NCBI RefSeq assembly: GCF_000246855.1
Contig: NC_016609.1
Coordinates: forward strand, 5,592,744 to 5,656,743
Reading direction: 5' to 3'
DNA length: 64,000 nt
Source of the DNA: Niastella koreensis GR20-10
GTDB lineage: Bacteria > Bacteroidota > Bacteroidia > Chitinophagales > Chitinophagaceae
Notes under the pieces: model-generated
What the model saw: only the letters and a program-made list of their open reading frames with translations
Told to the model about the DNA's origin: nothing
Databases searched by the model: none
Shown: positions 1 through 64,000 of the stretch, piece after piece
How positions within the stretch are numbered: the stretch's first letter is position 1
How the letters are laid out: every line of letters begins with the position of its first letter
Made by a program: the position numbers and the translations under genes

Positions 1-3000
1 AGCGGACTGGCGCATTGTGTACAGGAAAGATCAGGGGTGGTGCTCCAGCTAAATTGTGAAGCGCCGGTTGCTTTTAGTTGTGCAGGCATACCACGGCATA
101 CAAAAGTATCATTACCGGCAAACGTATTGGGCAGCGGCCAGATGTTCACATCATACCGGGCAGTATCAAAACAGAAACCCTGGTAAACCGTTTGCAATTG
201 TACCTGGTAAGCACCAGCAGTGGAATAGTTTTGCGTAACTGCATTTGTATCACCGGCTGCCTGGCCATTACCAAACACCCAGTGTTTTACCAGGTTACTG
301 GCATCACCAGTGATCTGGGCAATGAATGCCAACTGACCGGGCACACAGGCTTCTTTATCGCCGGTTATATTTACCGAGGGCGTTGCATATACTTTGATGG
401 TATCGATCAATCGCGCCACATCTTTACATCCATTGGCGGTAGTAACCATATGCAATACGGTCAGCATAGCCGGCCCCCTGTTGAAAAAATGTTTCGGATT
501 GGGCTGGGTGCTGAAGGTTCCATCGCCAAAATCCCACAGGTGTGATGCTATATAGTCATTGGCCACTGATTTGTCGGTGAACTGTACATACCCACTGTTA
601 CAAACCTGGTAAGTGTCCATGGTTTCTTGTGCGGTAACACCAATTACATTGATGGTATCTGCACCAAGAACCGGCACCTGGCAACCATTGCTGTCAACCA
701 GGATCATGCGTGGAACAAACTTACCGGCGAGGGTATAATTATACTGCATGGTTCCGGTAGTTGATGCCGTGGTATTGCCATCATTAAAATCCCAGATGAA
801 CGATTTAACTTCATTTCCGGCGCCTGTAAATTGAACAGTAAGCGGTAAGCAACCCGTAGTGGGTGTATAATTGAATGTTCCGGTTGGTCCTTTTACTACT
901 ATCTTTCTCGACAATGTGGCTATACAGCCACCAGGCGACGAAATAGTTTGTGTAGCCATAAACACGCCGGGAACGTTATAAAAGTGAACCGGGCTTTCGA
1001 GTGTTGAGGTAGAACCGTCGCCAAAATCCCAGCGAAGTGTTACATAATTTTTTGCTTCATTGGTAAAAGAAACCTGCAGAGGCGGGCAACTGCCAACGGA
1101 ATCAGATATCGTGAACCCGGCTATTGGGGTAGTGATCTTTATATATTCAACCCGTTTAACCGAATCGCGGCAACCTACCGGGTCGGCAATCAACAGGTTA
1201 ACGGTATACAAACCATCCTGTGTATACTGGTGCACCGGTGATAATTGATTCGTTGTATTACCATCGCCAAAATCCCAGGTGTATTGCAGGTTATCGCCGG
1301 TAGAACTGTTAGTGAAACTAACCGGCTTGCCAGGACAGGAACTGGTATCCGTTGTAGCAAACGCCGCTTTGGGATTTGAAACAATGATGGTGGTATTACC
1401 TGCTGTATTATCAGTACAACCTTTACTGTCAGTAATTCTTAATGAAACAATGTAAGTTCCACCGTTGTCATACAGATGACTAAACGGTCCTGCGGCCAGG
1501 GTTTCTTCTTTGCCATCGCCGTACGTCCACACCCATTTTACAATAGGATGCGTGCCGTCGGTAGCAGACAGATCGCGGAAGTTAGCCAGCTTTTCGATAC
1601 AGATCTTTTGTTGAACAGCATCAAAAGCCGATGATGGCCCGTTCACCTGGATGTATTGTTGTTTTACAGTTGAATCAATACAACCATTTACATCGGTATA
1701 AACAAGCGATACTTTGTACATGCCCGAACTGGTATACACATGGGAAACATCGCCGGGCACAGCGCTCATGGCGCCATCACCAAAATTCCATACCATACCG
1801 CTTACATACACCGGATCATAATTCTTTATAGTAAAGGCCACTCCATCGCCCTTACACAATTCTTTTTTATCGGCATCAAAATCAGGATGTTCATCAGCAA
1901 CAACCAGCATTTGCGACATACTGTCCACACATGCATCGTGGGTAACAATAAGCTGTATGCGGTAGGTACCTTTGGCAGCATAGCGGTGAACGGGCGACTG
2001 ACTGATACTGGTAGCGCCATCCCCAAAATCCCAATGCCAGCCCTGGGCGGCAATTGATTTATCGGTAAAAGTCCGCTGGTATTTATCAGAACAATCAAGA
2101 CCTATGTTAAAAAGCGCAACCGGAGGATTAACATGAATATAATCTGGTTTTACCATGGTATCGGAACAACCTTTGTTCGTAACAATCAGGGTTACTTTCA
2201 GAAGCCCGGTATCGTTAAACTGGTAGGTTGGGTTTTGCATGGTAGAAACACCGCCATCGCCAAACTGCCATCGCCACTCATCGCCTGCCGGAGTACTTTG
2301 GTTAACAAATGGGACCGCCTGGCTGCGGCACACATCGCGAAGCAGGGCTGTAAAACCAGCCTGGGGTCTTGGTGCTGTTGAAACCGCATCGGGTATTACA
2401 ATGGAATCGGTGCAACCACCGGCAGTGGTGATCACCAGCTTTACCGTATATTTTCCCTCGGTGGTATATGTTTTTATTGGCGCAGCCTGGGTGGAGCTGG
2501 TGCCATCGCCAAAATCCCAGCGATAAGCCACTACATTATCCTGCACATTGATATCGGCATTGAAAGGAACAGTAAAAGGTAAACAACCTTTTTGTGGCAT
2601 GTCCTTAATTTGCACCTGTGGCCGTTTAAGCTGGATCAGATCAGTTTTAACCAATGAATCGGTACAGCCATTGCTTCCTGTTACAACCAGTTTTACCGTA
2701 TATGAGCCAAATGCTTTGTACACGTGTTGCGGGCTGGCAGCGGTGCTGGTGCTGCCATCGCCAAAATCCCATACAGTATTTACAGCACCTGTAGTGGTAT
2801 TGGTAAACTGGATCGCGGCAGGAATACTGCAGGAATAGGTACGGTCGGTTGTAAAGGCTGCTACCGGTTTGAGCAGAACAGTTATCAGTTTATTTACAGA
2901 GTCGGCGCAGGTAGCAAACCGGTTCACCATTTTAATGGTATAGGTACCGCCTGCAGCATAACTTTTCTGCGGGCTCATTTCTGTTGATGTGCTGCCATCG

Positions 3001-3935
3001 CCAAAATCCCATTGCACGGCAACCGGGTCTGGTGTTGAGGTATTGATTGGAAAGAAGGATTGCCCGGCGCATACGCTGGCAGGCAGGGTAAACTGCGTTT
3101 GTGTATTCCCTAATACGATCACATTCTTTTTACGCATTGTATCACGACAGCCGGAGGTATTTACCGCACTGAGGGTAACAGTATAAGAACCATTCGAGGT
3201 ATAAATATGATGCGGGTCCCTGTCGGTAGCTGTTTGTCCATCCCCGAAATTCCATACATAATTCACCGTACCCGATTCAACCGATTTGTTATTAAAGATT
3301 ATTTCAAGCGGCGCATTACAACTATTCACTGCAGGTGTAAAATCAAAATTGGCAATTACGCCGGAAGCAATTTGTATGTATTGCGATTTACTAAAGCTTT
3401 TTGTGCAACCATTACTACTGGTAACCTGTAAGGTTACCGTGTAATTACCTGTACCTGTATACGTATGTGATGGGTGTTGATCTGTTGAGGTATTACCATC
3501 GCCAAAGTCCCAATGCCAGCTGCTGATAGTGCCATCGCTTACGGTGCTTTTATCGGTAAACGTAACCGGAAAAGGAAAGCAGCCTATTGAGTCGGAGGCG
3601 ATGAAGTCTGCCACCGGGTTATCGTACACGGTAACGTATTGCTTTTTTACTATGGAATCTGCGCCTGCTGCATTTTTCGCCACCAGCTTTACGGTGTAGG
3701 TACCGGGTGCAAAATAAACACTGGAAGGATTCTGAAATAAGGAGATGGTTCCATTGCCCAGGTCCCAACGCCAACTGGTTGGGTTACCCGTAGAGGCATC
3801 CTGGAACTGCACTACCAGGGGAGAACATCCTGCAACGTTAGTGGCGGTAAAACCTGCCTTTACCTGCGCTTTCAATTGGCCTAATGTACATAATACACTG
3901 GCCAGGGTTAACAGTACGGTTAAATGGTTTTTCAT
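1..3935 (-). CDS. Giant secreted PKD-repeat protein, C-terminal part beyond the window edge
   Basis: Open reading frame of 1311 codons that starts at 3935 and runs off the left edge. It begins with a signal peptide (about residues 1-23, ending near LKAQ). Then follow about 15 tandem PKD domains of roughly 80 residues, each with a WDFGDG-type signature (variants WDLGNG, WNFGDG, WQFGDG, WTYGDG, WDFNDG, WVFGNG) and a following Y-x-V-x-L strand. The last visible residues (WSTTPDLSCTQCASP) resemble the linker found in Bacteroidota adhesin-like proteins just before a C-terminal sorting domain. PKD domains are extracellular beta-sandwiches used in adhesion or polysaccharide binding. Family knowledge suggests type IX secretion and a role in gliding or surface adhesion, but the decisive C-terminus is not visible. 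The gene is monocistronic as far as can be seen. Confidence 0.9.
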   Translation of the reverse strand, partial: MKNHLTVLLTLASVLCTLGQLKAQVKAGFTATNVAGCSPLVVQFQDASTGNPTSWRWDLGNGTISLFQNPSSVYFAPGTYTVKLVAKNAAGADSIVKKQYVTVYDNPVADFIASDSIGCFPFPVTFTDKSTVSDGTISSWHWDFGDGNTSTDQHPSHTYTGTGNYTVTLQVTSSNGCTKSFSKSQYIQIASGVIANFDFTPAVNSCNAPLEIIFNNKSVESGTVNYVWNFGDGQTATDRDPHHIYTSNGSYTVTLSAVNTSGCRDTMRKKNVIVLGNTQTQFTLPASVCAGQSFFPINTSTPDPVAVQWDFGDGSTSTEMSPQKSYAAGGTYTIKMVNRFATCADSVNKLITVLLKPVAAFTTDRTYSCSIPAAIQFTNTTTGAVNTVWDFGDGSTSTAASPQHVYKAFGSYTVKLVVTGSNGCTDSLVKTDLIQLKRPQVQIKDMPQKGCLPFTVPFNADINVQDNVVAYRWDFGDGTSSTQAAPIKTYTTEGKYTVKLVITTAGGCTDSIVIPDAVSTAPRPQAGFTALLRDVCRSQAVPFVNQSTPAGDEWRWQFGDGGVSTMQNPTYQFNDTGLLKVTLIVTNKGCSDTMVKPDYIHVNPPVALFNIGLDCSDKYQRTFTDKSIAAQGWHWDFGDGATSISQSPVHRYAAKGTYRIQLIVTHDACVDSMSQMLVVADEHPDFDADKKELCKGDGVAFTIKNYDPVYVSGMVWNFGDGAMSAVPGDVSHVYTSSGMYKVSLVYTDVNGCIDSTVKQQYIQVNGPSSAFDAVQQKICIEKLANFRDLSATDGTHPIVKWVWTYGDGKEETLAAGPFSHLYDNGGTYIVSLRITDSKGCTDNTAGNTTIIVSNPKAAFATTDTSSCPGKPVSFTNSSTGDNLQYTWDFGDGNTTNQLSPVHQYTQDGLYTVNLLIADPVGCRDSVKRVEYIKITTPIAGFTISDSVGSCPPLQVSFTNEAKNYVTLRWDFGDGSTSTLESPVHFYNVPGVFMATQTISSPGGCIATLSRKIVVKGPTGTFNYTPTTGCLPLTVQFTGAGNEVKSFIWDFNDGNTTASTTGTMQYNYTLAGKFVPRMILVDSNGCQVPVLGADTINVIGVTAQETMDTYQVCNSGYVQFTDKSVANDYIASHLWDFGDGTFSTQPNPKHFFNRGPAMLTVLHMVTTANGCKDVARLIDTIKVYATPSVNITGDKEACVPGQLAFIAQITGDASNLVKHWVFGNGQAAGDTNAVTQNYSTAGAYQVQLQTVYQGFCFDTARYDVNIWPLPNTFAGNDTFVCRGMPAQLKATGASQFSWSTTPDLSCTQCASP

Positions 3936-4134
3936 TGGTTTAATGATAACTGATGCAAAAAAAGCATTATATCATCAATCCACATATTGGAAGCAGGCTC
4001 GGATTTGGAACATTAATTATTAACTCTTATACTGTAAAGCTGGTTTTCTGATTATTTTACATTAATACATATGTGTCGTAAGGGAGGGAAGCAACCGAAG
4101 CAGTAATCGCAATAGTATTTTAAAAAAGTAATAC

Positions 4135-4346
4135 TTAAATGGCCCTAAATGGATTCAGTAATTGAGGGGCAGATACAATTTTAAGATTTCTGCCATATTC
4201 CTGGTTAAGCACATCTGAGATCCTGTCAATTTCTTCTGCTTTTATTTGATGGTTTTCTTCATCTATGATAGACCGCACTGTTCCGCTATCTACAAACCAG
4301 CCCCTACATCATCGGGATTGAGCCATAATTTATTAGCGAAATATCA
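4135..4346 (-). pseudogene. Decayed gene fragment with a frameshift, family not recognised
   Basis: The spacer 3936-4463 holds a remnant on the minus strand. One frame reads YFANKLWLNPDDVGAGL and then a stop. A shift of one base near 4303 continues as FVDSGTVRSIIDEENHQIKA and onward to LLNPFRAI, ending in TAA at 4135. Both pieces look protein-like, are joined by a single missing base and have no start codon. This suggests an inactivated gene whose 5' part is lost. I do not recognise the family. The rest of the spacer (3936-4134 and 4347-4410) is AT-rich and shows nothing else. Confidence 0.35.
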
Positions 4347-4410
4347 TTTACGTTTTGATTCTTTTGCCCTATGTACCGCACCGGGGTCAAAATTGAACTG
4401 CTGGCTCTAA

Positions 4411-4444
4411 ATAAAAAAGCCCTGAACGTATAACGTCAGGGCTT
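4411..4444 (-). terminator. Rho-independent terminator of the aconitase gene
   Basis: Perfect 9-bp stem (AAGCCCTGA 4417-4425 with TCAGGGCTT 4436-4444) followed on the minus strand by a T-rich tail. It lies 20 bp beyond the aconitase stop codon. Confidence 0.8.
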
Positions 4445-4463
4445 GTAACAATCTATAATTATA

Positions 4464-6731
4464 TTACTTCTTAGCAAACTGAGCGCGGATAACGTTCAGC
4501 GCACCACCTGATTTAAACCACTCGATCTGTTGTTTATTGTAGGTGTGGTTGAGTGTTACCTCATCTTTGCTGCCATTTTTATGGTTCAACACCATAGTCA
4601 ATGGTTTGCCAGGTGCAAACGATCCCAGGCCAACGAAGTCGATGTTATCGTCTTCCTGTACTTTATCGTAATCTTCTTTGTTAGCAAAGGTCAGCGCCAG
4701 CATACCCTGTTTTTTCAGGTTGGTTTCGTGAATACGCGCAAAGCTTCTTACCACAATAGCGCGAACGCCTAAGTGACGGGGCTCCATAGCTGCGTGCTCG
4801 CGGCTTGAACCTTCGCCATAGTTCTCATCACCTACCACTACTGAACCAATGCCAGCAGCTTTGTAAGCGCGTTGGGTAGCAGGTACTGCACCATATTCAC
4901 CGGTCAGCTCGTTCTTTACTTTATCGGTTTCGTCGTTAAAGAAGTTTACTGCGCCGATCAGCATGTTGTTACTGATGTTATCGAGGTGGCCACGGAATTT
5001 CAACCATGGACCAGCCATTGAGATATGGTCAGTGGTACATTTGCCTTTTGCCTTGATCAGCAGTTTCAACCCTTTCAGGTCAGTGCCTTCCCAGGCTGCA
5101 AATGGTTCCAGTAATTGTAAACGTTGTGAATCTGCAGCTACTTTTACCACAACACCGCTACCATCGGCAGCAGGTGCAGTATAACCGGCATCTTCAACAG
5201 AGAAACCTTTGGGTGGTAATTCAACACCAGTTGGTTCATCCAGCATTACTTCTTTACCTTCTTCGTTCTTCAGTTTATCTTTCAGCGGGTTGAAGGTTAA
5301 GTCACCGGCAATGGCGAATGCAGTTACGATCTCAGGTGAAGCTACAAACGCGTGGGTTGAAGCCAGACCGTCGTTACGTTTTGCAAAGTTGCGGTTGAAA
5401 GAAGTGATGATCGAATTCTTACGTTTTGGATCATCGATGTGGCGCGCCCATTGACCAATACAAGGTCCGCAGGCGTTTGCCAGTACTACACCACCAATTT
5501 TGTAGAAAGTATCGAGGAAACCATCTTTTTCAATGGTATAACGAACTACTTCAGAACCTGGAGTAATGGTGAATTCTGCTTTGGCTTTTAATTTTTTATC
5601 AACGGCCTGTTTTGCCAGGGAGGCAGAACGGCTGATGTCTTCGTAAGAAGAGTTGGTGCAGCTACCGATCAAAGCCACTTCCAGTCTGGCTGGCCAATCG
5701 TTTGCTTTTACCGCCTCAGCAAATTTAGAAATGGGCCATGCCAGGTCGGGCGTAAACGGACCGTTTACATAAGGCTCCAGTTCATCGAGGTTTATTTCAA
5801 TCAGCTGATCGTAGTATTTGGCAGGATCAGCATATACTTCTTCGTCAGGACGCAGGTACTCTTTGATCTGCGTTGCAGCAACAGCTACTTCTTCGCGGCC
5901 GGTTGCAGTGAGATAAGCAGCCATTTTCTCATCATAACCGAACAATGAGCAGGTTGCACCAATTTCAGCACCCATGTTACAGATGGTAGCTTTACCGGTA
6001 GCGCTTAAGCTGTCGGCGCCAGGTCCAAAGTATTCCACAATTGCACCGGTACCACCTTTTACGGTTAAGATACCAGCCACTTTCAGGATCACGTCTTTGG
6101 AAGAGGTCCAGCCATTCATTTTACCGGTTAATTTAACACCGATCAATTTGGGCATTTTCAGCTCCCAGGGCAGGCCGGCCATTACGTCAACGGCGTCTGC
6201 CCCCCCTACTCCAATGGCAATCATACCTAAACCACCAGCATTAGGCGTGTGGCTGTCAGTACCGATCATCATACCGCCGGGGAAGGCGTAGTTTTCCAGT
6301 ACTACCTGGTGAATAATACCAGCTCCGGGTTTCCAGAAACCGATACCGTATTTATTGGAAATTGAAGCCAGGAATTCGTATACTTCTTTATTTACTTCGT
6401 TAGCGGTTTTCAAATCTTCCTGAGCGCCGGTTTTGGCCTGGATCAGGTGGTCGCAATGCACGGTAGAAGGTACAGCCACTTTTGCACGTCCACAGGTCAT
6501 AAACTGCAACAATGCCATTTGAGCCGTTGCATCCTGCATCGCAACACGGTCGGGCGTGAAATCTACGTAATCAACCCCGCGCTCATGTGCTTTTTCCGTG
6601 GGAACGAACAGGTGGGAATATAATATTTTTTCTGCTAATGTTAGGGGACGGCCTACCAGTTTACGCGCTTCTGCAACCTTCTCAGGCATTCCGGCGTAAA
6701 CCTTTTTAATTAAGTCCAGATCAAAAACCAT
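4464..6731 (-). CDS. acn: Aconitate hydratase (mitochondrial-type)
   Basis: Aconitase interconverts citrate and isocitrate in the TCA cycle using a [4Fe-4S] cluster. The 755-residue protein has the length and layout of the mitochondrial-type aconitase family: the opening segment around [10 protein letters not shown], the substrate loop [20 protein letters not shown], and the cluster cysteines in LIGSCTNSS (near residue 357) and [10 protein letters not shown] (near 420 and 423). The C-terminal swivel domain carries [17 protein letters not shown]. The gene stands alone, with its own terminator downstream and a promoter-like -7 box upstream. All expected catalytic segments are present, so it should be active. 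Confidence 0.96.
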
Positions 6732-6774
6732 GATTTTTCGTTTAAGAAGTGATCAAACGTATAAAAAAGTTTGG

Positions 6775-6782
6775 CAAAGTTA
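6775..6782 (-). promoter_or_regulatory. Bacteroidota-type -7 box (TAACTTTG) upstream of aconitase
   Basis: The minus strand carries TAACTTTG, a match to TAnnTTTG, 43 bp upstream of the aconitase start. I see no clear TTTG at the matching -33 position, so this is a weaker call than the his and phe promoters. Confidence 0.35.
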
Positions 6783-6848
6783 CCTAAAAAATGGGTTGGT
6801 AGGGATTCAATGCTTGCACAATTTTCCTGAATGTTATAATTTAGTGGC

Positions 6849-7070
6849 ATGAACCGGTTCAGGCAATTTATAGAATGGCAGGCATTTGGCGTTTGTACCG
6901 CTATTGGCGAACGATTGGGCATCGCTACATCCCGCATTCGTACCTGGTTTATCTATGTATCCTTCCTTACGATGGGTTCTCCCCTCATAATTTATTTTAT
7001 TCTTGCATTTTGGATGAATATTAAAAGGTACATTTGGTCACTGCGCCGTAACCCGCTGAAATATCAATAA
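6849..7070 (+). CDS. Small PspC-domain membrane protein
   Basis: 73-residue protein with the PspC-domain signature FGVCTAIGERLGIATSRIRTWFIYVSFLTM followed by one long hydrophobic segment (about residues 35-57) and a basic tail. PspC-family proteins are inner-membrane proteins linked to envelope-stress responses. Short versions like this are common in Bacteroidota and are usually single genes whose partner is unknown. It is divergent from aconitase and is followed about 100 bp later by an AraC regulator. No phage-shock operon partner is visible. Confidence 0.75.
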   Translation: MNRFRQFIEWQAFGVCTAIGERLGIATSRIRTWFIYVSFLTMGSPLIIYFILAFWMNIKRYIWSLRRNPLKYQ

Positions 7071-7171
7071 TACCTTTGACTCCACATACTGTTTCAGTTT
7101 CCCCGTAGCCTATTACTGGTATGGAATTTTAATCATTTGATCTGTGTTATCAGACCAATAAATACGGCTCT

Positions 7172-8176
7172 GTGTTTGAATTTGAATATACTGATACCAA
7201 TTATGAACAATTGGTGCATGCAATGGGGGCTGCGTTAAAGGTTCCCATGCTTAACGACCATTTGTTATTTCCCGAAGCTATTGGCGCCGGTACCTTACGC
7301 CACGTTCATGTGCCCAATGGCCTGCATGCTTATCTTATCGATTGTACGTGGCACCAGGACTGGCATATTCACTCCAGCAGCACGGCAGAAGAATTTTATA
7401 CACTTCGCTTTGATGAACTTACTGTTCCCAATTCTCTTACCATTTCCATTAGCGATGAAAAATTACGGGAGAAAAATACCAGCAAGGCATTTGCCTACCT
7501 CACCAGTTCGCATTATAACTGGTCGTACGAAGGCACAGAAGGCTGCACCTGGAAAGGCGTGAATATTGTTTTCAGCAAGAAATGGCTGGCGCAGTACTTT
7601 GATGTGGCCCGGGTGGATGAAGTACTGTCATCGTACGTATCACTAAAAGCCGAAAGCATTAACATAGAACCGCTGGATGCCCGGTACCGCCGGTGGATGA
7701 AAACCATTTGCCAGGTAGAAGAAAGCAATCCGTTGCGAAAAACCATTCTGCAAAACCGCATGATGTTGCTGATTGAACGGTTCTTCAACAGTTTGTTCGA
7801 GAAAATGAGCAACCCCGCTTACCGCCTGCCACTTACCCATGATGACATTGCCCGTGTTATGCATATAGAACGGTTGTTAACAAAGAACATACTGCAAACC
7901 CCACCCTCCATACAACAGCTGGCTAAAATTGCCGCCATCAGCGAATCGAAGCTGAAGAAGGATTTTAAGACCATGTACAGTTTTCCCATCTATGAGTACT
8001 TTCAAAAAGCCCGCATGCATGCCGCACAGGACAAACTGTTAACGGGCAAATTTTCGGTAAAAGAAGTGGCCATGGAACTGGGCTACAGCAACCTGAGCAA
8101 CTTCACCATCGCCTTTAAAAAAGAGTTTGGCATCCTGCCCAGCCAGCTGCTCACCCCTAAAAAGCTATCAGATTAA
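7172..8176 (+). CDS. AraC family transcriptional regulator
   Basis: 334-residue regulator. The N-terminal part (about 1-225) is a ligand-sensing region without clear family similarity. The C-terminal part (about 235-330) is an AraC-type double helix-turn-helix, with IQQLAKIAAISESKLKKDFK as the first HTH and VAMELGYSNLSNFTIAFKKE as the second, ending FGILPSQL. The start is a GTG at 7172, because an upstream in-frame ATG at 7121 meets a stop after three codons. The target genes cannot be told from context. The nearest candidates are the PspC gene and the lipoprotein that follows. Confidence 0.85.
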   Translation: MFEFEYTDTNYEQLVHAMGAALKVPMLNDHLLFPEAIGAGTLRHVHVPNGLHAYLIDCTWHQDWHIHSSSTAEEFYTLRFDELTVPNSLTISISDEKLREKNTSKAFAYLTSSHYNWSYEGTEGCTWKGVNIVFSKKWLAQYFDVARVDEVLSSYVSLKAESINIEPLDARYRRWMKTICQVEESNPLRKTILQNRMMLLIERFFNSLFEKMSNPAYRLPLTHDDIARVMHIERLLTKNILQTPPSIQQLAKIAAISESKLKKDFKTMYSFPIYEYFQKARMHAAQDKLLTGKFSVKEVAMELGYSNLSNFTIAFKKEFGILPSQLLTPKKLSD

Positions 8177-8405
8177 TTGTTTGGAAGACGTCATAGTCAA
8201 TAGGTTAAGAAATTATTACTTTTTGCGGTTACTGATATGGCTTTATTAGGTTATACATAGTAACAATCCGGTACAATTTTCCCTGCATATAACACCAAAT
8301 AAAAAATATTAGAGCCTCCCCGTTTTTTAATCCAATATTCAAATGCGAAAAAATGTGTATAAATATTATTTCGCATTGCGATACCTTTGAAAGACAGAGA
8401 CTTAT

Positions 8406-8428
8406 AGCTCCCTTGTGGAGCTTTTTTT
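8406..8428 (+). terminator. Intrinsic terminator or leader hairpin ahead of the DUF4382 gene
   Basis: AGCTCC (8406-8411), loop CTTGT, GGAGCT (8417-8422), then seven T. It lies 230 bp after the AraC stop and 66 bp before the next start codon. A -7-like box TACCTTTG at 8382-8389 sits directly upstream, so a transcript from it would meet the terminator within about 35 nt. The rest of the 317-bp spacer 8177-8493 is AT-rich and featureless. Confidence 0.55.
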
Positions 8429-8493
8429 ATATAAGGATTTTATGTGTGGTATAATATTGGTGATATTGCGTACGAATTAAATAATTCACCACT

Positions 8494-9279
8494 ATGAAAT
8501 CCAATTTTTTCGCAGCCCTGTTCCTGGGCTTACTGTTTACCTGTTCCCTGAATTCCTGTTCCAAAAGTGATTCTGCTCAAAAATCCAGATTGCAAGTCCG
8601 CCTGACTGACGATCCTGCTGCCTACGATGCGGTTAATATCGACATCCAGGATGTACAGATCAATGTAACCGGCGATGACGACAAAGGCTGGCAATCGCTA
8701 CCAGGCGTGAAAAAAGGCATTTACAACATCCTTAACCTGGTAAATGACAAAGACACCCTGCTGGCTGATGCCGACATTCCATCGGGCAAACTGCACCAGA
8801 TCCGCCTCGTACTGGGCGACAACAACAGCGTTGTTATGGGTGGCGTTAGCACACACCTTGAAACACCCAGCGCACAACAAAGCGGTTTAAAGCTGAACGT
8901 GCAGCAGGATGTAACCGGTGGCATTTTGTACACCATGGTGCTCGATTTTGATGCTGCCCGGTCAATCGTTACTACCGGTAGCGGTAAATACAGCCTGAAA
9001 CCAGTTATCCGCACGGTGTTAAATGCAGTAGGTGGAAGCATTAAAGGAGCCGTTACTCCAGGTTCAGTTCTTACTGCAGTGTATGCTATTAACGGTACCG
9101 ATACCCTTACTACATTCACTGATGCTTCTGGTGCTTATTTGATAAAAGGCGTACCAGCTGCAACTTACAACATGCTTTACTGGCCTACCGATGCTACTTA
9201 TCAAAAGCAAACTAAATCCGGTATTGCTGTAAATACCGGTAAGGTTACGCTTGTAGATACGATTCGCTTAGCGCATTAA
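8494..9279 (+). CDS. DUF4382 lipoprotein with carboxypeptidase-regulatory-like domain
   Basis: 261-residue lipoprotein. A type II signal peptide ends in the lipobox SLNSC (Cys22), so the mature protein is membrane anchored. Residues about 32-160 match DUF4382 (the RLTDDPAAYDAVNIDIQDVQ opening is characteristic). Residues about 178-260 form a carboxypeptidase-regulatory-like beta-sandwich (GGSIKGAVTPGS, then TFTDASGAYLIKGVPAATYN). Such proteins are common in Bacteroidota and their function is unknown. It is monocistronic, with a strong hairpin terminator downstream. Confidence 0.85.
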   Translation: MKSNFFAALFLGLLFTCSLNSCSKSDSAQKSRLQVRLTDDPAAYDAVNIDIQDVQINVTGDDDKGWQSLPGVKKGIYNILNLVNDKDTLLADADIPSGKLHQIRLVLGDNNSVVMGGVSTHLETPSAQQSGLKLNVQQDVTGGILYTMVLDFDAARSIVTTGSGKYSLKPVIRTVLNAVGGSIKGAVTPGSVLTAVYAINGTDTLTTFTDASGAYLIKGVPAATYNMLYWPTDATYQKQTKSGIAVNTGKVTLVDTIRLAH

Positions 9280-9283
9280 GATT

Positions 9284-9482
9284 GTGAGTTGTGAGTTGTC
9301 AGTAGTGAGAGCCTCGCTCTGATTGATCATACTCATTAATGGCAGTCACATGATTTTAATAAGAATGCCCCAATAACTTAAAGTTGTTGGGGCATTCGCC
9401 TTTATAAATGTCGCGAGATTGCAGATTAATCGAAAGGCACGAAAATTGGTATCTCACTCACTACTGACTACTCACTACACCA
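9284..9482 (+). repeat. Inverted heptad-word array (GTGAGTT/CTCACTA) flanking a terminator
   Basis: The left arm at 9284-9312 reads as 7-nt words GTGAGTT GTGAGTT, then GTCAGTA GTGAG. The right arm at 9452-9482 reads as the complementary words CTCACTA CTGACTA CTCACTA. The two arms enclose the terminator 9363-9397. The right arm touches the kdsA stop codon. Confidence 0.6.
9363..9397. terminator. Bidirectional terminator between the DUF4382 gene and kdsA
   Basis: Perfect 11-bp stem GAATGCCCCAA (9363-9373) with TTGGGGCATTC (9387-9397) between convergent genes. Confidence 0.75.
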
Positions 9483-10296
9483 CTGCCTTTCTGATCTTCA
9501 CCAGCTTCTGTAACAATCCTTCCAGCAGCTCCAACCGCAGCATATTGGCACCGTCGCTTTTGGCTACTGCCGGATTGGGGTGTGTTTCAATAAATAATCC
9601 ATCGGCGCCGGAAGCGATCGCTGCGCTGGCAATAGTGCCTATCAGTTGTGGGTTACCACCGGTCACGCCTGTGGTTTGATTGGGTTGTTGCAAACTGTGT
9701 GTGCAATCCATTACCACCGGGGTTCCATGTTCTTTCATCCAGGGAATATTCCGGTAGTCAACCACCAGGTCCTGGTAACCGAAGGTATTTCCGCGCTCGG
9801 TCAGGATCACATTCTCATTACCGGCTTTTACAATTTTTTCTACCGCAAACTTCATAGAAGGGCCGCTAACGAATTGCCCCTTTTTTACGTTCACAATTTT
9901 ACCGGTTTCGGCGGCAGCTACCAGCAGATCGGTTTGTCGGCACAGGAAAGCTGGGATCTGTAAAATATCGGCATATTTCGCAGCCATGGCCGCTTCATCG
10001 TGCCCATGAATATCAGTAGTAACAGGCACCTTATAGGCTTTTCCTGTTTTTTGTAACAATTGTAACCCGTTTTCATCGCCCAGGCCGGTAAAAGAGGAAC
10101 CACTGGTACGATTGGCCTTCCGGTAAGAGGCTTTAAATATGTATGGGATACCCAGGTTCCGGCAAATGGTAGATACCTTATCCCCTACTTCCATCAACAG
10201 TTCCTCACTTTCCACCACACACGGGCCGGCAATCAGAAAGAAGTTGGTGGCATCGTATTGTTGTCCTGCAAAAAGGTTCGTAAGCATATTTTTCAT
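9475..10296 (-). CDS. kdsA: 3-deoxy-8-phosphooctulonate synthase (KDO-8-P synthase), metal-type
   Basis: Condenses phosphoenolpyruvate with arabinose 5-phosphate in KDO synthesis for lipopolysaccharide. The 273-residue protein starts at 10296 (MKNMLTNLF). An in-frame ATG 63 bp further upstream would add an unrelated AT-rich peptide and is rejected. Visible segments are FFLIAGPCVVES, FKASYRKANRTS, the PEP-binding loop GLGDENG, and ERGNTFGY. Cys26 in AGPC is the metal ligand that separates the metal-dependent class from the E. coli-type Asn enzymes, so this should be a metal enzyme. The rest of the KDO pathway is not nearby. Confidence 0.93.
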   Translation of the reverse strand: MKNMLTNLFAGQQYDATNFFLIAGPCVVESEELLMEVGDKVSTICRNLGIPYIFKASYRKANRTSGSSFTGLGDENGLQLLQKTGKAYKVPVTTDIHGHDEAAMAAKYADILQIPAFLCRQTDLLVAAAETGKIVNVKKGQFVSGPSMKFAVEKIVKAGNENVILTERGNTFGYQDLVVDYRNIPWMKEHGTPVVMDCTHSLQQPNQTTGVTGGNPQLIGTIASAAIASGADGLFIETHPNPAVAKSDGANMLRLELLEGLLQKLVKIRKAVV

Positions 10297-10312
10297 GGCG
10301 CAAAGGTAAACT

Positions 10313-10451
10313 AATGTGATAATTTGATAATTAGCGAATTTGATAATGTACTCACTCAATATGAGCAGGTCGAAAAATTATTTAACAACCTAAAAATCAA
10401 ACAGTTCAAATATCTAATTATCACATTATCCAATTATCACATTATCACATT
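10313..10451. repeat. Inverted TGATAATT-word element between kdsA and tdh
   Basis: The left arm AATGTGATAATTTGATAATT (10313-10332) has its complement repeated in the right arm (10416-10451), which is built from AATTATCACATT words. It occupies the divergent intergenic region. The same arms recur at 31840-31925 and 50970-51071. Confidence 0.6.
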
Positions 10452-10511
10452 GGTATTTGGTCTTTTTTTCTTTTTTTTGCGGCTAGTACAAAAACTAACT
10501 ATCGTTAATAC

Positions 10512-11459
10512 ATGATTAGAGAAAGAATACTCGTAATTGGCGCATCGGGCCAAATTGGGGTTGAATTAACCCTGGCCCTGCGTAAGATCTATGGCAATAA
10601 CAATGTGGTTGCTTCGGATCTGCGGGAAGAAAACGAACTCCTGAAAGGCACCGGCCCATACGTTAGCATAGATGTTATGAACAAGGAAATGCTGCACGTA
10701 CAGGTTATCAGGCAGAACATTACCCAGATTTACCTGCTGGCAGCCATACTTTCGGCAACCGGTGAAAAAAACCCCAACCTGGCCTGGCACCTGAACATGC
10801 AGGGTTTGCTGAATGTGCTGGACATTGCCCGCGAAGAAAAGATCTATAAAGTTTACTGGCCAAGCAGTATTGCGGTATTTGGTCCTACTTCGCCTAAACA
10901 AAACTGTCCGCAACAAACCATTATTGAGCCTACCACGGTTTATGGTATCAGTAAGTATGCGGGTGAGTTCTGGTGTAATTACTATCACCAGCGTTACCAC
11001 GTAGATGTGCGCAGTATTCGTTATCCCGGTTTAATCTCTTATAAATCTGCACCAGGTGGCGGTACTACCGACTATGCAGTGGAGATTTATCACGAGGCGC
11101 TGGAAGAAAAGAAATATACCTGCTTCCTGCGAGAAGATACCTATCTGCCCATGATGTATATGCCGGATGCCATCAGGGCTACCATTGAATTGATGGAAGC
11201 GCCGGCTGCACAAATCTCTATCCGAACCTCGTACAATGTGTCGGCCATGAGTTTCTCGCCCAAAGAGATCAGCGCCGCCATTAAAAATTATATTCCTGAA
11301 TTCAGCATCAGCTACGAACCCGATTACCGGCAATCTATCGCCGACAGCTGGCCGCAAAGTATTGACGATTCTGTTGCCGGTAAAGACTGGAGCTGGAAAC
11401 CTGAATACGACCTGGATAAAATGACGAAGGACATGCTGGAAAACCTTCGCCAGCAATAG
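10512..11459 (+). CDS. L-threonine 3-dehydrogenase, SDR (GalE-like) type
   Basis: Oxidises L-threonine to 2-amino-3-oxobutyrate with NAD+. The 315-residue short-chain dehydrogenase has the nucleotide-binding motif GASGQIG near the N-terminus, SSIAVFGP, and the catalytic pair in YGISK. The segment YPGLISYKSAPGGGTTDYAV is typical of epimerase-like threonine dehydrogenases (as described from Cytophaga/Flavobacterium) and not of sugar epimerases. It is monocistronic and ends 18 bp before a strong terminator. The main alternative is a generic NAD-dependent epimerase. Confidence 0.85.
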   Translation: MIRERILVIGASGQIGVELTLALRKIYGNNNVVASDLREENELLKGTGPYVSIDVMNKEMLHVQVIRQNITQIYLLAAILSATGEKNPNLAWHLNMQGLLNVLDIAREEKIYKVYWPSSIAVFGPTSPKQNCPQQTIIEPTTVYGISKYAGEFWCNYYHQRYHVDVRSIRYPGLISYKSAPGGGTTDYAVEIYHEALEEKKYTCFLREDTYLPMMYMPDAIRATIELMEAPAAQISIRTSYNVSAMSFSPKEISAAIKNYIPEFSISYEPDYRQSIADSWPQSIDDSVAGKDWSWKPEYDLDKMTKDMLENLRQQ

Positions 11460-11477
11460 TTTGATTTATATACGGAT

Positions 11478-11510
11478 ATGTCCCGGCGAAAAACCGGGAC
11501 ATTATTTTAT
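11478..11510 (+). terminator. Terminator of the threonine dehydrogenase gene
   Basis: Perfect stem ATGTCCCGG (11478-11486) with CCGGGACAT (11494-11502), followed by TATTTTATT. Confidence 0.85.
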
Positions 11511-11544
11511 TAGGATTTACCCGAATTTGGTGTTATTTTAATCG

Positions 11545-11660
11545 TTGGCGCCTTTTTGTTAAAAGGGCGCCAAATAAGATATTGTTTGCTTTAAGTTTTT
11601 AGTATTATGTGTTGTCACCGGGGTTGTTTCAAAAAAATGAAGCAGCCCCAACTTTTTATT
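11545..11660 (+). other. Two further strong hairpins in tandem after the terminator
   Basis: Hairpin A spans 11545-11573: TTGGCGCCTTTT pairs with AAAA-G-GGCGCCAA, with one bulged G. Hairpin B spans 11620-11649: GGGGTTGTTTC pairs with GAAGCAGCCCC, with two G-U pairs, and is followed by AACTTTTTATT, so it could terminate. Three strong hairpins in 180 bp is more than one gene end needs. They could be back-up terminators, or a small RNA ending at hairpin B. Confidence 0.45.
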
Positions 11661-11711
11661 AACGGGTAATGCATTAAACTTGCAGCGGTTAAATTTGTTT
11701 TTATAATTATT

Positions 11712-12941
11712 ATGAAAAAGATTCCCTGGATCATCGGTTTTATTACCGTTCTTGCCCTAAACGCTGCAGCCAATCCCCCCCTGCCCACCGGTTGGTGGCG
11801 CGCCACTTTACAACGTGCTGATGGCCACACTATTGATTTTAATGTAGCTATGCAATATAAGAATGGTAAACCGCTTTGGTTTATCCGTAACGCCACAGAA
11901 AAGATCCAGGTAACCGGTATTGAACAAAAACAGGATTCCATCCTGGTGCAAATGCCTTTGTTTGAATCGGAGTTCAGGTTGCAACAGGTAAATAACAATA
12001 CATTGCGTGGCGTGTGGATCAAAGGCACTTCCTCCGTTACGCAGGTGATGCCGGTAACATTTGTATACAACCAATCCAAACGATACCCGCAGGCCAAACA
12101 AACCAAACAAAAAATTACCGGCCGCTGGGGCGCTACTTTTATCGATGGGAAAAAACCTTATCCCGCAGTTGTTGAGTTCAAACAAAACGGACTGGCATTA
12201 ACCGGCACCGTATTAACACCCACTGGCGATTATCGTTACCTGGAAGGCGCTGTAAGCAACGATACCCTGCACCTGAGTACTTTCGATGGCAGCCATGCGT
12301 ATTACTTCAGGGCCACTGTTAAAAATGATTCTGTGATTACCGATGGGGAGTATTTTTCCGGCGCTACTTCCATTGAAAAGTGGACGGCCTGGAGAGATGA
12401 GAAAGCAATAGTTCCCGATACACTGTCGGCTGTATATATGAAACGGGGTGAAGACAAATTGCATTTTCGCTTCCCCGACCTCGATAGCAACTATGTTAGC
12501 ATGAGCGACCCGCGCTTTCAAAATAAAGTAGTGATCGTGCAGCTCATGGGTTCCTGGTGCCCTAATTGTATGGATGAAACCGCTTTCCTTAGTGATTACT
12601 ACAACAAGAATAAACAGCGGGGTATTGAAATGGTAGCACTGGCCTATGAAAACAGTACCGATTTCCATCGCTCACAAAAGAGCCTTCGCCGGTTTCAACA
12701 ACGGTTTAATATTACCTATCCCATGCTGATCACAGGAGTACGTGCAGCAGACTCCCTGCGTACCGAAAAAACATTACCCGAAATTACCAGAATAAAAATG
12801 TTGCCCACCGCTTTGTTCTTTGGCCGCGACGGCACGGTTAAAAGAATACATACCGGTTTTTATGGCCCCGGCACAGGGGAACATTACGAAACATTTAAAA
12901 AAGAATTTTATTCTATTATGGAAGATCTGTTGAAACAATAG
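11712..12941 (+). CDS. Secreted thioredoxin-like (TlpA/redoxin) protein
   Basis: 409-residue exported protein. A signal peptide covers about residues 1-21. A long N-terminal beta-rich region (about 22-255) has no clear family match and is expected to be periplasmic. The C-terminal part is a thioredoxin fold with the redox motif WCPNC (Cys283, Cys286) in MGSWCPNCMDE, and a cis-proline segment MLPTALFF. TlpA-like proteins reduce periplasmic disulfides, often for cytochrome maturation or stress defence. The substrate is unknown. It is monocistronic and ends at a bidirectional terminator. Confidence 0.85.
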   Translation: MKKIPWIIGFITVLALNAAANPPLPTGWWRATLQRADGHTIDFNVAMQYKNGKPLWFIRNATEKIQVTGIEQKQDSILVQMPLFESEFRLQQVNNNTLRGVWIKGTSSVTQVMPVTFVYNQSKRYPQAKQTKQKITGRWGATFIDGKKPYPAVVEFKQNGLALTGTVLTPTGDYRYLEGAVSNDTLHLSTFDGSHAYYFRATVKNDSVITDGEYFSGATSIEKWTAWRDEKAIVPDTLSAVYMKRGEDKLHFRFPDLDSNYVSMSDPRFQNKVVIVQLMGSWCPNCMDETAFLSDYYNKNKQRGIEMVALAYENSTDFHRSQKSLRRFQQRFNITYPMLITGVRAADSLRTEKTLPEITRIKMLPTALFFGRDGTVKRIHTGFYGPGTGEHYETFKKEFYSIMEDLLKQ

Positions 12942-12945
12942 GCTA

Positions 12946-13050
12946 TTCCAATTGACAATAGACAATTGGCAACAGACAAAATAAAAACATTAATAAAAAA
13001 CCGTCCAGGGTTACTAACCGGGACGGTTTTTTATTGCCTGTTGTTTATTG
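12946..13050. repeat. Inverted CAATTGACAATAG-word array around a terminator
   Basis: The left words GACAATA GACAATTG GCAACAGACAA (12951-12980) are complementary to TTATTGCCTGTTGTTTATTG at 13032-13051. The arms embrace the terminator 12995-13032. The same words recur at 37703-37822. Confidence 0.5.
12995..13032. terminator. Bidirectional terminator between convergent genes
   Basis: AAAAAACCGTCC (12995-13006) pairs perfectly with GGACGGTTTTTT (13021-13032), giving T-runs on both strands. It serves the TlpA-like gene and the DUF1080 gene. Confidence 0.9.
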
Positions 13051-13051
13051 A

Positions 13052-13801
13052 TTACAACGGACGTATCCAGATATTTCTAAAGCTGGTAGTATTACCATGG
13101 TCCTGCAATACCAGCGGTTCTTTATCGCCATGTTTTTCATAGGTAGGCGTTCCAATGTATTGCGTACCGCCCCAGAGGTGCGCATCGTTTTGCACCAACA
13201 CACCGTTATGTAACACGGTTATATGCGCCTGTGATTTTACAACCCCATCTTCATTAAAACGCGGCGCAGTAAAAATTACATCATAGGTTTGCCATTCACC
13301 GGGACCTCTGCTGGCATTTACCAGGGGTGGTAATTGTTTATAAATGCTACCGGCCTGTCCATTGCTATAGGTCCTGTTCTTGTACGAATCCAGCACCTGC
13401 AACTCGTAACGGCCCATAAAAAAGATCCCGCTGTTACCGCGGGCCTGGCTTTCACCTTTTACGTCGGCTGCTATTCTCCATTCAATATGCAACTGACAGT
13501 CACCAAAACCCTGTTTGGTATGAATTTCACCAGTGCCCGGCACAATGGTCAAAATACCATCGGCTACTTTCCATTTGGCCGCACTGTTGTCTTTAGCCGC
13601 CCAGGCATCGGCATTTTGTCCGCCAAAAAGAATGATGGCATCGGAAGGTGGATCGGCGTTTGTCTTACCGGGTGTGATCACTTTTACTTCAGGGTCCCAA
13701 TATTCGGTCAATTTAGGATCGCCCTGCCGCGGCGCTGTTTGTGCCTGCGAGGCATATACGCAAAGAAGCAGGATACAGCTAAACAAGAATCGTTGCACCA
13801 T
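13052..13801 (-). CDS. Secreted DUF1080 (3-keto-disaccharide hydrolase-like) protein
   Basis: 249-residue protein with a signal peptide ending near ASQAQ (about residue 20). The remainder is a single DUF1080 domain, a concanavalin-like beta-sandwich recognised by the segments ILFGGQNADAW, GDCQLHIEWR, NSGIFFMGRYELQVLDSY, GEWQTYDVIF, and LQDHGNTTSFRNIWIRPL at the C-terminus. Members act on or bind carbohydrates, and some hydrolyse 3-keto-glycosides. No partner gene is adjacent. Confidence 0.85.
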   Translation of the reverse strand: MVQRFLFSCILLLCVYASQAQTAPRQGDPKLTEYWDPEVKVITPGKTNADPPSDAIILFGGQNADAWAAKDNSAAKWKVADGILTIVPGTGEIHTKQGFGDCQLHIEWRIAADVKGESQARGNSGIFFMGRYELQVLDSYKNRTYSNGQAGSIYKQLPPLVNASRGPGEWQTYDVIFTAPRFNEDGVVKSQAHITVLHNGVLVQNDAHLWGGTQYIGTPTYEKHGDKEPLVLQDHGNTTSFRNIWIRPL

Positions 13802-13867
13802 TGGTTGAGTTTTTGAAGAATGTTATTATGTTATTGGGGTCGTAAGTTATTACGTTCAGCAGATATA

Positions 13868-13924
13868 ACGAGCAACTTAAAACTTTAAACTTTCAACTTT
13901 GAACTTAAAACCTTGAATTGAAAA
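13868..13924. repeat. AACTTTA/AACTTTC heptad-word array
   Basis: Tandem 7-nt words AACTTTA, AACTTTC, AACTTTG, AACTTAA and AACCTTG immediately downstream of the acylphosphatase stop. Related words recur at 39330-39445 and 43195-43272. Confidence 0.55.
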
Positions 13925-14200
13925 CTAGGAACGCTGTATCACAAAACTCATAAACACCTGCCTTTCCAGGTTCTCCACATCAACCGATTTTACTTTTGCA
14001 TGTGGTGGCCCCTGTTTACACCAGTGCACGAGCTCATCCAGCTGATCGGCTGTACCGGTGGCCAGGATGTGTACATTACCATCAGGCAGGTTCTTTACAA
14101 CCCCTGAAATACCCAGCTCCAGGGCTTTTTCTTTGGTGCTGTGCCGGTAATATACCCCCTGCACCAGTCCACTTATGGTAATTGAAATGGTTTGTTCCAT
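13925..14200 (-). CDS. acyP: Acylphosphatase
   Basis: Hydrolyses acyl phosphates. The 91-residue protein starts at MEQTISITI (14200), since the six residues before it in frame are not part of the fold. It has the family pattern SGLVQGVYYRHSTKEKALEL, in which the Arg binds phosphate, then GVVKNLPDGNVHILATG with the catalytic Asn, and a C-terminal strand. The usual motif reads GxVQGVxFR. Here it is GLVQGVYYR, a normal variant. Single gene. Confidence 0.92.
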   Translation of the reverse strand: MEQTISITISGLVQGVYYRHSTKEKALELGISGVVKNLPDGNVHILATGTADQLDELVHWCKQGPPHAKVKSVDVENLERQVFMSFVIQRS

Positions 14201-14401
14201 AACCTGAAAGTTAACCAATAATCATAAATCTGCGGTACAGGCTACAATAAACAGGCCACACATAACAATGATTATCAGTGCAAATTCACCTGATTATCAG
14301 CTCGTAATACAACTTTCACGAGATAAAAGCGACAAGAACGCCTACACACTTAGACACACTGATAAATTTTGTTACTTTTAAGCTCATAAAGAAAGGATCC
14401 T

Positions 14402-15049
14402 ATGCCCCTTCGTAATGTGATAAGATCCATTACCCTGATTGTAGCTTTTTCGTTCATCATGGCCTGGTTAGGACAATACATTCTGTATCACTATAATATA
14501 GCTGAAGCAGTATGTTTTTCCAGCGACTGTCCGGCCACGACGAAATCTACCATCATAGGCTCGCTATTCCTGGTCTTTTTATTCAGTGCGGTGTACCTGG
14601 TGTTTATCAATCCCGAACTGGCGGGCATCCGGTGCATGGAAATAACCGTACTGCTAAGTTGTCTTACCGTAAATTTAATTTACTTCGATAGCACCAATGC
14701 TTACCTCACCCTGATACCCTACAATGTTATAAGCGTGTATTTTTACTACCAGGTTAAAAAACAATTGAACAAACCATTTGAATTATATGCCTTCGTAATG
14801 CAGGAGTTCTTTTTATTGCTGTTGCTGCTATGCTCCTATGTTTACCTCGATGAATTGTTTGTTACCAAAAACCTCGATAGAGATACTATCATGTATACCG
14901 GGGAAGAAAAAATGCTGGGACGTATTTTTGACTTTCTTGTGTGGGCGATCTTCATCATGCACACTTTGTATATTTTCTTCAAGCTGGTGCTAAAGAAAAC
15001 CATTCTGCGCTCGATATCTTATAATTATCATAAAGACCCTTTACCTTAA
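14402..15049 (+). CDS. Hypothetical multi-pass membrane protein
   Basis: 215-residue protein with about five hydrophobic segments (around residues 8-30, 49-69, 77-110, 130-150 and 175-197) and charged ends. I do not recognise a family. A purine-rich stretch (AGAAAGGA) precedes the ATG. It stands alone between two minus-strand genes, and the context gives no hint of function. The long hydrophobic content and a normal start make it a credible gene. Confidence 0.7.
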   Translation: MPLRNVIRSITLIVAFSFIMAWLGQYILYHYNIAEAVCFSSDCPATTKSTIIGSLFLVFLFSAVYLVFINPELAGIRCMEITVLLSCLTVNLIYFDSTNAYLTLIPYNVISVYFYYQVKKQLNKPFELYAFVMQEFFLLLLLLCSYVYLDELFVTKNLDRDTIMYTGEEKMLGRIFDFLVWAIFIMHTLYIFFKLVLKKTILRSISYNYHKDPLP

Positions 15050-15118
15050 TACAGCTGCAAGCTACAAGCAATACACCGCGTCGCAGACCTTTGCCTGTTG
15101 CCTCTTCATCACTGCCTT

Positions 15119-15595
15119 TCAAACGTGTTCCGCAATCTTATAAATCGGCTTATGATGAACCGGGAAATTGCATGACCTGGCAATAAAACATAATGCATTC
15201 GCCTTTTCGTGCAGGTCATCGGCCTTTTCAACCATCTCTTCACTGGCAACCGTAATTACGGGAAACAACGTTACTTCGGTAAAATGGCCACCGCCGTCAG
15301 TTGTTTCTTCCATGGTGCCGGCAGCGTCATCCACATATTCCAGCACCACTACGCCGGCGACAGAACATAAATGCAAAAACCATAACATATGGCAGGAAGA
15401 TAAAGACGCTACCAATAATTCTTCGGGATTGTACCGGGTTTTATCGCCCCTGTAAGCCGGATCAGAGGAGCCGGGGATCACCGGTTTTTGTCCGGCGGTA
15501 ATAGTATGGTTCCGGTCGTATGAGTTATAAGACGAGGTGCCATTACCCCGGTTGCCCGTCCAGGTAATGTTAACTTTGTAATGGTGCTCTTTCAT
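15119..15595 (-). CDS. OsmC/Ohr family peroxiredoxin-like protein
   Basis: 158-residue OsmC-fold protein that would reduce organic hydroperoxides through a reactive cysteine. Cys68 lies in LVASLSSCHMLWFLHL, the conserved helix of the family. A second cysteine pair (Cys136, Cys142) sits in NALCFIARSCNFPV at the position of the resolving cysteine. The N-terminal strand (YKVNITWTGNRG) and the RYNPEELLVASL segment are typical of the YhfA/OsmC subgroup. Single gene. Confidence 0.88.
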   Translation of the reverse strand: MKEHHYKVNITWTGNRGNGTSSYNSYDRNHTITAGQKPVIPGSSDPAYRGDKTRYNPEELLVASLSSCHMLWFLHLCSVAGVVVLEYVDDAAGTMEETTDGGGHFTEVTLFPVITVASEEMVEKADDLHEKANALCFIARSCNFPVHHKPIYKIAEHV

Positions 15596-15809
15596 AGTTG
15601 CAAGTTAAGTTATCGCCCATTAGCTGCAGCGGATCGTTCACTGGCATGTATTGCGCCTGTTAAGGGTTTGCACCGGGAGAACCAGGCCATAAATAGCAGC
15701 AAGAGCAAAATCGCAAATCGTTGGATGGGTGATCGGTTTGGCATTAGGCAATGTTTAAGGGAATCCAAGTTTCGCTTCCCGTAAGTTACACATTATTAAA
15801 CGGATGCGT

Positions 15810-15864
15810 CAAAATTTATTTTGCAGGGGTGTGCATAACCATTTTTATTCCAAAATAAATTTTG
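15810..15864 (+). promoter_or_regulatory. Two operator-like palindromes upstream of the his promoter
   Basis: CAAAATTTATTTTG (15810-15823) and CAAAATAAATTTTG (15851-15864) are exact reverse complements of each other. Each is itself a dyad CAAAAT-N2-ATTTTG. Their centres are 41 bp apart, close to four helical turns. The second dyad overlaps the TTTG of the -33 element, as expected for a repressor operator. No regulator is known. This is an inference from symmetry and position. Confidence 0.5.
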
Positions 15865-15890
15865 CCGGAACCGGTTAAGTAGTATTTTTG
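15861..15890 (+). promoter_or_regulatory. Promoter of the histidine operon
   Basis: TTTG (15861-15864), 18 bp, TATTTTTG (15883-15890): a full match to the Bacteroidota primary sigma consensus TTTG-N19-TAnnTTTG. The predicted start of transcription is near 15894-15897, only a few bases before the leader-peptide ATG. Confidence 0.75.
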
Positions 15891-15900
15891 CGGCTCAATT

Positions 15901-15951
15901 ATGACAATACTCACTCACATCCATCATCATCATACTTACCCCAGCAGGTAG
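15901..15951 (+). CDS. hisL: Histidine operon leader peptide
   Basis: 16-codon open reading frame MTILTHIHHHHTYPSR with five His codons in a stretch of six (CAC ATC CAT CAT CAT CAT). It lies directly between the his promoter and an intrinsic terminator, ahead of hisG. This is the signature of ribosome-mediated attenuation: scarce His-tRNA stalls the ribosome in the run and opens the operon. The peptide itself is not expected to have a function. Confidence 0.85.
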   Translation: MTILTHIHHHHTYPSR

Positions 15952-16020
15952 GCCGATGGTGCTTTGTGTAGTGCCAGAATATTTGAAGGGCTTACCGCAT
16001 GGTAAGCCCTTTTTATTTTT
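15947..16020 (+). promoter_or_regulatory. Histidine attenuator (antiterminator/terminator)
   Basis: Terminator: AAGGGCTTACC (15986-15996), loop GCAT, GGTAAGCCCTT (16001-16011), T-rich tail to 16020. Antiterminator: GGTAGGCC (15947-15954) can pair with GGCTTACC (15989-15996), the 5' half of the terminator, with one G-U. A competing upstream hairpin pairs CTTACC (15935-15940) with GGTAGG (15947-15952). A ribosome stalled on the His codons would block that hairpin and free GGTAGGCC. A ribosome at the stop codon (15949-15951) would cover GGTAGGCC and let the terminator form. Confidence 0.8.
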
Positions 16021-16043
16021 ACTAAAAAAACAACGACATTCCA

Positions 16044-16898
16044 ATGAAACTTCGGATCGCCATTCAAAAATCGGGTCGCCTGTATGAAGATTCCGTACAA
16101 CTGCTGAAAGAATGCGGTATTGACCTGCGCAATGTAAAAGACCGGTTAAAAACAGAAGCAGATAATTTCCCCCTGGAAATATTCTTTCTGCGCGACGACG
16201 ATATTCCGCAATACGTTGAAGATGGCGTGGCAGATATTGGTATTGTAGGCGAAAACGTGTTGTATGAAAAGAACAAAAAAGCAGCCATCGTTGAAAAACT
16301 GGGTTTTGGCAAATGCCGCCTTTCAGTAGCCATTCCACGCATACAGCAATATGAAGGCGTACAGAGTTTACAGGGCAAACGCATTGCCACCAGCTATCCC
16401 TTCCTCGTTAATGAATTCCTCGCAAAAAATAATGTACAGGCCGAGATCCATGAGATCAGCGGATCTGTTGAAATAGCTCCCGGTATTGGCCTGGCCGATG
16501 TAGTGGCCGACCTCGTAAGCAGCGGTTCTACCCTGCTCATGAACGGATTGAAAGAAGTGGAAGTGTTGTTGCAGTCACAGGCTGTTTTGATCCGCAACAA
16601 CAACCTGAATGCCGAACAGCAAAAGCTGATCGACAAACTGGTGTTCCGCATCCGCGCCGTTAAAAAAGCCAAACACAACAAATATATTTTGTTGAACGCG
16701 CCCAACAATAAATTACAGGAGATCATTTCCCTGTTACCCGGGATGAAAAGCCCAACCGTATTGCCGCTGGCCGAAACAGGCTGGAGCAGCGTACACAGCG
16801 TACTGAGTGAAGATACCTTCTGGGACATTATAGAGCAATTGAAGGCAGCAGGCGCTGAAGGTATATTGGTAGTGCCCATCGAGAAAATGATCATCTAA
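16044..16898 (+). CDS. hisG: ATP phosphoribosyltransferase, long form
   Basis: First step of histidine synthesis, joining ATP and PRPP. 284 residues, the length of the long HisG class, with a catalytic part (LRIAIQKSGRLYEDS, VADIGIVGENVLYE, GLADVVADLVSSGSTLLMNGLKEVE) and a C-terminal ACT-like regulatory domain (about 210-284, KHNKYILLNAPNNKLQEIIS). Histidine feedback inhibition is expected because the regulatory domain is present, so HisZ is not needed. It starts 24 bp after the attenuator tail. Confidence 0.96.
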   Translation: MKLRIAIQKSGRLYEDSVQLLKECGIDLRNVKDRLKTEADNFPLEIFFLRDDDIPQYVEDGVADIGIVGENVLYEKNKKAAIVEKLGFGKCRLSVAIPRIQQYEGVQSLQGKRIATSYPFLVNEFLAKNNVQAEIHEISGSVEIAPGIGLADVVADLVSSGSTLLMNGLKEVEVLLQSQAVLIRNNNLNAEQQKLIDKLVFRIRAVKKAKHNKYILLNAPNNKLQEIISLLPGMKSPTVLPLAETGWSSVHSVLSEDTFWDIIEQLKAAGAEGILVVPIEKMII

Positions 16899-16915
16899 CT
16901 TTTTTAACTGAAAGC

Positions 16916-18187
16916 ATGCAAGTTTATCAATATCCCGAACGGAATAACTGGAAGGCATTGTTACAACGGCCGGTAATGAACAACACCGCGCTGGAAGGCT
17001 CGGTAAAAAACATTCTGCAGGAAGTAAAACAACAGGGCGATGCTGCGGTAAAGAAATTCACCCGGCAGTTTGATAAAGCTGCCATCAGCAATATGGTAGT
17101 AAGTGAGGATGAGTTCAACACTGCGCAGGAACAGCTCGACGCCAAACTGAAAGCAGCGATCCTTTCGGCCAAAGTAAATATTGAAACCTTTCATAAAACA
17201 CAGCTTACCGCACCGGAGGTTATTGAAACCATGCCCGGCGTGCAATGCTGGCGCAAAAGCGTTGGTATTGAAAAAGTGGGTCTGTATATCCCTGGTGGTA
17301 CCGCGCCCCTGTTCTCTACCATCCTGATGCTGGGCGTTCCGGCAAAGCTGGCTGGTTGCAAAGAGATCATCCTGTGTTCCCCTCCCGATGCCAATGGGCA
17401 ACTGAACCCGGCCATTTTATTTGCAGCCAAAGCTGTAGGTATTACCAAAGTATTTAAGGTGGGGGGCGTACAGGCCATTGGCGCTATGGCGTATGGTACC
17501 GAAACCATTCCAGCCGTATCAAAGATCTTTGGTCCCGGTAATCAATATGTAACCTGCGCCAAACAACTGGTGCAACAGGATGGACTGGCTATCGATATGC
17601 CGGCCGGCCCCAGTGAAGTAGCGGTGTATGCCGATGAATCGGCCCATGCAGCCTTTGTGGCCGCCGACCTGTTAAGCCAGGCAGAACATGGCAGTGATAG
17701 CCAGGTGGTACTGGTAAGTTGTTCCCAGGCGGTGATAAACAGCATTGAACAGGAGATCAACAAACAGGTAGAAGCATTACCCCGTAAAGACATTGCCGGG
17801 AAAGCACTGGCCAACAGCAAACTCATCCTGGTGAACAATGAAGCCGAAGCCATCGATCTGTTGAATGAATATGCACCTGAACATTTAATCATCTGTTGCA
17901 ATAACCCAATGCCCATAGCCGAACAGATCATCAATGCCGGCTCTGTGTTCCTGGGTCATTATTCACCCGAAAGCGTGGGCGATTATGCCAGCGGCACCAA
18001 TCATACCCTGCCAACCAATGGTTATGCCAAAGCATACAGCGGGGTAAGTGTTGACAGCTTTGTAAAAAAGATCACCTTTCAACAACTTACGCAGGAAGGT
18101 TTACAAAACATCAGCAAAACAGTGATTGCTATGGCCGAAGCAGAGGGATTACAAGCACACGCCAATGCAGTTAAAGTTCGATTATAA
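16916..18187 (+). CDS. hisD: Histidinol dehydrogenase
   Basis: Last two steps of histidine synthesis (histidinol to histidine, NAD+, zinc). The 423-residue protein has the family blocks VGLYIPGGTAPLFSTILMLGVPAKLAG, GPGNQYVTCAKQLVQ, IDMPAGPSEVAVYADESA, DLLSQAEHGSDSQ with the zinc and catalytic His/Gln residues, and GTNHTLPTNGYAK. It starts 17 bp after hisG in the same operon. Confidence 0.96.
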   Translation: MQVYQYPERNNWKALLQRPVMNNTALEGSVKNILQEVKQQGDAAVKKFTRQFDKAAISNMVVSEDEFNTAQEQLDAKLKAAILSAKVNIETFHKTQLTAPEVIETMPGVQCWRKSVGIEKVGLYIPGGTAPLFSTILMLGVPAKLAGCKEIILCSPPDANGQLNPAILFAAKAVGITKVFKVGGVQAIGAMAYGTETIPAVSKIFGPGNQYVTCAKQLVQQDGLAIDMPAGPSEVAVYADESAHAAFVAADLLSQAEHGSDSQVVLVSCSQAVINSIEQEINKQVEALPRKDIAGKALANSKLILVNNEAEAIDLLNEYAPEHLIICCNNPMPIAEQIINAGSVFLGHYSPESVGDYASGTNHTLPTNGYAKAYSGVSVDSFVKKITFQQLTQEGLQNISKTVIAMAEAEGLQAHANAVKVRL

Positions 18188-18197
18188 TACCCCCCAG

Positions 18198-18300
18198 TCC
18201 GCCAACTGGCGGAGAGCCAGTTACAGGTTACAGGTTTCATGGCCGCGAACCGTTTGCCGTTTCACGTTTGCCGTTTGCCGATTCACGATAAAATAAACAA
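18198..18300 (+). repeat. Hairpin and GTTTGCC heptad-word array between hisD and hisC
   Basis: A short hairpin TCCGCCA/TGGCGGA (18198-18213) is followed by GGTTACA words (18219-18237) and then 7-nt words GTTTGCC GTTTCAC, GTTTGCC GTTTGCC and GATTCAC (18251-18288). CGTGAATC and GGTTCGCG words of this kind recur beside the transposase gene at 30645-30735. The array lies inside the his transcription unit and has no T-run. Confidence 0.55.
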
Positions 18301-18301
18301 A

Positions 18302-19357
18302 ATGACCTTCGATCTAAATAATTTATTAAGAGAAAATATAAAAAAGCTCGTTCCCTATTCTTCTGCCCGCGATGAATTTAAAGGCGAGGCCAGTACCTTT
18401 CTGGATGCTAATGAAAACAGTTTCGGATCGCCGCTTACCAGGTGGTATAACCGGTATCCCGATCCGATGCAGCTAAAAGTAAAAGAAAAATTATCCTCCA
18501 TTAAGGGCGTTCCCATCGAGAACATTTTCCTGGGCAATGGCAGCGACGAATGTATCGATGTGCTGATGCGCGCCTTTTGCGAACCCGGAGTGGATAATAT
18601 TCTTATTTGTCCGCCCACCTATGGGATGTACCAGGTAAGCGCGAACATCAACGATGTAAACATAAAGAAGGTACCGCTTACCCCTGCTTTTCAGTTAAAC
18701 CTGCCGGCTATTGAAGAAGCCATTGACAACAATACCAAGATCATCTTTTTGTGCTCACCCAATAACCCAACCGGTAATTCACTGGACCGCGATGATATAG
18801 AAGTAATTTTAAATAACTACTCCGGCATTGTGGTGATAGATGAAGCTTATATTAACTTTTCCCGGTTCCGCTCCTTTACCCAGGAACTGACCGACTATCC
18901 CAACCTGGTGATCCTGCAAACCCTGTCAAAAGCCTGGGGACTGGCCGCCCTGCGTGTGGGTATGGCATTTGCATCAGCGGAGATCATTCATGTAATGAAT
19001 AAGATCAAACCGCCTTATAATATCAACCAGGCTTCGCAGGAACTTGCGCTGCAGGCGCTGGAAGAAGTGGGTCAGGTGAATGACATGATCCGGGAAATTG
19101 TTGCCCAGCGCGATATCCTGGCCAAAGACCTGTTAACGATCCCTTCGGTTCAAAAGATCTATCCCTCCGATGCCAACTTTTTGCTGGTTCAGGTAACAAA
19201 TCCTAAGGCCATATACAACTATTTGCTGGAAAAAGGCATCGTAGTACGCGACCGCAGCAGTGTAGAGCTGTGCGCGGGTTGTTTACGCATTACGGTGGGC
19301 ACGCCTGCGGAAAACGTTTCCGTAGTTAATGCCATGAAAAACTGGACCCCGGCCTGA
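18302..19357 (+). CDS. hisC: Histidinol-phosphate aminotransferase
   Basis: PLP enzyme converting imidazole-acetol phosphate to histidinol phosphate. 351 residues from MTFDLNNLL. An in-frame upstream ATG at 18239 would translate the repeat array and is rejected. Landmarks are FLDANENSFGSP, IFLGNGSDECIDVLMRAF, FLCSPNNPTGNS, VVIDEAYINF, and the PLP lysine in LQTLSKAWGLAALRVG. The C-terminal CLRITVGTPAENVSVV is typical. It is third in the his operon. Confidence 0.95.
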   Translation: MTFDLNNLLRENIKKLVPYSSARDEFKGEASTFLDANENSFGSPLTRWYNRYPDPMQLKVKEKLSSIKGVPIENIFLGNGSDECIDVLMRAFCEPGVDNILICPPTYGMYQVSANINDVNIKKVPLTPAFQLNLPAIEEAIDNNTKIIFLCSPNNPTGNSLDRDDIEVILNNYSGIVVIDEAYINFSRFRSFTQELTDYPNLVILQTLSKAWGLAALRVGMAFASAEIIHVMNKIKPPYNINQASQELALQALEEVGQVNDMIREIVAQRDILAKDLLTIPSVQKIYPSDANFLLVQVTNPKAIYNYLLEKGIVVRDRSSVELCAGCLRITVGTPAENVSVVNAMKNWTPA

Positions 19358-19421
19358 TAATAGGTTGCTAAATCAGTAATTTTAGAACCCGCTTTACAAA
19401 AAGCGCTTTAAATATTCCATT

Positions 19422-20708
19422 ATGAAAAAAGTCTTGATCCTGGCATGTTCAGTAATGTTTGCAGCTGCTGCATTTGCCAATGATACTACCAGGGTGAAAT
19501 CACCATCCACCGGCATTGTTAAAAGAGACGAAGCGCCCATAACCTTACCGCAGGGTTTTAAATCGGTAGTTGTTGCCGCTGATTTAGGACGGGCCCGCCA
19601 TTTAGTTGTTGCAGCCAATGGCGATGTGTTCGTTAAACTGTCTAAATTAAAAGATGGGAAAGGTATCATCCGCCTGCATGATAAGAACGGTGACGGCAAA
19701 GCTGATGAAGTAACTGGTTTTGGCACTTATACCGGAACCGGTATTACTATCAAAAATGGCTACCTGTATGCTTCATCTGATGAAGAAATTTTCCGTTATA
19801 AGATCGATGAGAAAACCGGTAAGGTTGACGAAGGTTCTGAACAAAAGATCGTTACCGGTTTGGTGAGCAATCATCAACATGAGACCAAATCGATCGTTCT
19901 CGATAACAACGGAAATTTGTACACCAACATTGGCGCCCCCAGCAACTGCTGCCAGGTGCAGGATCGCGTAAAAGGTTCACCTGGACAAGACCCCTGCCCT
20001 ATTTTGGAGAAAGCTGGCGGGATCTGGCAGTTCAAAGCCGATAAAACCAATCAGTCGTATCCCGAAGGCGTACGCTATGCTACCGGTCTCCGCAACGTAA
20101 TGGGCCTCGACTGGAATACGGAAGTAAACGAGTTGTATGTGATGCAACATGGCCGCGACATGTTGTTCCAGTTCTTCCCCGAATTGTTCAATCAGAAACA
20201 AGGCGCAGAAAATCCGGCTGAAGAAATGTTCCGAATCACCAAAGGTGCAGACTGCGGCTGGCCTTATTGCTATTACGACAACGATAAACAACAAAAACTG
20301 CTTTGCCCTGAATATGGTGGCAACCGGGAAAAAGTTGACCGTTGCGCAGATAAAACAAAATCAATAGTACAATTCCCCGGTCACCTGGCGCCTAACGCTT
20401 TATTGTTCTATACCGGCAAACAATTCCCTGAAAAATACAAGAATGGCGCCTTTATCGCCTTCCATGGCTCCTGGAACCGTGCCCCCGAGCCACAGGCAGG
20501 TTTCTTTGTAGTGTTTGTGCCTTTCAAGAATGGTATGCCTTCCGGCAAATGGGAAGTATTTGCAGATGGCTTTTCTCAAATTCCAAAAGATGCTACCAAT
20601 GGCAGAGCGAAGTACCGCCCATGCGGGCTGGCACAAGGCCCTGATGGTTCCTTATTTGTTTCTGATGATTCCAATGGTACCATCTGGAAAGTGAGCTACG
20701 GAAAATAA
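19422..20708 (+). CDS. Periplasmic PQQ-type sugar (sorbosone/glucose) dehydrogenase
   Basis: 428-residue exported protein, with a signal peptide of about 20 residues ending ...AFAND. It is a six-bladed beta-propeller of the glucose/sorbosone dehydrogenase family: LPQGFKSVVVAADLGRARHL, a repeated NGDGKADEV calcium-loop-like segment, VRYATGLRNVMGLDW, MQHGRD, ADCGWPYCYYD, FIAFHGSWNR, RPCGLAQGPDGSLFVSDD. Members oxidise sugars in the periplasm with PQQ and pass electrons to a cytochrome, which is the next gene. It sits between hisC and hisB with no metabolic link to histidine. Confidence 0.85.
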   Translation: MKKVLILACSVMFAAAAFANDTTRVKSPSTGIVKRDEAPITLPQGFKSVVVAADLGRARHLVVAANGDVFVKLSKLKDGKGIIRLHDKNGDGKADEVTGFGTYTGTGITIKNGYLYASSDEEIFRYKIDEKTGKVDEGSEQKIVTGLVSNHQHETKSIVLDNNGNLYTNIGAPSNCCQVQDRVKGSPGQDPCPILEKAGGIWQFKADKTNQSYPEGVRYATGLRNVMGLDWNTEVNELYVMQHGRDMLFQFFPELFNQKQGAENPAEEMFRITKGADCGWPYCYYDNDKQQKLLCPEYGGNREKVDRCADKTKSIVQFPGHLAPNALLFYTGKQFPEKYKNGAFIAFHGSWNRAPEPQAGFFVVFVPFKNGMPSGKWEVFADGFSQIPKDATNGRAKYRPCGLAQGPDGSLFVSDDSNGTIWKVSYGK

Positions 20709-20815
20709 AAACCAGTTACAGGTTACAGGTTGCATGTTACAGGGAAAAACAAGTGCATTTGTTATATAACCTGAAACCTGTACCCATGGAACCTGCAACT
20801 TGAAACCTGCAACGG
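20708..20815 (+). repeat. Inverted GGTTACA/AACCTGC word array
   Basis: The left words GGTTACA GGTTGCA TGTTACAGG (20713-20740) and the right words AACCTGAAACCTG, AACCTGCAACTTG and AACCTGC (20769-20813) are complementary and can form a long imperfect hairpin between the dehydrogenase and cytochrome genes. Confidence 0.5.
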
Positions 20816-20837
20816 CCAATTAATAATAAAAATTCGT

Positions 20838-21266
20838 ATGAAAAAAATAGTGCTTGTAGTACTGGTATTCGTTATCGCTTCTGCATTTGTGGCGCAACAA
20901 ACAAAACCACAACCAGGCGGTTTAAAAGCCGCAATGACCCGAGGTAAAGCGGTGTACGATGCAACCTGCCAGGCCTGTCATCAACCTGATGGATTAGGGG
21001 TACAGAACATGAACCCGCCACTGGCAAAAACAAAATGGGTGTTAGGCGATAAGAAAGCATTAATCAAGATCGTGCTGAAAGGTTTAACGGGTGGTGAGAT
21101 CGAGATCGACGGCGATAAATTCACCAATCCCATGCCGCCGCAGGAATCTACTTTATCAGATCAGGAAATTGCAGATGTATTGACCTACATTCGCAACAGC
21201 TTTGGCAACAAAGCCAGCCTGGTAGCAGCAGGTGAAGTAAAAGCCATGCGGGCCAAGTTGAAATAA
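20838..21266 (+). CDS. Class I cytochrome c, electron acceptor of the sugar dehydrogenase
   Basis: 142-residue exported monohaem cytochrome. A signal/anchor covers about 1-19. The haem-binding motif is CQACH (Cys44, Cys47, His48), followed by the distal Met segment NPMPPQ and the C-terminal helix LSDQEIADVLTYIRNSFGN. It is likely partner of the dehydrogenase directly upstream and feeds electrons to the respiratory chain. A possible basic C-terminal extension after the fold is ordinary. Confidence 0.88.
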   Translation: MKKIVLVVLVFVIASAFVAQQTKPQPGGLKAAMTRGKAVYDATCQACHQPDGLGVQNMNPPLAKTKWVLGDKKALIKIVLKGLTGGEIEIDGDKFTNPMPPQESTLSDQEIADVLTYIRNSFGNKASLVAAGEVKAMRAKLK

Positions 21267-21289
21267 TAGTGAACTTTTAAAATATTGTT

Positions 21290-22429
21290 TTGAAACGCAT
21301 TCTATTCATCGATCGCGACGGCACCTTAATAAATGAAGCGCCCCCTACTTATCAGTTAGATAGTTTTGACAAGCTAACCTTTTACCCGCATATGTTTGAA
21401 TACATGGGCCGCATAGCCCGCGAGCTGGACTATGAACTGGTAATGGTAACCAACCAGGATGGGCTGGGTACTGATGCGTTTCCGGAAGATACGTTCTGGC
21501 CCCTGCAGAACCTGGTAATGAAAAGTCTCGAAGGCGAAGGCATACACTTCAGCGCAGTGCATATCGACAAGTCATTTCCCAAAGACAATGCGCCTACGCG
21601 TAAACCCGGTACTGGTATGCTTACACAATACCTGAATAACGAGGAATACGATATCATCAACTCATATGTTATCGGCGATCGCATCACCGATGTACAGCTG
21701 GCCAAAAACCTGGGCTGCAAAGCCATCTGGCTGAACCAGGACCCGAACCTGGGCGCCGGTGAAATTCAGGATAAAGTAGCAGAGTTGCGTTCGGTTATTG
21801 CATTGGAAAGCACACACTGGAGCACTATTTACGATTACCTGAAACTGGGCCTGCGCAAAGTGATTCACGAACGCAATACCAACGAAACGCAGATAAAAAT
21901 TGAACTGAATGTAGATGGCCGTGGCAAGGGCGCTATTTATACCGGGCTTGGCTTTTTTGATCATATGCTCGATCAGATTGCCCGCCATGGTAAAATGGAC
22001 CTTACCATTCGTGCTAACGGTGACCTGCACATAGATGAACACCATACTATTGAAGATACCGGTATTGCTTTGGGCGAAGCATTTGCCCAGGCACTGGCCG
22101 ATAAACGAGGGATGGAACGTTATGGGTTTGCTTTACCAATGGATGAAGCAGATGCCAAGGTATTGATCGATTTCGGCGGCCGTAACTGGATTGTCTGGAA
22201 CGCAGAATTTAAAAGAGAACGCATTGGTGAAATGCCAACAGAAATGTTCTTTCACTTTTTCAAATCGTTCTCCGATGCAGCCCGTTGCAATCTGAACATC
22301 GAATGCCACGGCGATAATGAACATCATAAAATAGAAGCCATCTTTAAGGCATTTGCCAAAGCTATCCGGATGGCTGTTAAAAGAGATCCGCTTAGCAATT
22401 ATCTTCCTTCTACAAAAGGGGTCCTTTAG
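21290..22429 (+). CDS. hisB: Bifunctional histidinol-phosphatase/imidazoleglycerol-phosphate dehydratase
   Basis: 379-residue two-domain enzyme. The N-terminal HAD phosphatase has the DxD nucleophile in FIDRDGTLI and TNQDGLGT, and [18 protein letters not shown]. It is joined to the imidazoleglycerol-phosphate dehydratase (about residues 190-379) with [32 protein letters not shown] and [18 protein letters not shown], which carry the metal-binding histidines. Start is TTG at 21290, since no ATG lies upstream in frame. The start is 23 bp after the cytochrome gene. It is separated from hisGDC by two unrelated genes. hisH, hisA, hisF and hisIE are not in the window. Confidence 0.95.
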
Positions 22430-22433
22430 TTAT

Positions 22434-22515
22434 AATGTTCGTAGGTTATTAGGTTCATAGGTTATTTAGATCGTTAACCTATGAATCTAATAACTTAATA
22501 ACCTAAGAACTTTAA
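22434..22515. repeat. Inverted GGTTATTA/TAATAACC word hairpin after hisB
   Basis: 8-nt words GTTATTAG GTTCATAG GTTATT (22447-22470) face complementary words TTAACCTATGAATC, TAATAACTTAATAACCT (22475-22504), forming a long imperfect hairpin between convergent genes. Confidence 0.55.
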
Positions 22516-22522
22516 CTTTGAA

Positions 22523-23086
22523 TTACTCAGGTAACACTGATCGCTTCTCCTCCTTCCTTTTACCAATAACTCCGGCAATTCCAATACTGAAATAATAATG
22601 TTCTCTTACCAATTCGGTCACCGCTATGCGGTATTGCGCATTGAATATAAAATAAGCTTCATTAAATAAATTCACCTGAAAGCCGCCGCCGGCGGGAATA
22701 AAAGCGCCCCAGTAACCTTTGAATTTTGAGATGCCGGTACCAATCTGCATAAAGGGACTTACCCAGTATTTATTGGAGAACAGTTTTCCTTTCAGCGACA
22801 CATCGCCTTCCAGCAACAGGTTATCCTGCCCCAATGAAACGCCGTCTTTGGTTTTATAATCCAGGAAGCTGCCGGTTAAAGTAGAAGTGAAATCAAAATG
22901 CCGGTTCAACCCGTTGATATAATTCAACGCCAGCCCGGGCGTCATATCCTTTAACTTACCGGAAGTTTTAAAATCATTGAAGAAGAAATAAATACCTAAT
23001 GTAGGCCGCTGTATATAGTCATCCTGGCTAAAAGCAGGCACCAGTAATGGCAGGATAGCCAGCAGAAATCCTACGTTTTTTTTCAT
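22523..23086 (-). CDS. Hypothetical outer-membrane beta-barrel protein
   Basis: 187-residue exported protein from MKKNVGFLLAILPLLVPAFSQ, which is a clear signal peptide. An ATG 33 bp upstream gives a less plausible N-terminus. The mature part alternates polar and hydrophobic residues with aromatic girdles (TLGIYFFFND, HFDFTSTLTGSFLDYK, YWGAFIPAGGGFQVNLF, AYFIFNAQYRIAV, HYYFSIGIAGVIG), the pattern of an 8-stranded outer-membrane barrel. No specific family is recognised. It is a neighbour of cell-wall genes. Confidence 0.7.
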   Translation of the reverse strand: MKKNVGFLLAILPLLVPAFSQDDYIQRPTLGIYFFFNDFKTSGKLKDMTPGLALNYINGLNRHFDFTSTLTGSFLDYKTKDGVSLGQDNLLLEGDVSLKGKLFSNKYWVSPFMQIGTGISKFKGYWGAFIPAGGGFQVNLFNEAYFIFNAQYRIAVTELVREHYYFSIGIAGVIGKRKEEKRSVLPE

Positions 23087-23148
23087 AACCGGTTTGGTTT
23101 GGAGAACCGTACCGGACAAAAATAACAGGTGGCTGCAAACTGAAGAAA

Positions 23149-23583
23149 TTAATTATTACCAGCGATTTCACCATCGTCGGGTTTGTTCTTACCCAGGTAC
23201 TCGATCTTCACCTTCGTTAAACCATGGCCAGTATAACCCAGGGCAACGGCAGCAGCCTTGCTCATATCTATAAGCCGGGGATTAGAAGGGTGCATGCGGT
23301 CGTTGATCTTAACCAACACCGTTTTCTTATTTCTGAGGTTGGTAACTTTTATCCAGCAATTGAGCGGGAGTGTATTGCAGGCGGCAGTCAGCTTTTTCTG
23401 GGTGAACACCACATCGGTGCAGGTACGTTGACCTTCAAACTTATCGGCATAGAAACTGGCCACACCAAATTGAGTTACAGGCACATTCCGTTGTTTATTC
23501 AATGCAATGCTGTCCTTATTGATTTGCGCTTTTGACGCAAAAAATGAGAACATCAGTGCTGCTACAACCAATAAATTTTTCAT
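23149..23583 (-). CDS. RlpA-like double-psi beta-barrel protein
   Basis: 144-residue exported protein with a signal peptide of about 19 residues (ending SKAQ). It is an RlpA-type double-psi beta-barrel: GVASFYADKFEGQRTC, VFTQKKLTAACNTLPLNCWIKVTNLRNKKTVLVKINDRM, SNPRLIDMSKAAAVALG. RlpA proteins bind or cleave denuded peptidoglycan glycan strands at the septum. It lies next to an L,D-transpeptidase gene on the same strand (12-bp gap), consistent with a cell-wall function. Confidence 0.85.
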   Translation of the reverse strand: MKNLLVVAALMFSFFASKAQINKDSIALNKQRNVPVTQFGVASFYADKFEGQRTCTDVVFTQKKLTAACNTLPLNCWIKVTNLRNKKTVLVKINDRMHPSNPRLIDMSKAAAVALGYTGHGLTKVKIEYLGKNKPDDGEIAGNN

Positions 23584-23595
23584 CGACTTAGAGTT

Positions 23596-25292
23596 TTATA
23601 GGGTCTTACTATCAAAATACCGTTGGCATAAGGTGCGGTCTTCCCCGTACACATCGTTATAAAACCTAATACCTCCGTTCTTTTCCTCACAGGTAAAATA
23701 CCTGATAAAAATGGGCACTCTGGTAAAACCGGTTACATAATGCTTTTCCTTCCTGTTTATCCAACTCCGCAGGGTATCGGATGGGAACCGCAGGGTGTCA
23801 TTTCTCACCAAAAAATCGGCCAATTTCATAAAATCCTTAATTCTTACACAACCATGACTCAAAGCGCGGTTCTCTTTTGAGAAAAGCCAGCGGGCATTGG
23901 TGTCGTGCAAATAAACATCGTATTTATTTACGAAGTTGAACTTCAACACACCCAATGAGTTATCATCACCCTGCCGTTGTTTTATCAGGTAGGGGAAGTA
24001 ATTTTTGTTATATTTTCCCCAATTCAGGCTATCTGGGTTCAGCACATTATCATTGTTGTCGACCACCATCAGGTTCTGTTTATTCAGGTACCCCGATGGG
24101 TTGGCCTTGATCTTAGGTAACATCTCCTTGAAAATGATACTGTAAGGGACCGTCCATTGCGGGTATGTGATAAAATTCACCACATTCGAGGTCAGCAATG
24201 GCGTTCTTGTTTTTGGCTGCCCCACAATAACGTTCGATTCCATCACAATCATATCCGAGTCTATGATCTTCATGCTATATGCCGGGATGTTAACCCAGAT
24301 ATAAGTAGTTGGCATTGAATCGGGTAATAATTTATATCGATCCAGTGTAATGGCTATTTTTTAAATTTCTCCCAGTTGTTGGCATTCAGGCTGTTTACCG
24401 TGGTGGAATTCAACTTCCCGGTTTCCGGTAATCCCTTATCCCGCTGATACTTACTAATTATCAACTTCATGGAGGTGGTATCCAGGTAGTCATAGGGCGA
24501 ATTGAGCAGCCCCTCTTCAAACAGCCGTTGCTTCAGATTGTTAACGTAATCTGCAGAAGTCTGGGCCGGATAAGGGATATACGTATAGCGTTTCAGGGTA
24601 TCTATGGATTGCAGGAAGTTCTGCAACCCATATTTCAGGGAGTCGTAGCCCTGGTGTCTGGGCTCCAGCGAATGCATTAAACCGGCAACATCTTTTGCCT
24701 GCCAAAGCGTATCGAATAAATTGAGATAGCCGGCCACGGTAAGGGTGTCTTTCCGCAGCGTAACGCTGTCAAAAGGCAAACGGCCCTTATGCAGGTCGGC
24801 GCACATTCTGAAAAAGGCATCGGTGAGCAACAGCTCGCCACGCGACCATAGGGCCGCATCTTTTTGCGCCTGCGCGTCCTGGGCGGTTTGAGCGCGAATG
24901 TTCTTTAATACATTGTAATGATAATCACCGGGGAACAGCCCCAGTTCTTTGGAGTGGCCAATAAAATCAACCAATGAGTCGCTCAGGGGCAGCCATTTAT
25001 CCTGACTGCTCCAAACCGGTTCAAAGCTTCTTTTTTGATAAATATCGTTTACGAGGGAATCCTGCGCCAGGTGCATGGAATCGTTCAGCACGCCGTTGCT
25101 GGCCAGAATGAACTCAAGCGCGGTTTGAAGGTTCCGCTCGATGCTTACGTTCAATTCCTTTGGTTGTTCAACAATGTCTTTGGCTTTGGGGGCTGGGGGT
25201 TTGGCCGTTCTGCCACGTCCATGGCAGGCAGCTAAAAAAAGCGCTACAACTAACAAGCTCCAATGTAGGCCAGAGGTAATACCTTTTTTCAT
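23596..25292 (-). pseudogene. YcbB-like L,D-transpeptidase split by a frameshift at an A6 run
   Basis: Two frames together make one complete L,D-transpeptidase of about 566 residues. The first part (25292-24354, 312 residues) starts with a lipoprotein signal (lipobox FLAAC, Cys23), then a scaffold region and a peptidoglycan-binding-like repeat near MKLIISKYQRDKGLPETGKL, and stops at TAG (24354). The second part (about 24362-23596) carries the catalytic domain with SHGCVRIKDF. At the junction the minus strand reads TTTAAAAAATAG. One extra A, or a -1 shift on the six As (24357-24362), joins FKK to IAITLDRYK without loss. This can be a true mutation, a sequencing error in a homopolymer, or a slippage site. 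Such enzymes make 3-3 cross-links in peptidoglycan. Confidence 0.8.
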
Positions 25293-25368
25293 GTTTATTG
25301 ATCCTGGTTATCCGGTATAAAAGTTTAGTATCTTTTCACTTTCCTAACCTGCCTTTAAACCGGCCACA

Positions 25369-26091
25369 ATGTTATACAAAATAGTGCTTAAGCGTGGTAT
25401 TTACCTTATGGTCTTATCGTTTTTTTTCCACGCAGCTTCCTGTCTGGCGCAAACAACAAGTGTTAGTAAATATGGCGTGCCGGTTATTAACAAATTCACT
25501 GACTATCAATTAACTGTACGCAATGATTCTGCCAAAAAAATGGTGGAATTGCTAAAATTAATGCCCAACCTTCTATACGATCTCCGGTATGCCACCACCA
25601 ACAATTTTACCCATTTACAACTATACGTTCCAGCTACCCGCCACACGTATTTGCGGTTACCTGCCGCCCGAGCCCTGGCAGCTGTACAAAAAGAATTGAA
25701 TGCCCGGGGCTATGGCCTCAAGATCTTTGATGCCTACCGGCCTTACGACGTTACGGTAAAGTTTTGGGAACTAATTAAGGATGAACGGTATGTGGCCAAC
25801 CCCTCCAGAGGCTCAGGTCATAACCGCGGCCTTGCGGTTGACCTCACCATTGTTGATTTAAAAAGCCACCAGGAATTGGATATGGGCACCGGCTTCGATA
25901 ATTTCAGCGATACGGCGCATCAGGGCTTTACTGCTTTACCACCAGCTGTGCTGGACCACCGGAAGCTGTTAACGGATCTAATGGAGAAGTATGGGTTTAC
26001 CAAACTGGATACCGAATGGTGGCATTTTTTCTGGAACAATGATCGGGGGTATGAGGTGTTGGATATTCCGTTTAGTGAATTAGCTAAATGA
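25369..26091 (+). CDS. D-alanyl-D-alanine dipeptidase (VanX/DdpX-like, peptidase M15D)
   Basis: 240-residue exported zinc peptidase (signal peptide to about residue 28, ending SCLAQ). It has the M15D landmarks: YDLRYATTNNF, FDAYRPYDVTVKFWE, the zinc ligands in SGHNRGLAVDLTI, the segment MGTGFDNFS, and the catalytic Glu and zinc His in EWWHFFWN. It cleaves D-Ala-D-Ala released from peptidoglycan, so in this setting it most likely serves wall recycling and not glycopeptide resistance, since no VanA/VanH genes are near. Confidence 0.9.
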   Translation: MLYKIVLKRGIYLMVLSFFFHAASCLAQTTSVSKYGVPVINKFTDYQLTVRNDSAKKMVELLKLMPNLLYDLRYATTNNFTHLQLYVPATRHTYLRLPAARALAAVQKELNARGYGLKIFDAYRPYDVTVKFWELIKDERYVANPSRGSGHNRGLAVDLTIVDLKSHQELDMGTGFDNFSDTAHQGFTALPPAVLDHRKLLTDLMEKYGFTKLDTEWWHFFWNNDRGYEVLDIPFSELAK

Positions 26092-26095
26092 TATA

Positions 26096-26285
26096 AGCTG
26101 GTAAACGGCAGAAATGGAAAGGCAGTAGGAAGTGGGAAAAACGCTGCAAGCAACAAGCTGAAAGCCCAAAGCTAAAAGCTGAAAGCAAATACAATTCCGG
26201 TTTTGGCTTTGGCCTTTAACCTTTAGGCTTTAACCCGTTTTCTTTACTTCGATATTCAATATTCGACATTCAATATTTTGTATTC
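26096..26285. repeat. AAGCTGA/GGCTTTA heptad-word module with a 71-nt perfect copy elsewhere
   Basis: The spacer is filled by 7-nt words: AAGCTGA AAGCCCA (26157 on), GGCTTTG GCCTTTA (26204 on) and CAATATT CGACATT (26249-26280). Positions 26174-26244 are identical, base for base, to the reverse complement of 44553-44623. The words on the left are partly complementary to those on the right, so the module can fold on itself. Confidence 0.75.
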
Positions 26286-26596
26286 CCTTCCTCATTCTCC
26301 ATTTTAAATTTCCCCGTCTTCTCCTCCCCCGTAATATTCCAGGTACTCCTAATCTGTATTTGCAAATTAGCAATCCATTCTGCACAGCCTTTCTGGTATA
26401 GAAATTCATTTACCTGGTGAATCACCCGCATCACTTCTTCATACGTGCCTTCCAGGATGGTGGCAAAGGGTGTTACTTCATATTTGATGCCGGATTGTTG
26501 AATGATCGCAATGGCATCATCAACCCACAGGTAAGGATGTTTATCCAGTACAATGGGCACTATTTGAATAGAGGCGTTTATCGTATACTGATGCAT
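26270..26596 (-). CDS. Thiamine-binding (MTH1187/YkoF family) protein
   Basis: 108-residue protein of the DUF77/thiamine-binding family. It shows the N-terminal strand ASIQIVPIV, the segment IIQQSGIKYEVTPFATILEGTYEEVMRVIHQV, and the C-terminal IANLQIQIRS. The ferredoxin-like fold binds thiamine or related ligands in characterised members. It starts three bases after the aroC stop, so it is probably the last gene of the aromatic operon, although its biochemical link is not clear. The final 15 or so residues after the fold are encoded in the start of the repeat module. Confidence 0.75.
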   Translation of the reverse strand: MHQYTINASIQIVPIVLDKHPYLWVDDAIAIIQQSGIKYEVTPFATILEGTYEEVMRVIHQVNEFLYQKGCAEWIANLQIQIRSTWNITGEEKTGKFKMENEEGNTKY

Positions 26597-26599
26597 TGT

Positions 26600-27622
26600 T
26601 TACTGGTTTGATTCAGTAACAGCAGGCGGAACCAGTCTGTTTAATTGTTGTTCCATCATCATCAGGTCAACCAGTACCATGGCGGTCACTGCTTCCAGTA
26701 CTACCGGCACCCGCAGGGCAATACACAGGTCGTGGCGGCCTTTTACCGAAAAGGTATCCACCTCACCGGTTTTCCAGTTCAGCGTATCCTGTTCTTTTGG
26801 GGTAGAAGCGGTTGGTTTTATGGCGATACGGAACACCAATTCATTGCCATTGGTTATCCCGCCTACTATCCCACCGGCATGGTTGGTGCGGGTAGTACCG
26901 TTTGTATCTATGATAGCATCATTGTGTTCCAGTCCGAACATGCGGGCGGCTGCAAAACCTGTCCCGAATTCAATGCCGCGCACTGCAGGGATCGCAAACA
27001 CGGCATGGCTGATCAATGACTCTGCTGAATCGAAAAACGGTTCGCCCAATCCTTTAGGCACATTGGCGCGGCATTCTACAATACCACCAATGGAATCTTT
27101 GGCATCGATGGCTTTTTGTAATCCTTTCTCCAGGTCTTTTTCACCGCCAATTTCCAGGATGTTGGCTGCAACTGTGCTGCTGTGATATTGCAGCAACTTT
27201 TTTGCAATTACGCCTACTGCAACAAGACATACAGTTAACCGGCCGCTGAAATGACCACCGCCGCGATAATCTTCATAGCCGCCAAATTTATCGTGGGCTA
27301 CAAAATCGGCATGACTGGGGCGGGGAAAATCGCGCAACTTTTCATAATCGCCCGAACGCGTATTCTTGTTCTCAAAGATGATGGTGACGGGGGCGCCGGT
27401 TGTTTTATTATTGAACAACCCGCTTTTGAAAATCGGCAGATCATCTTCTTTACGCGGTGTAGTACCTTTTTGGGTTCCACCCTTACGACGCTCGATATCT
27501 ACCAGGAAATCTTCTACTGTCAATGGCAACCCGGCCGGGCAGCCATCAATATTCACCCCTACACTTTCCCCATGCGATTCACCAAATATGGTCACTTTGA
27601 ATATGCGTCCGAAACTATTCAT
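26600..27622 (-). CDS. aroC: Chorismate synthase
   Basis: Seventh shikimate-pathway step, EPSP to chorismate, needing reduced FMN. The 340-residue protein has the expected N-terminus (FGRIFKVTIFGESHGESVGV), PGLPLTVEDFLVDIERRKGG-like region, RPSHADF, GGGHFSGRLTVCLVAVG, a central GGIVGGITNGNEL, and RHDLCIALRVPVVLEAVTAMVLVDL. It is followed three bases later by the thiamine-binding gene and preceded by aroA across a repeat-filled spacer. Confidence 0.96.
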   Translation of the reverse strand: MNSFGRIFKVTIFGESHGESVGVNIDGCPAGLPLTVEDFLVDIERRKGGTQKGTTPRKEDDLPIFKSGLFNNKTTGAPVTIIFENKNTRSGDYEKLRDFPRPSHADFVAHDKFGGYEDYRGGGHFSGRLTVCLVAVGVIAKKLLQYHSSTVAANILEIGGEKDLEKGLQKAIDAKDSIGGIVECRANVPKGLGEPFFDSAESLISHAVFAIPAVRGIEFGTGFAAARMFGLEHNDAIIDTNGTTRTNHAGGIVGGITNGNELVFRIAIKPTASTPKEQDTLNWKTGEVDTFSVKGRHDLCIALRVPVVLEAVTAMVLVDLMMMEQQLNRLVPPAVTESNQ

Positions 27623-27689
27623 TGCTTGTTTATATTGAAAATATCGTTACAATTTATGCGTCTGTGATGTTTACTTGCCTCCTGGCAAA

Positions 27690-27804
27690 CGGCAAACATG
27701 AATACCTCCACATTGGATATTCCGACTTTTGGCTTTCAGCTTTAAATTTTGAGTTTTCGGCATTCGGCTTTCTTATGTCTGCCGTCTGCCGTTTGCCGTC
27801 TGCC
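27690..27804. repeat. GCCGTTTGCCGTCTGCC word array between aroA and aroC
   Basis: The spacer carries TGGCAAACGGCAAAC (27687-27701), GGCTTTCAGCTTTAAATTTTG (27730-27750), GGCATTCGGCTTTC (27758-27771) and GCCGTCT GCCGTTT GCCGTCT GCC (27780-27803). The left and right words are complementary in part. It is located inside the aromatic operon. Confidence 0.5.
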
Positions 27805-29097
27805 TTAATGTGCGTTCTGCGCTGAACCTTCTTTCTTCAATACTGCACCCAACACTTGAATATGCTCATAAAAATCAGGATACGATTTATTGATCGCTTG
27901 TGCTTCGCTGATAACAGTTTCGCCGGTTGCTTTTAAAGCTGCCACGGCACAAGCCATTGCAATGCGGTGATCGTGGTGCGAATGCACGGCCGCGCCTTTT
28001 AATCCATTACCGCCCTTTATCAGCATCAGGTTATCCTGCAATTCTATTTCAACCCCCATTTTACCAAACTCTTCCTGCAGCGTAAGCGCGCGGTTGCTTT
28101 CTTTATGGGTAAGACGTGTTACGCCTTCTATCACCGTAGTGCCTTTGCAATAGGCAGCCAGCGCTACCAGTGGGGGAAACAGGTCAGGACATTCAGTAGC
28201 GTCGAACTGGAATGCTTTTAAGGCAGCTGGTCCGATTTCAATCTGTTCTGACTGAATAGACATTTTAGCGCCACAAGCCTGTAAGGCCTGCAATACCGCA
28301 CGATCTGCCTGGGTTGATTGTACATCCAATCCCTTTACCACTATGTCGCCGGCAATGGCGCCGGTTACCAGTAGAAAGGCAGCACCGCTCCAGTCGCCTT
28401 CTACGGTATAAATGAGTGGCGAAGCAGCTTGTTTATTATTACCTGCAAAATGAAATTGTTCATAATTCCGGTTCTCCACTTCCCAGCCAAACTGCTTCAT
28501 TACCGTTAAGGTAAGATCGATGTAGGGTTTGCTTTTCAGGTTATCTACCGTAATGGTAACATCCTTTGCATTGGAAGCTGCATATCCGAACAGTAATCCG
28601 GTCAGGAATTGTGAGCTCAACGACCCGTCGATCGTAATATTTTTTGGGGTTAACGGCCCCTTTACCTGTAAGGGTAATTTGCCTTCTTTTGAAATGATCT
28701 CCACACCCAGTTGCGGCAATACTTCATCAAAGAAATCCATGGGGCGGGTAACCAGGCTGCCTTCGCCATTGATGGTAATGCGTTTATTGCTTAAAGCGAT
28801 GATGGGCGTGAACATGCGTATGCCTAATCCACTTTCGCCACAATTCACGGCATCACAATCAGGGCTAACCCCACCACCGGTAATTTGTAATGAACCGTCG
28901 TCGAGTTTTTTTACCACAGCGCCCATGTCCTGAATAACACCCAGGGCCGCTTTATCGTCGTTTGAATGACCGGGATTACGAATGATGGTGGTTCCTTTGA
29001 AGAGTAAAGAGGCGGCGCAACCCCGTTGCATAGAGCTTTTGGAAGCCGGCGCCTGAATGGAACCTTTTATTTGGGAAGGTTGAATCGTTACTACCAT
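27805..29097 (-). CDS. aroA: 3-phosphoshikimate 1-carboxyvinyltransferase (EPSP synthase)
   Basis: Transfers the enolpyruvyl group of PEP to shikimate 3-phosphate. The 430-residue protein has the two-domain inside-out barrel layout: APASKSSMQRGCAASLL, NPGHSNDDKAAL, NCGESGLGIRMFTPI, DGSLSSQFLTGLLFG, DWSGAAFLLVTGA, TECPDLFPPLVALAAYC, RLTHKESNRALTL, HSHHDHRIAMACAVAAL. The catalytic Lys and Asp/Glu positions look intact. The fourth motif is SNDDK where many enzymes have more elaborate sequence, which is common in Bacteroidota. Confidence 0.95.
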   Translation of the reverse strand: MVVTIQPSQIKGSIQAPASKSSMQRGCAASLLFKGTTIIRNPGHSNDDKAALGVIQDMGAVVKKLDDGSLQITGGGVSPDCDAVNCGESGLGIRMFTPIIALSNKRITINGEGSLVTRPMDFFDEVLPQLGVEIISKEGKLPLQVKGPLTPKNITIDGSLSSQFLTGLLFGYAASNAKDVTITVDNLKSKPYIDLTLTVMKQFGWEVENRNYEQFHFAGNNKQAASPLIYTVEGDWSGAAFLLVTGAIAGDIVVKGLDVQSTQADRAVLQALQACGAKMSIQSEQIEIGPAALKAFQFDATECPDLFPPLVALAAYCKGTTVIEGVTRLTHKESNRALTLQEEFGKMGVEIELQDNLMLIKGGNGLKGAAVHSHHDHRIAMACAVAALKATGETVISEAQAINKSYPDFYEHIQVLGAVLKKEGSAQNAH

Positions 29098-29098
29098 A

Positions 29099-29168
29099 AG
29101 TTGATGCGTTGATAGGTTGACAGGTTAACAAGTTGACACGTTAACTTGTTAACCTGTCAAACAGTTAA
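29099..29168. repeat. GTTGACAG/GTTAACAA octad-word hairpin between aroB and aroA
   Basis: 8-nt words GTTGATGC GTTGATAG, GTTGACAG GTTAACAA and GTTGACAC GTTAACTT. TTGACAGGTTAACAAGTT (29119-29136) is perfectly complementary to AACTTGTTAACCTGTCAA (29143-29160), giving an 18-bp stem with a small loop. The same words recur at 39190, 43100, 44445, 46000 and 49467. Confidence 0.65.
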
Positions 29169-30188
29169 CTAAAGTTCATTAACAATCTTCTCTAACTGTG
29201 TCATTGGGATCGTTTTCACTATACCCTTACCTATCTTCTCCAATAACACGTAATTCATTTCCTTTTGCTCCCGCTTCTTATCCATCTTCAACACCTCAAA
29301 TGCTTTCGGTTTATCAAAGTTGGCCAGCGTGGGCAATCCATATTTGTCAAGCACGTCAATTACGCGCTCACTGTCTTTAAACTTCACCAGCTTTTCCGAG
29401 ATCTGGCAGGCGGCGGTCATACCAATACTAATGGCCTGACCATGACTGAGCTCATACATATTTTCAATAGCATGTCCCAGGGTATGGCCAAAGTTCAGCA
29501 GGCGGCGTTCGCCTTTCTCAAATTCATCGGCCTGCACTACAGTTGATTTTATCTCTGCATTGCGGCGAATGAGTTTGGCTAATGCCGGTTTATTTTTCTG
29601 GTAATAAGTGAGTTTGTTCTTTTCGAGCTCTTTGAACAGCGACAGGTCTTTTATGCAACCATGTTTGATGATCTCTGCAAAGCCATTCACCCATTCCTGT
29701 TTGGGCAGCGATTTTAAAAAGCTGTAGTCATATAATAAAAACTGCGGCTGGCGAATGGTGCCAACCAGGTTTTTATAAATGCCTACATCGATGCCGTTCT
29801 TGCCACCGATAGACGCATCTACCATGGCCAGGATAGTGGTGGGCACAAAGCCACATTTTATACCCCGCATGTACACCGCGGCCACATAGCCGGTAATGTC
29901 GGTAACAACGCCACCGCCAATACCTATGAGCCAGGTGCTGCGATCGGCTTTGAACTCTATCAGTTGTTCAATGATAGAATCCACCGTGGCCTGTACTTTA
30001 TATTCTTCACCCGGCTTCAGGGTAATACAGTTCCAACCCTTCAGCTTTTTTTTATGGGCCTGAAAAACATGTTCATCAGTGACCAGCACCGCGTGCTCCT
30101 GTCCAACCATTTTTTCCAGTTTGGAAAAGTCGGCATCGAAGTAATAATTTACGGTGGCGGATGAAAACCGGTAACTTTTTGTTTGCAT
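29169..30188 (-). CDS. aroB: 3-dehydroquinate synthase
   Basis: Second shikimate step: cyclises DAHP to 3-dehydroquinate using NAD+ and a divalent metal. The 339-residue protein has the NAD-binding GIGGGVVTDITGYVAAVYMRG, the block PTTILAMVDASIGGKNGID, and the metal ligands in NGFAEIIKHGCI, NFGHTLGHAIE and LSHGQAISIGM. It starts nine bases after the transposase-like gene and is followed by aroA. Confidence 0.95.
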   Translation of the reverse strand: MQTKSYRFSSATVNYYFDADFSKLEKMVGQEHAVLVTDEHVFQAHKKKLKGWNCITLKPGEEYKVQATVDSIIEQLIEFKADRSTWLIGIGGGVVTDITGYVAAVYMRGIKCGFVPTTILAMVDASIGGKNGIDVGIYKNLVGTIRQPQFLLYDYSFLKSLPKQEWVNGFAEIIKHGCIKDLSLFKELEKNKLTYYQKNKPALAKLIRRNAEIKSTVVQADEFEKGERRLLNFGHTLGHAIENMYELSHGQAISIGMTAACQISEKLVKFKDSERVIDVLDKYGLPTLANFDKPKAFEVLKMDKKREQKEMNYVLLEKIGKGIVKTIPMTQLEKIVNEL

Positions 30189-30197
30189 ACAAGCTAA

Positions 30198-30626
30198 TCA
30201 AATCTGAATTTTCTGAAAAACTTCCAGCTCACTGTCCAGCGTCTTCGTTTTATGATGTTCTTCCTGTTTATCAAGATATTCCAACACCTGTTTTATTCCA
30301 CTGGGGCTTACACTCAAAGCAGCGAACCCTTCCTCCCACTCAAACTGGCTCTTGATAAAGTTGCCTTCATTGATCCAGTTGGCAGAATCGGTGCGGATGC
30401 TTTTCATGATCTGCGCCAGGTTTTGTGTAGGCATCATTTGCATCACGGCATGCATGTGATCATCCGTGCCGTTGACCGACAGCACGTTGATCCCATTTTC
30501 TGTTGCATGCTTTTTAATGTGGGCAAATAAAACAGTACGAACAGGCTTGGTCAACAAAGGCTCTTTGTTCTTTACACAAGTGATTACATGAATGAACAAA
30601 TACACTTTGCTGGTTTGGCTATTCAT
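30198..30626 (-). CDS. REP-associated/IS200-like Y1 tyrosine transposase (RAYT-like)
   Basis: 142-residue Y1 HUH endonuclease. The HUH motif is DDHMHAVMQM (His57, His59). The catalytic tyrosine is Tyr117 in QVLEYLDKQEEHHK, with the downstream Q and HH pattern of the family. All catalytic residues are present. No IS ends or partner tnpB are visible, and the gene is squeezed between aroF and aroB, nine bases from aroB. This arrangement suggests a stably inherited single-copy RAYT-type protein, not an active insertion sequence. It is preceded by a word array (30640-30741) that shares sequence with the hisD-hisC spacer. Confidence 0.8.
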   Translation of the reverse strand: MNSQTSKVYLFIHVITCVKNKEPLLTKPVRTVLFAHIKKHATENGINVLSVNGTDDHMHAVMQMMPTQNLAQIMKSIRTDSANWINEGNFIKSQFEWEEGFAALSVSPSGIKQVLEYLDKQEEHHKTKTLDSELEVFQKIQI

Positions 30627-30639
30627 ATTAGCAGTCTTT

Positions 30640-30741
30640 TATTCGTGAATCGTGAATCGTGAATGGTTCGCGAACTTTGTGATTTATGAATAATCCCGCA
30701 CGTCGGAAATCATTGCCGATTGCCGATTGACGATTGCCGTC
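30640..30741. repeat. CGTGAAT / GCCGATT heptad-word array upstream of the RAYT-like gene
   Basis: GTGAATC GTGAATC GTGAATG (30647-30667) is followed by GTTCGCGAAC and, at 30716-30739, GCCGATT GCCGATT GACGATT GCC. It shares CGTGAATC and GGTTCGCG words with 18241-18290 (there in the opposite orientation). Confidence 0.55.
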
Positions 30742-31830
30742 TTACGAATTCATGATCTTATTCTGGTGGTTGATGCTCTCCATGTGTACAGCATCAAAGT
30801 ATTTGGTGATGAACTCTTTGCTAAGGTTTAGTTTTTCACCTTTCTGGAATGCTCTTTCCAGGATCTCATTCCAACGGTTGGTTTGCAGAATGGTGATGTT
30901 GTTGTTCTTTTTGTATTCACCAATTTTTTCTGCCACCTTCATCCGTTGACCCAGGATCTGCATCAGTTCATCATCGAGGTGATTGATCTGCTGACGCAAT
31001 TTTTCTAATGCGGCGTGATATTCTTCGGAGTTTACATCTTCTCTGCGCCATTGGATAGCACCGATCATTTCGCCCAGTTTTTCAGGGGTGATCTGTTGCT
31101 TGGCATCGCTCCATGCTTTATCCGGATCGATATGGCTTTCGATGATCAAACCGTCCATATCCAGGTCAATAGCTTTCTGGGCTACATCGAGCAGGATATC
31201 GCGGCGACCACTGATATGTGAAGGATCGTTGATCATTAATAATTCCGGATTGCGGCGTTTCATTTCGATAGCCAGGTGCCACATGGGCGCATTCCGGTAT
31301 TCGGTATTACCATAAGAACTGAATCCGCGGTGGATCAAACCTATTTGTTTAATACCTGCTTTGGCTACACGCTCAACGGCGCCCGTCCACAGTTCCAGGT
31401 CGGGATTGATAGGGTTTTTGATCAACACGGGGACATCAACACCACGTAAAGCATCTGCTACTTCCTGTACGCTGAAAGGGTTCACCGTTGTACGGGCGCC
31501 AATCCACAGTACATCTACTTCAAAGGTCAACGCATCTTCTACCTGTTTTGCAGTAGCTACTTCTACTGTTACGGGTAAACCGGTGATCTTTTTAGCCTGT
31601 TGCATCCAGGGTAAGCCTTTGGTTCCAATGCCTTCAAAACTACCAGGACGGGTACGTGGTTTCCAGATACCGGCACGCAGCATATCTACCTTTCCGGTTT
31701 TTGCTAAACGGGTAGCGGTTTCCAGTACCTGCTCTTCTGTTTCGGCACTGCAAGGTCCACTGATAATGATCGGGCGTTTTTTCCATATCTGTTGCACCGT
31801 CTCTCTCATGGTTGTTGATGTTTGTTCCAT
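30742..31830 (-). CDS. Bifunctional DAHP synthase/chorismate mutase
   Basis: 362-residue fusion. The N-terminal type I-beta DAHP synthase (about 1-265) condenses PEP and erythrose 4-phosphate: RPIIISGPCSAE, RAGIWKPRTRPGSFEGIG, VDVLWIGARTTVNPFSVQ, LIHRGFSSYG, INDPSHISGRR. The C-terminal AroQ chorismate mutase (about 275-355, LRQQINHLDDELMQILGQRMKVAEKIGEYKK) makes prephenate and can act as a sensor for feedback by prephenate or chorismate. Start at 31830 (MEQTSTTMRET). A start 69 bp further upstream would translate a repeat arm and is rejected. Confidence 0.93.
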   Translation of the reverse strand: MEQTSTTMRETVQQIWKKRPIIISGPCSAETEEQVLETATRLAKTGKVDMLRAGIWKPRTRPGSFEGIGTKGLPWMQQAKKITGLPVTVEVATAKQVEDALTFEVDVLWIGARTTVNPFSVQEVADALRGVDVPVLIKNPINPDLELWTGAVERVAKAGIKQIGLIHRGFSSYGNTEYRNAPMWHLAIEMKRRNPELLMINDPSHISGRRDILLDVAQKAIDLDMDGLIIESHIDPDKAWSDAKQQITPEKLGEMIGAIQWRREDVNSEEYHAALEKLRQQINHLDDELMQILGQRMKVAEKIGEYKKNNNITILQTNRWNEILERAFQKGEKLNLSKEFITKYFDAVHMESINHQNKIMNS

Positions 31831-31839
31831 TTGTATTTC

Positions 31840-31933
31840 AATTTGATAATGTGATAATTCAATAATGTGATAATGAACCAACGGCCCGGTTTCGGACAAT
31901 CAGCTAATTATCACATTATCAAATTAGCTGATT
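31840..31933. repeat. Perfect 20-bp inverted repeat upstream of the DAHP synthase gene
   Basis: AATTTGATAATGTGATAATT (31840-31859) and its exact complement (31906-31925) enclose 46 bp. A second hairpin, AATCAGCTAATT (31898-31909) with AATTAGCTGATT (31922-31933), overlaps the right arm, so the two folds exclude each other. It lies between deaD and the DAHP synthase gene and could act as an RNA switch or processing signal. Confidence 0.7.
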
Positions 31934-33623
31934 ATCGTCTGCTGTCGGCCTCGTTCATCCGGATCCTCCGGCCTTTATAATTCTTTCCGTCAATAGACCG
32001 GATCATCTGACTGGCAACGCGTTTGTCAATCTCGATCCAGCTATTCATTTCTTTCATATCTATACGACCGAGTACATCTTTTTGCAGTTCGCTCATATCC
32101 AGGATGAACTGCAGGAAGCTGGCTTTATAAAAGCCATCTTTTGTACCCAGGTTCACAAATAACTTGGTATAGTCACCACCGCCGCCGTTGCCGAACTTCC
32201 GGCCTCTGGTATCGGCAAATTGTCCTCTTCTGTCGCCACCACCATCTCTTCTCACGGTTAAGCGTTCACCGGTTACCCGTTCACCACGACGTTGTTCACG
32301 TACGTTCAGGTCTTCCGCGTTCTCATAATATTTCAAAAAACGGTCGAACTCCAGGGCTGCCACGCGTTTCAGGATCTCTTCCTTGCTAACGTCGGCAAAC
32401 TTCTCTTCGAGCATAGGCACATAGGCTTCATAATCGCCCTCGTTCACCTCTAACTGCAACAGTTTATCCATAAAGTGGTAGAACTGTTTGCGGCAAACGT
32501 CCTTGCCTGTTGGAATCTCGAGCTTGTGGAAAGGCGCCTGTACAATGGTTTGTATCTGCCGCATTTTTCCCAGCTCCCGCACATGCACGATAGACATACA
32601 CACCCCGGTTTTACCGGCACGGCCGGTTCTGCCGCTTCTATGGGTGTATACTTCCACATCATCGGGTAACTCGTAGTTGATAACGTGGGTGATACCCTGT
32701 ACGTCGATACCGCGGGCGGCCACATCCGTTGCTATTAAGAGCTGTAAGGTTTTTTCGCGAAAATCGCCCATTACCTTATCGCGTTGCTGCTGGGTTAAAT
32801 CGCCATGCAGCGCATCAATGTCGTATCCTTCGCGGGTTAATTTTTCGGCAATATCCTGGGCATCGGCTTTTGTACGCGTAAAAATGATGCCGTAAATGCC
32901 CGGGTTAAAATCGATCAACCGTTTCAGGGCTTCGTACCGGTGCTGTGCACTGGTAAGGTAGTACTGGTGGTCGATGTTCTTGTTGGCAGAATTCACTTTA
33001 CCCACTGTAACCTCGATCGGATCTTTCATGTACCTTTTGCTTACCCGGCGAATTTCCGGAGGCATGGTAGCGCTGAACAACCACGTGGCTTCACGTTTGG
33101 GGGTGTTCTTCAAAATGAATTCAATATCGTCCTGGAAGCCCATGTTCAACATTTCATCGGCTTCATCCAGAATCACGTACTGGATCTGTTCCAGGTCAAT
33201 AGCCTTGCGTTCTATTAAATCGATCAACCGGCCTGGTGTGGCTACAACGATCTGTACACCTCTTCTCAGCTCGCGGATCTGCTGGCCTATTGGGGCGCCG
33301 CCGTATACCGCCGCCACAAACATACCGGGTATAAATTTTTTAAACCCTTCCACTTCGTTCACGATCTGCATGCACAATTCCCTTGTAGGACAAACCACTA
33401 ATGCCTGGGGATGTTTCAACTGCTCATTCACCAAATGCAACAGGGGTAGCCCAAATGCAGCCGTTTTACCTGTACCCGTTTGCGCCAAACCCACCAGATC
33501 TTTTGTTCCGCTCAGTAAAACAGGAATCGCCTGCTCCTGAATGGGGGTGGGGTTAACATATCCTAAAGCATTGGTAGCCTGTATCAGCCGTTCATCTAAA
33601 CCCAATGCATCAAATGTAATCAT
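31932..33623 (-). CDS. DEAD-box RNA helicase with DbpA-type C-terminal domain
   Basis: 563-residue ATP-dependent RNA helicase, the CsdA/DeaD type. Motifs in order: TPIQEQAIP (Q), AQTGTGKT (I), PTRELCMQI (Ia), DEAD (II), SAT (III), RGIDVQGI and HRSGRTGRAG (V-VI). A charged linker with arginine and glycine clusters (about 450-485) leads to a DbpA-like RNA-binding domain (about 485-560, KLFVNLGTKDGFYKASFLQF). It probably remodels rRNA or mRNA structure. It interrupts the aromatic genes but shares their orientation, so it may be co-transcribed. Confidence 0.93.
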   Translation of the reverse strand: MITFDALGLDERLIQATNALGYVNPTPIQEQAIPVLLSGTKDLVGLAQTGTGKTAAFGLPLLHLVNEQLKHPQALVVCPTRELCMQIVNEVEGFKKFIPGMFVAAVYGGAPIGQQIRELRRGVQIVVATPGRLIDLIERKAIDLEQIQYVILDEADEMLNMGFQDDIEFILKNTPKREATWLFSATMPPEIRRVSKRYMKDPIEVTVGKVNSANKNIDHQYYLTSAQHRYEALKRLIDFNPGIYGIIFTRTKADAQDIAEKLTREGYDIDALHGDLTQQQRDKVMGDFREKTLQLLIATDVAARGIDVQGITHVINYELPDDVEVYTHRSGRTGRAGKTGVCMSIVHVRELGKMRQIQTIVQAPFHKLEIPTGKDVCRKQFYHFMDKLLQLEVNEGDYEAYVPMLEEKFADVSKEEILKRVAALEFDRFLKYYENAEDLNVREQRRGERVTGERLTVRRDGGGDRRGQFADTRGRKFGNGGGGDYTKLFVNLGTKDGFYKASFLQFILDMSELQKDVLGRIDMKEMNSWIEIDKRVASQMIRSIDGKNYKGRRIRMNEADSRR

Positions 33624-33689
33624 AGTCAGAAAATTTGGCGCAAAGGTACTGTTATTATGGCCGTTGACCTAATTAATCCTGTTCAAAGA

Positions 33690-33799
33690 ACAAATGCCCG
33701 CCCAGAGCCAGCTGTAAGCCAAATACAGCCGAAAGCTTAAAGCTTAAAGCCAATATACTGCTGCGCGGCAACCAGGAACTGAGAACTAAGAACTGAGAA
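33690..33799. repeat. Mosaic word array between tyrA and deaD
   Basis: Words AAGCTTA AAGCTTA AAGCC (33733-33751), then CTGCGCGGCAACC (33761-33773), then GAACTGA GAACTAA GAACTGA GAACTA (33776-33803). The 13-mer and the order of words also occur at 54140-54152. Confidence 0.55.
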
Positions 33800-34648
33800 C
33801 TATTTCAGTATCCTTTTTATCTTATTCGCCTGCTCAATAAGCTCCAGCAAATAGTCATAGTTTTCCTTTTCCAAACAGGCTTTGAACTTGCGCAACTGGC
33901 TTATGTGCTCGTTCAATACATCCAGCACATGCTCGCGGTTCTGTTTGAAAATAGGCACCCACATCGCCGGGTTACTTTTTGCAAGCCGCACGGTACTTTC
34001 AAAACCACCACCGGCCAGGTCAAAAATGGTACCTTCTTCCTTCTCCTTTTCCAGTACCGTATTGGCCAGGGCAAAGGAGGTGATGTGGGAAATATGGCTG
34101 ATGTAGGCCGTGTGCATATCATGACTGTCGGCATCCATGTACACCAGGTTCATCCCTAACTGGCGGTATATTTCTTCCATGTTTGCCACCGCTGTAGCAT
34201 CGCTTTTTTCCTTTTCACAGATCACACAGCTACGGCCGGCAAAGGCATTACGCACGGCGGCTTCAGGACCGCTGTACTCTGTTCCCCACATAGGATGCGT
34301 GGCTACAAACCGGTGGCGCTTGGGATGGTTGGCCAGCGCGGCACACAGGGCATGTTTGGTACTACCCGCATCGGCCACAATTTGTTTATCGGTTATCATA
34401 TTCATCACCTGTTGCATTACCCCAATGGTGGCGTCAACCGGGATGGCTACGTATATGAGATCGGCTTGTTTTACCGCTTCTTCCAAAGGCAATGCTTCGT
34501 CTATTAAACCCAGCTCTATGGCTTTTTGGGCGCTTGCTTCTGTACGGCTTACCCCGATCACTTTTTTAACCAGGGCCCGCTCTTTTAAAGCCAGGCTAAA
34601 GGAACCGCTGATTAAGCCTACCCCAACTATGGTAACGGTGTTGAACAT
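33800..34648 (-). CDS. tyrA: Prephenate dehydrogenase
   Basis: Oxidative decarboxylation of prephenate to 4-hydroxyphenylpyruvate for tyrosine. The 282-residue protein has a Rossmann start (TVTIVGVGLISGSFSLAL), DAGSTKHALCAAL, THPMWGTEYSGPEAAV, the helical domain with HDMHTAYISHISHITSFALA, and FDLAGGGFESTVRLAKSNPAMW. No ACT domain is present. It starts three bases after the aminotransferase stop (translational coupling likely). Confidence 0.92.
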   Translation of the reverse strand: MFNTVTIVGVGLISGSFSLALKERALVKKVIGVSRTEASAQKAIELGLIDEALPLEEAVKQADLIYVAIPVDATIGVMQQVMNMITDKQIVADAGSTKHALCAALANHPKRHRFVATHPMWGTEYSGPEAAVRNAFAGRSCVICEKEKSDATAVANMEEIYRQLGMNLVYMDADSHDMHTAYISHISHITSFALANTVLEKEKEEGTIFDLAGGGFESTVRLAKSNPAMWVPIFKQNREHVLDVLNEHISQLRKFKACLEKENYDYLLELIEQANKIKRILK

Positions 34649-34651
34649 GAT

Positions 34652-35830
34652 TTAGTTAACTTTTAATGCTGGTTTAAATGCTTTTATCCGTTGAATGCTT
34701 TCTGCAAATTTTTCTTCTGTACTGCACAGGCTTACCCGTATATAGCCATCACCGGCTTTCCCAAAAATGCCGCCGGGTGTTATGAATACCCCGGTACCGT
34801 ACAACACTTCATCGCTCAGCTCGTAACCGGTTTTATAAGCAGCGGGGATCTTTGCCCAAACAAACATCCCGGCCTGGTTTTTATCATACACGCATTGCAA
34901 CAGATCGAGCAGCTCAAATACTTTCTCCCGGCGTTTTTTGTAAGTGGCGTTCACTTCATCGTACCAGCTTTTGGGCAGTTGTAATGCTTTGGCAGCCGCT
35001 AATTGCGCCGGCAGGAACATGCCGCTGTCCATATTGCTTTTAAACCGCAATACTTCGTCAATGCGTTCTTTGGCGCCCACCAGTGACCCTACCCGCCAGC
35101 CGGCCATGTTGTGCGACTTACTCAGCGAGTTCAGCTCAATAGCCACCTCTTTGGCGCCGGGCACATGCATTAAGCTGGCAGGGTTCTCATTGAGGATGAA
35201 ACTATAAGGGTTATCATGACAAATAAGTATCTGGTGCTTCTTTCCAAACGCCACTACCTTTTCAAACAGGCTGGCAGAAGGCAGCTGGCCTGTAGGCATT
35301 TGGGGATAGTTGATCCACATCAGCTTAAAGGTACCACCGGCGGCCACCAGTTTATCCAGCGCATCAAAATCGGGCTCCCAATTGTTGGCTTCGGTTAAAT
35401 CATAATCAACACACTCACCGCCCGCTAATTTTACGGCGCTTCTGTAAGTGGGGTAACCCGGGTTGGGCACCAGTACTTTATCGCCTGCGTTCAGGTAGGT
35501 CATGCAAATGTGCATGATGCCTTCCTTGCTTCCCAGCAGGGGTAATATCTCTGTATCAGGGTTCAATTCAACATCATACCATTGCTTATACCAGTCACTG
35601 ATGGCTTTGCGCAAGGCAGGTGAGCCTTTATAACTTTGATAAGCATGCACATTCGGTTTGGCGCTTTCTTCCTGCAGGGTCTTTATCACATCGGCATGCG
35701 GGGGCAGGTCGGGACTGCCAATACCAAGGTTGATAACGTTCTTGCCCTGTTTATTCAATTCATCTATCTCCCGCAGCTTTTGCGAAAAATAGTATTCACC
35801 TATACCATCTAATCTCTTTGAAGTATGCAT
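34652..35830 (-). CDS. Class I/II aminotransferase, aromatic pathway
   Basis: 392-residue PLP aminotransferase of fold type I: VINLGIGSPDLPPHADV, GSKEGIMHICMTYL, PNPGYPTYRSAV, WINYPQMPTGQ, HDNPYSFI, and the PLP lysine in LNSLSKSHNMAGWRVG. Located between pheA and tyrA it is the likely terminal transaminase for phenylalanine and tyrosine (or prephenate). Sequence alone cannot exclude aspartate or LL-diaminopimelate-type specificity. Confidence 0.88.
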   Translation of the reverse strand: MHTSKRLDGIGEYYFSQKLREIDELNKQGKNVINLGIGSPDLPPHADVIKTLQEESAKPNVHAYQSYKGSPALRKAISDWYKQWYDVELNPDTEILPLLGSKEGIMHICMTYLNAGDKVLVPNPGYPTYRSAVKLAGGECVDYDLTEANNWEPDFDALDKLVAAGGTFKLMWINYPQMPTGQLPSASLFEKVVAFGKKHQILICHDNPYSFILNENPASLMHVPGAKEVAIELNSLSKSHNMAGWRVGSLVGAKERIDEVLRFKSNMDSGMFLPAQLAAAKALQLPKSWYDEVNATYKKRREKVFELLDLLQCVYDKNQAGMFVWAKIPAAYKTGYELSDEVLYGTGVFITPGGIFGKAGDGYIRVSLCSTEEKFAESIQRIKAFKPALKVN

Positions 35831-35856
35831 ATCGTTGTATTAGTTGAATCGTGATT

Positions 35857-35922
35857 TTAAGATACAGTTACCGGTTTTCGGTTTCCAGGCCACGGTAACT
35901 GGAACCTGGCAACTGGTAACAG
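35857..35922. repeat. Word array between pheA and the aminotransferase gene
   Basis: ACCGGTTTTCGGTTTCCAGG (35869-35888) is followed by GGTAACT GGAACCT GGCAACT GGTAACA (35895-35921), about 7-nt period. Confidence 0.5.
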
Positions 35923-36822
35923 TTATTCCTTATTCTTTCCATTCTTATAAATCCCATAAACTCTCAATTCCTGAGTGACTGGTTTTATACTATCGATCAC
36001 CGCATTGAACTGGTCGAGGGAATCAAATTCCATATCGGCATAAAAGCTGTATTGAAAGTCGGTACCGGGTATGGGTGAGCTTTGTAGCTTGCTTAAATTA
36101 ATGCCGACGTCTGCAATTCGGCTAAGCACCCTGGCCAAACTGCCGCGTGAGTGATCCGTATGAAAATTCACGGAAGCTTTATTGGCATCGGCTACTGGTT
36201 GCGCTACCTCCTGTGGCACCAGCACCAGGAACCGGGTATAGTTATTTTTTAAAGTATGAATGTTGGGAGCAATTACATCGAGGTTGAAGAGGTCGGCGGC
36301 GAGTTTGCTGGCAATGGCGGCTATGTGTTTACTGCGGTGCTGCTGAATGTGTTTAGCGCTTAAGGCCGTGTCCTCCGTTTCTACCAGCTTCCAGTTGTAT
36401 TTGTCGAGGAACTCGAGGCACTGCTGAATGGCCATGTGGTGGGAGTGCACTTCGCGGATATCTTCTAACTGAACGCCCGGATTAACTAACAGTTGTTGTT
36501 TTATAGGCAGGTATACCTCCCCGATGATCTGCAGACTACTCTTTTGCAACAGGTTGTAGTTGGGGAGAATGCTGCCGGCGATGGAGTTTTCAATCGCCAT
36601 CAGGCCACCGTTGCTTTCTTTTTTATTACTCGCAATTTTTACAACATCGCGAAACGTGGCGCAGGGTATCACTTCTACATTTTTTCCGAAGAATTGCCGG
36701 GCTGCTACCTGGTGAAAACTTCCTTCATACCCCTGGATAGAAACCCTTATTCCTGTACCCTGCTGGCCAGTGCTTCCTGGCGTTGCATCGGTGCTCTCCT
36801 GTTGTTGTTTTCGATCAACCAT
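35923..36822 (-). CDS. pheA: Prephenate dehydratase with ACT domain
   Basis: Converts prephenate to phenylpyruvate. The 299-residue protein has the dehydratase catalytic core (IRVSIQGYEGSFHQVAARQFFG, AIENSIAGSILPNYNLL, EVHSHHMAIQQCLEFL, ETEDTALSAKHI, NNYTRFLVL with the key Thr/Arg) and a C-terminal ACT domain (about 205-285, SRGSLARVLSRIADVGINLSKL) for phenylalanine feedback. It is the first structural gene after the Phe/Tyr leader and attenuator, which is fitting for both products of the operon. Confidence 0.93.
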   Translation of the reverse strand: MVDRKQQQESTDATPGSTGQQGTGIRVSIQGYEGSFHQVAARQFFGKNVEVIPCATFRDVVKIASNKKESNGGLMAIENSIAGSILPNYNLLQKSSLQIIGEVYLPIKQQLLVNPGVQLEDIREVHSHHMAIQQCLEFLDKYNWKLVETEDTALSAKHIQQHRSKHIAAIASKLAADLFNLDVIAPNIHTLKNNYTRFLVLVPQEVAQPVADANKASVNFHTDHSRGSLARVLSRIADVGINLSKLQSSPIPGTDFQYSFYADMEFDSLDQFNAVIDSIKPVTQELRVYGIYKNGKNKE

Positions 36823-36847
36823 GATTGCTTGGTTTTTAAAATAGGCA

Positions 36848-36933
36848 TAAAAAAAGTCCCGGCTTTTGGCCGGGACTCTTTATGTTGATTTTTTTCTATT
36901 CTTATTTAGTTGTCAACAAAAGCATTCCCGGCC
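36848..36933 (-). promoter_or_regulatory. Phe/Tyr attenuator (antiterminator/terminator)
   Basis: Terminator on the minus strand: AGTCCCGGC, loop CAAAA, GCCGGGACT, then seven T (36877 to 36848), 26 bp before the pheA start. Antiterminator: GGCCGGGA within the leader reading frame (36933-36926) is perfectly complementary to TCCCGGCC, the 5' arm of the terminator. The antiterminator element lies just after the Phe/Tyr codon run, so a ribosome stalled in the run would leave it free. Confidence 0.82.
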
Positions 36934-36997
36934 TGCTACTAAAGTAGAAGCTAAAATAAAAGAAGTAAAAGAAACGGTATGCCTTTGTGATATTCAT
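36902..36997 (-). CDS. Phe/Tyr-rich leader peptide of the aromatic operon
   Basis: 31-codon frame starting MNITKAYR and continuing FFYFFYFSFYF, then SSRPGMLLLTTK. Seven Phe and four Tyr codons occur between codons 7 and 19. It is placed between a consensus promoter and an intrinsic terminator and ahead of pheA. The mix of Phe and Tyr codons suggests that starvation for either amino acid opens the operon. I know of no protein role. Confidence 0.85.
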   Translation of the reverse strand: MNITKAYRFFYFFYFSFYFSSRPGMLLLTTK

Positions 36998-37002
36998 TAG
37001 GT

Positions 37003-37033
37003 CAAAAGTAATAACTAATTACTTATGTACAAA
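37003..37033 (-). promoter_or_regulatory. Promoter of the aromatic operon
   Basis: On the minus strand TTTG (37033-37030), 19 bp, TACTTTTG (37010-37003). This is an exact match to TTTG-N19-TAnnTTTG. The predicted transcription start is near 36998-37000, essentially at the leader ATG (36997). Confidence 0.8.
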
Positions 37034-37134
37034 TTTTTTTCGATTAATTCTACTGCCTCCAACCTATCCTTTTACACCCCAAACCCTTCCTGGCAGTGCA
37101 TTTCATCGATTTTAAAACCCGGTTTCCAACTAGA

Positions 37135-37698
37135 CTATTCCAATCTTTTCCGCATTTGCTCGTCGATTTTCTTAAACAGGTGGAAGGGTTTATAGGTTCG
37201 CCAGTTGGGGAGGTCTATCAGTTCGATGTAGCGGTTCAGCTTGGCCCGCTTGAAATCGTACTGCGTTTGTTCGGGCATGTTCAGCACAACTATCCAGCCA
37301 TCCTCATCCGTTACCTCTTCAAACCATTCCTGGTAATAGTCCTTATCACCGCTGTGAAAGTTCAGCACGTTTTCGGCAATAAAGATGAACTTGGTAATGC
37401 CTTCATAAAAGAATACATCGATCACCTCCCGCTTCAACTCCATAATATCATTCTCGATGGCGTCGTTCCACTCCCCTATCAATTCAATGATCGCATACTT
37501 CTCTTCATAGTCGGCCAGTAATACTTTCAGGTAAAGGGTGCGGGAACCGAAGTCATCCCACTGCGGATGTATAAGGTAATTATAAATAGCCTGGGTATAG
37601 GTAAATTCAGAATACACCTTTCCGAAGAACGGAGACCGCTCATCCTGCTCACTGGTATAAATGTGACGCCAATTATAAAATGGTTCTATTTCATGCAT
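37135..37698 (-). CDS. Hypothetical cytosolic protein
   Basis: 187-residue protein rich in aromatic and acidic residues, without signal peptide or membrane segment. Segments that look conserved in kind are FFGKVYSEFTYTQAIYNYLIHPQWDDFGSRTLY and VFFYEGITKFIFIAENVLNFHSGDKDY. I do not recognise a family. It stands between the aromatic promoter and a T9SS-type gene, and the neighbourhood gives no functional hint. Confidence 0.7.
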   Translation of the reverse strand: MHEIEPFYNWRHIYTSEQDERSPFFGKVYSEFTYTQAIYNYLIHPQWDDFGSRTLYLKVLLADYEEKYAIIELIGEWNDAIENDIMELKREVIDVFFYEGITKFIFIAENVLNFHSGDKDYYQEWFEEVTDEDGWIVVLNMPEQTQYDFKRAKLNRYIELIDLPNWRTYKPFHLFKKIDEQMRKRLE

Positions 37699-37702
37699 AA
37701 TT

Positions 37703-37822
37703 TAAATCAATTGTCAATTGACAATGGGCAATTGGCAAAACCTTCCGTATCCCAAACAACCCTACAATTCTTATGCCCTCGAAGAGTTGCCTATTGTCTA
37801 TTGCTTATTGCCTGTTGACATA
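37703..37822. repeat. Inverted CAATTGACAATG/TTGCCTATTGTC word array
   Basis: The left words (37708-37737: CAATTGT CAATTGACAATGGG CAATTGG CAAAA) are complementary to the right words (37787-37818: TTGCCTA TTGTCTA TTGCTTA TTGCCTG). They are separated by about 50 bp of unique sequence. Confidence 0.5.
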
Positions 37823-37830
37823 GCATCCTG

Positions 37831-37864
37831 TAAAGAAAGAAGGCTGTAGCAATTTACAGCCTTC
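37831..37864 (-). terminator. Terminator of the T9SS-sorted protein gene
   Basis: GAAGGCTGTA (37839-37848) pairs with TACAGCCTTC (37855-37864). The minus-strand tail is TCTTTCTTT. Confidence 0.75.
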
Positions 37865-37895
37865 GCAATGCGGTTTCCAAATATTTTTTATTGTA

Positions 37896-39143
37896 TTACT
37901 GAATGAGCAGCTTATCGGTAAATACAGTTTTTTTACTATTACTTAACACTTTTATCATATAGGGTCCTTTAGCCAAACCGGTCTTGAACAAAACAGGTAT
38001 ACCCTGGATCCCGTTCACTACCGCTATTTGTTCTAACAATATTTTACCATTCAGGTCAAGCAGCTGAATGGTGTACCGGCCGGATTCCTTACCATTGAAA
38101 TTTACACTCACCTGGTTGTTTGCAACGGGGTTTGGATACAGGCTGATATTCCCGTTGCGTACAAGATCCCGGCTGTTCAATAATGGTACAGTTGGCTTAT
38201 CGTTGGGGAAAGCCAGGTTACTGTTGGCCAGGTCACTTGCATTGAACACGGTGCCATTTATATTGATGCGGCTGGCGGTCCAGGAATGCATATCTACTCT
38301 ATAATAACCTTCCGCGGTATTGGCACTGCTTACAATTAAATACCCCTCGTTATCAACCACGGCGCCATTGGTTGAATATGTTTCCGGCAGCCCATGTATT
38401 TCAGCAACCCAGGTAGCTACCTGGGTTTGCAGGTTTACCTTATATATATGATGATAGGCAGAGATCACATACAGATTGCCGGCGGCATCGGCAATCATAT
38501 CTCCCCCCCAGCCGGTTGTTTTTGCGTGCACCGATTTTTCACCGTTCGATACATCATCATGCAGGGCCCCCAGGTCGGTGATCACCGGCTTTTTGCCGGT
38601 AGTAAAACGCATCAGGTGGTTGGCATCGTTGCTCAATGCATACCCATCGCCATCGGCGCCAATTACCATGCGGGTAACATGATTGGCTTCATTGGCCGCA
38701 TCGGTAACCTGCATGAAGGGTTCATTATCGAAATAAAATATTTTAGGCGTCTTTTCATCCAGGTCAATGTAGCGAAGCTGATTTATGAACAGCGGCGCAT
38801 AGTATAAGCGGTTATGCCGTTGATCGTAGGCGCAGGCGGCTGCTAAAGAAGCCACCGGCGAAGTAGCATTGGTTGTTACTGTAACGCCATTTTGTGTAGC
38901 AGGTTTTAATGCGGCGCCTGTTCGGGCATTGTATACCGTAAAGTTGGTTTGTTTACTGTCGAAGATGGAGCGGGTAACCGTACCGGTTGTCAGATCAATT
39001 TGTTTAACATCAGTCCAGTTAAAGTTGCCTTTCTCTGAGCTGGTTATAGCATAAGCTATTGTTTGTTTTTGCTGAGCGGTAACCTGAATGGTAACCAGTA
39101 ACATACAAGCTGCAAATGAAGTGTGTAAAAGTCGGTAACTCAT
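37896..39143 (-). CDS. Secreted beta-propeller-like protein with T9SS type A sorting domain
   Basis: 415-residue exported protein (signal peptide to about residue 24, ending VTAQQ). The middle looks like a propeller of repeated beta-strands (AACAYDQRHNRLYYAPLF, VIGADGDGYALSNDANHLMRF, GGDMIADAAGNLYVISAYHHIYKV, GAVVDNEGYLIVSSA). The C-terminal about 85 residues form a type A sorting domain (LYPNPVANNQVSVNF, RYTIQLLDLNGKILLEQ, GPYMIKVLSNSKKTVFTDKLLIQ) that routes proteins through the type IX secretion system to the cell surface. Substrate unknown. Confidence 0.88.
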   Translation of the reverse strand: MSYRLLHTSFAACMLLVTIQVTAQQKQTIAYAITSSEKGNFNWTDVKQIDLTTGTVTRSIFDSKQTNFTVYNARTGAALKPATQNGVTVTTNATSPVASLAAACAYDQRHNRLYYAPLFINQLRYIDLDEKTPKIFYFDNEPFMQVTDAANEANHVTRMVIGADGDGYALSNDANHLMRFTTGKKPVITDLGALHDDVSNGEKSVHAKTTGWGGDMIADAAGNLYVISAYHHIYKVNLQTQVATWVAEIHGLPETYSTNGAVVDNEGYLIVSSANTAEGYYRVDMHSWTASRININGTVFNASDLANSNLAFPNDKPTVPLLNSRDLVRNGNISLYPNPVANNQVSVNFNGKESGRYTIQLLDLNGKILLEQIAVVNGIQGIPVLFKTGLAKGPYMIKVLSNSKKTVFTDKLLIQ

Positions 39144-39189
39144 AAGTATAAGTTTAATGATATGTACTTTTAAGTTACAGCTTTTTTGG

Positions 39190-39282
39190 GATAAGTTGAT
39201 CAGTTAACATGTTAACACGTTGATAGGGTTGACTGAGTTGATAAAGTTGACACGTTAACACGTTGAAAAGTTAACAGGTAAA
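39190..39282. repeat. GTTGACAC/GTTAACAC octad-word array
   Basis: About ten 8-9-nt words in a row, for example GTTGATCA GTTAACAT, GTTAACAC GTTGATAG and GTTGACAC GTTAACAC. Followed directly by the murQ terminator. Confidence 0.6.
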
Positions 39283-39284
39283 TA

Positions 39285-39319
39285 TATAATAAAAGCCCAC
39301 TCCGGTAACCGGGGTGGGC
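39285..39319 (-). terminator. Terminator downstream of murQ, copy 1 of a duplicated module
   Basis: GCCCACTCCGG (39295-39305), TAA, CCGGGGTGGGC (39309-39319), with a T-rich tail on the minus strand. The module with its left flank (AGTTAACAGGTAAATA) recurs at 43125-43187. Confidence 0.75.
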
Positions 39320-39441
39320 CTGCTATAAATTTTTAGTTTAAAGTTTTATGTTCAATGTACAAGTGTTATAGTAAACTCAATAAAAATAACTAACGAACTA
39401 AAAAACTCAACAACTTAAAACTTTGAACCTTAAACTTTAAA

Positions 39442-40311
39442 CTACTTCAGTGAGTCTACCGCTTTCTTCACACTCCCATACTTCAACAACAATTCCCGGG
39501 CTTTATCATAACTGCTGATGCCCGTTTTTTCCATTACCATTATGGTGCCCCGGTCAACCAGCTTGCTGTTGGTCAACTGCATGTTCACCATTTTGTTGTC
39601 CTCTACCCGGCCTATCTGGATCATTACGGCGGTAGAGATCATATTCAACACCAGCTTTTGCGCGGTACCGCTTTTCATGCGGGTGCTGCCGGTAACAAAT
39701 TCAGGACCTACCACCACTTCAACAGGCAGTTCGGCTGCATCGGCCAGGGGCGAACCAGCATTGCAGGTAATACAACCGGTGATAATGCCTTTTTTTCGGG
39801 CTTCGGTAAGGGCGCCAATTACATAGGGCGTGGTGCCACTGGCAGCAATACCTATCACTACGTCTTTTTCGTCGATGGCGTGTTTCATCAAATCGGCCCA
39901 GCCCTGCTCCCAGCTGTCTTCAGCCTGTTCTACCGGGCGTTGAATTGCTACGTCGCCACCGGCAATGATGCCGATCACCAGCCCTTGCGGCAATCCATAA
40001 GTAGGGGGAATTTCGCTGGCATCGAGGATCCCTAACCGGCCACTGGTTCCGGCGCCAATATAAAACAGGCGGCCACCAGCCAGCATTTTATCCGAAATAG
40101 CAGTCACCAGTTTCTCTATTTGAGGGATGGCTTTCTCTACTGCGACTGGCACCTTTTTATCCTCATTGTTCATGTTGGTGAGCAACTCATTAATGCTCAT
40201 TTGTTCCAGATGCCGGTAATCGCTCGACTGCTCTGTAATCCTGGTAAATTCTGCTGACATATTTCTGTTGTTCAATGTTTTATTCGCGTTGGGCATAAGG
40301 TTGTTCTTCAT
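39442..40311 (-). CDS. murQ: N-acetylmuramic acid 6-phosphate etherase
   Basis: Cleaves the lactyl ether of MurNAc-6-phosphate in peptidoglycan recycling. The 289-residue SIS-domain protein has LFYIGAGTSGRLGILDASEIPPTYG, EDSWEQGWADLM, VIGIAASGTTPYVIGAL, CNAGSPLA and GSTRMKSGTAQKLVLNM. The start overlaps the stop of the upstream kinase as TAATG, which favours the long form, although MSAEFTRI (40260) is also possible. Next to the sugar kinase it forms a MurNAc salvage pair. Confidence 0.93.
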   Translation of the reverse strand: MKNNLMPNANKTLNNRNMSAEFTRITEQSSDYRHLEQMSINELLTNMNNEDKKVPVAVEKAIPQIEKLVTAISDKMLAGGRLFYIGAGTSGRLGILDASEIPPTYGLPQGLVIGIIAGGDVAIQRPVEQAEDSWEQGWADLMKHAIDEKDVVIGIAASGTTPYVIGALTEARKKGIITGCITCNAGSPLADAAELPVEVVVGPEFVTGSTRMKSGTAQKLVLNMISTAVMIQIGRVEDNKMVNMQLTNSKLVDRGTIMVMEKTGISSYDKARELLLKYGSVKKAVDSLK

Positions 40312-41159
40312 TATTGCAGATGGTATTGGATCAGGCCTTCCATGGCGCCTTTCATGATTTTTCCCTGTTCAAATTCGTAAGAATGACACAGCTCGCTAAT
40401 GATATCCTGAAACGCAAAAGCCACGCCGCCTACAAAATGGATGGGGTTTTTCCAGCTTTCTGTGAGCTTGCACAGATGGGTAAAAAAGAAATCATTCAAT
40501 CCGTCTTCAATGATATTTTCGATCATGTAATGACCCCGGTTTTCCGACAAAAACAGGCAAAAAGTAGCCATGTACCTGTTTGCCAGCGGTTTCCGGTATA
40601 CATGCTCTAATATTTCAACGGGTGTTGTATTATATTTTGCGTCGAACCTGTATCGCAGCTCTTCGTCGAACGTATTGTACAAATAATACTGAAGTACTTT
40701 TTTTCCCAGGTAGGCGCCACTGGCTTCATCACCCAGAATGTACCCAATGCCCGGCGCCTGTTTGGTAATGTTATTACCATCGTAATAAACGGCAAAAGAA
40801 CCCGTGCCCAGGTTACAGGCCAGGCCTTCCTTACGGCCATTCAGCGCCCTGGCTGCCGCCAGCATATCATCGCTCACTTCTATAGTTCCGGCCTTTTCAA
40901 AAACAGTGGCCAGCGATTTCCGGATCATATCTACGTTAACCGGATTGCGCATGCCCGTACCATAATAATGTATTTCCTCGATGGTGGCCGTTTTTGGCAA
41001 TTGCGGCAGTAATTCCTGCTGCAATAAAGCCACCGTTTTTTCTTCATTAAAAAAGTACGGACTTATACCCTGGGTAATAACCGTTTTGGTGCTTTCTTTC
41101 GATTCTGCCAGAAACCATTCACATTTGGTAGCCCCACTATCTGCCAGCAGTATTGCCAT
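40311..41159 (-). CDS. BadF/BadG-type N-acetylhexosamine kinase (MurK/NagK-like)
   Basis: 282-residue ASKHA-fold kinase: N-terminal phosphate loop LLADSGATKCEWFL, a catalytic Asp segment, GLACNLGTGSFAVYYDG (phosphate 2), GIGYILGDEASGAYLG (adenosine), and GGVAFAFQDII. It phosphorylates amino sugars with ATP. Coupled to murQ, its substrate is likely N-acetylmuramic acid or N-acetylglucosamine from recycled peptidoglycan. Confidence 0.85.
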   Translation of the reverse strand: MAILLADSGATKCEWFLAESKESTKTVITQGISPYFFNEEKTVALLQQELLPQLPKTATIEEIHYYGTGMRNPVNVDMIRKSLATVFEKAGTIEVSDDMLAAARALNGRKEGLACNLGTGSFAVYYDGNNITKQAPGIGYILGDEASGAYLGKKVLQYYLYNTFDEELRYRFDAKYNTTPVEILEHVYRKPLANRYMATFCLFLSENRGHYMIENIIEDGLNDFFFTHLCKLTESWKNPIHFVGGVAFAFQDIISELCHSYEFEQGKIMKGAMEGLIQYHLQ

Positions 41160-41512
41160 AATTAGTTCCGTTTAGTCGTATTATTCCAAACCCTTGCTAC
41201 ACGCTTATTTACACATATAGCCATCGTGCGAAGGTAAGACGCATAGCTGAAACAACCATGCCGTAAAGACCTCATATACCTTGCATAAAAACGCAACCCG
41301 GCCCGATTTACGCGGCTTTTCCCTACCCTTTATTTGTTTGAAGTGCCGCTTTTACGGGGCCTGTAACCATTCAAAACAAAAAACCGTTACTTGCAAATTA
41401 ATTATGAACTTCGCCCAAAATTTTCAGATTTCTATCCCTTGTGGTGCTGTTTTTTTGCTGTTCCGGCAAATTCACTCACCCGGCCTTATTAAAACAAACT
41501 ATACAATTTCAG
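41160..41512. other. 353-bp spacer, divergent promoter region
   Basis: Divergent region between the kinase gene (minus) and ctpA (plus). It is AT-rich, without word arrays or strong hairpins. Promoters for both genes must lie here, but I cannot place a full consensus. Confidence 0.3.
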
Positions 41513-43099
41513 ATGAAAAGACTTCAAGTATGGATGCCTCTGTTGTTTTCTGTAGTATTGATCCTGGGCATGTTTATAGGTTCGGCGTTAAGATCTAATG
41601 TACCCAGCTCGCGTGGCATTTTTAACAGTGGCAAACGTTCAGTATTGCAGGAAGTGATGGACCTGGTAAACTTAAAATATGTTGATAAAGTAAATACCGA
41701 TACCCTTACCGAAGATGCCATCCAGGCTATGCTGGCCCACCTCGATCCCCATTCCGTTTTTATTCCCTCCTCCAATGTGGAAGAAATAAATGAAGACCTT
41801 CAGGGTAACTTTGAAGGCATTGGGGTTGAATTCTTCATTATTGACGATACAGTACATGTTACCAATGTGCTCGCCGATGGGCCCAGCGACAAAGCCGGCT
41901 TACAGGTGGGCGACAAATTCCTGAAAGTGGGCGACTCAACCGTTACCGGCAAATCGATCACCGGCGATAAAATAAAGAACTTTTTACGGGGTACGGGCGG
42001 CAGCAAGGTTCAGGTTACTGTTTTGCGCAACGGCAAACCGGTTTCAACAGCCATCACCCGCGGCACCATTCCCCTGTACTCAGTGGACGCCTCTTATATG
42101 ATAGACACCACTACCGGCTACATACATCTTAATAAATTCGCCGGCACTACCTACGAGGAGTTTATGAAAGCTATGGAAACCCTGGAGGCAAAGGGCATGA
42201 AAAAACTCATCCTCGACCTGCGGGGCAATGGCGGCGGAATTTTAACCGAAGCCACAGATATTGTGGATGAATTCCTCGACGATGAACGCCTGATCGTATA
42301 TACCCAGGGCAATAAATCGGAAAAACAAGAATACCATTGCAAACGCCCGGGTTTGTTTGAAAAAGGCAAACTGGTCCTGCTGGTTGATGAAAGCTCGGCT
42401 TCTGCCAGTGAAGTGGTTGCAGGCGCCCTGCAGGACTGGGACCGCGCCACCATCATCGGCCGCCGTACTTTTGGCAAAGGACTGGTACAGGAACAATATG
42501 ACCTCACCGACGGTTCTGCATTGCGGTTAACCGTTGCCCGTTATTATACCCCCCTTGGCCGTAATATTCAAAAGCCCTATAACAAAGGCCGCGAAGCGTA
42601 TAATGAAGAACTGGCCCAGCGGTATATGAACGGAGAACTGGTGAATGGCGACACCGTTACCCAACATACCGGCCCCGCCTTTAAAACCAAGAAAGGCAGA
42701 ATTGTATACGGCGGCGGAGGCATTACGCCCGATGTATTTATTCCGTTCGATACAGCCACCTTCTCCAGCAATGTGTATGTGCTGTTCGACAACCAGCTGT
42801 TCAGCAAATTCATTTATATCTATTATCAGCAGAATAAAGCCTACTTCGATCAGTTTAAGAACCCGGCCGATTTTACCCGTCGTTATAACGACACCCGCAC
42901 GGCATGGAACAGCCTGGTGACCTATGCCGCCAGGAATTCAGTAAACGTGCAGAACGTTCCTGAACGCGATAAGGTAGAAGTAGAAAAACGCATCAAAACC
43001 TGGCTCGCCCGCCAGATCTGGCGCATGGAAGGATATTATGAAGTGAGTAATTCGGATGATACGGCGATTTCAAGAGCGATGCAGGAAATGAAGAAGTAA
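41513..43099 (+). CDS. C-terminal processing peptidase (S41 family)
   Basis: 528 residues from MKRLQVWMP. An in-frame upstream extension is rejected because it precedes the membrane segment. An N-terminal anchor (about 5-27) is followed by a CtpA N-domain, a PDZ domain (about 85-170, GIGVEFFIIDDTVHVTNVLADGPSDKAGLQVGDKF), and the S41 protease core with KKLILDLRGNGGG, the nucleophile Ser in DESSASASEVVAGAL and the Lys in GRRTFGKGLVQ. A C-terminal helical extension (about 440-528) is typical for the Bacteroidota members. Acts in the periplasm on proteins with exposed C-termini. Confidence 0.92.
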   Translation: MKRLQVWMPLLFSVVLILGMFIGSALRSNVPSSRGIFNSGKRSVLQEVMDLVNLKYVDKVNTDTLTEDAIQAMLAHLDPHSVFIPSSNVEEINEDLQGNFEGIGVEFFIIDDTVHVTNVLADGPSDKAGLQVGDKFLKVGDSTVTGKSITGDKIKNFLRGTGGSKVQVTVLRNGKPVSTAITRGTIPLYSVDASYMIDTTTGYIHLNKFAGTTYEEFMKAMETLEAKGMKKLILDLRGNGGGILTEATDIVDEFLDDERLIVYTQGNKSEKQEYHCKRPGLFEKGKLVLLVDESSASASEVVAGALQDWDRATIIGRRTFGKGLVQEQYDLTDGSALRLTVARYYTPLGRNIQKPYNKGREAYNEELAQRYMNGELVNGDTVTQHTGPAFKTKKGRIVYGGGGITPDVFIPFDTATFSSNVYVLFDNQLFSKFIYIYYQQNKAYFDQFKNPADFTRRYNDTRTAWNSLVTYAARNSVNVQNVPERDKVEVEKRIKTWLARQIWRMEGYYEVSNSDDTAISRAMQEMKK

Positions 43100-43187
43100 G
43101 TTGATAGAGTTGAAGTTGATAAGGTTGACAAGTTAACAGGTAAATAAATAACAAAAGCCCACGCTGGTTACCAGTGTGGGCTTTTGT
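43097..43187. repeat. Word array plus bidirectional terminator, copy 2 of a duplicated module
   Basis: GTTGATAG AGTTGAAGTTGATAAGGTTGACAAGTTAACAGG words (43104-43140) are followed by ACAAAAGCCCACGCTGG (43151-43167), TTA, CCAGTGTGGGCTTTTGT (43171-43187). It matches the module at 39262-39319, and the stem differs by compensating changes (C-G to T-A, U-G to G-U), so the hairpin is under selection or recently copied as a unit. Confidence 0.7.
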
Positions 43188-43194
43188 ATGGGGT

Positions 43195-43250
43195 TCAAAG
43201 TTTAAAATACAGGCCTGGTAGTTAACTCAAAACCTAATAACCTTAAACTT
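43195..43250. repeat. Inverted AACTTTGAAC word array
   Basis: GTTCAAAGTTTAAA (43193-43206) is complementary to TTAAACTTTCAACC and TTCAACTTTGAAC at 43241-43267, overlapping the end of the next gene. Confidence 0.45.
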
Positions 43251-43628
43251 TCAACCTTCAACTTTGAACTTTTCACTCCCATGCGGATCAAGTAATTCTT
43301 TCTTCTCAATTCGATAAGAATAAATCAACCCGGCTCCGCCTCCCATGGCAACAAAAGCAAACCACAGAGCTGGACTGTCATAATCATGTAGTATGTATTG
43401 CGTAATCGAATAGGCTATTGCCAGGCCAGCGCCGGCGCCAAACAGCAGCAATCCCCATTTCAAATTGGCATAAGGCGCAGGCCGGTGTACCTTGTCTTTG
43501 GGGTTCATCCCCTTTTCCAACATCGCCAGGTTTTCGCGGCTTATTAAATACCTAACACCAAAGATCAGGATAAACAATCCTAAAATGGATAATATTAACC
43601 AGACGAATACCATTACATCTTTATTCAT
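43251..43628 (-). CDS. DUF6249-like small membrane protein
   Basis: 125-residue protein with three hydrophobic segments (about 5-27, 58-80 and 86-103), a cytosolic loop with GMNPKD, and a charged C-terminal tail. The pattern of LAMLEKGMNPKD followed by LKWGLLLFGAGAGLAIAY matches small DUF6249-like proteins that often sit next to sigma factor genes. It is convergent with ctpA and divergent from the sigma factor. It may sense or modulate the sigma factor, but this is inference. Confidence 0.65.
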   Translation of the reverse strand: MNKDVMVFVWLILSILGLFILIFGVRYLISRENLAMLEKGMNPKDKVHRPAPYANLKWGLLLFGAGAGLAIAYSITQYILHDYDSPALWFAFVAMGGGAGLIYSYRIEKKELLDPHGSEKFKVEG

Positions 43629-43853
43629 AGTTTTTATTTTTTAAGTTCTACACAACTATGACTACTGCTGCTGCCGGCCGGTTACAGTGCCCGTGCATTT
43701 TTTTCATAAATGAACACAACAAGTATCAAAACCGGACACAACGGTCCTATTCTCTCTAAATAAACAACTGATTATCAATTGAACTGAATTCCGGCACAAG
43801 GCGTGTCTTTATGGTGTAACCTGATTACCACTTACATCGTCATATTCATACTA

Positions 43854-44438
43854 ATGCAAACCGGACCGGTTGATAATGAGATCATAAACAGAGTGCTGCA
43901 AGGCGAACAGGCACTGTATGCCCAATTGGTAAAACGATACACGCCATTCGTTTTTACTATTGTGCTGCGCTATACCGCCAACCGGGAAGACGCGGAAGAA
44001 ATAGCCCAGGACATATTTGTAAAAGCTTATCGCAGCCTGGCCGATTTCAGGGGCGAGTCAAAATTCAGCACCTGGTTGTATACCATTGTCACCACCACCT
44101 GCATTACTTTTTTACGTAAGAAAAAAGTACCCGTTCATTCGCTGGACACCGAACAGATATTTGACCTGGCCGACAATCAGAATTCAACTTTCAAAGCCAA
44201 CCAGGTTGAACAGAAATCGAAAGTGCAGGTACTGAATGAAGCGTTGCGATTATTGAGCATCGACGACGCCCGGATACTTGCCTTATTTTACCAGGCCGAA
44301 CAAAGCCTGGAAGAAATTGGCCGCATTCTGGGTGTTGAACCCAATACCGCTAAGGTAAAACTGCACCGGGCCCGGCAACGGTTGAAGGAAAAGATGGAGA
44401 CACATTTTGCGGAAGTGGTTGAGGAGTTGAGGGGGTGA
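43854..44438 (+). CDS. ECF RNA polymerase sigma factor
   Basis: 194 residues from the ATG at 43854; the GTG further upstream is less likely. Region 2 reads YTANREDAEEIAQDIFVKAYRSLADFRGESKFSTWLY and region 4 reads IDDARILALFYQAEQSLEEIGRILGVEPNTAKVKLHRARQRLKEKM. It directs polymerase to a stress-type regulon, usually under control of a membrane anti-sigma factor. The gene at 44784 is the candidate. Confidence 0.9.
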   Translation: MQTGPVDNEIINRVLQGEQALYAQLVKRYTPFVFTIVLRYTANREDAEEIAQDIFVKAYRSLADFRGESKFSTWLYTIVTTTCITFLRKKKVPVHSLDTEQIFDLADNQNSTFKANQVEQKSKVQVLNEALRLLSIDDARILALFYQAEQSLEEIGRILGVEPNTAKVKLHRARQRLKEKMETHFAEVVEELRG

Positions 44439-44783
44439 GGGGTTGATCAGGTGATAGGTTAACAAGTTGATAGCGTTGATAGAGTTGACAGAGTTGATAA
44501 AGGCGGATACACAATGTTGAATATTGAATGCCCAATATTGAATGTTGAAGTGAAGAAAACGGGTTAAAGCCTAAAGGTTAAAGGCCAAAGCCAAAACCGG
44601 AATTGTATTTGCTTTCAGCTTTTACCTTTCAGCTTTATGCCAGTATTTGCTTGCAGCTTGTGCAGCTTGCAGCTTGCGGCTTGCAGCTGTTCTCCTACTA
44701 CCTTTGATCGCCGAAGCTTTAGTGTAGGAGATCTACTGCCGTTTGCCCTTTGCCCGGCATTTTATAACTTTAAACACATTAAA
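44436..44783. repeat. Repeat-filled spacer between the sigma factor and its partner
   Basis: The spacer is made of a GTTGATAG/GTTGACAG array (44445-44505), GAATATT GAATGCC CAATATT GAATGTT (44517-44547), the 71-nt perfect inverted copy of 26174-26244 (44553-44623), more GCTTTCAG/GCTTTTACC words, then GCTTGTGCA GCTTGCA GCTTGCG GCTTGCA GCTG (44652-44690) and GCCGTTTGCCCTTTGCCCGGC (44738-44758). Despite its length there is no gene in it. Confidence 0.65.
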
Positions 44784-45305
44784 ATGAACAAGCCAGTAGA
44801 TATAGAAGATCGTTTGTGGGAATATCTCGATGGTGCAGGCAGCGGGGACGAGCGCTTGTTTATTGAACAATTGATTGCATCCAATGCGGAATGGAAAGCC
44901 AAATACCAGGAACTGCTGGAACTGCAGGACCTGCTGAGCCATCGCCTGGAACTGGATGAACCCTCCATGCGGTTCACTCAGAATATTATGGAAGCCATCA
45001 GCAAATATCATATTGCTCCTGCTGCCAAATCATACATCAATAAACGGATCGTTTGGGGTATTGCCGGCTTTTTCATTTGCACGATCCTCGGCTTTCTGAT
45101 AGCAGCTTTAGCGCAAATCCATTGGACTGCCGGAAGCACCACCGATAGTTCATTTATCAATAACATCAACCTCGATAAAGTTGAGGCCAGCGGCATCTTC
45201 AATAAAACCTACACCACTATTTTTATGATGATAAATGTGGTATTGGGATTGGCTGCATTGGATATGTATTTAAGAAGGAAGAAGGCAGTGGGCAGTAAGC
45301 AGTAG
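44784..45305 (+). CDS. Putative anti-sigma factor or related membrane protein
   Basis: 173 residues from MNKPVDIEDRLWEYLDGAGSGDERLFIEQL. The start resembles an anti-sigma N-domain (short acidic helical segment), followed by a transmembrane segment (about 89-113, GIAGFFICTILGFLIAALA) and a second one (about 145-163). It lies downstream of the ECF sigma factor on the same strand. The zinc-binding HxxxCxxC motif of classic anti-sigma factors is absent, so the function is inferred from position. Confidence 0.6.
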   Translation: MNKPVDIEDRLWEYLDGAGSGDERLFIEQLIASNAEWKAKYQELLELQDLLSHRLELDEPSMRFTQNIMEAISKYHIAPAAKSYINKRIVWGIAGFFICTILGFLIAALAQIHWTAGSTTDSSFINNINLDKVEASGIFNKTYTTIFMMINVVLGLAALDMYLRRKKAVGSKQ

Positions 45306-45311
45306 GAAAAC

Positions 45312-45869
45312 CTATACCTCTTGCGGCGTTGCTTCCTGCCGAGGCCCGTCTACAAATGAATTATCAAACCCGGTTGGCGCTGTTTTGTTTCGTTCTATCC
45401 AACGTAAAATTATGAGTATAAGAAGCGGAACACAATTGAATAATACTACCAATCCTTCTTCCTGGCCCCCAATGCTAAAATTAAAATTTGCAGTAAGCGT
45501 TTCGAACCTTATCGCCAACGTATGACCGTTTATCCCAAGCGCAAAGTACGGACCATAATAATATATAAACGTAAACCCGGGCGGAATGGTAAGCTGCAAA
45601 AGCTGCGCACATAAATTCAACTTCGATAAGGTGTAAAATTTTAACTCCTTCCCTTTTATGAAGTAAAAGATACCCGCCATTATTGAAACCAAACTTAGCG
45701 CTATCATAGGAATAACAGCAAAGATCACCCCACCCGATATTTCTGGTTGCGCAGAAAGAATGGTAACCATAAGAATCAACAATACAATTGCACCAAGCAA
45801 TTGATAGATGGCGATACCCATAAGCCATCCTTTTCTTTTATTAAGTACAAATCGTTTAAATCGTTTCAT
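45312..45869 (-). CDS. Hypothetical four-TM membrane protein
   Basis: 185 residues if started at 45869 (MKRFKRFVLNKRKGWLM). ATG codons at 45908 and 45932 would add 13 or 21 residues but lie in the hairpin region after tex. Four hydrophobic segments (about 17-40, 47-68, 93-113 and 140-163) and charged termini. A hairpin AAAACGCCC/GGGCG(C)TTTT sits just before the start codon on the minus strand. Family unknown. Confidence 0.6.
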   Translation of the reverse strand: MKRFKRFVLNKRKGWLMGIAIYQLLGAIVLLILMVTILSAQPEISGGVIFAVIPMIALSLVSIMAGIFYFIKGKELKFYTLSKLNLCAQLLQLTIPPGFTFIYYYGPYFALGINGHTLAIRFETLTANFNFSIGGQEEGLVVLFNCVPLLILIILRWIERNKTAPTGFDNSFVDGPRQEATPQEV

Positions 45870-45928
45870 AAGAAAAGCGCCCTTTTGGTTGGGCGTTTTA
45901 AAATACATTTTAATTCCAGCATATGAAA

Positions 45929-45964
45929 GCAAAAAAGGATCAACTGTAATTACAGATGACCCTT
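45929..45964 (-). terminator. Terminator of tex
   Basis: AAGGATCA (45935-45942) with TGACCCTT (45957-45964) encloses the palindrome CTGTAATTACAG. The minus-strand tail is TTTTTTGC. It lies 60 bp after the tex stop. A TTAACGTGTTAACTTG word (45998-46013) lies between. Confidence 0.65.
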
Positions 45965-46023
45965 CTTATATGAGTAATTTTCTTTATTAATCCAATTAAC
46001 GTGTTAACTTGTCAAACCGTCAA

Positions 46024-48303
46024 CTAATCATTAAACTTCTTCTTCAACTCCGCCAGCTTGGCCTGGAACGGATTCAGCGGCTCCTGTTTTTTAGGTTGTG
46101 CCTTGCCGCCACCGGCAGCTGGTTTGCGATCACCACCGCCACCGCTGCGTCTTTCACCGCCACCACCTTTCTGCTGATCTTTCATGGTAAGTGAAATACG
46201 CTTGCGCGGCACATCCACCTCAGAAACGGTAACCATTACTTTCTGGTTCAGTTTCACCACTTCATTAGGATCAGAAACGTAGGTATTGCTCAATTGAGAA
46301 ATATGCACCAGGCCATCCTGTTTAACACCAATGTCAACAAACACACCAAAGTTGGTGATGTTGGTAACAATGCCCGGCACCGTCATACCAGGTTTTACAT
46401 CTTCAATGGCTTTAATGGTTTCATCAAAGCGGAACTCCTCGATCTGTGCCCGTGGGTCACGACCAGGTTTTTCCAACTCTTTTAATATATCATCGATGGT
46501 GTATTCACCAATGCTTTCTGTGATGTATTGTTTCTTGTTTACCTTTTTGCGCAGCTCGCTTTTTTTAATCAGGTCTTCCAGTGAAGCCTGCAGATCTTTC
46601 GCCATACTTTCCACCACGTGATAGCTCTCGGGGTGTACAGATGAGTTATCCAGCGGGTTTTCGGCGCCAGGAATACGCAAGAAACCGGCACACTGCTCAA
46701 ATGATTTGGGTCCCATCATTGGCACTTTCTTCAATTCTTCACGGGTTTTGAAAGGCCCGTTCTTGGCGCGGTATTCAACAATATTTTTAGCCAGGGTATT
46801 GCTTAAACCCGATACATAAACCAGCAGGTGTTTGGATGCGGTGTTCACATCAACCCCCACAAAGTTTACCGCACTCTCTACTACTCTGTCCAGCGCTTCT
46901 TTGAGGCGGGTTTGGTTTACATCGTGTTGGTACTGGCCTACCCCAATTGATTTGGGATCGATCTTTACCAGCTCACTCAGCGGATCGAGCAAACGGCGGC
47001 CAATACTAACCGCACCACGTACGGTTACATCCTGATCGGGAAACTCTTCACGGGCAACTTCTGATGCAGAATAAATAGACGCGCCGCTTTCATTTACCTG
47101 GAACACGCTTACCGGTTTTCCAAAGTCGATGCTGCGAACCAGTTGTTCAGTTTCCCGGCCGGCGGTACCATTACCAATACCGATGGCGTCAATTTCATAT
47201 TTATCAACCAGGAATTTTAATTCAGATACACTACCCTGCCAGTCGTTCTGTGGCGGGTGTGGGTAGATGGCGGTATTGTACACCAGGTTACCCTGTGCGT
47301 CCAGACAAACAAGTTTGCAACCGGTACGGAAACCAGGGTCAAGCGCCAGCACTTTTTTGGAACCCAATGGCGAAGCCAGCAATAACTGACGCAGGTTCTC
47401 GGCAAATACATTAATAGCTTCTTCGTCGGCCTTATTCTTGCTCGCCAGGCGGAACTCATTCTCGATAGAAGGTTTCAGCAAACGGTCGAACGAATCGTCG
47501 ATCGCTTTCTTTACTTCAGCGGCAAACGGGCTGCTGTTTTTTACAAATGTTCTGTTGAGGTCGTCAACAGCCGCTTGTTTGTCTATGTTAATGTCCATAA
47601 CCAGGTAGCCTTCTTTCTCGGCCCGGCGAATGGCCAGGATGCGGTGAGAAGGACTATCGGCCAGGTTCTCGTTGAACTCAAAGTAATCACGGTATTTCTG
47701 GGCTTCTTCTTCCTCTTTTTTGCTGGTGAGTACTTTTGAAGAAAGCTTGGCAGTTTCGGTAAACTCCTGGCGCACTTTATTACGCGCCTGCTCGTTTTCA
47801 CTCACCCACTCTGCAATGATATCGCGGGCGCCCTGCATAGCTTCCTTAATATCTTTTACCTGCTCGTTGATGAATTTGGCAGCCACTTCATCCATATTTT
47901 CAGCGCCCTGTTCAAATACCAGTTTCGCCAAAGGTTCCAGTCCTTTTTCGATAGCCTGGGTAGCCCTGGTTTTACGTTTGGGTTTGTAAGGCAGATAAAT
48001 ATCTTCCAGCTCGGTAGCATCGTAACAATTTTCAATACGATCTTTTAACTCGGGCGTTAATTTGCCCAGGCCTTCGATCGTTTTCACCACTGTTTCTTTG
48101 CGTTTATCCAGTTCAGAAAAATAAGCGATCTGTTCAACCACCTGTCCAATGCCCACCTCGTCCATGTTATTGGTCGCTTCCTTACGGTAACGGGCCATAA
48201 AAGGAATGGTTGCGCCTTCGCTTTGCAAGTCATGAATATTCGTGACCTGCTTAATGCTGAATGATAATTTTTCAGCGATCTTCTGAATGTACTTTACTTC
48301 CAT
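46024..48303 (-). CDS. tex: Tex RNA-binding transcription accessory protein
   Basis: 759 residues, standard for Tex. N-terminal helical part, YqgF-like RNase H fold (about 315-460, VLALDPGFRTGCKLVCLD, AIGIGNGTAGRETEQLV), helix-hairpin-helix repeats (about 460-620, VDVNTASKHLLVYVSGLSNTLAKNIVEYR, PMMGPKSFEQCAGFLRIPG), and a C-terminal S1 RNA-binding domain (about 635-705, GIVTNITNFGVFVDIGVKQDGLVHISQLS). The very C-terminus adds a glycine- and lysine-rich tail. Tex acts in transcription-related RNA handling. Confidence 0.95.
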   Translation of the reverse strand: MEVKYIQKIAEKLSFSIKQVTNIHDLQSEGATIPFMARYRKEATNNMDEVGIGQVVEQIAYFSELDKRKETVVKTIEGLGKLTPELKDRIENCYDATELEDIYLPYKPKRKTRATQAIEKGLEPLAKLVFEQGAENMDEVAAKFINEQVKDIKEAMQGARDIIAEWVSENEQARNKVRQEFTETAKLSSKVLTSKKEEEEAQKYRDYFEFNENLADSPSHRILAIRRAEKEGYLVMDINIDKQAAVDDLNRTFVKNSSPFAAEVKKAIDDSFDRLLKPSIENEFRLASKNKADEEAINVFAENLRQLLLASPLGSKKVLALDPGFRTGCKLVCLDAQGNLVYNTAIYPHPPQNDWQGSVSELKFLVDKYEIDAIGIGNGTAGRETEQLVRSIDFGKPVSVFQVNESGASIYSASEVAREEFPDQDVTVRGAVSIGRRLLDPLSELVKIDPKSIGVGQYQHDVNQTRLKEALDRVVESAVNFVGVDVNTASKHLLVYVSGLSNTLAKNIVEYRAKNGPFKTREELKKVPMMGPKSFEQCAGFLRIPGAENPLDNSSVHPESYHVVESMAKDLQASLEDLIKKSELRKKVNKKQYITESIGEYTIDDILKELEKPGRDPRAQIEEFRFDETIKAIEDVKPGMTVPGIVTNITNFGVFVDIGVKQDGLVHISQLSNTYVSDPNEVVKLNQKVMVTVSEVDVPRKRISLTMKDQQKGGGGERRSGGGGDRKPAAGGGKAQPKKQEPLNPFQAKLAELKKKFND

Positions 48304-48771
48304 CTATTGAGAATTTGCAGTTTTTTAATGTCTTACCGGCTCAACCCAAAAAAATCGGTATAAGGGGTCGCAAATGTAAGGCATGATAACAAAGAAAAAA
48401 CTTGTTTTTACTAACAACATTTTTTCTTAAAAAACGTACCAGATTTTTATTAGAACGCCCAAATTTATGATTTATAAAAACATTGTTCATAAGTAAAAAA
48501 AACCTAATTTTAAGCACCTCCCTGGCACTCCCACTTTTCAATGGTGCTTCCAAACTGCTCACTTTATGGCGACTTTACAGCGACATTATAGTGACCTTAT
48601 AGCGATATAGCTCCTCTATGCTTCCTCAATGGCACCTCTATGCCTCCTCTGTACCTGAACACCACATCCAATGGTCAGTTAATTTACCGCCCTTTGCACC
48701 AACAATGGGGCTTTGCACCACTTTCCGCCGCCGGGGTAGCAATGAGGTACCAATAAGGTTCCATTAAGGAA
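48304..48771. other. 468-bp spacer with an 11-nt periodic stretch
   Basis: At 48566-48609 the sequence repeats as GCGACTTTACA, GCGACATTATA, GTGACCTTATA, GCGATATA. At 48611-48655 it continues with CTCCTCTATG and ACCTCTATGCCTCCTCTG. On the left (48304-48535) it is AT-rich. No open reading frame, promoter or tRNA is evident. Confidence 0.4.
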
Positions 48772-49422
48772 TCAAAGAGAAGTTTGCAGGGCTTTGGCCA
48801 AAAAATCATTCACCATACCAGCCGCAGTCATTACCAGCATATGTCCATGTTTGGGGATAGTTTGTGTAGGATGGGTAAACCGAACGGGTAATATTTCATC
48901 TTTTGTGCCATGAATATGCCATACCCGTTGTGGAACAACTTCGTTTTGCCAGTTCATAATGGCATCAACACTCCAGCGAATTAAACCGGCATCACTTTCA
49001 TTAATGATCTCCCACAATAATTTTTTATCGGCATTCTTTTCCCGGGTGAAGAACCGTTTGGTAGCGGCTGATGATTTTAATAACGACACCGGCACTAATT
49101 TGTGCAATCCCATTTTACCTGCCATGCGAAAATAACCTGGTAATTCTTTCGATACAGGTACACTTGAAATAAGTATGGTAACAGCAGGTTTGTACACTTT
49201 TGCAATTTCGGTAGCCAGCATGCCGCCAAAAGACAGCCCTACCAGCGCGAAGGATTCGCTTGTATCGATCTTTGAAGCCAGTCGTAACGCATAGGATGGC
49301 AGCGTATCGTCTTTTTCGGGTGAGATCCAATCTAAAAAAACAGCCTCACATCCTGTTGGCAATTGAATATATTTAAACACCCGTTTATCGGCCGCCAGCC
49401 CACTGATAAAGTACACTTTCAT
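48772..49422 (-). CDS. Alpha/beta hydrolase
   Basis: 216-residue single-domain hydrolase. The catalytic triad can be read as Ser in GLSFGGMLA (nucleophile elbow), Asp in HIHGTKDEILPV, and His in IPKHGHMLV. The N-terminal strand KVYFISGLAADKRVF is the oxyanion-hole strand. Short length and lack of a signal peptide suggest a cytosolic esterase or thioesterase-like enzyme of unknown substrate. Single gene. Confidence 0.85.
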   Translation of the reverse strand: MKVYFISGLAADKRVFKYIQLPTGCEAVFLDWISPEKDDTLPSYALRLASKIDTSESFALVGLSFGGMLATEIAKVYKPAVTILISSVPVSKELPGYFRMAGKMGLHKLVPVSLLKSSAATKRFFTREKNADKKLLWEIINESDAGLIRWSVDAIMNWQNEVVPQRVWHIHGTKDEILPVRFTHPTQTIPKHGHMLVMTAAGMVNDFLAKALQTSL

Positions 49423-49466
49423 TGCAGGAATCTCCTATGCGAATTTAGCCATTACTAGCAGTTTAA

Positions 49467-49567
49467 AAGTTGACAGGTCGAAAAGTTAACAAGTTAATAA
49501 ATACCCAACAGGCAGCCGTTTACGCTTAAACTTGTTAATTCGTCAAGAAGTTAACTCGTCAACTAAA
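49467..49567. repeat. Inverted GTTGACAG/GTCAACT word array
   Basis: The left words AGTTGACAGGTCGAAAAGTTAAC (49468-49490) have complements GTTAACTCGTCAACT (49551-49565) and CTTGTTAATTCGTCAAG (49531-49547) on the right, about 35 bp apart. They lie between two divergent genes. Confidence 0.5.
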
Positions 49568-49598
49568 ATCATACCTTTGAGCGCATAAACTACATGTA

Positions 49599-50966
49599 AT
49601 GGATATTAAAAGTAATATTCTCGAAACGATTGGGAATACGCCACTTATCAAGCTCAACAAGATCACCAGACAATTTCCGGCCACTGTTGTTGCCAAAGTA
49701 GATTATTTTAATCCCGGCAACTCTATCAAAGACCGCATGGCGGTTAAAATGATTGAGGTGGCCGAAAAGGAAGGAAAATTAAAACCCGGTGGAACCATTA
49801 TTGAATGTACCAGCGGTAATACCGGCATGGGTCTGGCACTGGCGGCCTGTGTAAAAGGATACAAATGTATTTTCACCACTACCGATAAGCAATCAAAAGA
49901 AAAAGTAGACATCTTAAAAGCAGTAGGCGCTGAAGTAATTGTTTGTCCTACCAACGTAGAACCAGATGATCCACGCAGTTACTATTCTGTAGCCCGCCGC
50001 CTGGCTAAAGAAATTCCCAATTCCTTTCATTGTAATCAATACGATAACCTGGCCAGTCGCCTGGCCCATTATGAGACCACGGGCCCTGAAATCTGGAAAC
50101 AGACAGATGGTAAAATAACCCACCTGGTATGTACGGCCGGCACCGGTGGTACCGTAACAGGCACGGCCATGTACCTGAAAGAAAAAAATCCCAATATAAA
50201 GATCTGGGCCATCGATGTATACGGCTCCCTGCTCACCAAATATTTTCGCACAGGCAAAGTGGATATGAAAGAAGTGCACCCCTACATTTCAGAAGGTTTT
50301 GGAGAAGATTTTGTGCCCGAGAATTACGACATGAGCGTTATTGACCATTTTGAACAGGTTACCGACCGCGACGGCGCTATTATGGCCCGCCGCCTGGCTA
50401 AAGACGAGGGTCTGTTTTGTGGTTACAGCGCCGGCAGTTGTTTGCAGGGATTGATGCAAATAGCCGCCAATGAACCATTGAAAAAAGATGACCTGGTGGT
50501 TTGTATCTTCCACGACCATGGCAGCCGCTATGTTGCCAAAATTTATAACGACCAATGGATGATGGAACGCGGCTTTATGGACGTTAAAACCTTCAAGGAT
50601 ATTATTAATGGTCGCACGGGCAAACAAAAACTCGTTACTATTGAACCCAATCGTACCGTGGCCCAGGCAGTTGAACTGATGCGTAAATATGATATCGAAC
50701 ACATTCCGGTGATAAATGGCAGCGGCCCCGTTGGCGCCATCAGTGAAAGCGGGTTGTTCCAGAAAATATTTTCCAACCCCGATATTAAGAACGCCACTAT
50801 TGAAACCGTAATGGAACCCGCCTACCCCATTGTTGATCTTAATACGCCGATTGAAAAGCTGCGCACGCTTATTAATAAAGACAATGGAGCGGTGCTGAGT
50901 AAAGATGAATTAGGAAATTATCATATAGTTACTAAATACGATGTGATATTGGCGTTAGGAAGTTAA
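49599..50966 (+). CDS. Cystathionine beta-synthase-like PLP enzyme with CBS pair
   Basis: 455 residues: a PLP fold type II catalytic core with the Schiff-base lysine in NPGNSIKDRMA (about residue 48), the PLP-phosphate loop CTSGNTGMGLALA, the substrate block HYETTGPEIWKQT and CTAGTGGTVTGTAMY; then a C-terminal pair of CBS domains (about 335-455, NRTVAQAVELMRKYDIEHIPV, VMEPAYPIVDLNTPIEKL). Condenses serine (or O-acetylserine) with homocysteine or sulfide. The CBS pair could bind an adenosyl ligand. Single gene. Confidence 0.9.
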   Translation: MDIKSNILETIGNTPLIKLNKITRQFPATVVAKVDYFNPGNSIKDRMAVKMIEVAEKEGKLKPGGTIIECTSGNTGMGLALAACVKGYKCIFTTTDKQSKEKVDILKAVGAEVIVCPTNVEPDDPRSYYSVARRLAKEIPNSFHCNQYDNLASRLAHYETTGPEIWKQTDGKITHLVCTAGTGGTVTGTAMYLKEKNPNIKIWAIDVYGSLLTKYFRTGKVDMKEVHPYISEGFGEDFVPENYDMSVIDHFEQVTDRDGAIMARRLAKDEGLFCGYSAGSCLQGLMQIAANEPLKKDDLVVCIFHDHGSRYVAKIYNDQWMMERGFMDVKTFKDIINGRTGKQKLVTIEPNRTVAQAVELMRKYDIEHIPVINGSGPVGAISESGLFQKIFSNPDIKNATIETVMEPAYPIVDLNTPIEKLRTLINKDNGAVLSKDELGNYHIVTKYDVILALGS

Positions 50967-50969
50967 TGC

Positions 50970-51071
50970 AATGTGATAATTTGATAATTGAGAAATCCAC
51001 ATACAACACAAAAACTCAAAATGCTCTGCATTTTGAGTTTTTGCATTATCACATTATCGAATTATCACATT
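50970..51071. repeat. TGATAATT inverted repeat enclosing a bidirectional terminator
   Basis: The arm AATGTGATAATTTGATAATT (50970-50989) and its near-perfect complement (51053-51071, one mismatch) enclose a terminator: AAAACTCAAAATGC (51011-51024), TCT, GCATTTTGAGTTTT (51028-51041). The nested structure can form one long cruciform of about 100 bp. Confidence 0.75.
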
Positions 51072-51330
51072 AGCTAATTAAAAAAACAAAGCGCCCCGCA
51101 TTTAGCAGAGCGCTCTTGTGAAATCTTGTTCAGGTACTTTGGACGGTTTTACTAAGGACTGGTTTGCTGATAGAGATTTCTGGTTTTCACGATATTGGAT
51201 ACGGGGTACGGATCAAAAACCAAAAAAACTATAATAAATAAAGTAAAGGGTTTAGGGTTCAGGGGCCTTTTCTATGGTCTCAGGAGTAAGGTCGTTCGTG
51301 TAAATCCGGTACAGAACTTTTAAAGGGTAT
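51072..51330. other. Spacer, no feature seen
   Basis: The section holds only an 8-bp palindrome (GAGCGCTC region 51107-51114) and AT-rich sequence. No open reading frame with coding character. Confidence 0.3.
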
Positions 51331-51371
51331 GTCAACATCGTGTTGACAATACAAAGATGTTGTTATTTTTG
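51331..51371 (+). promoter_or_regulatory. Promoter with overlapping operator-like dyad
   Basis: TTG (51343-51345), 18 bp, TATTTTTG (51364-51371). The dyad GTCAACA-TCG-TGTTGAC (51331-51347) overlaps the -33 element. TATTTTTGCG is identical to the -7 region of the his promoter. Confidence 0.5.
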
Positions 51372-51373
51372 CG

Positions 51374-51526
51374 ATGGTTGAACTCTATTCGATCAATGGC
51401 TACCGTTGCTCGTTTAATGTGTGGAAAAGTCAGATTAAGCACGTTCAATGCCGTGAAACACTTACTGGAAGCGCATTTCAGGCATATGGTTTTATAAAAT
51501 ATTTGATCTGGATCAATGATAAGTAA
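51374..51526 (+). CDS. Possible small protein, 50 residues
   Basis: Frame MVELYSINGYRCSFNVWKSQ continuing to LIWINDK, directly behind a consensus promoter (start codon three bases after the -7 box). No family is recognised. Composition is plausible for a small protein with two cysteines, but it may be a chance frame inside a non-coding transcript. A leaderless message would be needed. Confidence 0.3.
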   Translation: MVELYSINGYRCSFNVWKSQIKHVQCRETLTGSAFQAYGFIKYLIWINDK

Positions 51527-51648
51527 ACTGTACGATATACTCTTTCGTAACACTACCATACACCTAAAGAAATACTACGCATAACAGTGCTGGATAGCTA
51601 CGATTTTTGCAGTAAATACCGAACAATTTTAATCGAGTCTTTTTGCTC

Positions 51649-51678
51649 TTGTTAACATTTGTATCTGCATTACCTTTG
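51649..51678 (+). promoter_or_regulatory. Second consensus promoter in the long spacer
   Basis: TTG (51649-51651), 19 bp, TACCTTTG (51671-51678). It is followed by the hairpin GATTGATT/AATCAATC (near 51690-51710) and then the words CCAATATCCAGG and CCAATATCCAATA up to 51760. No open reading frame follows, so a small RNA is possible. Confidence 0.4.
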
Positions 51679-51977
51679 TAACAGAAGTTGATTGATTACA
51701 AATCAATCTATTCCAATATCCAGGAGAAATCATCCGTATCCAATATCCAATAAAAGATCAAGAAAAATCCGGTATCAGTCAACTTCACTTTTTAATAATC
51801 CGATATCATTCATAAAAAGCCATTATCCAGATCCAATGTCCGTGACAAAACGAATATCCCTGTGAAAACCACCAGATATCCTGATGAATAACCAAGTAAT
51901 TTAAAATCCAACGTCCAAAAGACCGAGGTAGTTCCAATTCCTGTGTGTTAAAAACCGTCTGCTTAACTCCAATAACC

Positions 51978-52013
51978 CCTCCTGCTAAAACCGTAAACGC
52001 TTTTAGCAGGAGG
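51978..52013. other. Perfect 13-bp hairpin without T-run
   Basis: CCTCCTGCTAAAA (51978-51990), loop of 10, TTTTAGCAGGAGG (52001-52013). It has no T-run on either side, so it is probably a structural RNA element or a processing site. It stands 200 bp upstream of the next gene. Confidence 0.45.
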
Positions 52014-52211
52014 AGCAGCGGTCCTTCTACGCTAAACACCGAACACTTAAGGCATAACGCTTCTTCCCTTTCTTCAGCCTTCTTCCCCAATAGTTTATCA
52101 TTCTAATATTTCCGGTCAAAATCCTCCCATGCGCGATTGTCGCTTTCTGTACCTTTGCTCCTTTCCAAACATCCCAGTTCATCCCATTAATCTCATAAAT
52201 CCCAAGTTCAG

Positions 52212-52988
52212 ATGAGTGTATATATTGATCAGATGGGCCGGCCGGTGGAGTTACCTGCTTCACCCCGAAGGATTGTATCGCTGGTTCCTTCCATTACTGA
52301 ATTACTATATACTTTACAGCTCGATGACCAGGTGGCCGGCATCACCAAATTCTGCATACATCCCAATAACTGGTTCCGGGAAAAAACCCGCGTAGGTGGC
52401 ACCAAGGCCGTCAAGACCGATGTGATTCATGAATTACAACCCGATTTAATTATAGCCAATAAAGAAGAGAACGTAAAGGAACAGATTGAAGAACTGGCCG
52501 AACACTATCCTGTATGGGTAACTGATGTGAACAACCTGGCCGATGCCATGGAAATGATAGAGCAAATAGGCGCCATCACCAGCACCCAGCCACAGGCCAA
52601 CCGGTTAATCAGTCAGATCAATGCTGCCTTTTCCGACCTGCAACATAAAAACCAACCATTAAAAGCAGGGTACCTCATCTGGCGCAACCCCTACATGACC
52701 ATTGGTAAAGACACCTTTATTCACGATATGCTTGCCCGGTGCGGGTTTAAAAACATTTTTGAAAACACCACCCGCTACCCCGCCATCGAAACCTGGCAAC
52801 TGGCCCAATGCGATCTGTTATTACTTTCTTCAGAGCCCTACCCTTTTCAGCAAAAACACATCGACGAACTGCAGGCTGAATTACCCAATACCCGCATTAT
52901 TTTAGTTGATGGGGAAATGTTCAGCTGGTACGGCAGCCGCTTGTTACACGCGCCCGCCTACTTTACCAACTTATTACGGCAGTTATAG
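52212..52988 (+). CDS. BtuF/TroA-like helical-backbone receptor without signal peptide
   Basis: 258-residue protein of the cobalamin/iron-siderophore-binding fold: PRRIVSLVPSITELLYTLQLDDQVAGITKFCIHP, VGGTKAVKTDVIHELQPDLIIANKEEN, and TRYPAIETWQLAQCDLLLLSSEPYPF. The family normally is a periplasmic binding protein of an ABC importer. Here no signal peptide or lipobox precedes the fold, and no permease or ATPase gene lies nearby. This suggests a cytosolic binding protein or a protein with a cytosolic ligand. Next gene starts 14 bp later. Confidence 0.85.
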   Translation: MSVYIDQMGRPVELPASPRRIVSLVPSITELLYTLQLDDQVAGITKFCIHPNNWFREKTRVGGTKAVKTDVIHELQPDLIIANKEENVKEQIEELAEHYPVWVTDVNNLADAMEMIEQIGAITSTQPQANRLISQINAAFSDLQHKNQPLKAGYLIWRNPYMTIGKDTFIHDMLARCGFKNIFENTTRYPAIETWQLAQCDLLLLSSEPYPFQQKHIDELQAELPNTRIILVDGEMFSWYGSRLLHAPAYFTNLLRQL

Positions 52989-53002
52989 TAACTTTGGTAG
53001 AT

Positions 53003-54103
53003 ATGAATTCGATGATTGACAATATTGATACAAACGAGCCGAATAAGCCATCCCGCAAAAAACCAATGTTCCCGGTGCATGACCGCTTGCGTGGATATTT
53101 GAAAAATCATGGCCGTGAAGTAAAGCTGCCTGTATCATACAACGATCTGCTTCGCATTACGTATTCCCTTCCGTTAAAAGATAAAAAAGGCAACGATACC
53201 TATTGGGAAACGGTGGTGTACGATATGCGCGACTGGGAGTATATTCGCAACGGCCTGGTGCAGATGTATGCCATCCTGAAAACAGAAGGCGATCTTACGT
53301 TTACCAGTCACCTCGATGTAGCGCGGATTGACTATTGCAGTTTTGGTAATTCCAACCCCTTTCGCATCCGCATTGTAAACAAGTACAACGATAACTACGA
53401 TCACTACTATATTAAAATAGCCGATGCCTCGCGTATTTACGGGCTGGAGCTGGAACATACGCTGTCCCCCAACCGCATCACCTACCTCACCAATCAAAAC
53501 ACGTTGGTGGAGGAACATATTCCCGGTATTCCCGGCGATGTGTTTATTGCCCAGCATCTCAACGACCCGCATACCAACAAGATCAGGCTGGCGAAGGAGT
53601 TTGTAAAATTCAATGAGCGGTGTTTTGTACGCCTGTTGGGCGATATGCGTTCGTACAATTTTGTGGTTGATATTACCCCCGATATCGAAGACTATCAATA
53701 CCGCATCAGAGCTATCGACTTCGACCAGCAATCGTACGAGGGCCGTAAGAATTTATACATGCCCCAATTCTTTAAAGAAAATTACACGCTGGTTGATCTG
53801 TGCGCCAAGTTCCTTAATAAAGAAAGTATTCATCAGTATCAAACTGAAGAGCGCACCATGATGGCCTTTCGCGTAGCTTCTTCGCGATTCCGGCTAATGG
53901 AACTCCTGAACATTATGTCAAAGGACCATATCTCGGTTTCCGAAAAACTGCACCAGCTGCGTACCGAGCTGGGCGATTATTTTAACAATCCGCAATTCTA
54001 TAAATGTTCATCCATGGGGCAACTGGTAAAACGCCAGTTAAAACAAACCCTGCAGAAGAATTTAAAACTGATCCAGAAGAACCTGGGTAAGATCGAAGAC
54101 TAA
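53003..54103 (+). CDS. Conserved protein with protein-kinase-like catalytic motifs
   Basis: 366 residues from the ATG at 53003; a TTG nine bases upstream is an alternative. No known family is recognised, but the middle has a kinase-like layout: YYIKIADASRIYG (possible Lys strand, near residue 138), VEEHIPG (hinge-like), LLGDMRSYNFVVD with Asp214 and Asn219 spaced as in HRDxxxxN, and AIDFDQ with Asp239 and Asp241 at the DFG-like position. The C-terminus is helical and basic (KRQLKQTLQKNLKLIQKNLGKI). It may be a small-molecule or protein kinase. It is 14 bp from the BtuF-like gene, probably in one transcript. Confidence 0.6.
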   Translation: MNSMIDNIDTNEPNKPSRKKPMFPVHDRLRGYLKNHGREVKLPVSYNDLLRITYSLPLKDKKGNDTYWETVVYDMRDWEYIRNGLVQMYAILKTEGDLTFTSHLDVARIDYCSFGNSNPFRIRIVNKYNDNYDHYYIKIADASRIYGLELEHTLSPNRITYLTNQNTLVEEHIPGIPGDVFIAQHLNDPHTNKIRLAKEFVKFNERCFVRLLGDMRSYNFVVDITPDIEDYQYRIRAIDFDQQSYEGRKNLYMPQFFKENYTLVDLCAKFLNKESIHQYQTEERTMMAFRVASSRFRLMELLNIMSKDHISVSEKLHQLRTELGDYFNNPQFYKCSSMGQLVKRQLKQTLQKNLKLIQKNLGKIED

Positions 54104-54193
54104 TACAGCTGTAAGCCGAAAGCTGAAAGCAACACACTTCTGCGCGGCAACCCTGAACTCCGAACTTGAAACCTGGAACTTGAAACCTGAAAC
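54104..54193. repeat. Mosaic word array upstream of the MBL gene
   Basis: AGCTGTAAGCCGAAAGCTGAAAGC words (54106-54130), CTGCGCGGCAACC (54140-54152, also at 33761-33773), then GAACTTG AAACCTGG AACTTG AAACCTG (54160-54190). The order of blocks matches the array at 33690-33799. Confidence 0.55.
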
Positions 54194-55075
54194 ATGTTTT
54201 ATAATATAACCGGTTATTCAACCGCCTTATTTTCTACCTGGTATTTTATTGATGAGCTCCGGCTGTTGTTCGATGCGGGCGATGGGCTTATGGCCAACCT
54301 GTTGCAGAAGAGCAGGAAAATAGAACACGTGTTTATTTCCCATGCCGACCGCGATCATGTTACCGGTTTGCTGCAGTTCAATCAACTGAATTCACGGCCG
54401 GGTTTTCCTGTTATTTATTATCCCAAAGACAGCGGCTCTTTCCCCGCGCTGAGTGATTTTTCAGTAAAATTCGATCCGCATGTAACTGGCACCGTATGGA
54501 CGCCCATTTCGCCAGAAAACGATGTACCCATAAGGAAAGATATGTTCGTGAGGAGTATACCCAACACCCATGCGGCACAAAAAGGCGGCATCAGAAGTCT
54601 GAGCTTTAAGGTCATTCAAACCAAAATGAAATTAAACCCTGAGCTCGTAAAGTTGCCTGCAGCGGATATAAAACGAATTATTGAACAAAAGGGTAAAGCA
54701 AGAACGCACACCGAAGTTCAGACCAATTTAATCAGCTACTCCGGCGATACGCCGGTTGAAGACCTTGGCCGTTGGGAAAATTCGCAAATCCTCATTCACG
54801 AAGCCACCTTCCTGCGCGATGATGATGAGGAAAAGGAGCTGGGCGGCCACTCCGCCAAACACAGTTACCTGGAAGAGGTGATGGAAATGGTAAGCGGGTC
54901 AAACATTGAGCAACTCATCCTGGGCCATTTTAGCAGCCGGTACAGCGCCGAACAAATTGACAGCCGCATTATGGAATTATGTGAAAAATATGCAATCAAC
55001 ATTCCGGTGTTCAGGGTATTGCCCGGTGAGGTGGGTCATAACATCCTGCATGGCCAACCCGCGAATGCGAAGTAA
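54194..55075 (+). CDS. Metallo-beta-lactamase-fold hydrolase (RNase Z-like)
   Basis: 293-residue MBL-fold protein. The metal-binding motif HxHxDH reads HADRDH (His50, Asp52, Asp54, His55), so the second histidine is replaced by Asp. Further ligands lie in NTHAA, YSGDT, HEATF and GHFSSRY, as in RNase Z-type enzymes. A canonical tRNA processing role is possible but not certain because of the change and the unusual helical insert (about 140-175). Single gene. Confidence 0.8.
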   Translation: MFYNITGYSTALFSTWYFIDELRLLFDAGDGLMANLLQKSRKIEHVFISHADRDHVTGLLQFNQLNSRPGFPVIYYPKDSGSFPALSDFSVKFDPHVTGTVWTPISPENDVPIRKDMFVRSIPNTHAAQKGGIRSLSFKVIQTKMKLNPELVKLPAADIKRIIEQKGKARTHTEVQTNLISYSGDTPVEDLGRWENSQILIHEATFLRDDDEEKELGGHSAKHSYLEEVMEMVSGSNIEQLILGHFSSRYSAEQIDSRIMELCEKYAINIPVFRVLPGEVGHNILHGQPANAK

Positions 55076-55219
55076 CACATACATCATGTAACAAATACGC
55101 CAACATTCATTGCTAATTAACTATCTTCGCGTTGCATTAAAAAAAGCCTTAATCCATTAAATATTTTCAAACGCTTTTGATATTCAATTAAATAACAACA
55201 CGCTTTAACACTGTAAACG

Positions 55220-56287
55220 ATGAAGAAATACAAACCAGGAGTACTCTTTGGTGAAGAACTCGAAGCTTTGTATAAGGATGCCAAAGAGAACCAATTTGCC
55301 TTACCAGCAGTTAATACAATTGGCACTAATACGATCAACGCTACGCTTGAGACAGCCGCAAAGGTAAATTCCCCTGTAATTATTCAATTCTCCAATGGCG
55401 GTGCCCAGTTCATTGCCGGTAAAGGTATGCCCAACGAAGAGCTGCAGGGCAATATCTCCGGCGGTATTTCCGGTGCATTGCATATACATAATGTTGCCAA
55501 ATATTACGGTGTACCGGTTGTGCTGCACACCGACCATGCTGCTAAAAAATGGTTACCGTGGATCAGCGGTCTTATCGATGCCGGTGAACAATATTTCAAA
55601 GAGAAAAAACAACCTCTGTTCAGTTCTCACATGCTCGATCTGAGCGAAGAGCCTATCGAAGAGAACATCCATACTTCAGTTGAATTTTACAAACGCATGG
55701 CGCCCCTGGGCATGGGTATTGAAATTGAGCTGGGTGTTACCGGTGGTGAAGAAGACGGCGTTGATAACAGCGGTGTTGAAAATGATAAATTATATACCCA
55801 GCCTCAGCACGTAGCGTATGCGTATGAGCAATTGGGCAAAGTAGGACGTATGTTTACCGTAGCTGCTGCTTTTGGTAATGTGCACGGGGTGTACAGTCCG
55901 GGTAATGTTGAATTGCGTCCTGAGATCCTAAAGAACAGCCAGGATTATATTCAGAAAACCTACAAAACCGGCGAAAAGCCCGTATACTTTGTATTCCACG
56001 GCGGTAGCGGTTCTCCCCAACACCAGATCCGCGAAGCCATCAGTTACGGCGCTATCAAAATGAACATCGATACCGATCTGCAATGGGCTTTCTGGGAAGG
56101 TATCCTGAAGTACTACAAAAAGAGCGAAGGTTATCTGCAAGACCAGCTGGGCAACCCCGAAGGCGCAGATAAACCAAACAAAAAATACTACGACCCCCGG
56201 GTTTGGTTGCGTAAAGGCGAAGAAAACTTTATTAAACGTTTAGAAATAGCGTTTGATGATTTGAATTGCATCAACAGAAACGCATAA
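55220..56287 (+). CDS. fbaA: Fructose-bisphosphate aldolase, class II
   Basis: Zinc aldolase of glycolysis and gluconeogenesis. The 355-residue protein has the class IIA layout: FALPAVNTIGTNTINATLETAA, PVVLHTDHAAKKWLPWISGLIDAG with the zinc His and catalytic Asp, IELGVTGGEEDGVDN, VHGVYSPGNVELRPEIL, HGGSGSP and KMNIDTDLQWAF. It is followed by a strong terminator and then by a class I aldolase. Confidence 0.95.
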   Translation: MKKYKPGVLFGEELEALYKDAKENQFALPAVNTIGTNTINATLETAAKVNSPVIIQFSNGGAQFIAGKGMPNEELQGNISGGISGALHIHNVAKYYGVPVVLHTDHAAKKWLPWISGLIDAGEQYFKEKKQPLFSSHMLDLSEEPIEENIHTSVEFYKRMAPLGMGIEIELGVTGGEEDGVDNSGVENDKLYTQPQHVAYAYEQLGKVGRMFTVAAAFGNVHGVYSPGNVELRPEILKNSQDYIQKTYKTGEKPVYFVFHGGSGSPQHQIREAISYGAIKMNIDTDLQWAFWEGILKYYKKSEGYLQDQLGNPEGADKPNKKYYDPRVWLRKGEENFIKRLEIAFDDLNCINRNA

Positions 56288-56338
56288 AGTTTAGAATTTA
56301 ATTTCCGATCTTTTTAGCGGGTTAAATTATTATGAACC

Positions 56339-56368
56339 AAGGGTCGACGGTACCGTCGGCCCTTTTGT
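56339..56368 (+). terminator. Terminator of fbaA
   Basis: AAGGGTCGACGG (56339-56350), TA, CCGTCGGCCCTT (56353-56364) with one G-U, followed by TT. Confidence 0.8.
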
Positions 56369-56403
56369 TGCGTCGCACACTTGTACGGCATATCTTTGGG
56401 CAG

Positions 56404-56490
56404 CTGGAAAAACAGGTAAAAGCCAAAAGCGGAAAGCCTACAACTAAAATGTATTTGGCTTTGAGCTTTAGCCTTTAGGCTTTAAGCCGC
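56404..56490. repeat. Degenerate copy of the GGCTTTA word module
   Basis: AAAAGCCAAAAGCGGAAAGCC words (56419-56440) and GTATTTGGCTTTGAGCTTTAG, CCTTTAGGCTTTAAGCCGC (56452-56490) are a diverged relative of the 71-nt module at 26174-26244. Confidence 0.55.
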
Positions 56491-56551
56491 TTTCCTGTGG
56501 AATATGAATTGCATTAACGATTGACAATTCACTATAAACTCAAAAACAAGT

Positions 56552-57610
56552 ATGCCGTCTAAAAAAATCGTCGACCTGTTAGGTGACAAAGCCTCCTATC
56601 TATTGGAACACAAGGCTACCGCAATTGACAAATCAACAATTACCCTACCCTCTCCCAATCACATTGAAGAAATCTGGGTCAACAGCAACCGAAGCAACCA
56701 GGTGTTGCGCAGTTTGCAAACCCTGTTAAGTCATGGCCGTTTGGCCGATACCGGTTTTTGCAGCATCTTCCCGGTAGATCAGGGCATCGAGCACAGTGGT
56801 GGCTCAGCCTTCGCTCCCAATCCAATTTATTTCGATCCTGAAAATATTATCAAACTCGCTATTGAAGGCGGTTGTAATGCAGTAGCCAGTACATATGGCG
56901 TATTGGGCATTATGAGCCGTAAATATGCACACCGCATTCCTTTTATAGTAAAGATCAATCACAACGAATTTTTAAGTCTGCCCAATAAGTACGATCAAAC
57001 TATGTTCGGTACTATCAGAAGTGCATGGAACATGGGTGCAGTAGCAGTGGGCGCTACTATTTACTGGGGTTCTGCCGAAAGCGCCCGCCAGTTAAAGGAA
57101 GTGGCCGAAGCGTTTGAAATGGCGCACGAGCTGGGCATGGCCACCATCCTGTGGTGCTATACCCGTAACAACGGGTTTAAAGTTGATGGGGTGGATTATC
57201 ATACTGCCGCCGACTTTACCGGCCAGGCCAACCATTTGGGTGTTACATTGCAAGCCGATATCATAAAACAAAAACTACCCACCAATAACGGCGGTTACCT
57301 GGCTACCAAACACGGTAAAACATCACCGTTAGTGTATGAAAAACTCACTACCGATCACCCTATCGATCTATGCCGTTACCAGGTATTGAATTGCTACAGA
57401 GGACGTGTTGGTTTAATCAACAGTGGCGGCGAAAGCAAAGGCTCCAGTGATCTGGCCGATTCAGTATACACGGCTGTTATCAATAAAAGAGCCGGTGGTA
57501 TGGGTTTGATCCTGGGCCGTAAAGCATTCCAGCGCCCGATGAAAGAAGGCATCGAGTTGTTGAATGCCACGCAGGATGTTTATCTCGACAAGGATATTAC
57601 CGTAGCTTAA
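56552..57610 (+). CDS. Fructose-bisphosphate aldolase, class I (DhnA/FbaB type)
   Basis: 352-residue Schiff-base aldolase of the DhnA family. Landmarks: [88 protein letters not shown], and [15 protein letters not shown] with [14 protein letters not shown] near the C-terminus. It duplicates the activity of the upstream class II enzyme but by metal-free chemistry. The class I form is often tied to gluconeogenesis or metal limitation. Confidence 0.92.
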
Positions 57611-57611
57611 T

Positions 57612-57685
57612 AATATCGAACGCCGAATGTCGAAGTAAATACACTTCTACATTCGGCGTTCATCATTCAATATTCGACATTACAT
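57612..57685. terminator. Hairpin and CAATATT words between convergent genes
   Basis: AACGCCGAATGT (57619-57630) with ACATTCGGCGTT (57649-57660), extended inward by GAAGT/ACTTC. A CAATATTCGACATT word follows (57667-57681). It has no T-run, so termination is not certain. Confidence 0.5.
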
Positions 57686-58864
57686 TCCTTTGGATTTCCA
57701 TTCGCTTAAATTCTTATACACCTGTGGTGTTATCCGAAGCGCGGCCATGCCCGATAAAAAGCTGCTGGTGTGAATGCCAACTACATACCGGCTGTTGCCC
57801 GATTTAACCCAAATGGGTGCGCCGCTTTGACAACGCTGTACCTGCTGATCGTAGCGAATCTGGCTGGCAGTCACTGAACGAACATTCAACTGGGCAAACC
57901 ACAACTGGTTGGTCATATTCATTAACGCTTCCTTCAATTTTGGCGCACTCTGCAGTTCAGTTTCTTCTTCCTGTCCTTCGCCGCCCAGCTCAGCCTGTTG
58001 TTCATACTGCCGTTGATACTGACCCTCAAAAATACCCCGTTGATGCTGGAATTGCCGTTTCTGGAACCGGAGGAAAGCCTGCCTGGTATGTTGAATAATG
58101 GGGTAATCTGCCAGGTTCAACGTAGCTGCTTCCAGCAGTTCATCTTTCATGGCAGAAAATCCAAACGTACCTGTTTGATTGCCCAGTGCAGAATTGTTGG
58201 GCAGAACAATGGCCGCATAATCCTGGTTCCGGTTTTTTGCTTTTGTCCAGCCTGCCACAGATTTGAAGATCCTGGCAACAGCGGAACCATATGGGCGGCT
58301 CTCATTACTTAACCCGGGTATAACTTCAATACTGCGGGCCCAGCCGCCATGTTCATGTAAATAAACACAATGCCCTGTTGTAATAACTGTACGCGGGCCA
58401 ATAAAAAAACCTGTTCCGTACCAGCGGGTATTGTCGCTGGCAGTAATAATTAACCGGCAAATAGCCCTGAAAGGAAAAGTAGTGGAATCATTTACCGGCA
58501 TACGGCCTTCCAGCTCTTCTTCTATTTCGCCCATAACCGGTTGTGTTTGTTGTAGCTTTATCATTAGTTCGCCATAACTGGCAAACACGGCATCCAATGG
58601 TTGATCGCCTTCCATTTCCATCCCTGGTTCTTCCAGTACGTCTTCGCGAAGCGCCATACCTGCCTGTGATAACACATTCGAGGTTTCGCGGTGCATTTCT
58701 TCCGGTCTTAATGAAGAAAAGCCAGTTCCCTGACCTACTTGTTCCGCTTCAAACACAGGGGTTTCGGACAAAACTTTTCTTCTTTGTTCAACTTCGGAAA
58801 CTGTTTCTGAAAATGTTTCTGAATGACCGCCATTGGGTCTTTGCGACATGGTTTTAGTGCCCAT
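57680..58864 (-). CDS. Trypsin-like serine peptidase with a long Gln/Glu-rich insert
   Basis: 394 residues. A disordered acidic N-terminal part (about 1-128) has no signal peptide. The trypsin-like core has His165 in VITTGHCVYLH, Asp215 in NRNQDYAAIV and Ser347 in RCQSGAPIWV, the catalytic triad of V8-type glutamyl-type peptidases. Between Asp and Ser an insert of about 65 residues (about 257-322) is rich in Gln and Glu and would protrude from the fold. Localisation is puzzling since there is no export signal. It may be activated by proteolysis of the long N-terminus. Confidence 0.8.
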   Translation of the reverse strand: MGTKTMSQRPNGGHSETFSETVSEVEQRRKVLSETPVFEAEQVGQGTGFSSLRPEEMHRETSNVLSQAGMALREDVLEEPGMEMEGDQPLDAVFASYGELMIKLQQTQPVMGEIEEELEGRMPVNDSTTFPFRAICRLIITASDNTRWYGTGFFIGPRTVITTGHCVYLHEHGGWARSIEVIPGLSNESRPYGSAVARIFKSVAGWTKAKNRNQDYAAIVLPNNSALGNQTGTFGFSAMKDELLEAATLNLADYPIIQHTRQAFLRFQKRQFQHQRGIFEGQYQRQYEQQAELGGEGQEEETELQSAPKLKEALMNMTNQLWFAQLNVRSVTASQIRYDQQVQRCQSGAPIWVKSGNSRYVVGIHTSSFLSGMAALRITPQVYKNLSEWKSKGM

Positions 58865-59169
58865 AAAATTTTGTTTTCTGGTTAGAAAATGTTGATATAA
58901 ACCCGGCCGGAGTTCACAAAAGAAATAACAAACCTAACAGCGAGTAAAGGCAATACTTTATCTGAACAATAAAGTATAAACACTAACCAGTTTTTTCGGT
59001 AGCAAAAAAATTCAGGTGCGCAATATAGAATAAATAAAATATCAGAAACAATGATCCTGCTTAGGTTTCCGCGTTTTTTAACGCCTTATCGTTATTGCCG
59101 GCAGAAAATAAAAAAGTGAGTTACTGTTAACAGCAACTCACCTGTATTTACCGTCTCAACTTAATTTTT
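58865..59169. other. 305-bp AT-rich spacer containing a terminator
   Basis: Upstream region of the peptidase gene, AT-rich and without word arrays, ending in the terminator 59116-59141. Confidence 0.3.
59116..59141 (-). terminator. Terminator of the Gly/His/Tyr-rich protein gene
   Basis: GTGAGTT (59116-59122) with AACTCAC (59135-59141) enclosing CTGTTAACAG. The minus-strand tail is TTTTTATTTT. Confidence 0.7.
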
Positions 59170-59706
59170 TTACCAGCCATGGCGCCCGTGACCATGTCCA
59201 TACCCATGTCCACGGCCATGCTCTTCATACCCACGGTCTTCATAACCACGTCCTTCATAATGGCCATATGCATGCCCGCGCGGACCACCATAATAACTTT
59301 CCCGGTAATAACCACCACGTGGACCGCAATCGCGAATTACCGGTTGATGCCCGTAATAACCTCTGTAACGGGCGTATACTACCCGATCGTTATAAAAGTG
59401 CGTATATGGTCTTGGACTGTTGCAAACCACTTTATAACCGCTATACAGGTCATAATCGCGGCAACGCGCGGGTAAATTGTACGAGAACACCCAGTTGGGC
59501 CCGTTCAGGTAAACGAACTGGCGTTGGGGAACATAATAGTAGCATTCAATATCAGGCAGGTAATAATAATCGGCAGATGCATAACCGGCAGGCGCCCACT
59601 GGGGTTGCGCTCCAATGTTCACGCTTACACTAACCTGCGCTTTTGATTGCAGGGTAGCTGTAGTTAAAAAGGCAAGTAGAGGCAAGATTGGTAAAACCCG
59701 TTTCAT
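59170..59706 (-). CDS. Secreted Tyr/Gly/His-rich protein
   Basis: 178-residue exported protein (signal peptide to about residue 23, ending SKAQ). The core YYYLPDIECYYYVPQRQFVYLNG is a motif common in small Bacteroidota proteins of unknown function. The C-terminal 55 residues are a Gly/His/Tyr/Arg-rich tail (GHAYGHYEGRGYEDRGYEEH, then GRGHGYGHGHGRHGW), which could bind metals or polyanions. The protein probably sits in the periplasm or outer membrane. Confidence 0.75.
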   Translation of the reverse strand: MKRVLPILPLLAFLTTATLQSKAQVSVSVNIGAQPQWAPAGYASADYYYLPDIECYYYVPQRQFVYLNGPNWVFSYNLPARCRDYDLYSGYKVVCNSPRPYTHFYNDRVVYARYRGYYGHQPVIRDCGPRGGYYRESYYGGPRGHAYGHYEGRGYEDRGYEEHGRGHGYGHGHGRHGW

Positions 59707-59912
59707 AAATCATCGATTTGGTTACTAATATGAATCCAAAATACATGCCTTATCGATATGTAAATGTGGACAACCCAACAATTAACAAATTTTAAGATAT
59801 AAACTGGTTTCCAATTGGTTAAACCGTTAAAAACAGCTTAAAATTGCTATTTGCATTAAGCCTTTGCAATCTTTTAAGAAATGAACACTTTTCAAAATTC
59901 GTTTATACCTTT

Positions 59913-61394
59913 ATGGGGCTTATGAGATCAAATATACGGGGGTTGATGCACTCCTCCTTTTTCCTTTTTCATTTGGTAGCGGCTACTTTTGTTTGGGTAT
60001 TTGTATGGCGGCATGCCTGTAAGATGGATATCGTTTACGATGAAGCTTCTTCTTTCCGGTTATTAAAAATGGGAATATACCGCGCATTGCCCGGCGTTGC
60101 CAATACGCACTGGCTGAACAGTTTTTTCATGCGGTTAACGATGACCTTTAATGATTCGGTTGTTTGTTTGCGCCTGCATTCCATAATCGCTTTTCCGTTT
60201 TTTGCACATGGTATATACCGGCTGGCAACACATATAAAAAATAGCGGGGCACAGCTTGCCTTCTATTGTTTAGCCATATTCAATCCCTACGTGCTCGATT
60301 TCTTTTCCCTGGCAAGGGGCTATGGCATGGCGATTACCTTTCAGGCCTGGACCATCCTGTTCGTTATAAAAGCGGTTCAAACGGAATTTAATTACCGGTT
60401 GTGGCTACGGGTAGTTATCCTGAGTGCATTGACGCTTGGCGCCAATTTATCGTACCAGTACACCGTCATGGCTATTACGGGCGGGTACCTGATCTATAAC
60501 AGTTTTACCGATTATTTTTTTAGCTGGTATACCAACAAACAAAAAAGAAGAATAACCTGGCTTTTTGTTTTGATGCTGTTCCTTGCCACCGTTGACCTAT
60601 TGTTTATAAAGTATTATGGCAAGGACCTGGAATTTGGCGGCAGGGAAAATTTTATATCCTCTGTATTTAGCTCGTTCTGGGAATATAGTCTTTATAACGC
60701 CGGTTACATCTCCCTGTCTATATGGCTGGGCTGGTGCACCCTTGTATTGATAATAGCAGCCAGTATCTATTTTATTATAAAAACCGTCCAACAAAAAAAA
60801 GCAGGCGTTGGAATTATCGCCGCTTTCATTACCGGCGGTATTTTTTTACTGGGCATTATTTTTCACCTGGTCTTTAATACGCCCTTTATTACGGGCAGAA
60901 CTGCGTTGCAATGGTATGTGCCGGGATTGTTCACCATCTTTTTATTTATCGGTGATTGGAAGCTGCCTGCAATGAAATATCGTTTTATCTGTTATGGTGC
61001 AGGAATGGTAACCGGGATGCTGGTAATTTTTCATTTTGCCACCAACCATGGCAGCAGCCGTTGCCTGGAATATTATATAGAAGATCCCACCCGCCAGCCG
61101 CTGTACGATCTTTACGCGCAACACCCTAAACATCCTGCTATTTCTTTCTGGATCTTTGGTGTTTATAACGACTATTATTCACTGGTAGACTCACTAACCC
61201 CGTCAGCGATAACCTTCAAAGAATTTTCCAACAGGCCATTAAAGAGTAAAGACATCCAGATCCTGAATGAAAGCGATTACATTATTGTACATACCAAAAC
61301 CACTACCAATTACCTGGATAGTGCCCATATTTCTTATACTATTCTTAAAACCTATGCGGGCAGTGAATTCAAAATTTTAAAGCTCAATCACTGA
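59913..61394 (+). CDS. Multi-pass GT-C-like membrane protein
   Basis: 493 residues from ATG 59913 (59922 is equally possible). It has about ten hydrophobic segments between residues 15 and 400 and a soluble C-terminal domain (about 400-493). The first extracytoplasmic loop carries DIVYDEASSFRLLKMG with an Asp-Glu pair at the place of the GT-C acidic motif, and the layout resembles lipid-linked-sugar glycosyltransferases. The donor and acceptor are unknown, and the family match is weak. Single gene. Confidence 0.65.
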   Translation: MGLMRSNIRGLMHSSFFLFHLVAATFVWVFVWRHACKMDIVYDEASSFRLLKMGIYRALPGVANTHWLNSFFMRLTMTFNDSVVCLRLHSIIAFPFFAHGIYRLATHIKNSGAQLAFYCLAIFNPYVLDFFSLARGYGMAITFQAWTILFVIKAVQTEFNYRLWLRVVILSALTLGANLSYQYTVMAITGGYLIYNSFTDYFFSWYTNKQKRRITWLFVLMLFLATVDLLFIKYYGKDLEFGGRENFISSVFSSFWEYSLYNAGYISLSIWLGWCTLVLIIAASIYFIIKTVQQKKAGVGIIAAFITGGIFLLGIIFHLVFNTPFITGRTALQWYVPGLFTIFLFIGDWKLPAMKYRFICYGAGMVTGMLVIFHFATNHGSSRCLEYYIEDPTRQPLYDLYAQHPKHPAISFWIFGVYNDYYSLVDSLTPSAITFKEFSNRPLKSKDIQILNESDYIIVHTKTTTNYLDSAHISYTILKTYAGSEFKILKLNH

Positions 61395-61400
61395 TCGTCA

Positions 61401-61433
61401 AAAAAAAGACAGCCAGCCATGCGGCCGACTGTC
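61401..61433 (-). terminator. Intrinsic terminator in minus orientation
   Basis: GACAGCCAGCC (61408-61418), loop ATGC, GGCCGACTGTC (61423-61433), two G-U pairs when read on the minus strand, followed there by eight T. It lies 540 bp beyond the M16 gene terminator, so it may end a separate minus-strand transcript or serve the convergent GT-C gene. Confidence 0.55.
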
Positions 61434-61973
61434 GTGATCTAGCAACCCCTAAACCAGCGAAATCGTTAAACAGGTAATTTTTCAGAGCAACTTAACGATG
61501 CTTACTATGAACAAAGCTTTACCTGCTACTAATTAAAGCCGGTACTAAGACACCTCTCACCTCCGGGATATCTTTACCTATAATTTTATGTTAAATACAT
61601 CCATGTGAGTTATCCAGCTCACATGATTGCATCATGTTATCCTATGTATTTTTTATTCCTGTGAAACTGTGCCATGCAAATAATTTTCATTTCTAGCACC
61701 AATGATCAAATCCAGCGTTAAACGCTATTCGTAAAGCAGTACAAGATCTAATAGGGAGGAGTTTGCTATATCCGTTTGTTCCTGCAAGTTAGTGTTTAGG
61801 AGAAAATAAAAAAATATTTTTTGGGATTTTTATTAATAAAACGAATGAGCAAATTTTCCTTGAAGGGCACGCTTGAACAGCGTTTGCGCCGATTTGTATT
61901 TTTAGTTTTCATCCTTCATCACGGCTGCGCTCATTTGTATTGCAATTCAACAAAATACACATACCATCATATA
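61434..61973. other. 540-bp spacer without a recognised gene
   Basis: AT-rich, with scattered short inverted words (CACATG, CATGTG near 61602-61625). A 61-codon frame begins at a TTG (61821) but runs through the terminator 61974-62002 and is rejected. The stretch is bounded by terminators on both ends, so a small RNA could be hidden here. Confidence 0.3.
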
Positions 61974-62002
61974 AAAAAATCCCGCCTATGGCGGGATTTT
62001 TT
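61974..62002. terminator. Bidirectional terminator downstream of the M16 gene
   Basis: AAAAAATCCCGCC (61974-61986), TAT, GGCGGGATTTTTT (61990-62002), a perfect 13-bp stem. Followed by GTGAGTA GTGAGTG words (62003-62017). Confidence 0.85.
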
Positions 62003-62098
62003 GTGAGTAGTGAGTGTGCTCGCTACCTTGAAGATGTTTGAAAAATTGGAAACCCACTGGCCACTTCACTTTCGTATTGTGACTTAGTGACTTAGCTG

Positions 62099-64000
62099 TT
62101 AAAATCCTTTTTTCGGTTCCTCTGCTGGGGTGCCTTTGGCATTCTCGGGTAACTGTATGGCCAGGAACTCGTTACCGGCCAGCACCAGTTTGGCGGCCTC
62201 CTGTATGTCTTTAGGCGTTAGCATGTTCACATACTTCTCATAATGAACAAACCTGTCGGGGTCATTGCCTTGCGATTTAACCTGCAACAGCTTTTCAACC
62301 CATGCCCCGTTATCTTTTATGTCCAGCTTATGTTGTTCAAGCCATTGCTTTTTCACCTTATTCAGGTAAGTGGTATCAGGCCCTTTTGCAACCATCTCAT
62401 TGAATTCAATTTGAATGGCTTTTATCAGGGTATCAACCTTTTGTGGCCCACAGGGTAATTGTACTACAAAACTATAATTGCTGTAGGGATACTTTTCCAG
62501 CTCGGCATAGGTGCCGCCACCATAAATACCCTGGATCTTTTCACGCAACTCCTCAATGATGCGAATGTTCAGCACTTCACTCAATGCATGGGCTTTCATT
62601 TCAACAGCTTCACTATAAGGCGTTTCGCCGGTAAAAAACCCAAGAATCAGGCTTTGCTGTTCCTTGCCTTTACTAACCGTTAGTGTTTTTTTACCTTCTA
62701 CCGGGCGCACTTTATTATCTACAAAGCTGAATTTTTTACCGGTAGCCGGTAAACTGGCAATGTATTTTTCAATCAACGGCTTTATCTCCCCTTCTTTAAA
62801 GCTGCCGCTAAATACGAACTGCATGCCACTGACATCGCCAAAATGTTCTTTGCGAATGGCCAGCACCCGGTCGTAGCTGATTTGATCGAAGTACTCACTG
62901 TTAGGTACGACAACGGGCGCCAAAGGGTTGTTATTGAACAATAATTTATACAGCGTATCGGCAAAAGCCGCCCGCGGGTTGGCACTGATGTTGGCATACT
63001 GCAGTTTATTCTTTTGAATAAATGCCCTGAATAAAGCGGTATCAGCGCGTGGGGCCGTACATTGCAGGTAAACGAGTTGAAGCATAGCTTCCAGGTCTTT
63101 TACGCTGCTGCTGCCACGGAAACCTTCTGAGATGGGTGAAAACACAGGTTCCAGGCTAACGGTTTTACCAGCCAGTACCTTACTTAAATCGGTAGGCGAA
63201 AACTGGCCCAGGCCCATGGCGGTGGTAACTGGTACCATATACTCTGCATTATATTTATCGGCCACGCCATATTCGTTTTTACCACCGGGGCGGGTAGCGC
63301 CCATAATGATCTGGTCGCCCTTGAAATCGGTTGATTTCAGGGTTACGGTAACACCATTGCTTAATTTATATTCAGTGGTGCCCAGCAGTGCATTTTTTGT
63401 AACCGACAACACTTTACCGGGAGTGGGTGCTTTACTCAATAACGTAGCGGCCACCGCTTTTTCTTCATAAGGCATTATATCGGCTTTTGCCTTTGCATCG
63501 ATGATGGCCAGCAGCTCTTTATCAGTTGGCGCGGTGTTGTCGTTTGTTTCGGGACCGCTCATGTACACAAACAGGTTTTGCTGGTCTTTTATCTCCTTCG
63601 ACACCTCATTCACTTCGTTGAGGGTAATAGCAGGTAACATAACCTTTACATACTCAAATTCCTTTTCAATACCGGGTATGGGTTCCTGGTCTAAAAAGTT
63701 ATTCATGTATTCCTCTACCAGGTCGGCCGATTCAGTTTTAGTACGGTTGTTATACGTTCGTTCATATTGCGCCATTACTGTTTTCTTGGCACGTTGTAAT
63801 TCAGGCTGCGTAAACCCAAACCGTTTTACCCGCTCAATTTCCTCCGCCAAAGCATTGGTGGCCTTTCTTATATCGCCGGTGCCTGCCGCCGCCATGGCGT
63901 TAAAGCTTTCATACCCGCGGGCATACGAATCAAAATCAGCGCTGCCATAAATGAACGGCGGGTTTTCTTTCTGCGTTATTTCCTGCAGGCGTTCATTCAG
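62099..64000 (-). CDS. M16 family zinc peptidase, C-terminal part (N-terminus beyond the window)
   Basis: The reading frame is open from the right window edge to the stop at 62099 (633 codons visible). It covers the end of the first M16 domain (DFDSYARGYESFNAMAAAGT, ALAEEIERVKRFGFTQPELQRAKK) and the second pair of M16 domains (about 150-600 of the visible part, LSNGVTVTLKSTDFKGDQIIMGATRPGGKNEYG, FVFSGSFKEGEIKPLIEKYIASLP, LNIRIIEELREKIQGIYGG). The zinc motif HxxEH lies in the missing N-terminal part. Pitrilysin-type peptidase, probably periplasmic. Terminator directly downstream. Confidence 0.92.
   Translation of the reverse strand: MNERLQEITQKENPPFIYGSADFDSYARGYESFNAMAAAGTGDIRKATNALAEEIERVKRFGFTQPELQRAKKTVMAQYERTYNNRTKTESADLVEEYMNNFLDQEPIPGIEKEFEYVKVMLPAITLNEVNEVSKEIKDQQNLFVYMSGPETNDNTAPTDKELLAIIDAKAKADIMPYEEKAVAATLLSKAPTPGKVLSVTKNALLGTTEYKLSNGVTVTLKSTDFKGDQIIMGATRPGGKNEYGVADKYNAEYMVPVTTAMGLGQFSPTDLSKVLAGKTVSLEPVFSPISEGFRGSSSVKDLEAMLQLVYLQCTAPRADTALFRAFIQKNKLQYANISANPRAAFADTLYKLLFNNNPLAPVVVPNSEYFDQISYDRVLAIRKEHFGDVSGMQFVFSGSFKEGEIKPLIEKYIASLPATGKKFSFVDNKVRPVEGKKTLTVSKGKEQQSLILGFFTGETPYSEAVEMKAHALSEVLNIRIIEELREKIQGIYGGGTYAELEKYPYSNYSFVVQLPCGPQKVDTLIKAIQIEFNEMVAKGPDTTYLNKVKKQWLEQHKLDIKDNGAWVEKLLQVKSQGNDPDRFVHYEKYVNMLTPKDIQEAAKLVLAGNEFLAIQLPENAKGTPAEEPKKGF

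Follow-up and report, generated by a model that had tools for sequence, protein, structure and literature searches.

The spacers of the window, i.e., the whole stretch of 64,000 nucleotides from Niastella koreensis GR20-10 analyzed here, were predicted to hold tandem words of 7 or 8 nt at no fewer than 20 places, which raises the question of whether these arrays exceed chance and what kind of element they represent. We used a detector of period 7 or 8, with score thresholds of ≥7, ≥9, or ≥12 depending on the count, and scanned samples of 464 kb and 864 kb of the 9.03-Mb genome. Genes were called as crude longest open reading frames (ORFs) without annotation, and all spacer and ORF classes rest on these calls. 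Arrays of score ≥7 were found at 31 of the 33 coordinates listed in the original prediction; positions drawn at random passed this test in 36% of cases in spacers and in 6% in coding DNA. At the two others, 43100 and 57667, no period-7 or period-8 array was found; Tandem Repeats Finder gave a period of 15 at 43098–43128, near the first of these. Four of the coordinates (10313, 18241, 31840, and 44738) lie inside crude ORF calls. The number of spacers also held, with 21 of the 44 window spacers of ≥25 nt being array-positive at score ≥9. In an Rfam scan of the window, no family reached its gathering score.

Autocorrelation of intergenic sequence was elevated over within-spacer shuffles at lags 7, 8, 14, and 21 (z = 9.7, 7.2, 5.5, and 4.5, respectively) and likewise at lag 1 (z = 13.8); coding DNA showed no peak at lag 7 or 8. 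At score ≥12 in the 464-kb sample, intergenic arrays were of period 7 (38), period 8 (23), or period 14, the double of 7 (22). Periods 9 and 11 gave two and five arrays; periods 4, 5, 6, 10, 12, 13, and 15 gave none, and neither did one shuffle of the same intergenic sequence. Called ORFs (409 kb) contained six period-7 and three period-8 arrays at this score. At score ≥9 in the 864-kb sample, there were 119 intergenic arrays of period 7 and 67 of period 8, against two and none in one shuffle, alongside ten of period 9 and nine of period 11; called ORFs contained 27 and 16 arrays of periods 7 and 8, and periods 6 (17) and 9 (28) were equally common there. Extrapolation gives approximately 1,700 arrays for the whole genome, 10 of 40 sampled 20-kb pieces being array-free, and arrays were present in all eight same-genus genome pieces tested. 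Shuffled sequence is thus not equally periodic and enrichment extends to the rest of the genome; together with the agreement at 31 coordinates and 21 spacers, this confirms that the arrays are real.

The words of the window are arranged in several ways. In the convergent spacer at 9282–9478, a terminator-like hairpin is flanked left and right by GTGAG(T) heptamers, CAATAGA heptamers with TTGCC/TTGTT words surround a GC-rich terminator-like stem at 12949–13040 (detected at 12949–12972), and TGATAATN and ATTATCAN octamers flank such a stem at 50970–51080. GTTRACNN octamers are followed by a terminator-like stem and AACTTTA heptamers at 39190–39443, as are GTTGATAA words, the first of them missed by the detector, by a stem and AACCTTA heptamers in the convergent spacer at 43098–43272. 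At 62003–62095, GTGAGTA words come after a stem that appears terminator-like by eye and precede GTGACTTA octamers. Paired words include the octamers TGATAATT and ATTATCAC in a divergent spacer (10312–10451), a GTTACAG/AACCTGN heptamer hairpin (20715–20813; fold z = −3.3), a GTTRACNN octamer hairpin between aroB and aroA (29098–29168; z = −5.9), a CGTGAAT/ATTGCCG heptamer pair between the DAHP synthase and Y1 genes (30643–30739; z = −1.2), a GATAATNN octamer hairpin between the DEAD helicase and DAHP synthase genes (31840–31934; z = −5.9), a GTTACC/GGTAAC heptamer hairpin between pheA and aspC (35831–35938; a weak array of score 8), a CAATTGN/TTGCCTA heptamer pair (37707–37817; z = −1.1), and a GTTRACNN octamer pair (49460–49560; score 8, z = −1.0). 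A AGGTTATT octamer hairpin in the convergent spacer at 22430–22522 (z = −6.2) was absent from the original prediction; inverted repeats of score ≥14 occur at this locus in nine of nine genomes, mostly without homology to the N. koreensis sequence. Other loci hold AACTTTN (13874–13926), GTTACAG with GTTTGCC (18220–18289), AAGCTGA with GTCTGCC between aroA and aroC (27726–27804), AAGCTTA with GAACTGA immediately after the tyrA stop codon (33732–33801), and GCTTTAG heptamers (56458–56487), a short GTTAAC/GTCAAC octamer array (45996–46023; score 7.5), and AAGCTGA with GAACTTGAAACCTG words that occupy a whole spacer after a stop codon (54107–54196). Composites are formed by AAGCNNA, GGCTTTA, and ATTCAAT modules at 26147–26277 and, in the longest of the window, by GTTRACNN, ATTGAAT, AAAGCCT, a loop, CTTTCAG, TTGCAGC, and GTTTGCC at 44418–44755.

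These words belong to recurring families. Among the 119 period-7 arrays, 117 pairs have an identical unit consensus compared to four for random words, and among the 67 period-8 arrays 66 pairs compared to none; 15 family words account for 109 and 50 of these arrays, respectively. Units vary at fixed positions (p = 6e-3 to 6e-31 in 14 hand-chosen families). The suggestion that the words keep their period but not their exact sequence, unlike ordinary microsatellites, was borne out by the fixed variable positions and by units common to many loci. The description of each locus as a variation of one theme stood for the degeneracy but not for its local scope, as families span many loci and composite modules are copied. 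A query of 44540–44650, in the middle of the longest composite, gave 45 matches in the N. koreensis genome at 42 places including itself, with 40 of 188 candidates scored; several copies are 90–94% identical, and matches extend to approximately 220 bases. The best 20 loci align in one module order and fray on both sides, with no sharp ends in these aligned copies, and neither target duplications nor a mobilizing enzyme were found. Three composite loci were compared with relatives for the empty site by which a MITE, with its fixed terminal inverted repeats and target-site duplication, would be recognized, but the orthologous spacers of all three differ too much to show one: the relatives G004 and G009 carry different word repeats at two of the loci, and the spacer of the third (L100) is unalignable. 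With approximately 40 dispersed copies of one module, up to 94% identical, the arrays are not merely independent microsatellites.

The original prediction that most arrays have complementary words opposite was roughly right: a strong inverted repeat (score ≥12) was present in 60 of 92 array spacers, compared to 1 of 92 when shuffled. Of eight strands folded, four had predicted z of −3.3 to −6.2 and four of −1.0 to −1.6. The arms share a polarity that prevails without being invariable, a G/A/T-rich, C-poor arm coming first; inward-reading arms contain GTT 299 times against 44 for AAC, and AAG 195 times against 12 for CTT. Since this polarity is common to unrelated words, the hairpins are likely inherited as units or subject to a common constraint, rather than formed as random palindromes. 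A wobble test for selection at the RNA level gave no signal in pooled static mismatches (G.U to A.C 17:34 in N. koreensis, 29:15 in relatives, 46:49 pooled), and a smaller run gave 3 G.U against 12 A.C. One-sided changes in aligned tandem-gene hairpins favored G.U over A.C (36 against 17, p = 0.013, from non-independent genome pairs). Hairpins aligned between relatives differed by 142 one-sided changes, 11 double changes that remained paired (approximately four by chance), and 14 breaking changes. The predominance of one-sided changes and the few paired doubles indicate that the two arms do not change in close concert, and disfavor in situ compensatory drift of the arms as the main mode of change. 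The array stems are A+T-rich and, by eye, seldom have a run of T at their base.

Arrays were predicted to lie at gene ends, operon junctions, and terminator flanks, and their distribution agrees. They were rarer in divergent spacers (21 of 151) than in others (211 of 536; p = 9e-10) and present in 77 of 138 convergent spacers. In tandem spacers, 75 of 111 arrays lay within 15 nt of the upstream stop codon, where uniform placement expects 48 (maximum 59 in 1000 trials), and the median distance from array edge to stop was 3–3.5 nt. The word period runs over the stop codon at 72 of 288 gene ends, and the nearest array is more than 30 nt away at 91. Of the stop codons next to array spacers, 113 of 288 are TAG, a larger share than the 74 of 386 next to other spacers; the share is equal where the array is no more than 10 nt away (63 of 161) and where it is farther off (50 of 127). 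As the excess is independent of array distance, overrun alone does not explain it, and we rejected the idea that the arrays supply TAG stops by overrun. Unaligned C-terminal tails of at least four residues occurred in 20 of 129 cells for proteins at array ends and in 13 of 211 in the comparison set (rank test p = 0.72). No strand bias of arrays was confirmed in the sample (32 against 24).

Comparison of orthologous spacers among close relatives bore out the exchange of words. In 35 ortholog cells, both the N. koreensis array spacer and its ortholog contain an inverted repeat of score ≥12; in 25 of these the two lack sequence homology (local score <30, the 95th percentile of unrelated spacers being 26). 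Proteins that flank the spacers of the aro region are mostly 83–99% identical. Orthologous spacers thus often keep a hairpin while its word family is swapped. Tandem spacers with an array in N. koreensis had an array or inverted repeat of score ≥12 in 55 of 88 ortholog cells and neither in 33, compared to an array or inverted repeat in 15 of 66 for spacers without (p = 8e-7; cells share history). Convergent array spacers retained one or the other in 22 of 28 cells, with no site memory, given that 11 of 15 orthologs of non-array convergent spacers were also positive. Array copy number differs between relatives. Non-orthologous spacers were more alike within a genome than under permuted genome labels (0 of 2000), which speaks for concerted amplification and is due above all to G003: likeness was 27.8 in G003, 20.4 in G007, and 18.9 in G006 against 17.2 between genomes, with no excess in N. 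koreensis (16.4), G004 (16.2), or G009 (16.5). In at least one lineage, G003, one word family occupies several spacers where relatives have others. In G004 and G009, some hairpins are replaced by other hairpins that look MITE-like by eye. The arm polarity, the abutment and overrun of stop codons, the scarcity in divergent spacers, the AATACA junction described below, and the replacement of families at orthologous sites had all been missed by the original prediction.

We weighed several explanations against these findings. Were the arrays independent microsatellites, each spacer would have slipped its own array with a period set by the DNA polymerase footprint. The concentration of periods at 7 and 8 and the variable copy number fit this, and slippage at heptamers is proposed in PMC4679880 and PMC4692102; however, families recur far above chance, multi-module copies are ordered, unrelated words share a polarity, and units differ at fixed positions and are common to loci instead of being near-identical and born in place. 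We consider this reading highly improbable, and the recurring families and ordered copies largely refute it for N. koreensis itself. It is very unlikely, too, that the arrays are REP/BIME-like elements moved by a Y1 (HUH) transposase encoded at 30198–30626 on the minus strand. In its favor, the N. koreensis genome has no other close Y1 match, and the gene lies at the same site in N. koreensis and eight same-genus genomes, RAYT genes tending to keep their site; the arrays, moreover, form polar hairpins dispersed over 3' ends. On the other side, its protein stays below the cut-off of both models, with 24.2 bits for RAYT (cut-off 80) and 53.8 for IS200 (cut-off 55), and the 20 aligned copies have no sharp ends. 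Gene presence does not track arrays, for which reason we set the gene aside as mobilizer: array-bearing G012 lacks a homolog and has only a remote 199-aa Y1 match, G018 carries the ortholog only as a fragment with a stop, and G011 has the ortholog with almost no arrays in the genome piece examined. A second Y1_Tnp match in N. koreensis is a 204-aa frame, and the RAYT-model score is that of the window gene only.

Ordinary intrinsic terminators that chance to be repetitive would account for the frequency of arrays in convergent spacers and for some arrays being placed around a GC-rich stem that has a T run. Yet in spacer 9280–9474 the terminator-like stem is separate from the words and, by eye, better conserved, occurring in all seven genomes compared while the flanking words differ. 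The A+T-rich composition of array stems and the usual lack of a basal T run also speak against this explanation, as do arrays between co-directional biosynthetic genes such as aroB and aroA and the greater distance of array-free terminator-like inverted repeats from the stop codon (median 29 nt, n = 90); we regard it as improbable. A functional role has a better, if still minor, chance of being right: many stop codons would need a stable hairpin right behind them, the word repeats would furnish such hairpins interchangeably, and selection would act on structure and site while leaving the sequence free. The hairpin would block 3' exonucleases, help termination, or, as E. coli REPs are reported to do, influence ribosomes at the stop codon. 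The proximity to upstream stops, the retention at tandem and convergent sites, the hairpin replacements in G004 and G009, the G.U excess among one-sided changes, and the strong predicted folds in four of eight strands are consistent with this role. In contrast, the static mismatches show no wobble preference, convergent sites have no memory, the 33 tandem cells with neither feature and the 91 gene ends without a nearby array do not fit, and neither do the array-free 20-kb pieces.

We somewhat favor the explanation that the arrays belong to a single population of modular, dispersed repeats without coding function, present throughout the genus, which slip, are copied between loci, and settle at 3' gene ends. 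In its favor are the families common to many loci, the dispersed copies in one module order, the greater likeness within genomes, the swaps at orthologous sites, the placement near stop codons, and the polarity of unrelated words. Each hairpin arm is a run of near-identical 7- or 8-nt words; their copy number would change by slippage in steps of 7 or 8 nt, and whole hairpins or modules would reach existing intergenic sites as copies of other loci, perhaps via template switching at replication with the arrays serving as scattered microhomology. Arrays would persist after stops and around terminators because insertions into coding DNA or promoters are removed. The 3' hairpin may help to cap or terminate the upstream transcript with no particular word sequence selected, which would explain the tendency of sites to retain a hairpin despite its changing sequence; the arrays possibly act as interchangeable 3' hairpins. 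The retention at tandem sites exceeds what pure tolerance easily explains, which counts against this proposal, and slippage and copying alone do not account for the fixed variable positions or the common polarity. Also against it are the negative results for sharp ends, target duplications, and a mobilizing enzyme, the missing within-genome excess in N. koreensis, G004, and G009, and the largely one-sided changes of aligned arms. Rather unlikely is a variant in which a regulatory hairpin behind the stop codon is inherited by site, with position, polarity, and presence kept genus-wide and the sequence rewritten over and over from a concertedly evolving vocabulary of 7/8-nt words that spans the genome, by a new copying process with a step of 7–8 nt that also overtakes gene ends and stop codons.

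The arrays are an unusual kind of rapidly renewed repeat, to which cyanobacterial heptanucleotide repeats and REP/BIME elements come closest among known systems. Tandem heptanucleotides named STRRs also occur in other heterocystous cyanobacteria besides Calothrix, and tandem 7-nt units at many intergenic loci are likewise found here (119 period-7 arrays). The Calothrix repeats, mentioned in PMC4692102, are similar in having 7-nt tandem units at several places per genome; unlike them, the present arrays combine 7- and 8-nt words, fixed-position degeneracy, and mostly polar hairpins near stops, in a member of the Bacteroidota. The same source describes GGGAATC heptamers of Xanthomonas and GGGGA(C/T)T of Nostoc as intergenic and in part inverted, those of Xcc and Xac lying mostly between the same genes and varying in length and sequence. 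As presented there, these are one G-rich word type studied as G-quadruplexes, whereas here many unrelated words occur and whole families are replaced at a site. TAACTGA direct repeats are reported in PMC4679880 as intergenic tandem heptamers of Beggiatoaceae, cyanobacteria, and five Bacteroidetes, some of the latter with longer arrays and other heptamers nearby; they differ in being one exact word that in BOGUAY lies mostly just upstream of starts (169 direct sets and one indirect), with related heptamers rarely repeated. Degenerate 7-nt repeats known from one intron locus also pair into a hairpin, form motif classes, and change in copy number, in contrast to genome-wide families with modules copied between loci. 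REP/BIME/REPIN elements are similar in being dispersed, extragenic, hairpin-forming mosaics, and many extragenic, often composite copies exist here; some REP elements lie within 15 nt after stop codons, according to PMC12306157. REPs have a conserved palindrome of 20–40 bp with a tag such as GTAG or CGTC at one end (PMC3733652), whereas the arrays have approximately 15 word families with arms of 7/8-nt words; no single conserved palindrome or common tag was seen in them, the 20 aligned copies of one composite have no end in common, and the close Y1 gene falls below the RAYT cut-off and does not track arrays.

With some 1,700 arrays extrapolated for one genome, and with eight or more genomes of the same genus that lie at graded distances, there is a natural system for the old question of why bacterial spacers are so rich in heptamer repeats and by what route these spread. 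Family exchange at orthologous sites, the common polarity, and stop overrun can be counted, and any model has to account for them, be it slippage, template switching, hidden transposition, or 3' hairpin function. Should selection act on hairpin sites irrespective of their sequence, conservation-based searches would miss a class of 3' elements.

Two smaller features concern the words and their borders. We did not adopt the idea that the words serve to supply stop codons in all frames: inward arms contain 423 stop triplets against 369 in shuffles, opposite triplets are raised too (334 against 238), and by eye several families, such as GTTACAG, GGCAATC, and GTTACC, are stop-free. Over whole spacers, AATACA is only mildly enriched (2.25 against 1.57 per kb), less than its anagram control AATAAC (2.98 against 1.61). 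Within 16 nt outside array ends, it recurs as a junction, 23 times in N. koreensis against 2.6 in shuffles and ten times in relatives against 1.8, an enrichment partly inflated by copied composites.

Intergenic arrays of degenerate words are real and concentrated at periods of 7 and 8 nt. Genes were delimited by crude ORF calls (a greedy choice of the longest ORFs, with no annotation), which leave starts and some spacer limits uncertain. Spacers of the window (G000:C1:5592744-5656743, on a single contig of 9,033,684 bases) were autocorrelated at lags 7, 8, and 14 (z = 9.7, 7.2, and 5.5), with no peak at these lags in the window's coding DNA. In a 464-kb sample, i.e., the window and 20 other pieces of the genome, intergenic arrays at periods 4 to 15 numbered 0, 0, 0, 38, 23, 2, 0, 5, 0, 0, 22, and 0, and zero were detected at any of these periods after the spacers were shuffled once. 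An 864-kb sample run at a looser threshold contained 119 and 67 intergenic arrays at periods 7 and 8, compared to 2 and 0 in one shuffle. The original prediction of word arrays in at least 20 window spacers held up well: arrays were recovered at 31 of its 33 coordinates and, at a stricter score, in 21 of 44 window spacers. Forty evenly spaced 20-kb pieces outside the window (800 kb) contained 150 arrays, present in 82 of 358 spacers of at least 40 nt; this extrapolates to approximately 1,700 arrays in the whole genome. Their distribution was uneven (zero in 10 of the 40 pieces, 13 in the richest), and the array-free pieces are possibly recently acquired regions. One spacer (window 48561-48769) holds three arrays of 11-nt period, a different period class.

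The words fall into families shared between loci. Identical pairs of unit consensuses numbered 117 vs 4 by chance at period 7 and 66 vs 0 at period 8, and 15 family words, which we picked from clustering of the unit consensuses, account for 109 of 119 period-7 and 50 of 67 period-8 arrays. Variation within arrays is concentrated at certain positions: in GTTRACNN, 59 pairs of neighboring words differed 0, 0, 12, 31, 1, 13, 19, and 44 times at positions 1 to 8. Uniform variation along the word was rejected in all 14 families counted in N. koreensis and eight relatives (p from 6e-3 to 6e-31, values that are indicative only because we chose the families and fitted their registers).

The arrays are dispersed modular repeats. 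When spacers were compared by BLAST, 78 of 399 formed one connected group. Part of a composite, i.e., a longer element of several word modules in fixed order, had at least 45 matches in the genome (window 44540-44650, 111 bases), several of them 90-94% identical; these represent at least 42 places once overlapping opposite-strand matches are set aside, with 40 of 188 candidates scored. The best 20 loci differ in sequence context and have in common the module order GTTRACNN, GTTGATAAAG, AATATTGAATGTC, AAAGCCTAAAGG, CCGGAA loop, CTTTCAGCTTT, TTGCAGCTT, with some loci lacking the full set; their alignment revealed no sharp boundary, both ends fraying. A 261-base composite query had at least 42 matches in the same genome, extending to about 220 bases apart from the self-match. 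It also had between at least 1 and at least 66 matches in each of nine same-genus genomes, where those listed were mostly shorter than 100 bases (the longest, in G003, 181 bases at 71%). The motif AATACA recurs directly outside array ends in several families, an enrichment partly inflated by copied composites; over whole spacers it is raised mildly, and less so than its control anagram AATAAC. In one relative (G005:C198:279011-279538), a 75-nt composite module is tandemly repeated about seven times. GC-rich palindromes of the type TCCGCC..GGCGGA are a repeat family separate from the word arrays, and occur in or next to arrays at window 18188-18238 and at loci L107, L109, L111, and L024.

Most array spacers can form hairpins, and one polarity prevails among them. 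Of the 92 array spacers in the N. koreensis sample, 60 contained an inverted repeat scoring at least 12, a score reached by one of them after a single shuffle and by 16% of 277 array-free spacers; in 51 of the 60, an arm was centered in an array. Among 77 array hairpins between tandem genes (score of at least 11), the arm reading towards the loop had more G than C in 61 and more C than G in 10 (p = 5e-10; six ties left out). Convergent spacers showed the same polarity (24 to 5), as did array-free inverted repeats more weakly (17 to 12 in N. koreensis, 9 to 2 in relatives). Triplets on inward arms likewise outnumbered their complements (GTT 299:44, AAG 195:12, AGG 149:18, GTG 60:4), a result reproduced in a larger genus set that includes the first relatives. 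Because an inverted repeat reads alike from either strand, this polarity is a property of the hairpin rather than of the transcribed strand.

Arrays often lie close to gene ends. Divergent spacers were poorer in arrays, both in the N. koreensis sample (5 of 78 vs 87 of 291, p = 6e-6) and in all pieces (21 of 151 vs 211 of 536, p = 9e-10). In tandem spacers, the first array started a median of 3-3.5 nt behind the stop codon of the upstream gene; 75 of 111 first arrays lay within 15 nt of it, compared to 48 under uniform placement (maximum 59 in 1000 trials). For the 288 gene ends facing array spacers, the median distance to the array was 6 nt; the word period extended into the stop codon or gene at 72, and the nearest array was more than 30 nt away at 91. 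Array-free terminator-like repeats lay a median of 29 nt from the stop. TAG stops were used at 113 of these 288 ends vs 74 of 386 others, an excess that was equal for near and far arrays. At two composite sites read by eye in relatives, the gene end and stop codon of G009 had been taken over by the array.

Orthologous spacers often keep the site and swap the words, as seen across nine genomes that mostly share 83-99% identity in their aro-region proteins. On inspection by eye, each of the nine has inverted word arrays in the spacer between the DEAD-helicase and DAHP-synthase genes; the words are GATAAT in N. koreensis and G005, GTTAAC in G004 and G009, GCTAAT in G006, G007, G001, and G002, and TTTGAAAA in G003. 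The automatic version of this spacer was shortened by a long ORF start and scored lower. The wider survey covered 42 spacers of the window, with 259 ortholog cells. Tandem cells contained an array or strong inverted repeat in 55 of 88 cases where the N. koreensis spacer had an array vs 15 of 66 others (p = 8e-7, for cells that share history); convergent spacers lacked such a contrast (22 of 28 vs 11 of 15). Where the N. koreensis array spacer and its ortholog both had strong inverted repeats, 25 of 35 cells showed no sequence homology; array-free spacers, e.g., the pheA leader region, remain alignable. A strict need for a hairpin is disfavored, since 33 of those 88 tandem cells had neither array nor strong inverted repeat. 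Spacers within a genome were more alike than under permuted genome labels (0 of 2000), an excess located in G003, G007, and G006 and absent from N. koreensis, G004, and G009. In the aroB-aroA spacer (L053) and others, these 3' sites are occupied in G004 and G009 by different long hairpins with GACCTGT... ends, MITE-like as judged by eye.

Period-7/8 arrays were present in all eight same-genus 20-kb pieces (1 to 14 each at a score of at least 11). Elsewhere in the family, single 16-20-kb pieces contained 16 arrays in G018, four each in G012 and G013, and zero or one in nine other genomes. The word GTTRACNNGTTRACNNGTTRAC occurs 377 times in N. koreensis. A draw of 394 other Bacteroidota genomes, none from the same genus, contained it in three; since a reversed control matches equally there, these three contain a different, perfect repeat. 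Among the matches listed in a scan of named genomes were Niastella, Longitalea, gut Bacteroidales, and scattered other phyla.

Beyond the word families, dispersal, polarity, placement, and word exchange that we observe, arrays may change through slippage in steps of 7 or 8 nt, and hairpins would be copied from locus to locus. RNA-level tests of the hairpins gave a mixed outcome. We found no enzyme moving the arrays, and the window's Y1 gene (30198-30626, minus strand) does not follow array presence outside the genus. This gene encodes an IS200-like transposase, the sole close Y1 match in the genome, with an HMH motif and a candidate tyrosine recognized by eye. Its position beside aroB is kept in N. 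koreensis and eight same-genus genomes, and G011 has a 54%-identical homolog near aroA; the window gene looks domesticated. Its protein scores under the NCBIfam cut-off for RAYTs, the transposase class tied to REP elements. A degenerate heptanucleotide hairpin is reported for a Nostoc intron. Other papers describe heptamer repeats in cyanobacteria, Xanthomonas (PMC4692102), and Beggiatoaceae (PMC4679880), and REPs of E. coli that lie 15 nt or less from a stop codon (PMC12306157). Searches of the open-access literature, for most papers at the level of listings, brought up no recognizable account of hairpins built from degenerate 7/8-nt words for Niastella or Chitinophagaceae.

Ahead of pheA lies a short Phe/Tyr-rich leader peptide (MNITKAYRFFYFFYFSFYF...), accompanied by a terminator-like stem (window 36902-36997, minus strand). 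This leader had no Rfam match; its region is alignable across nine genomes, and it is a probable attenuator.
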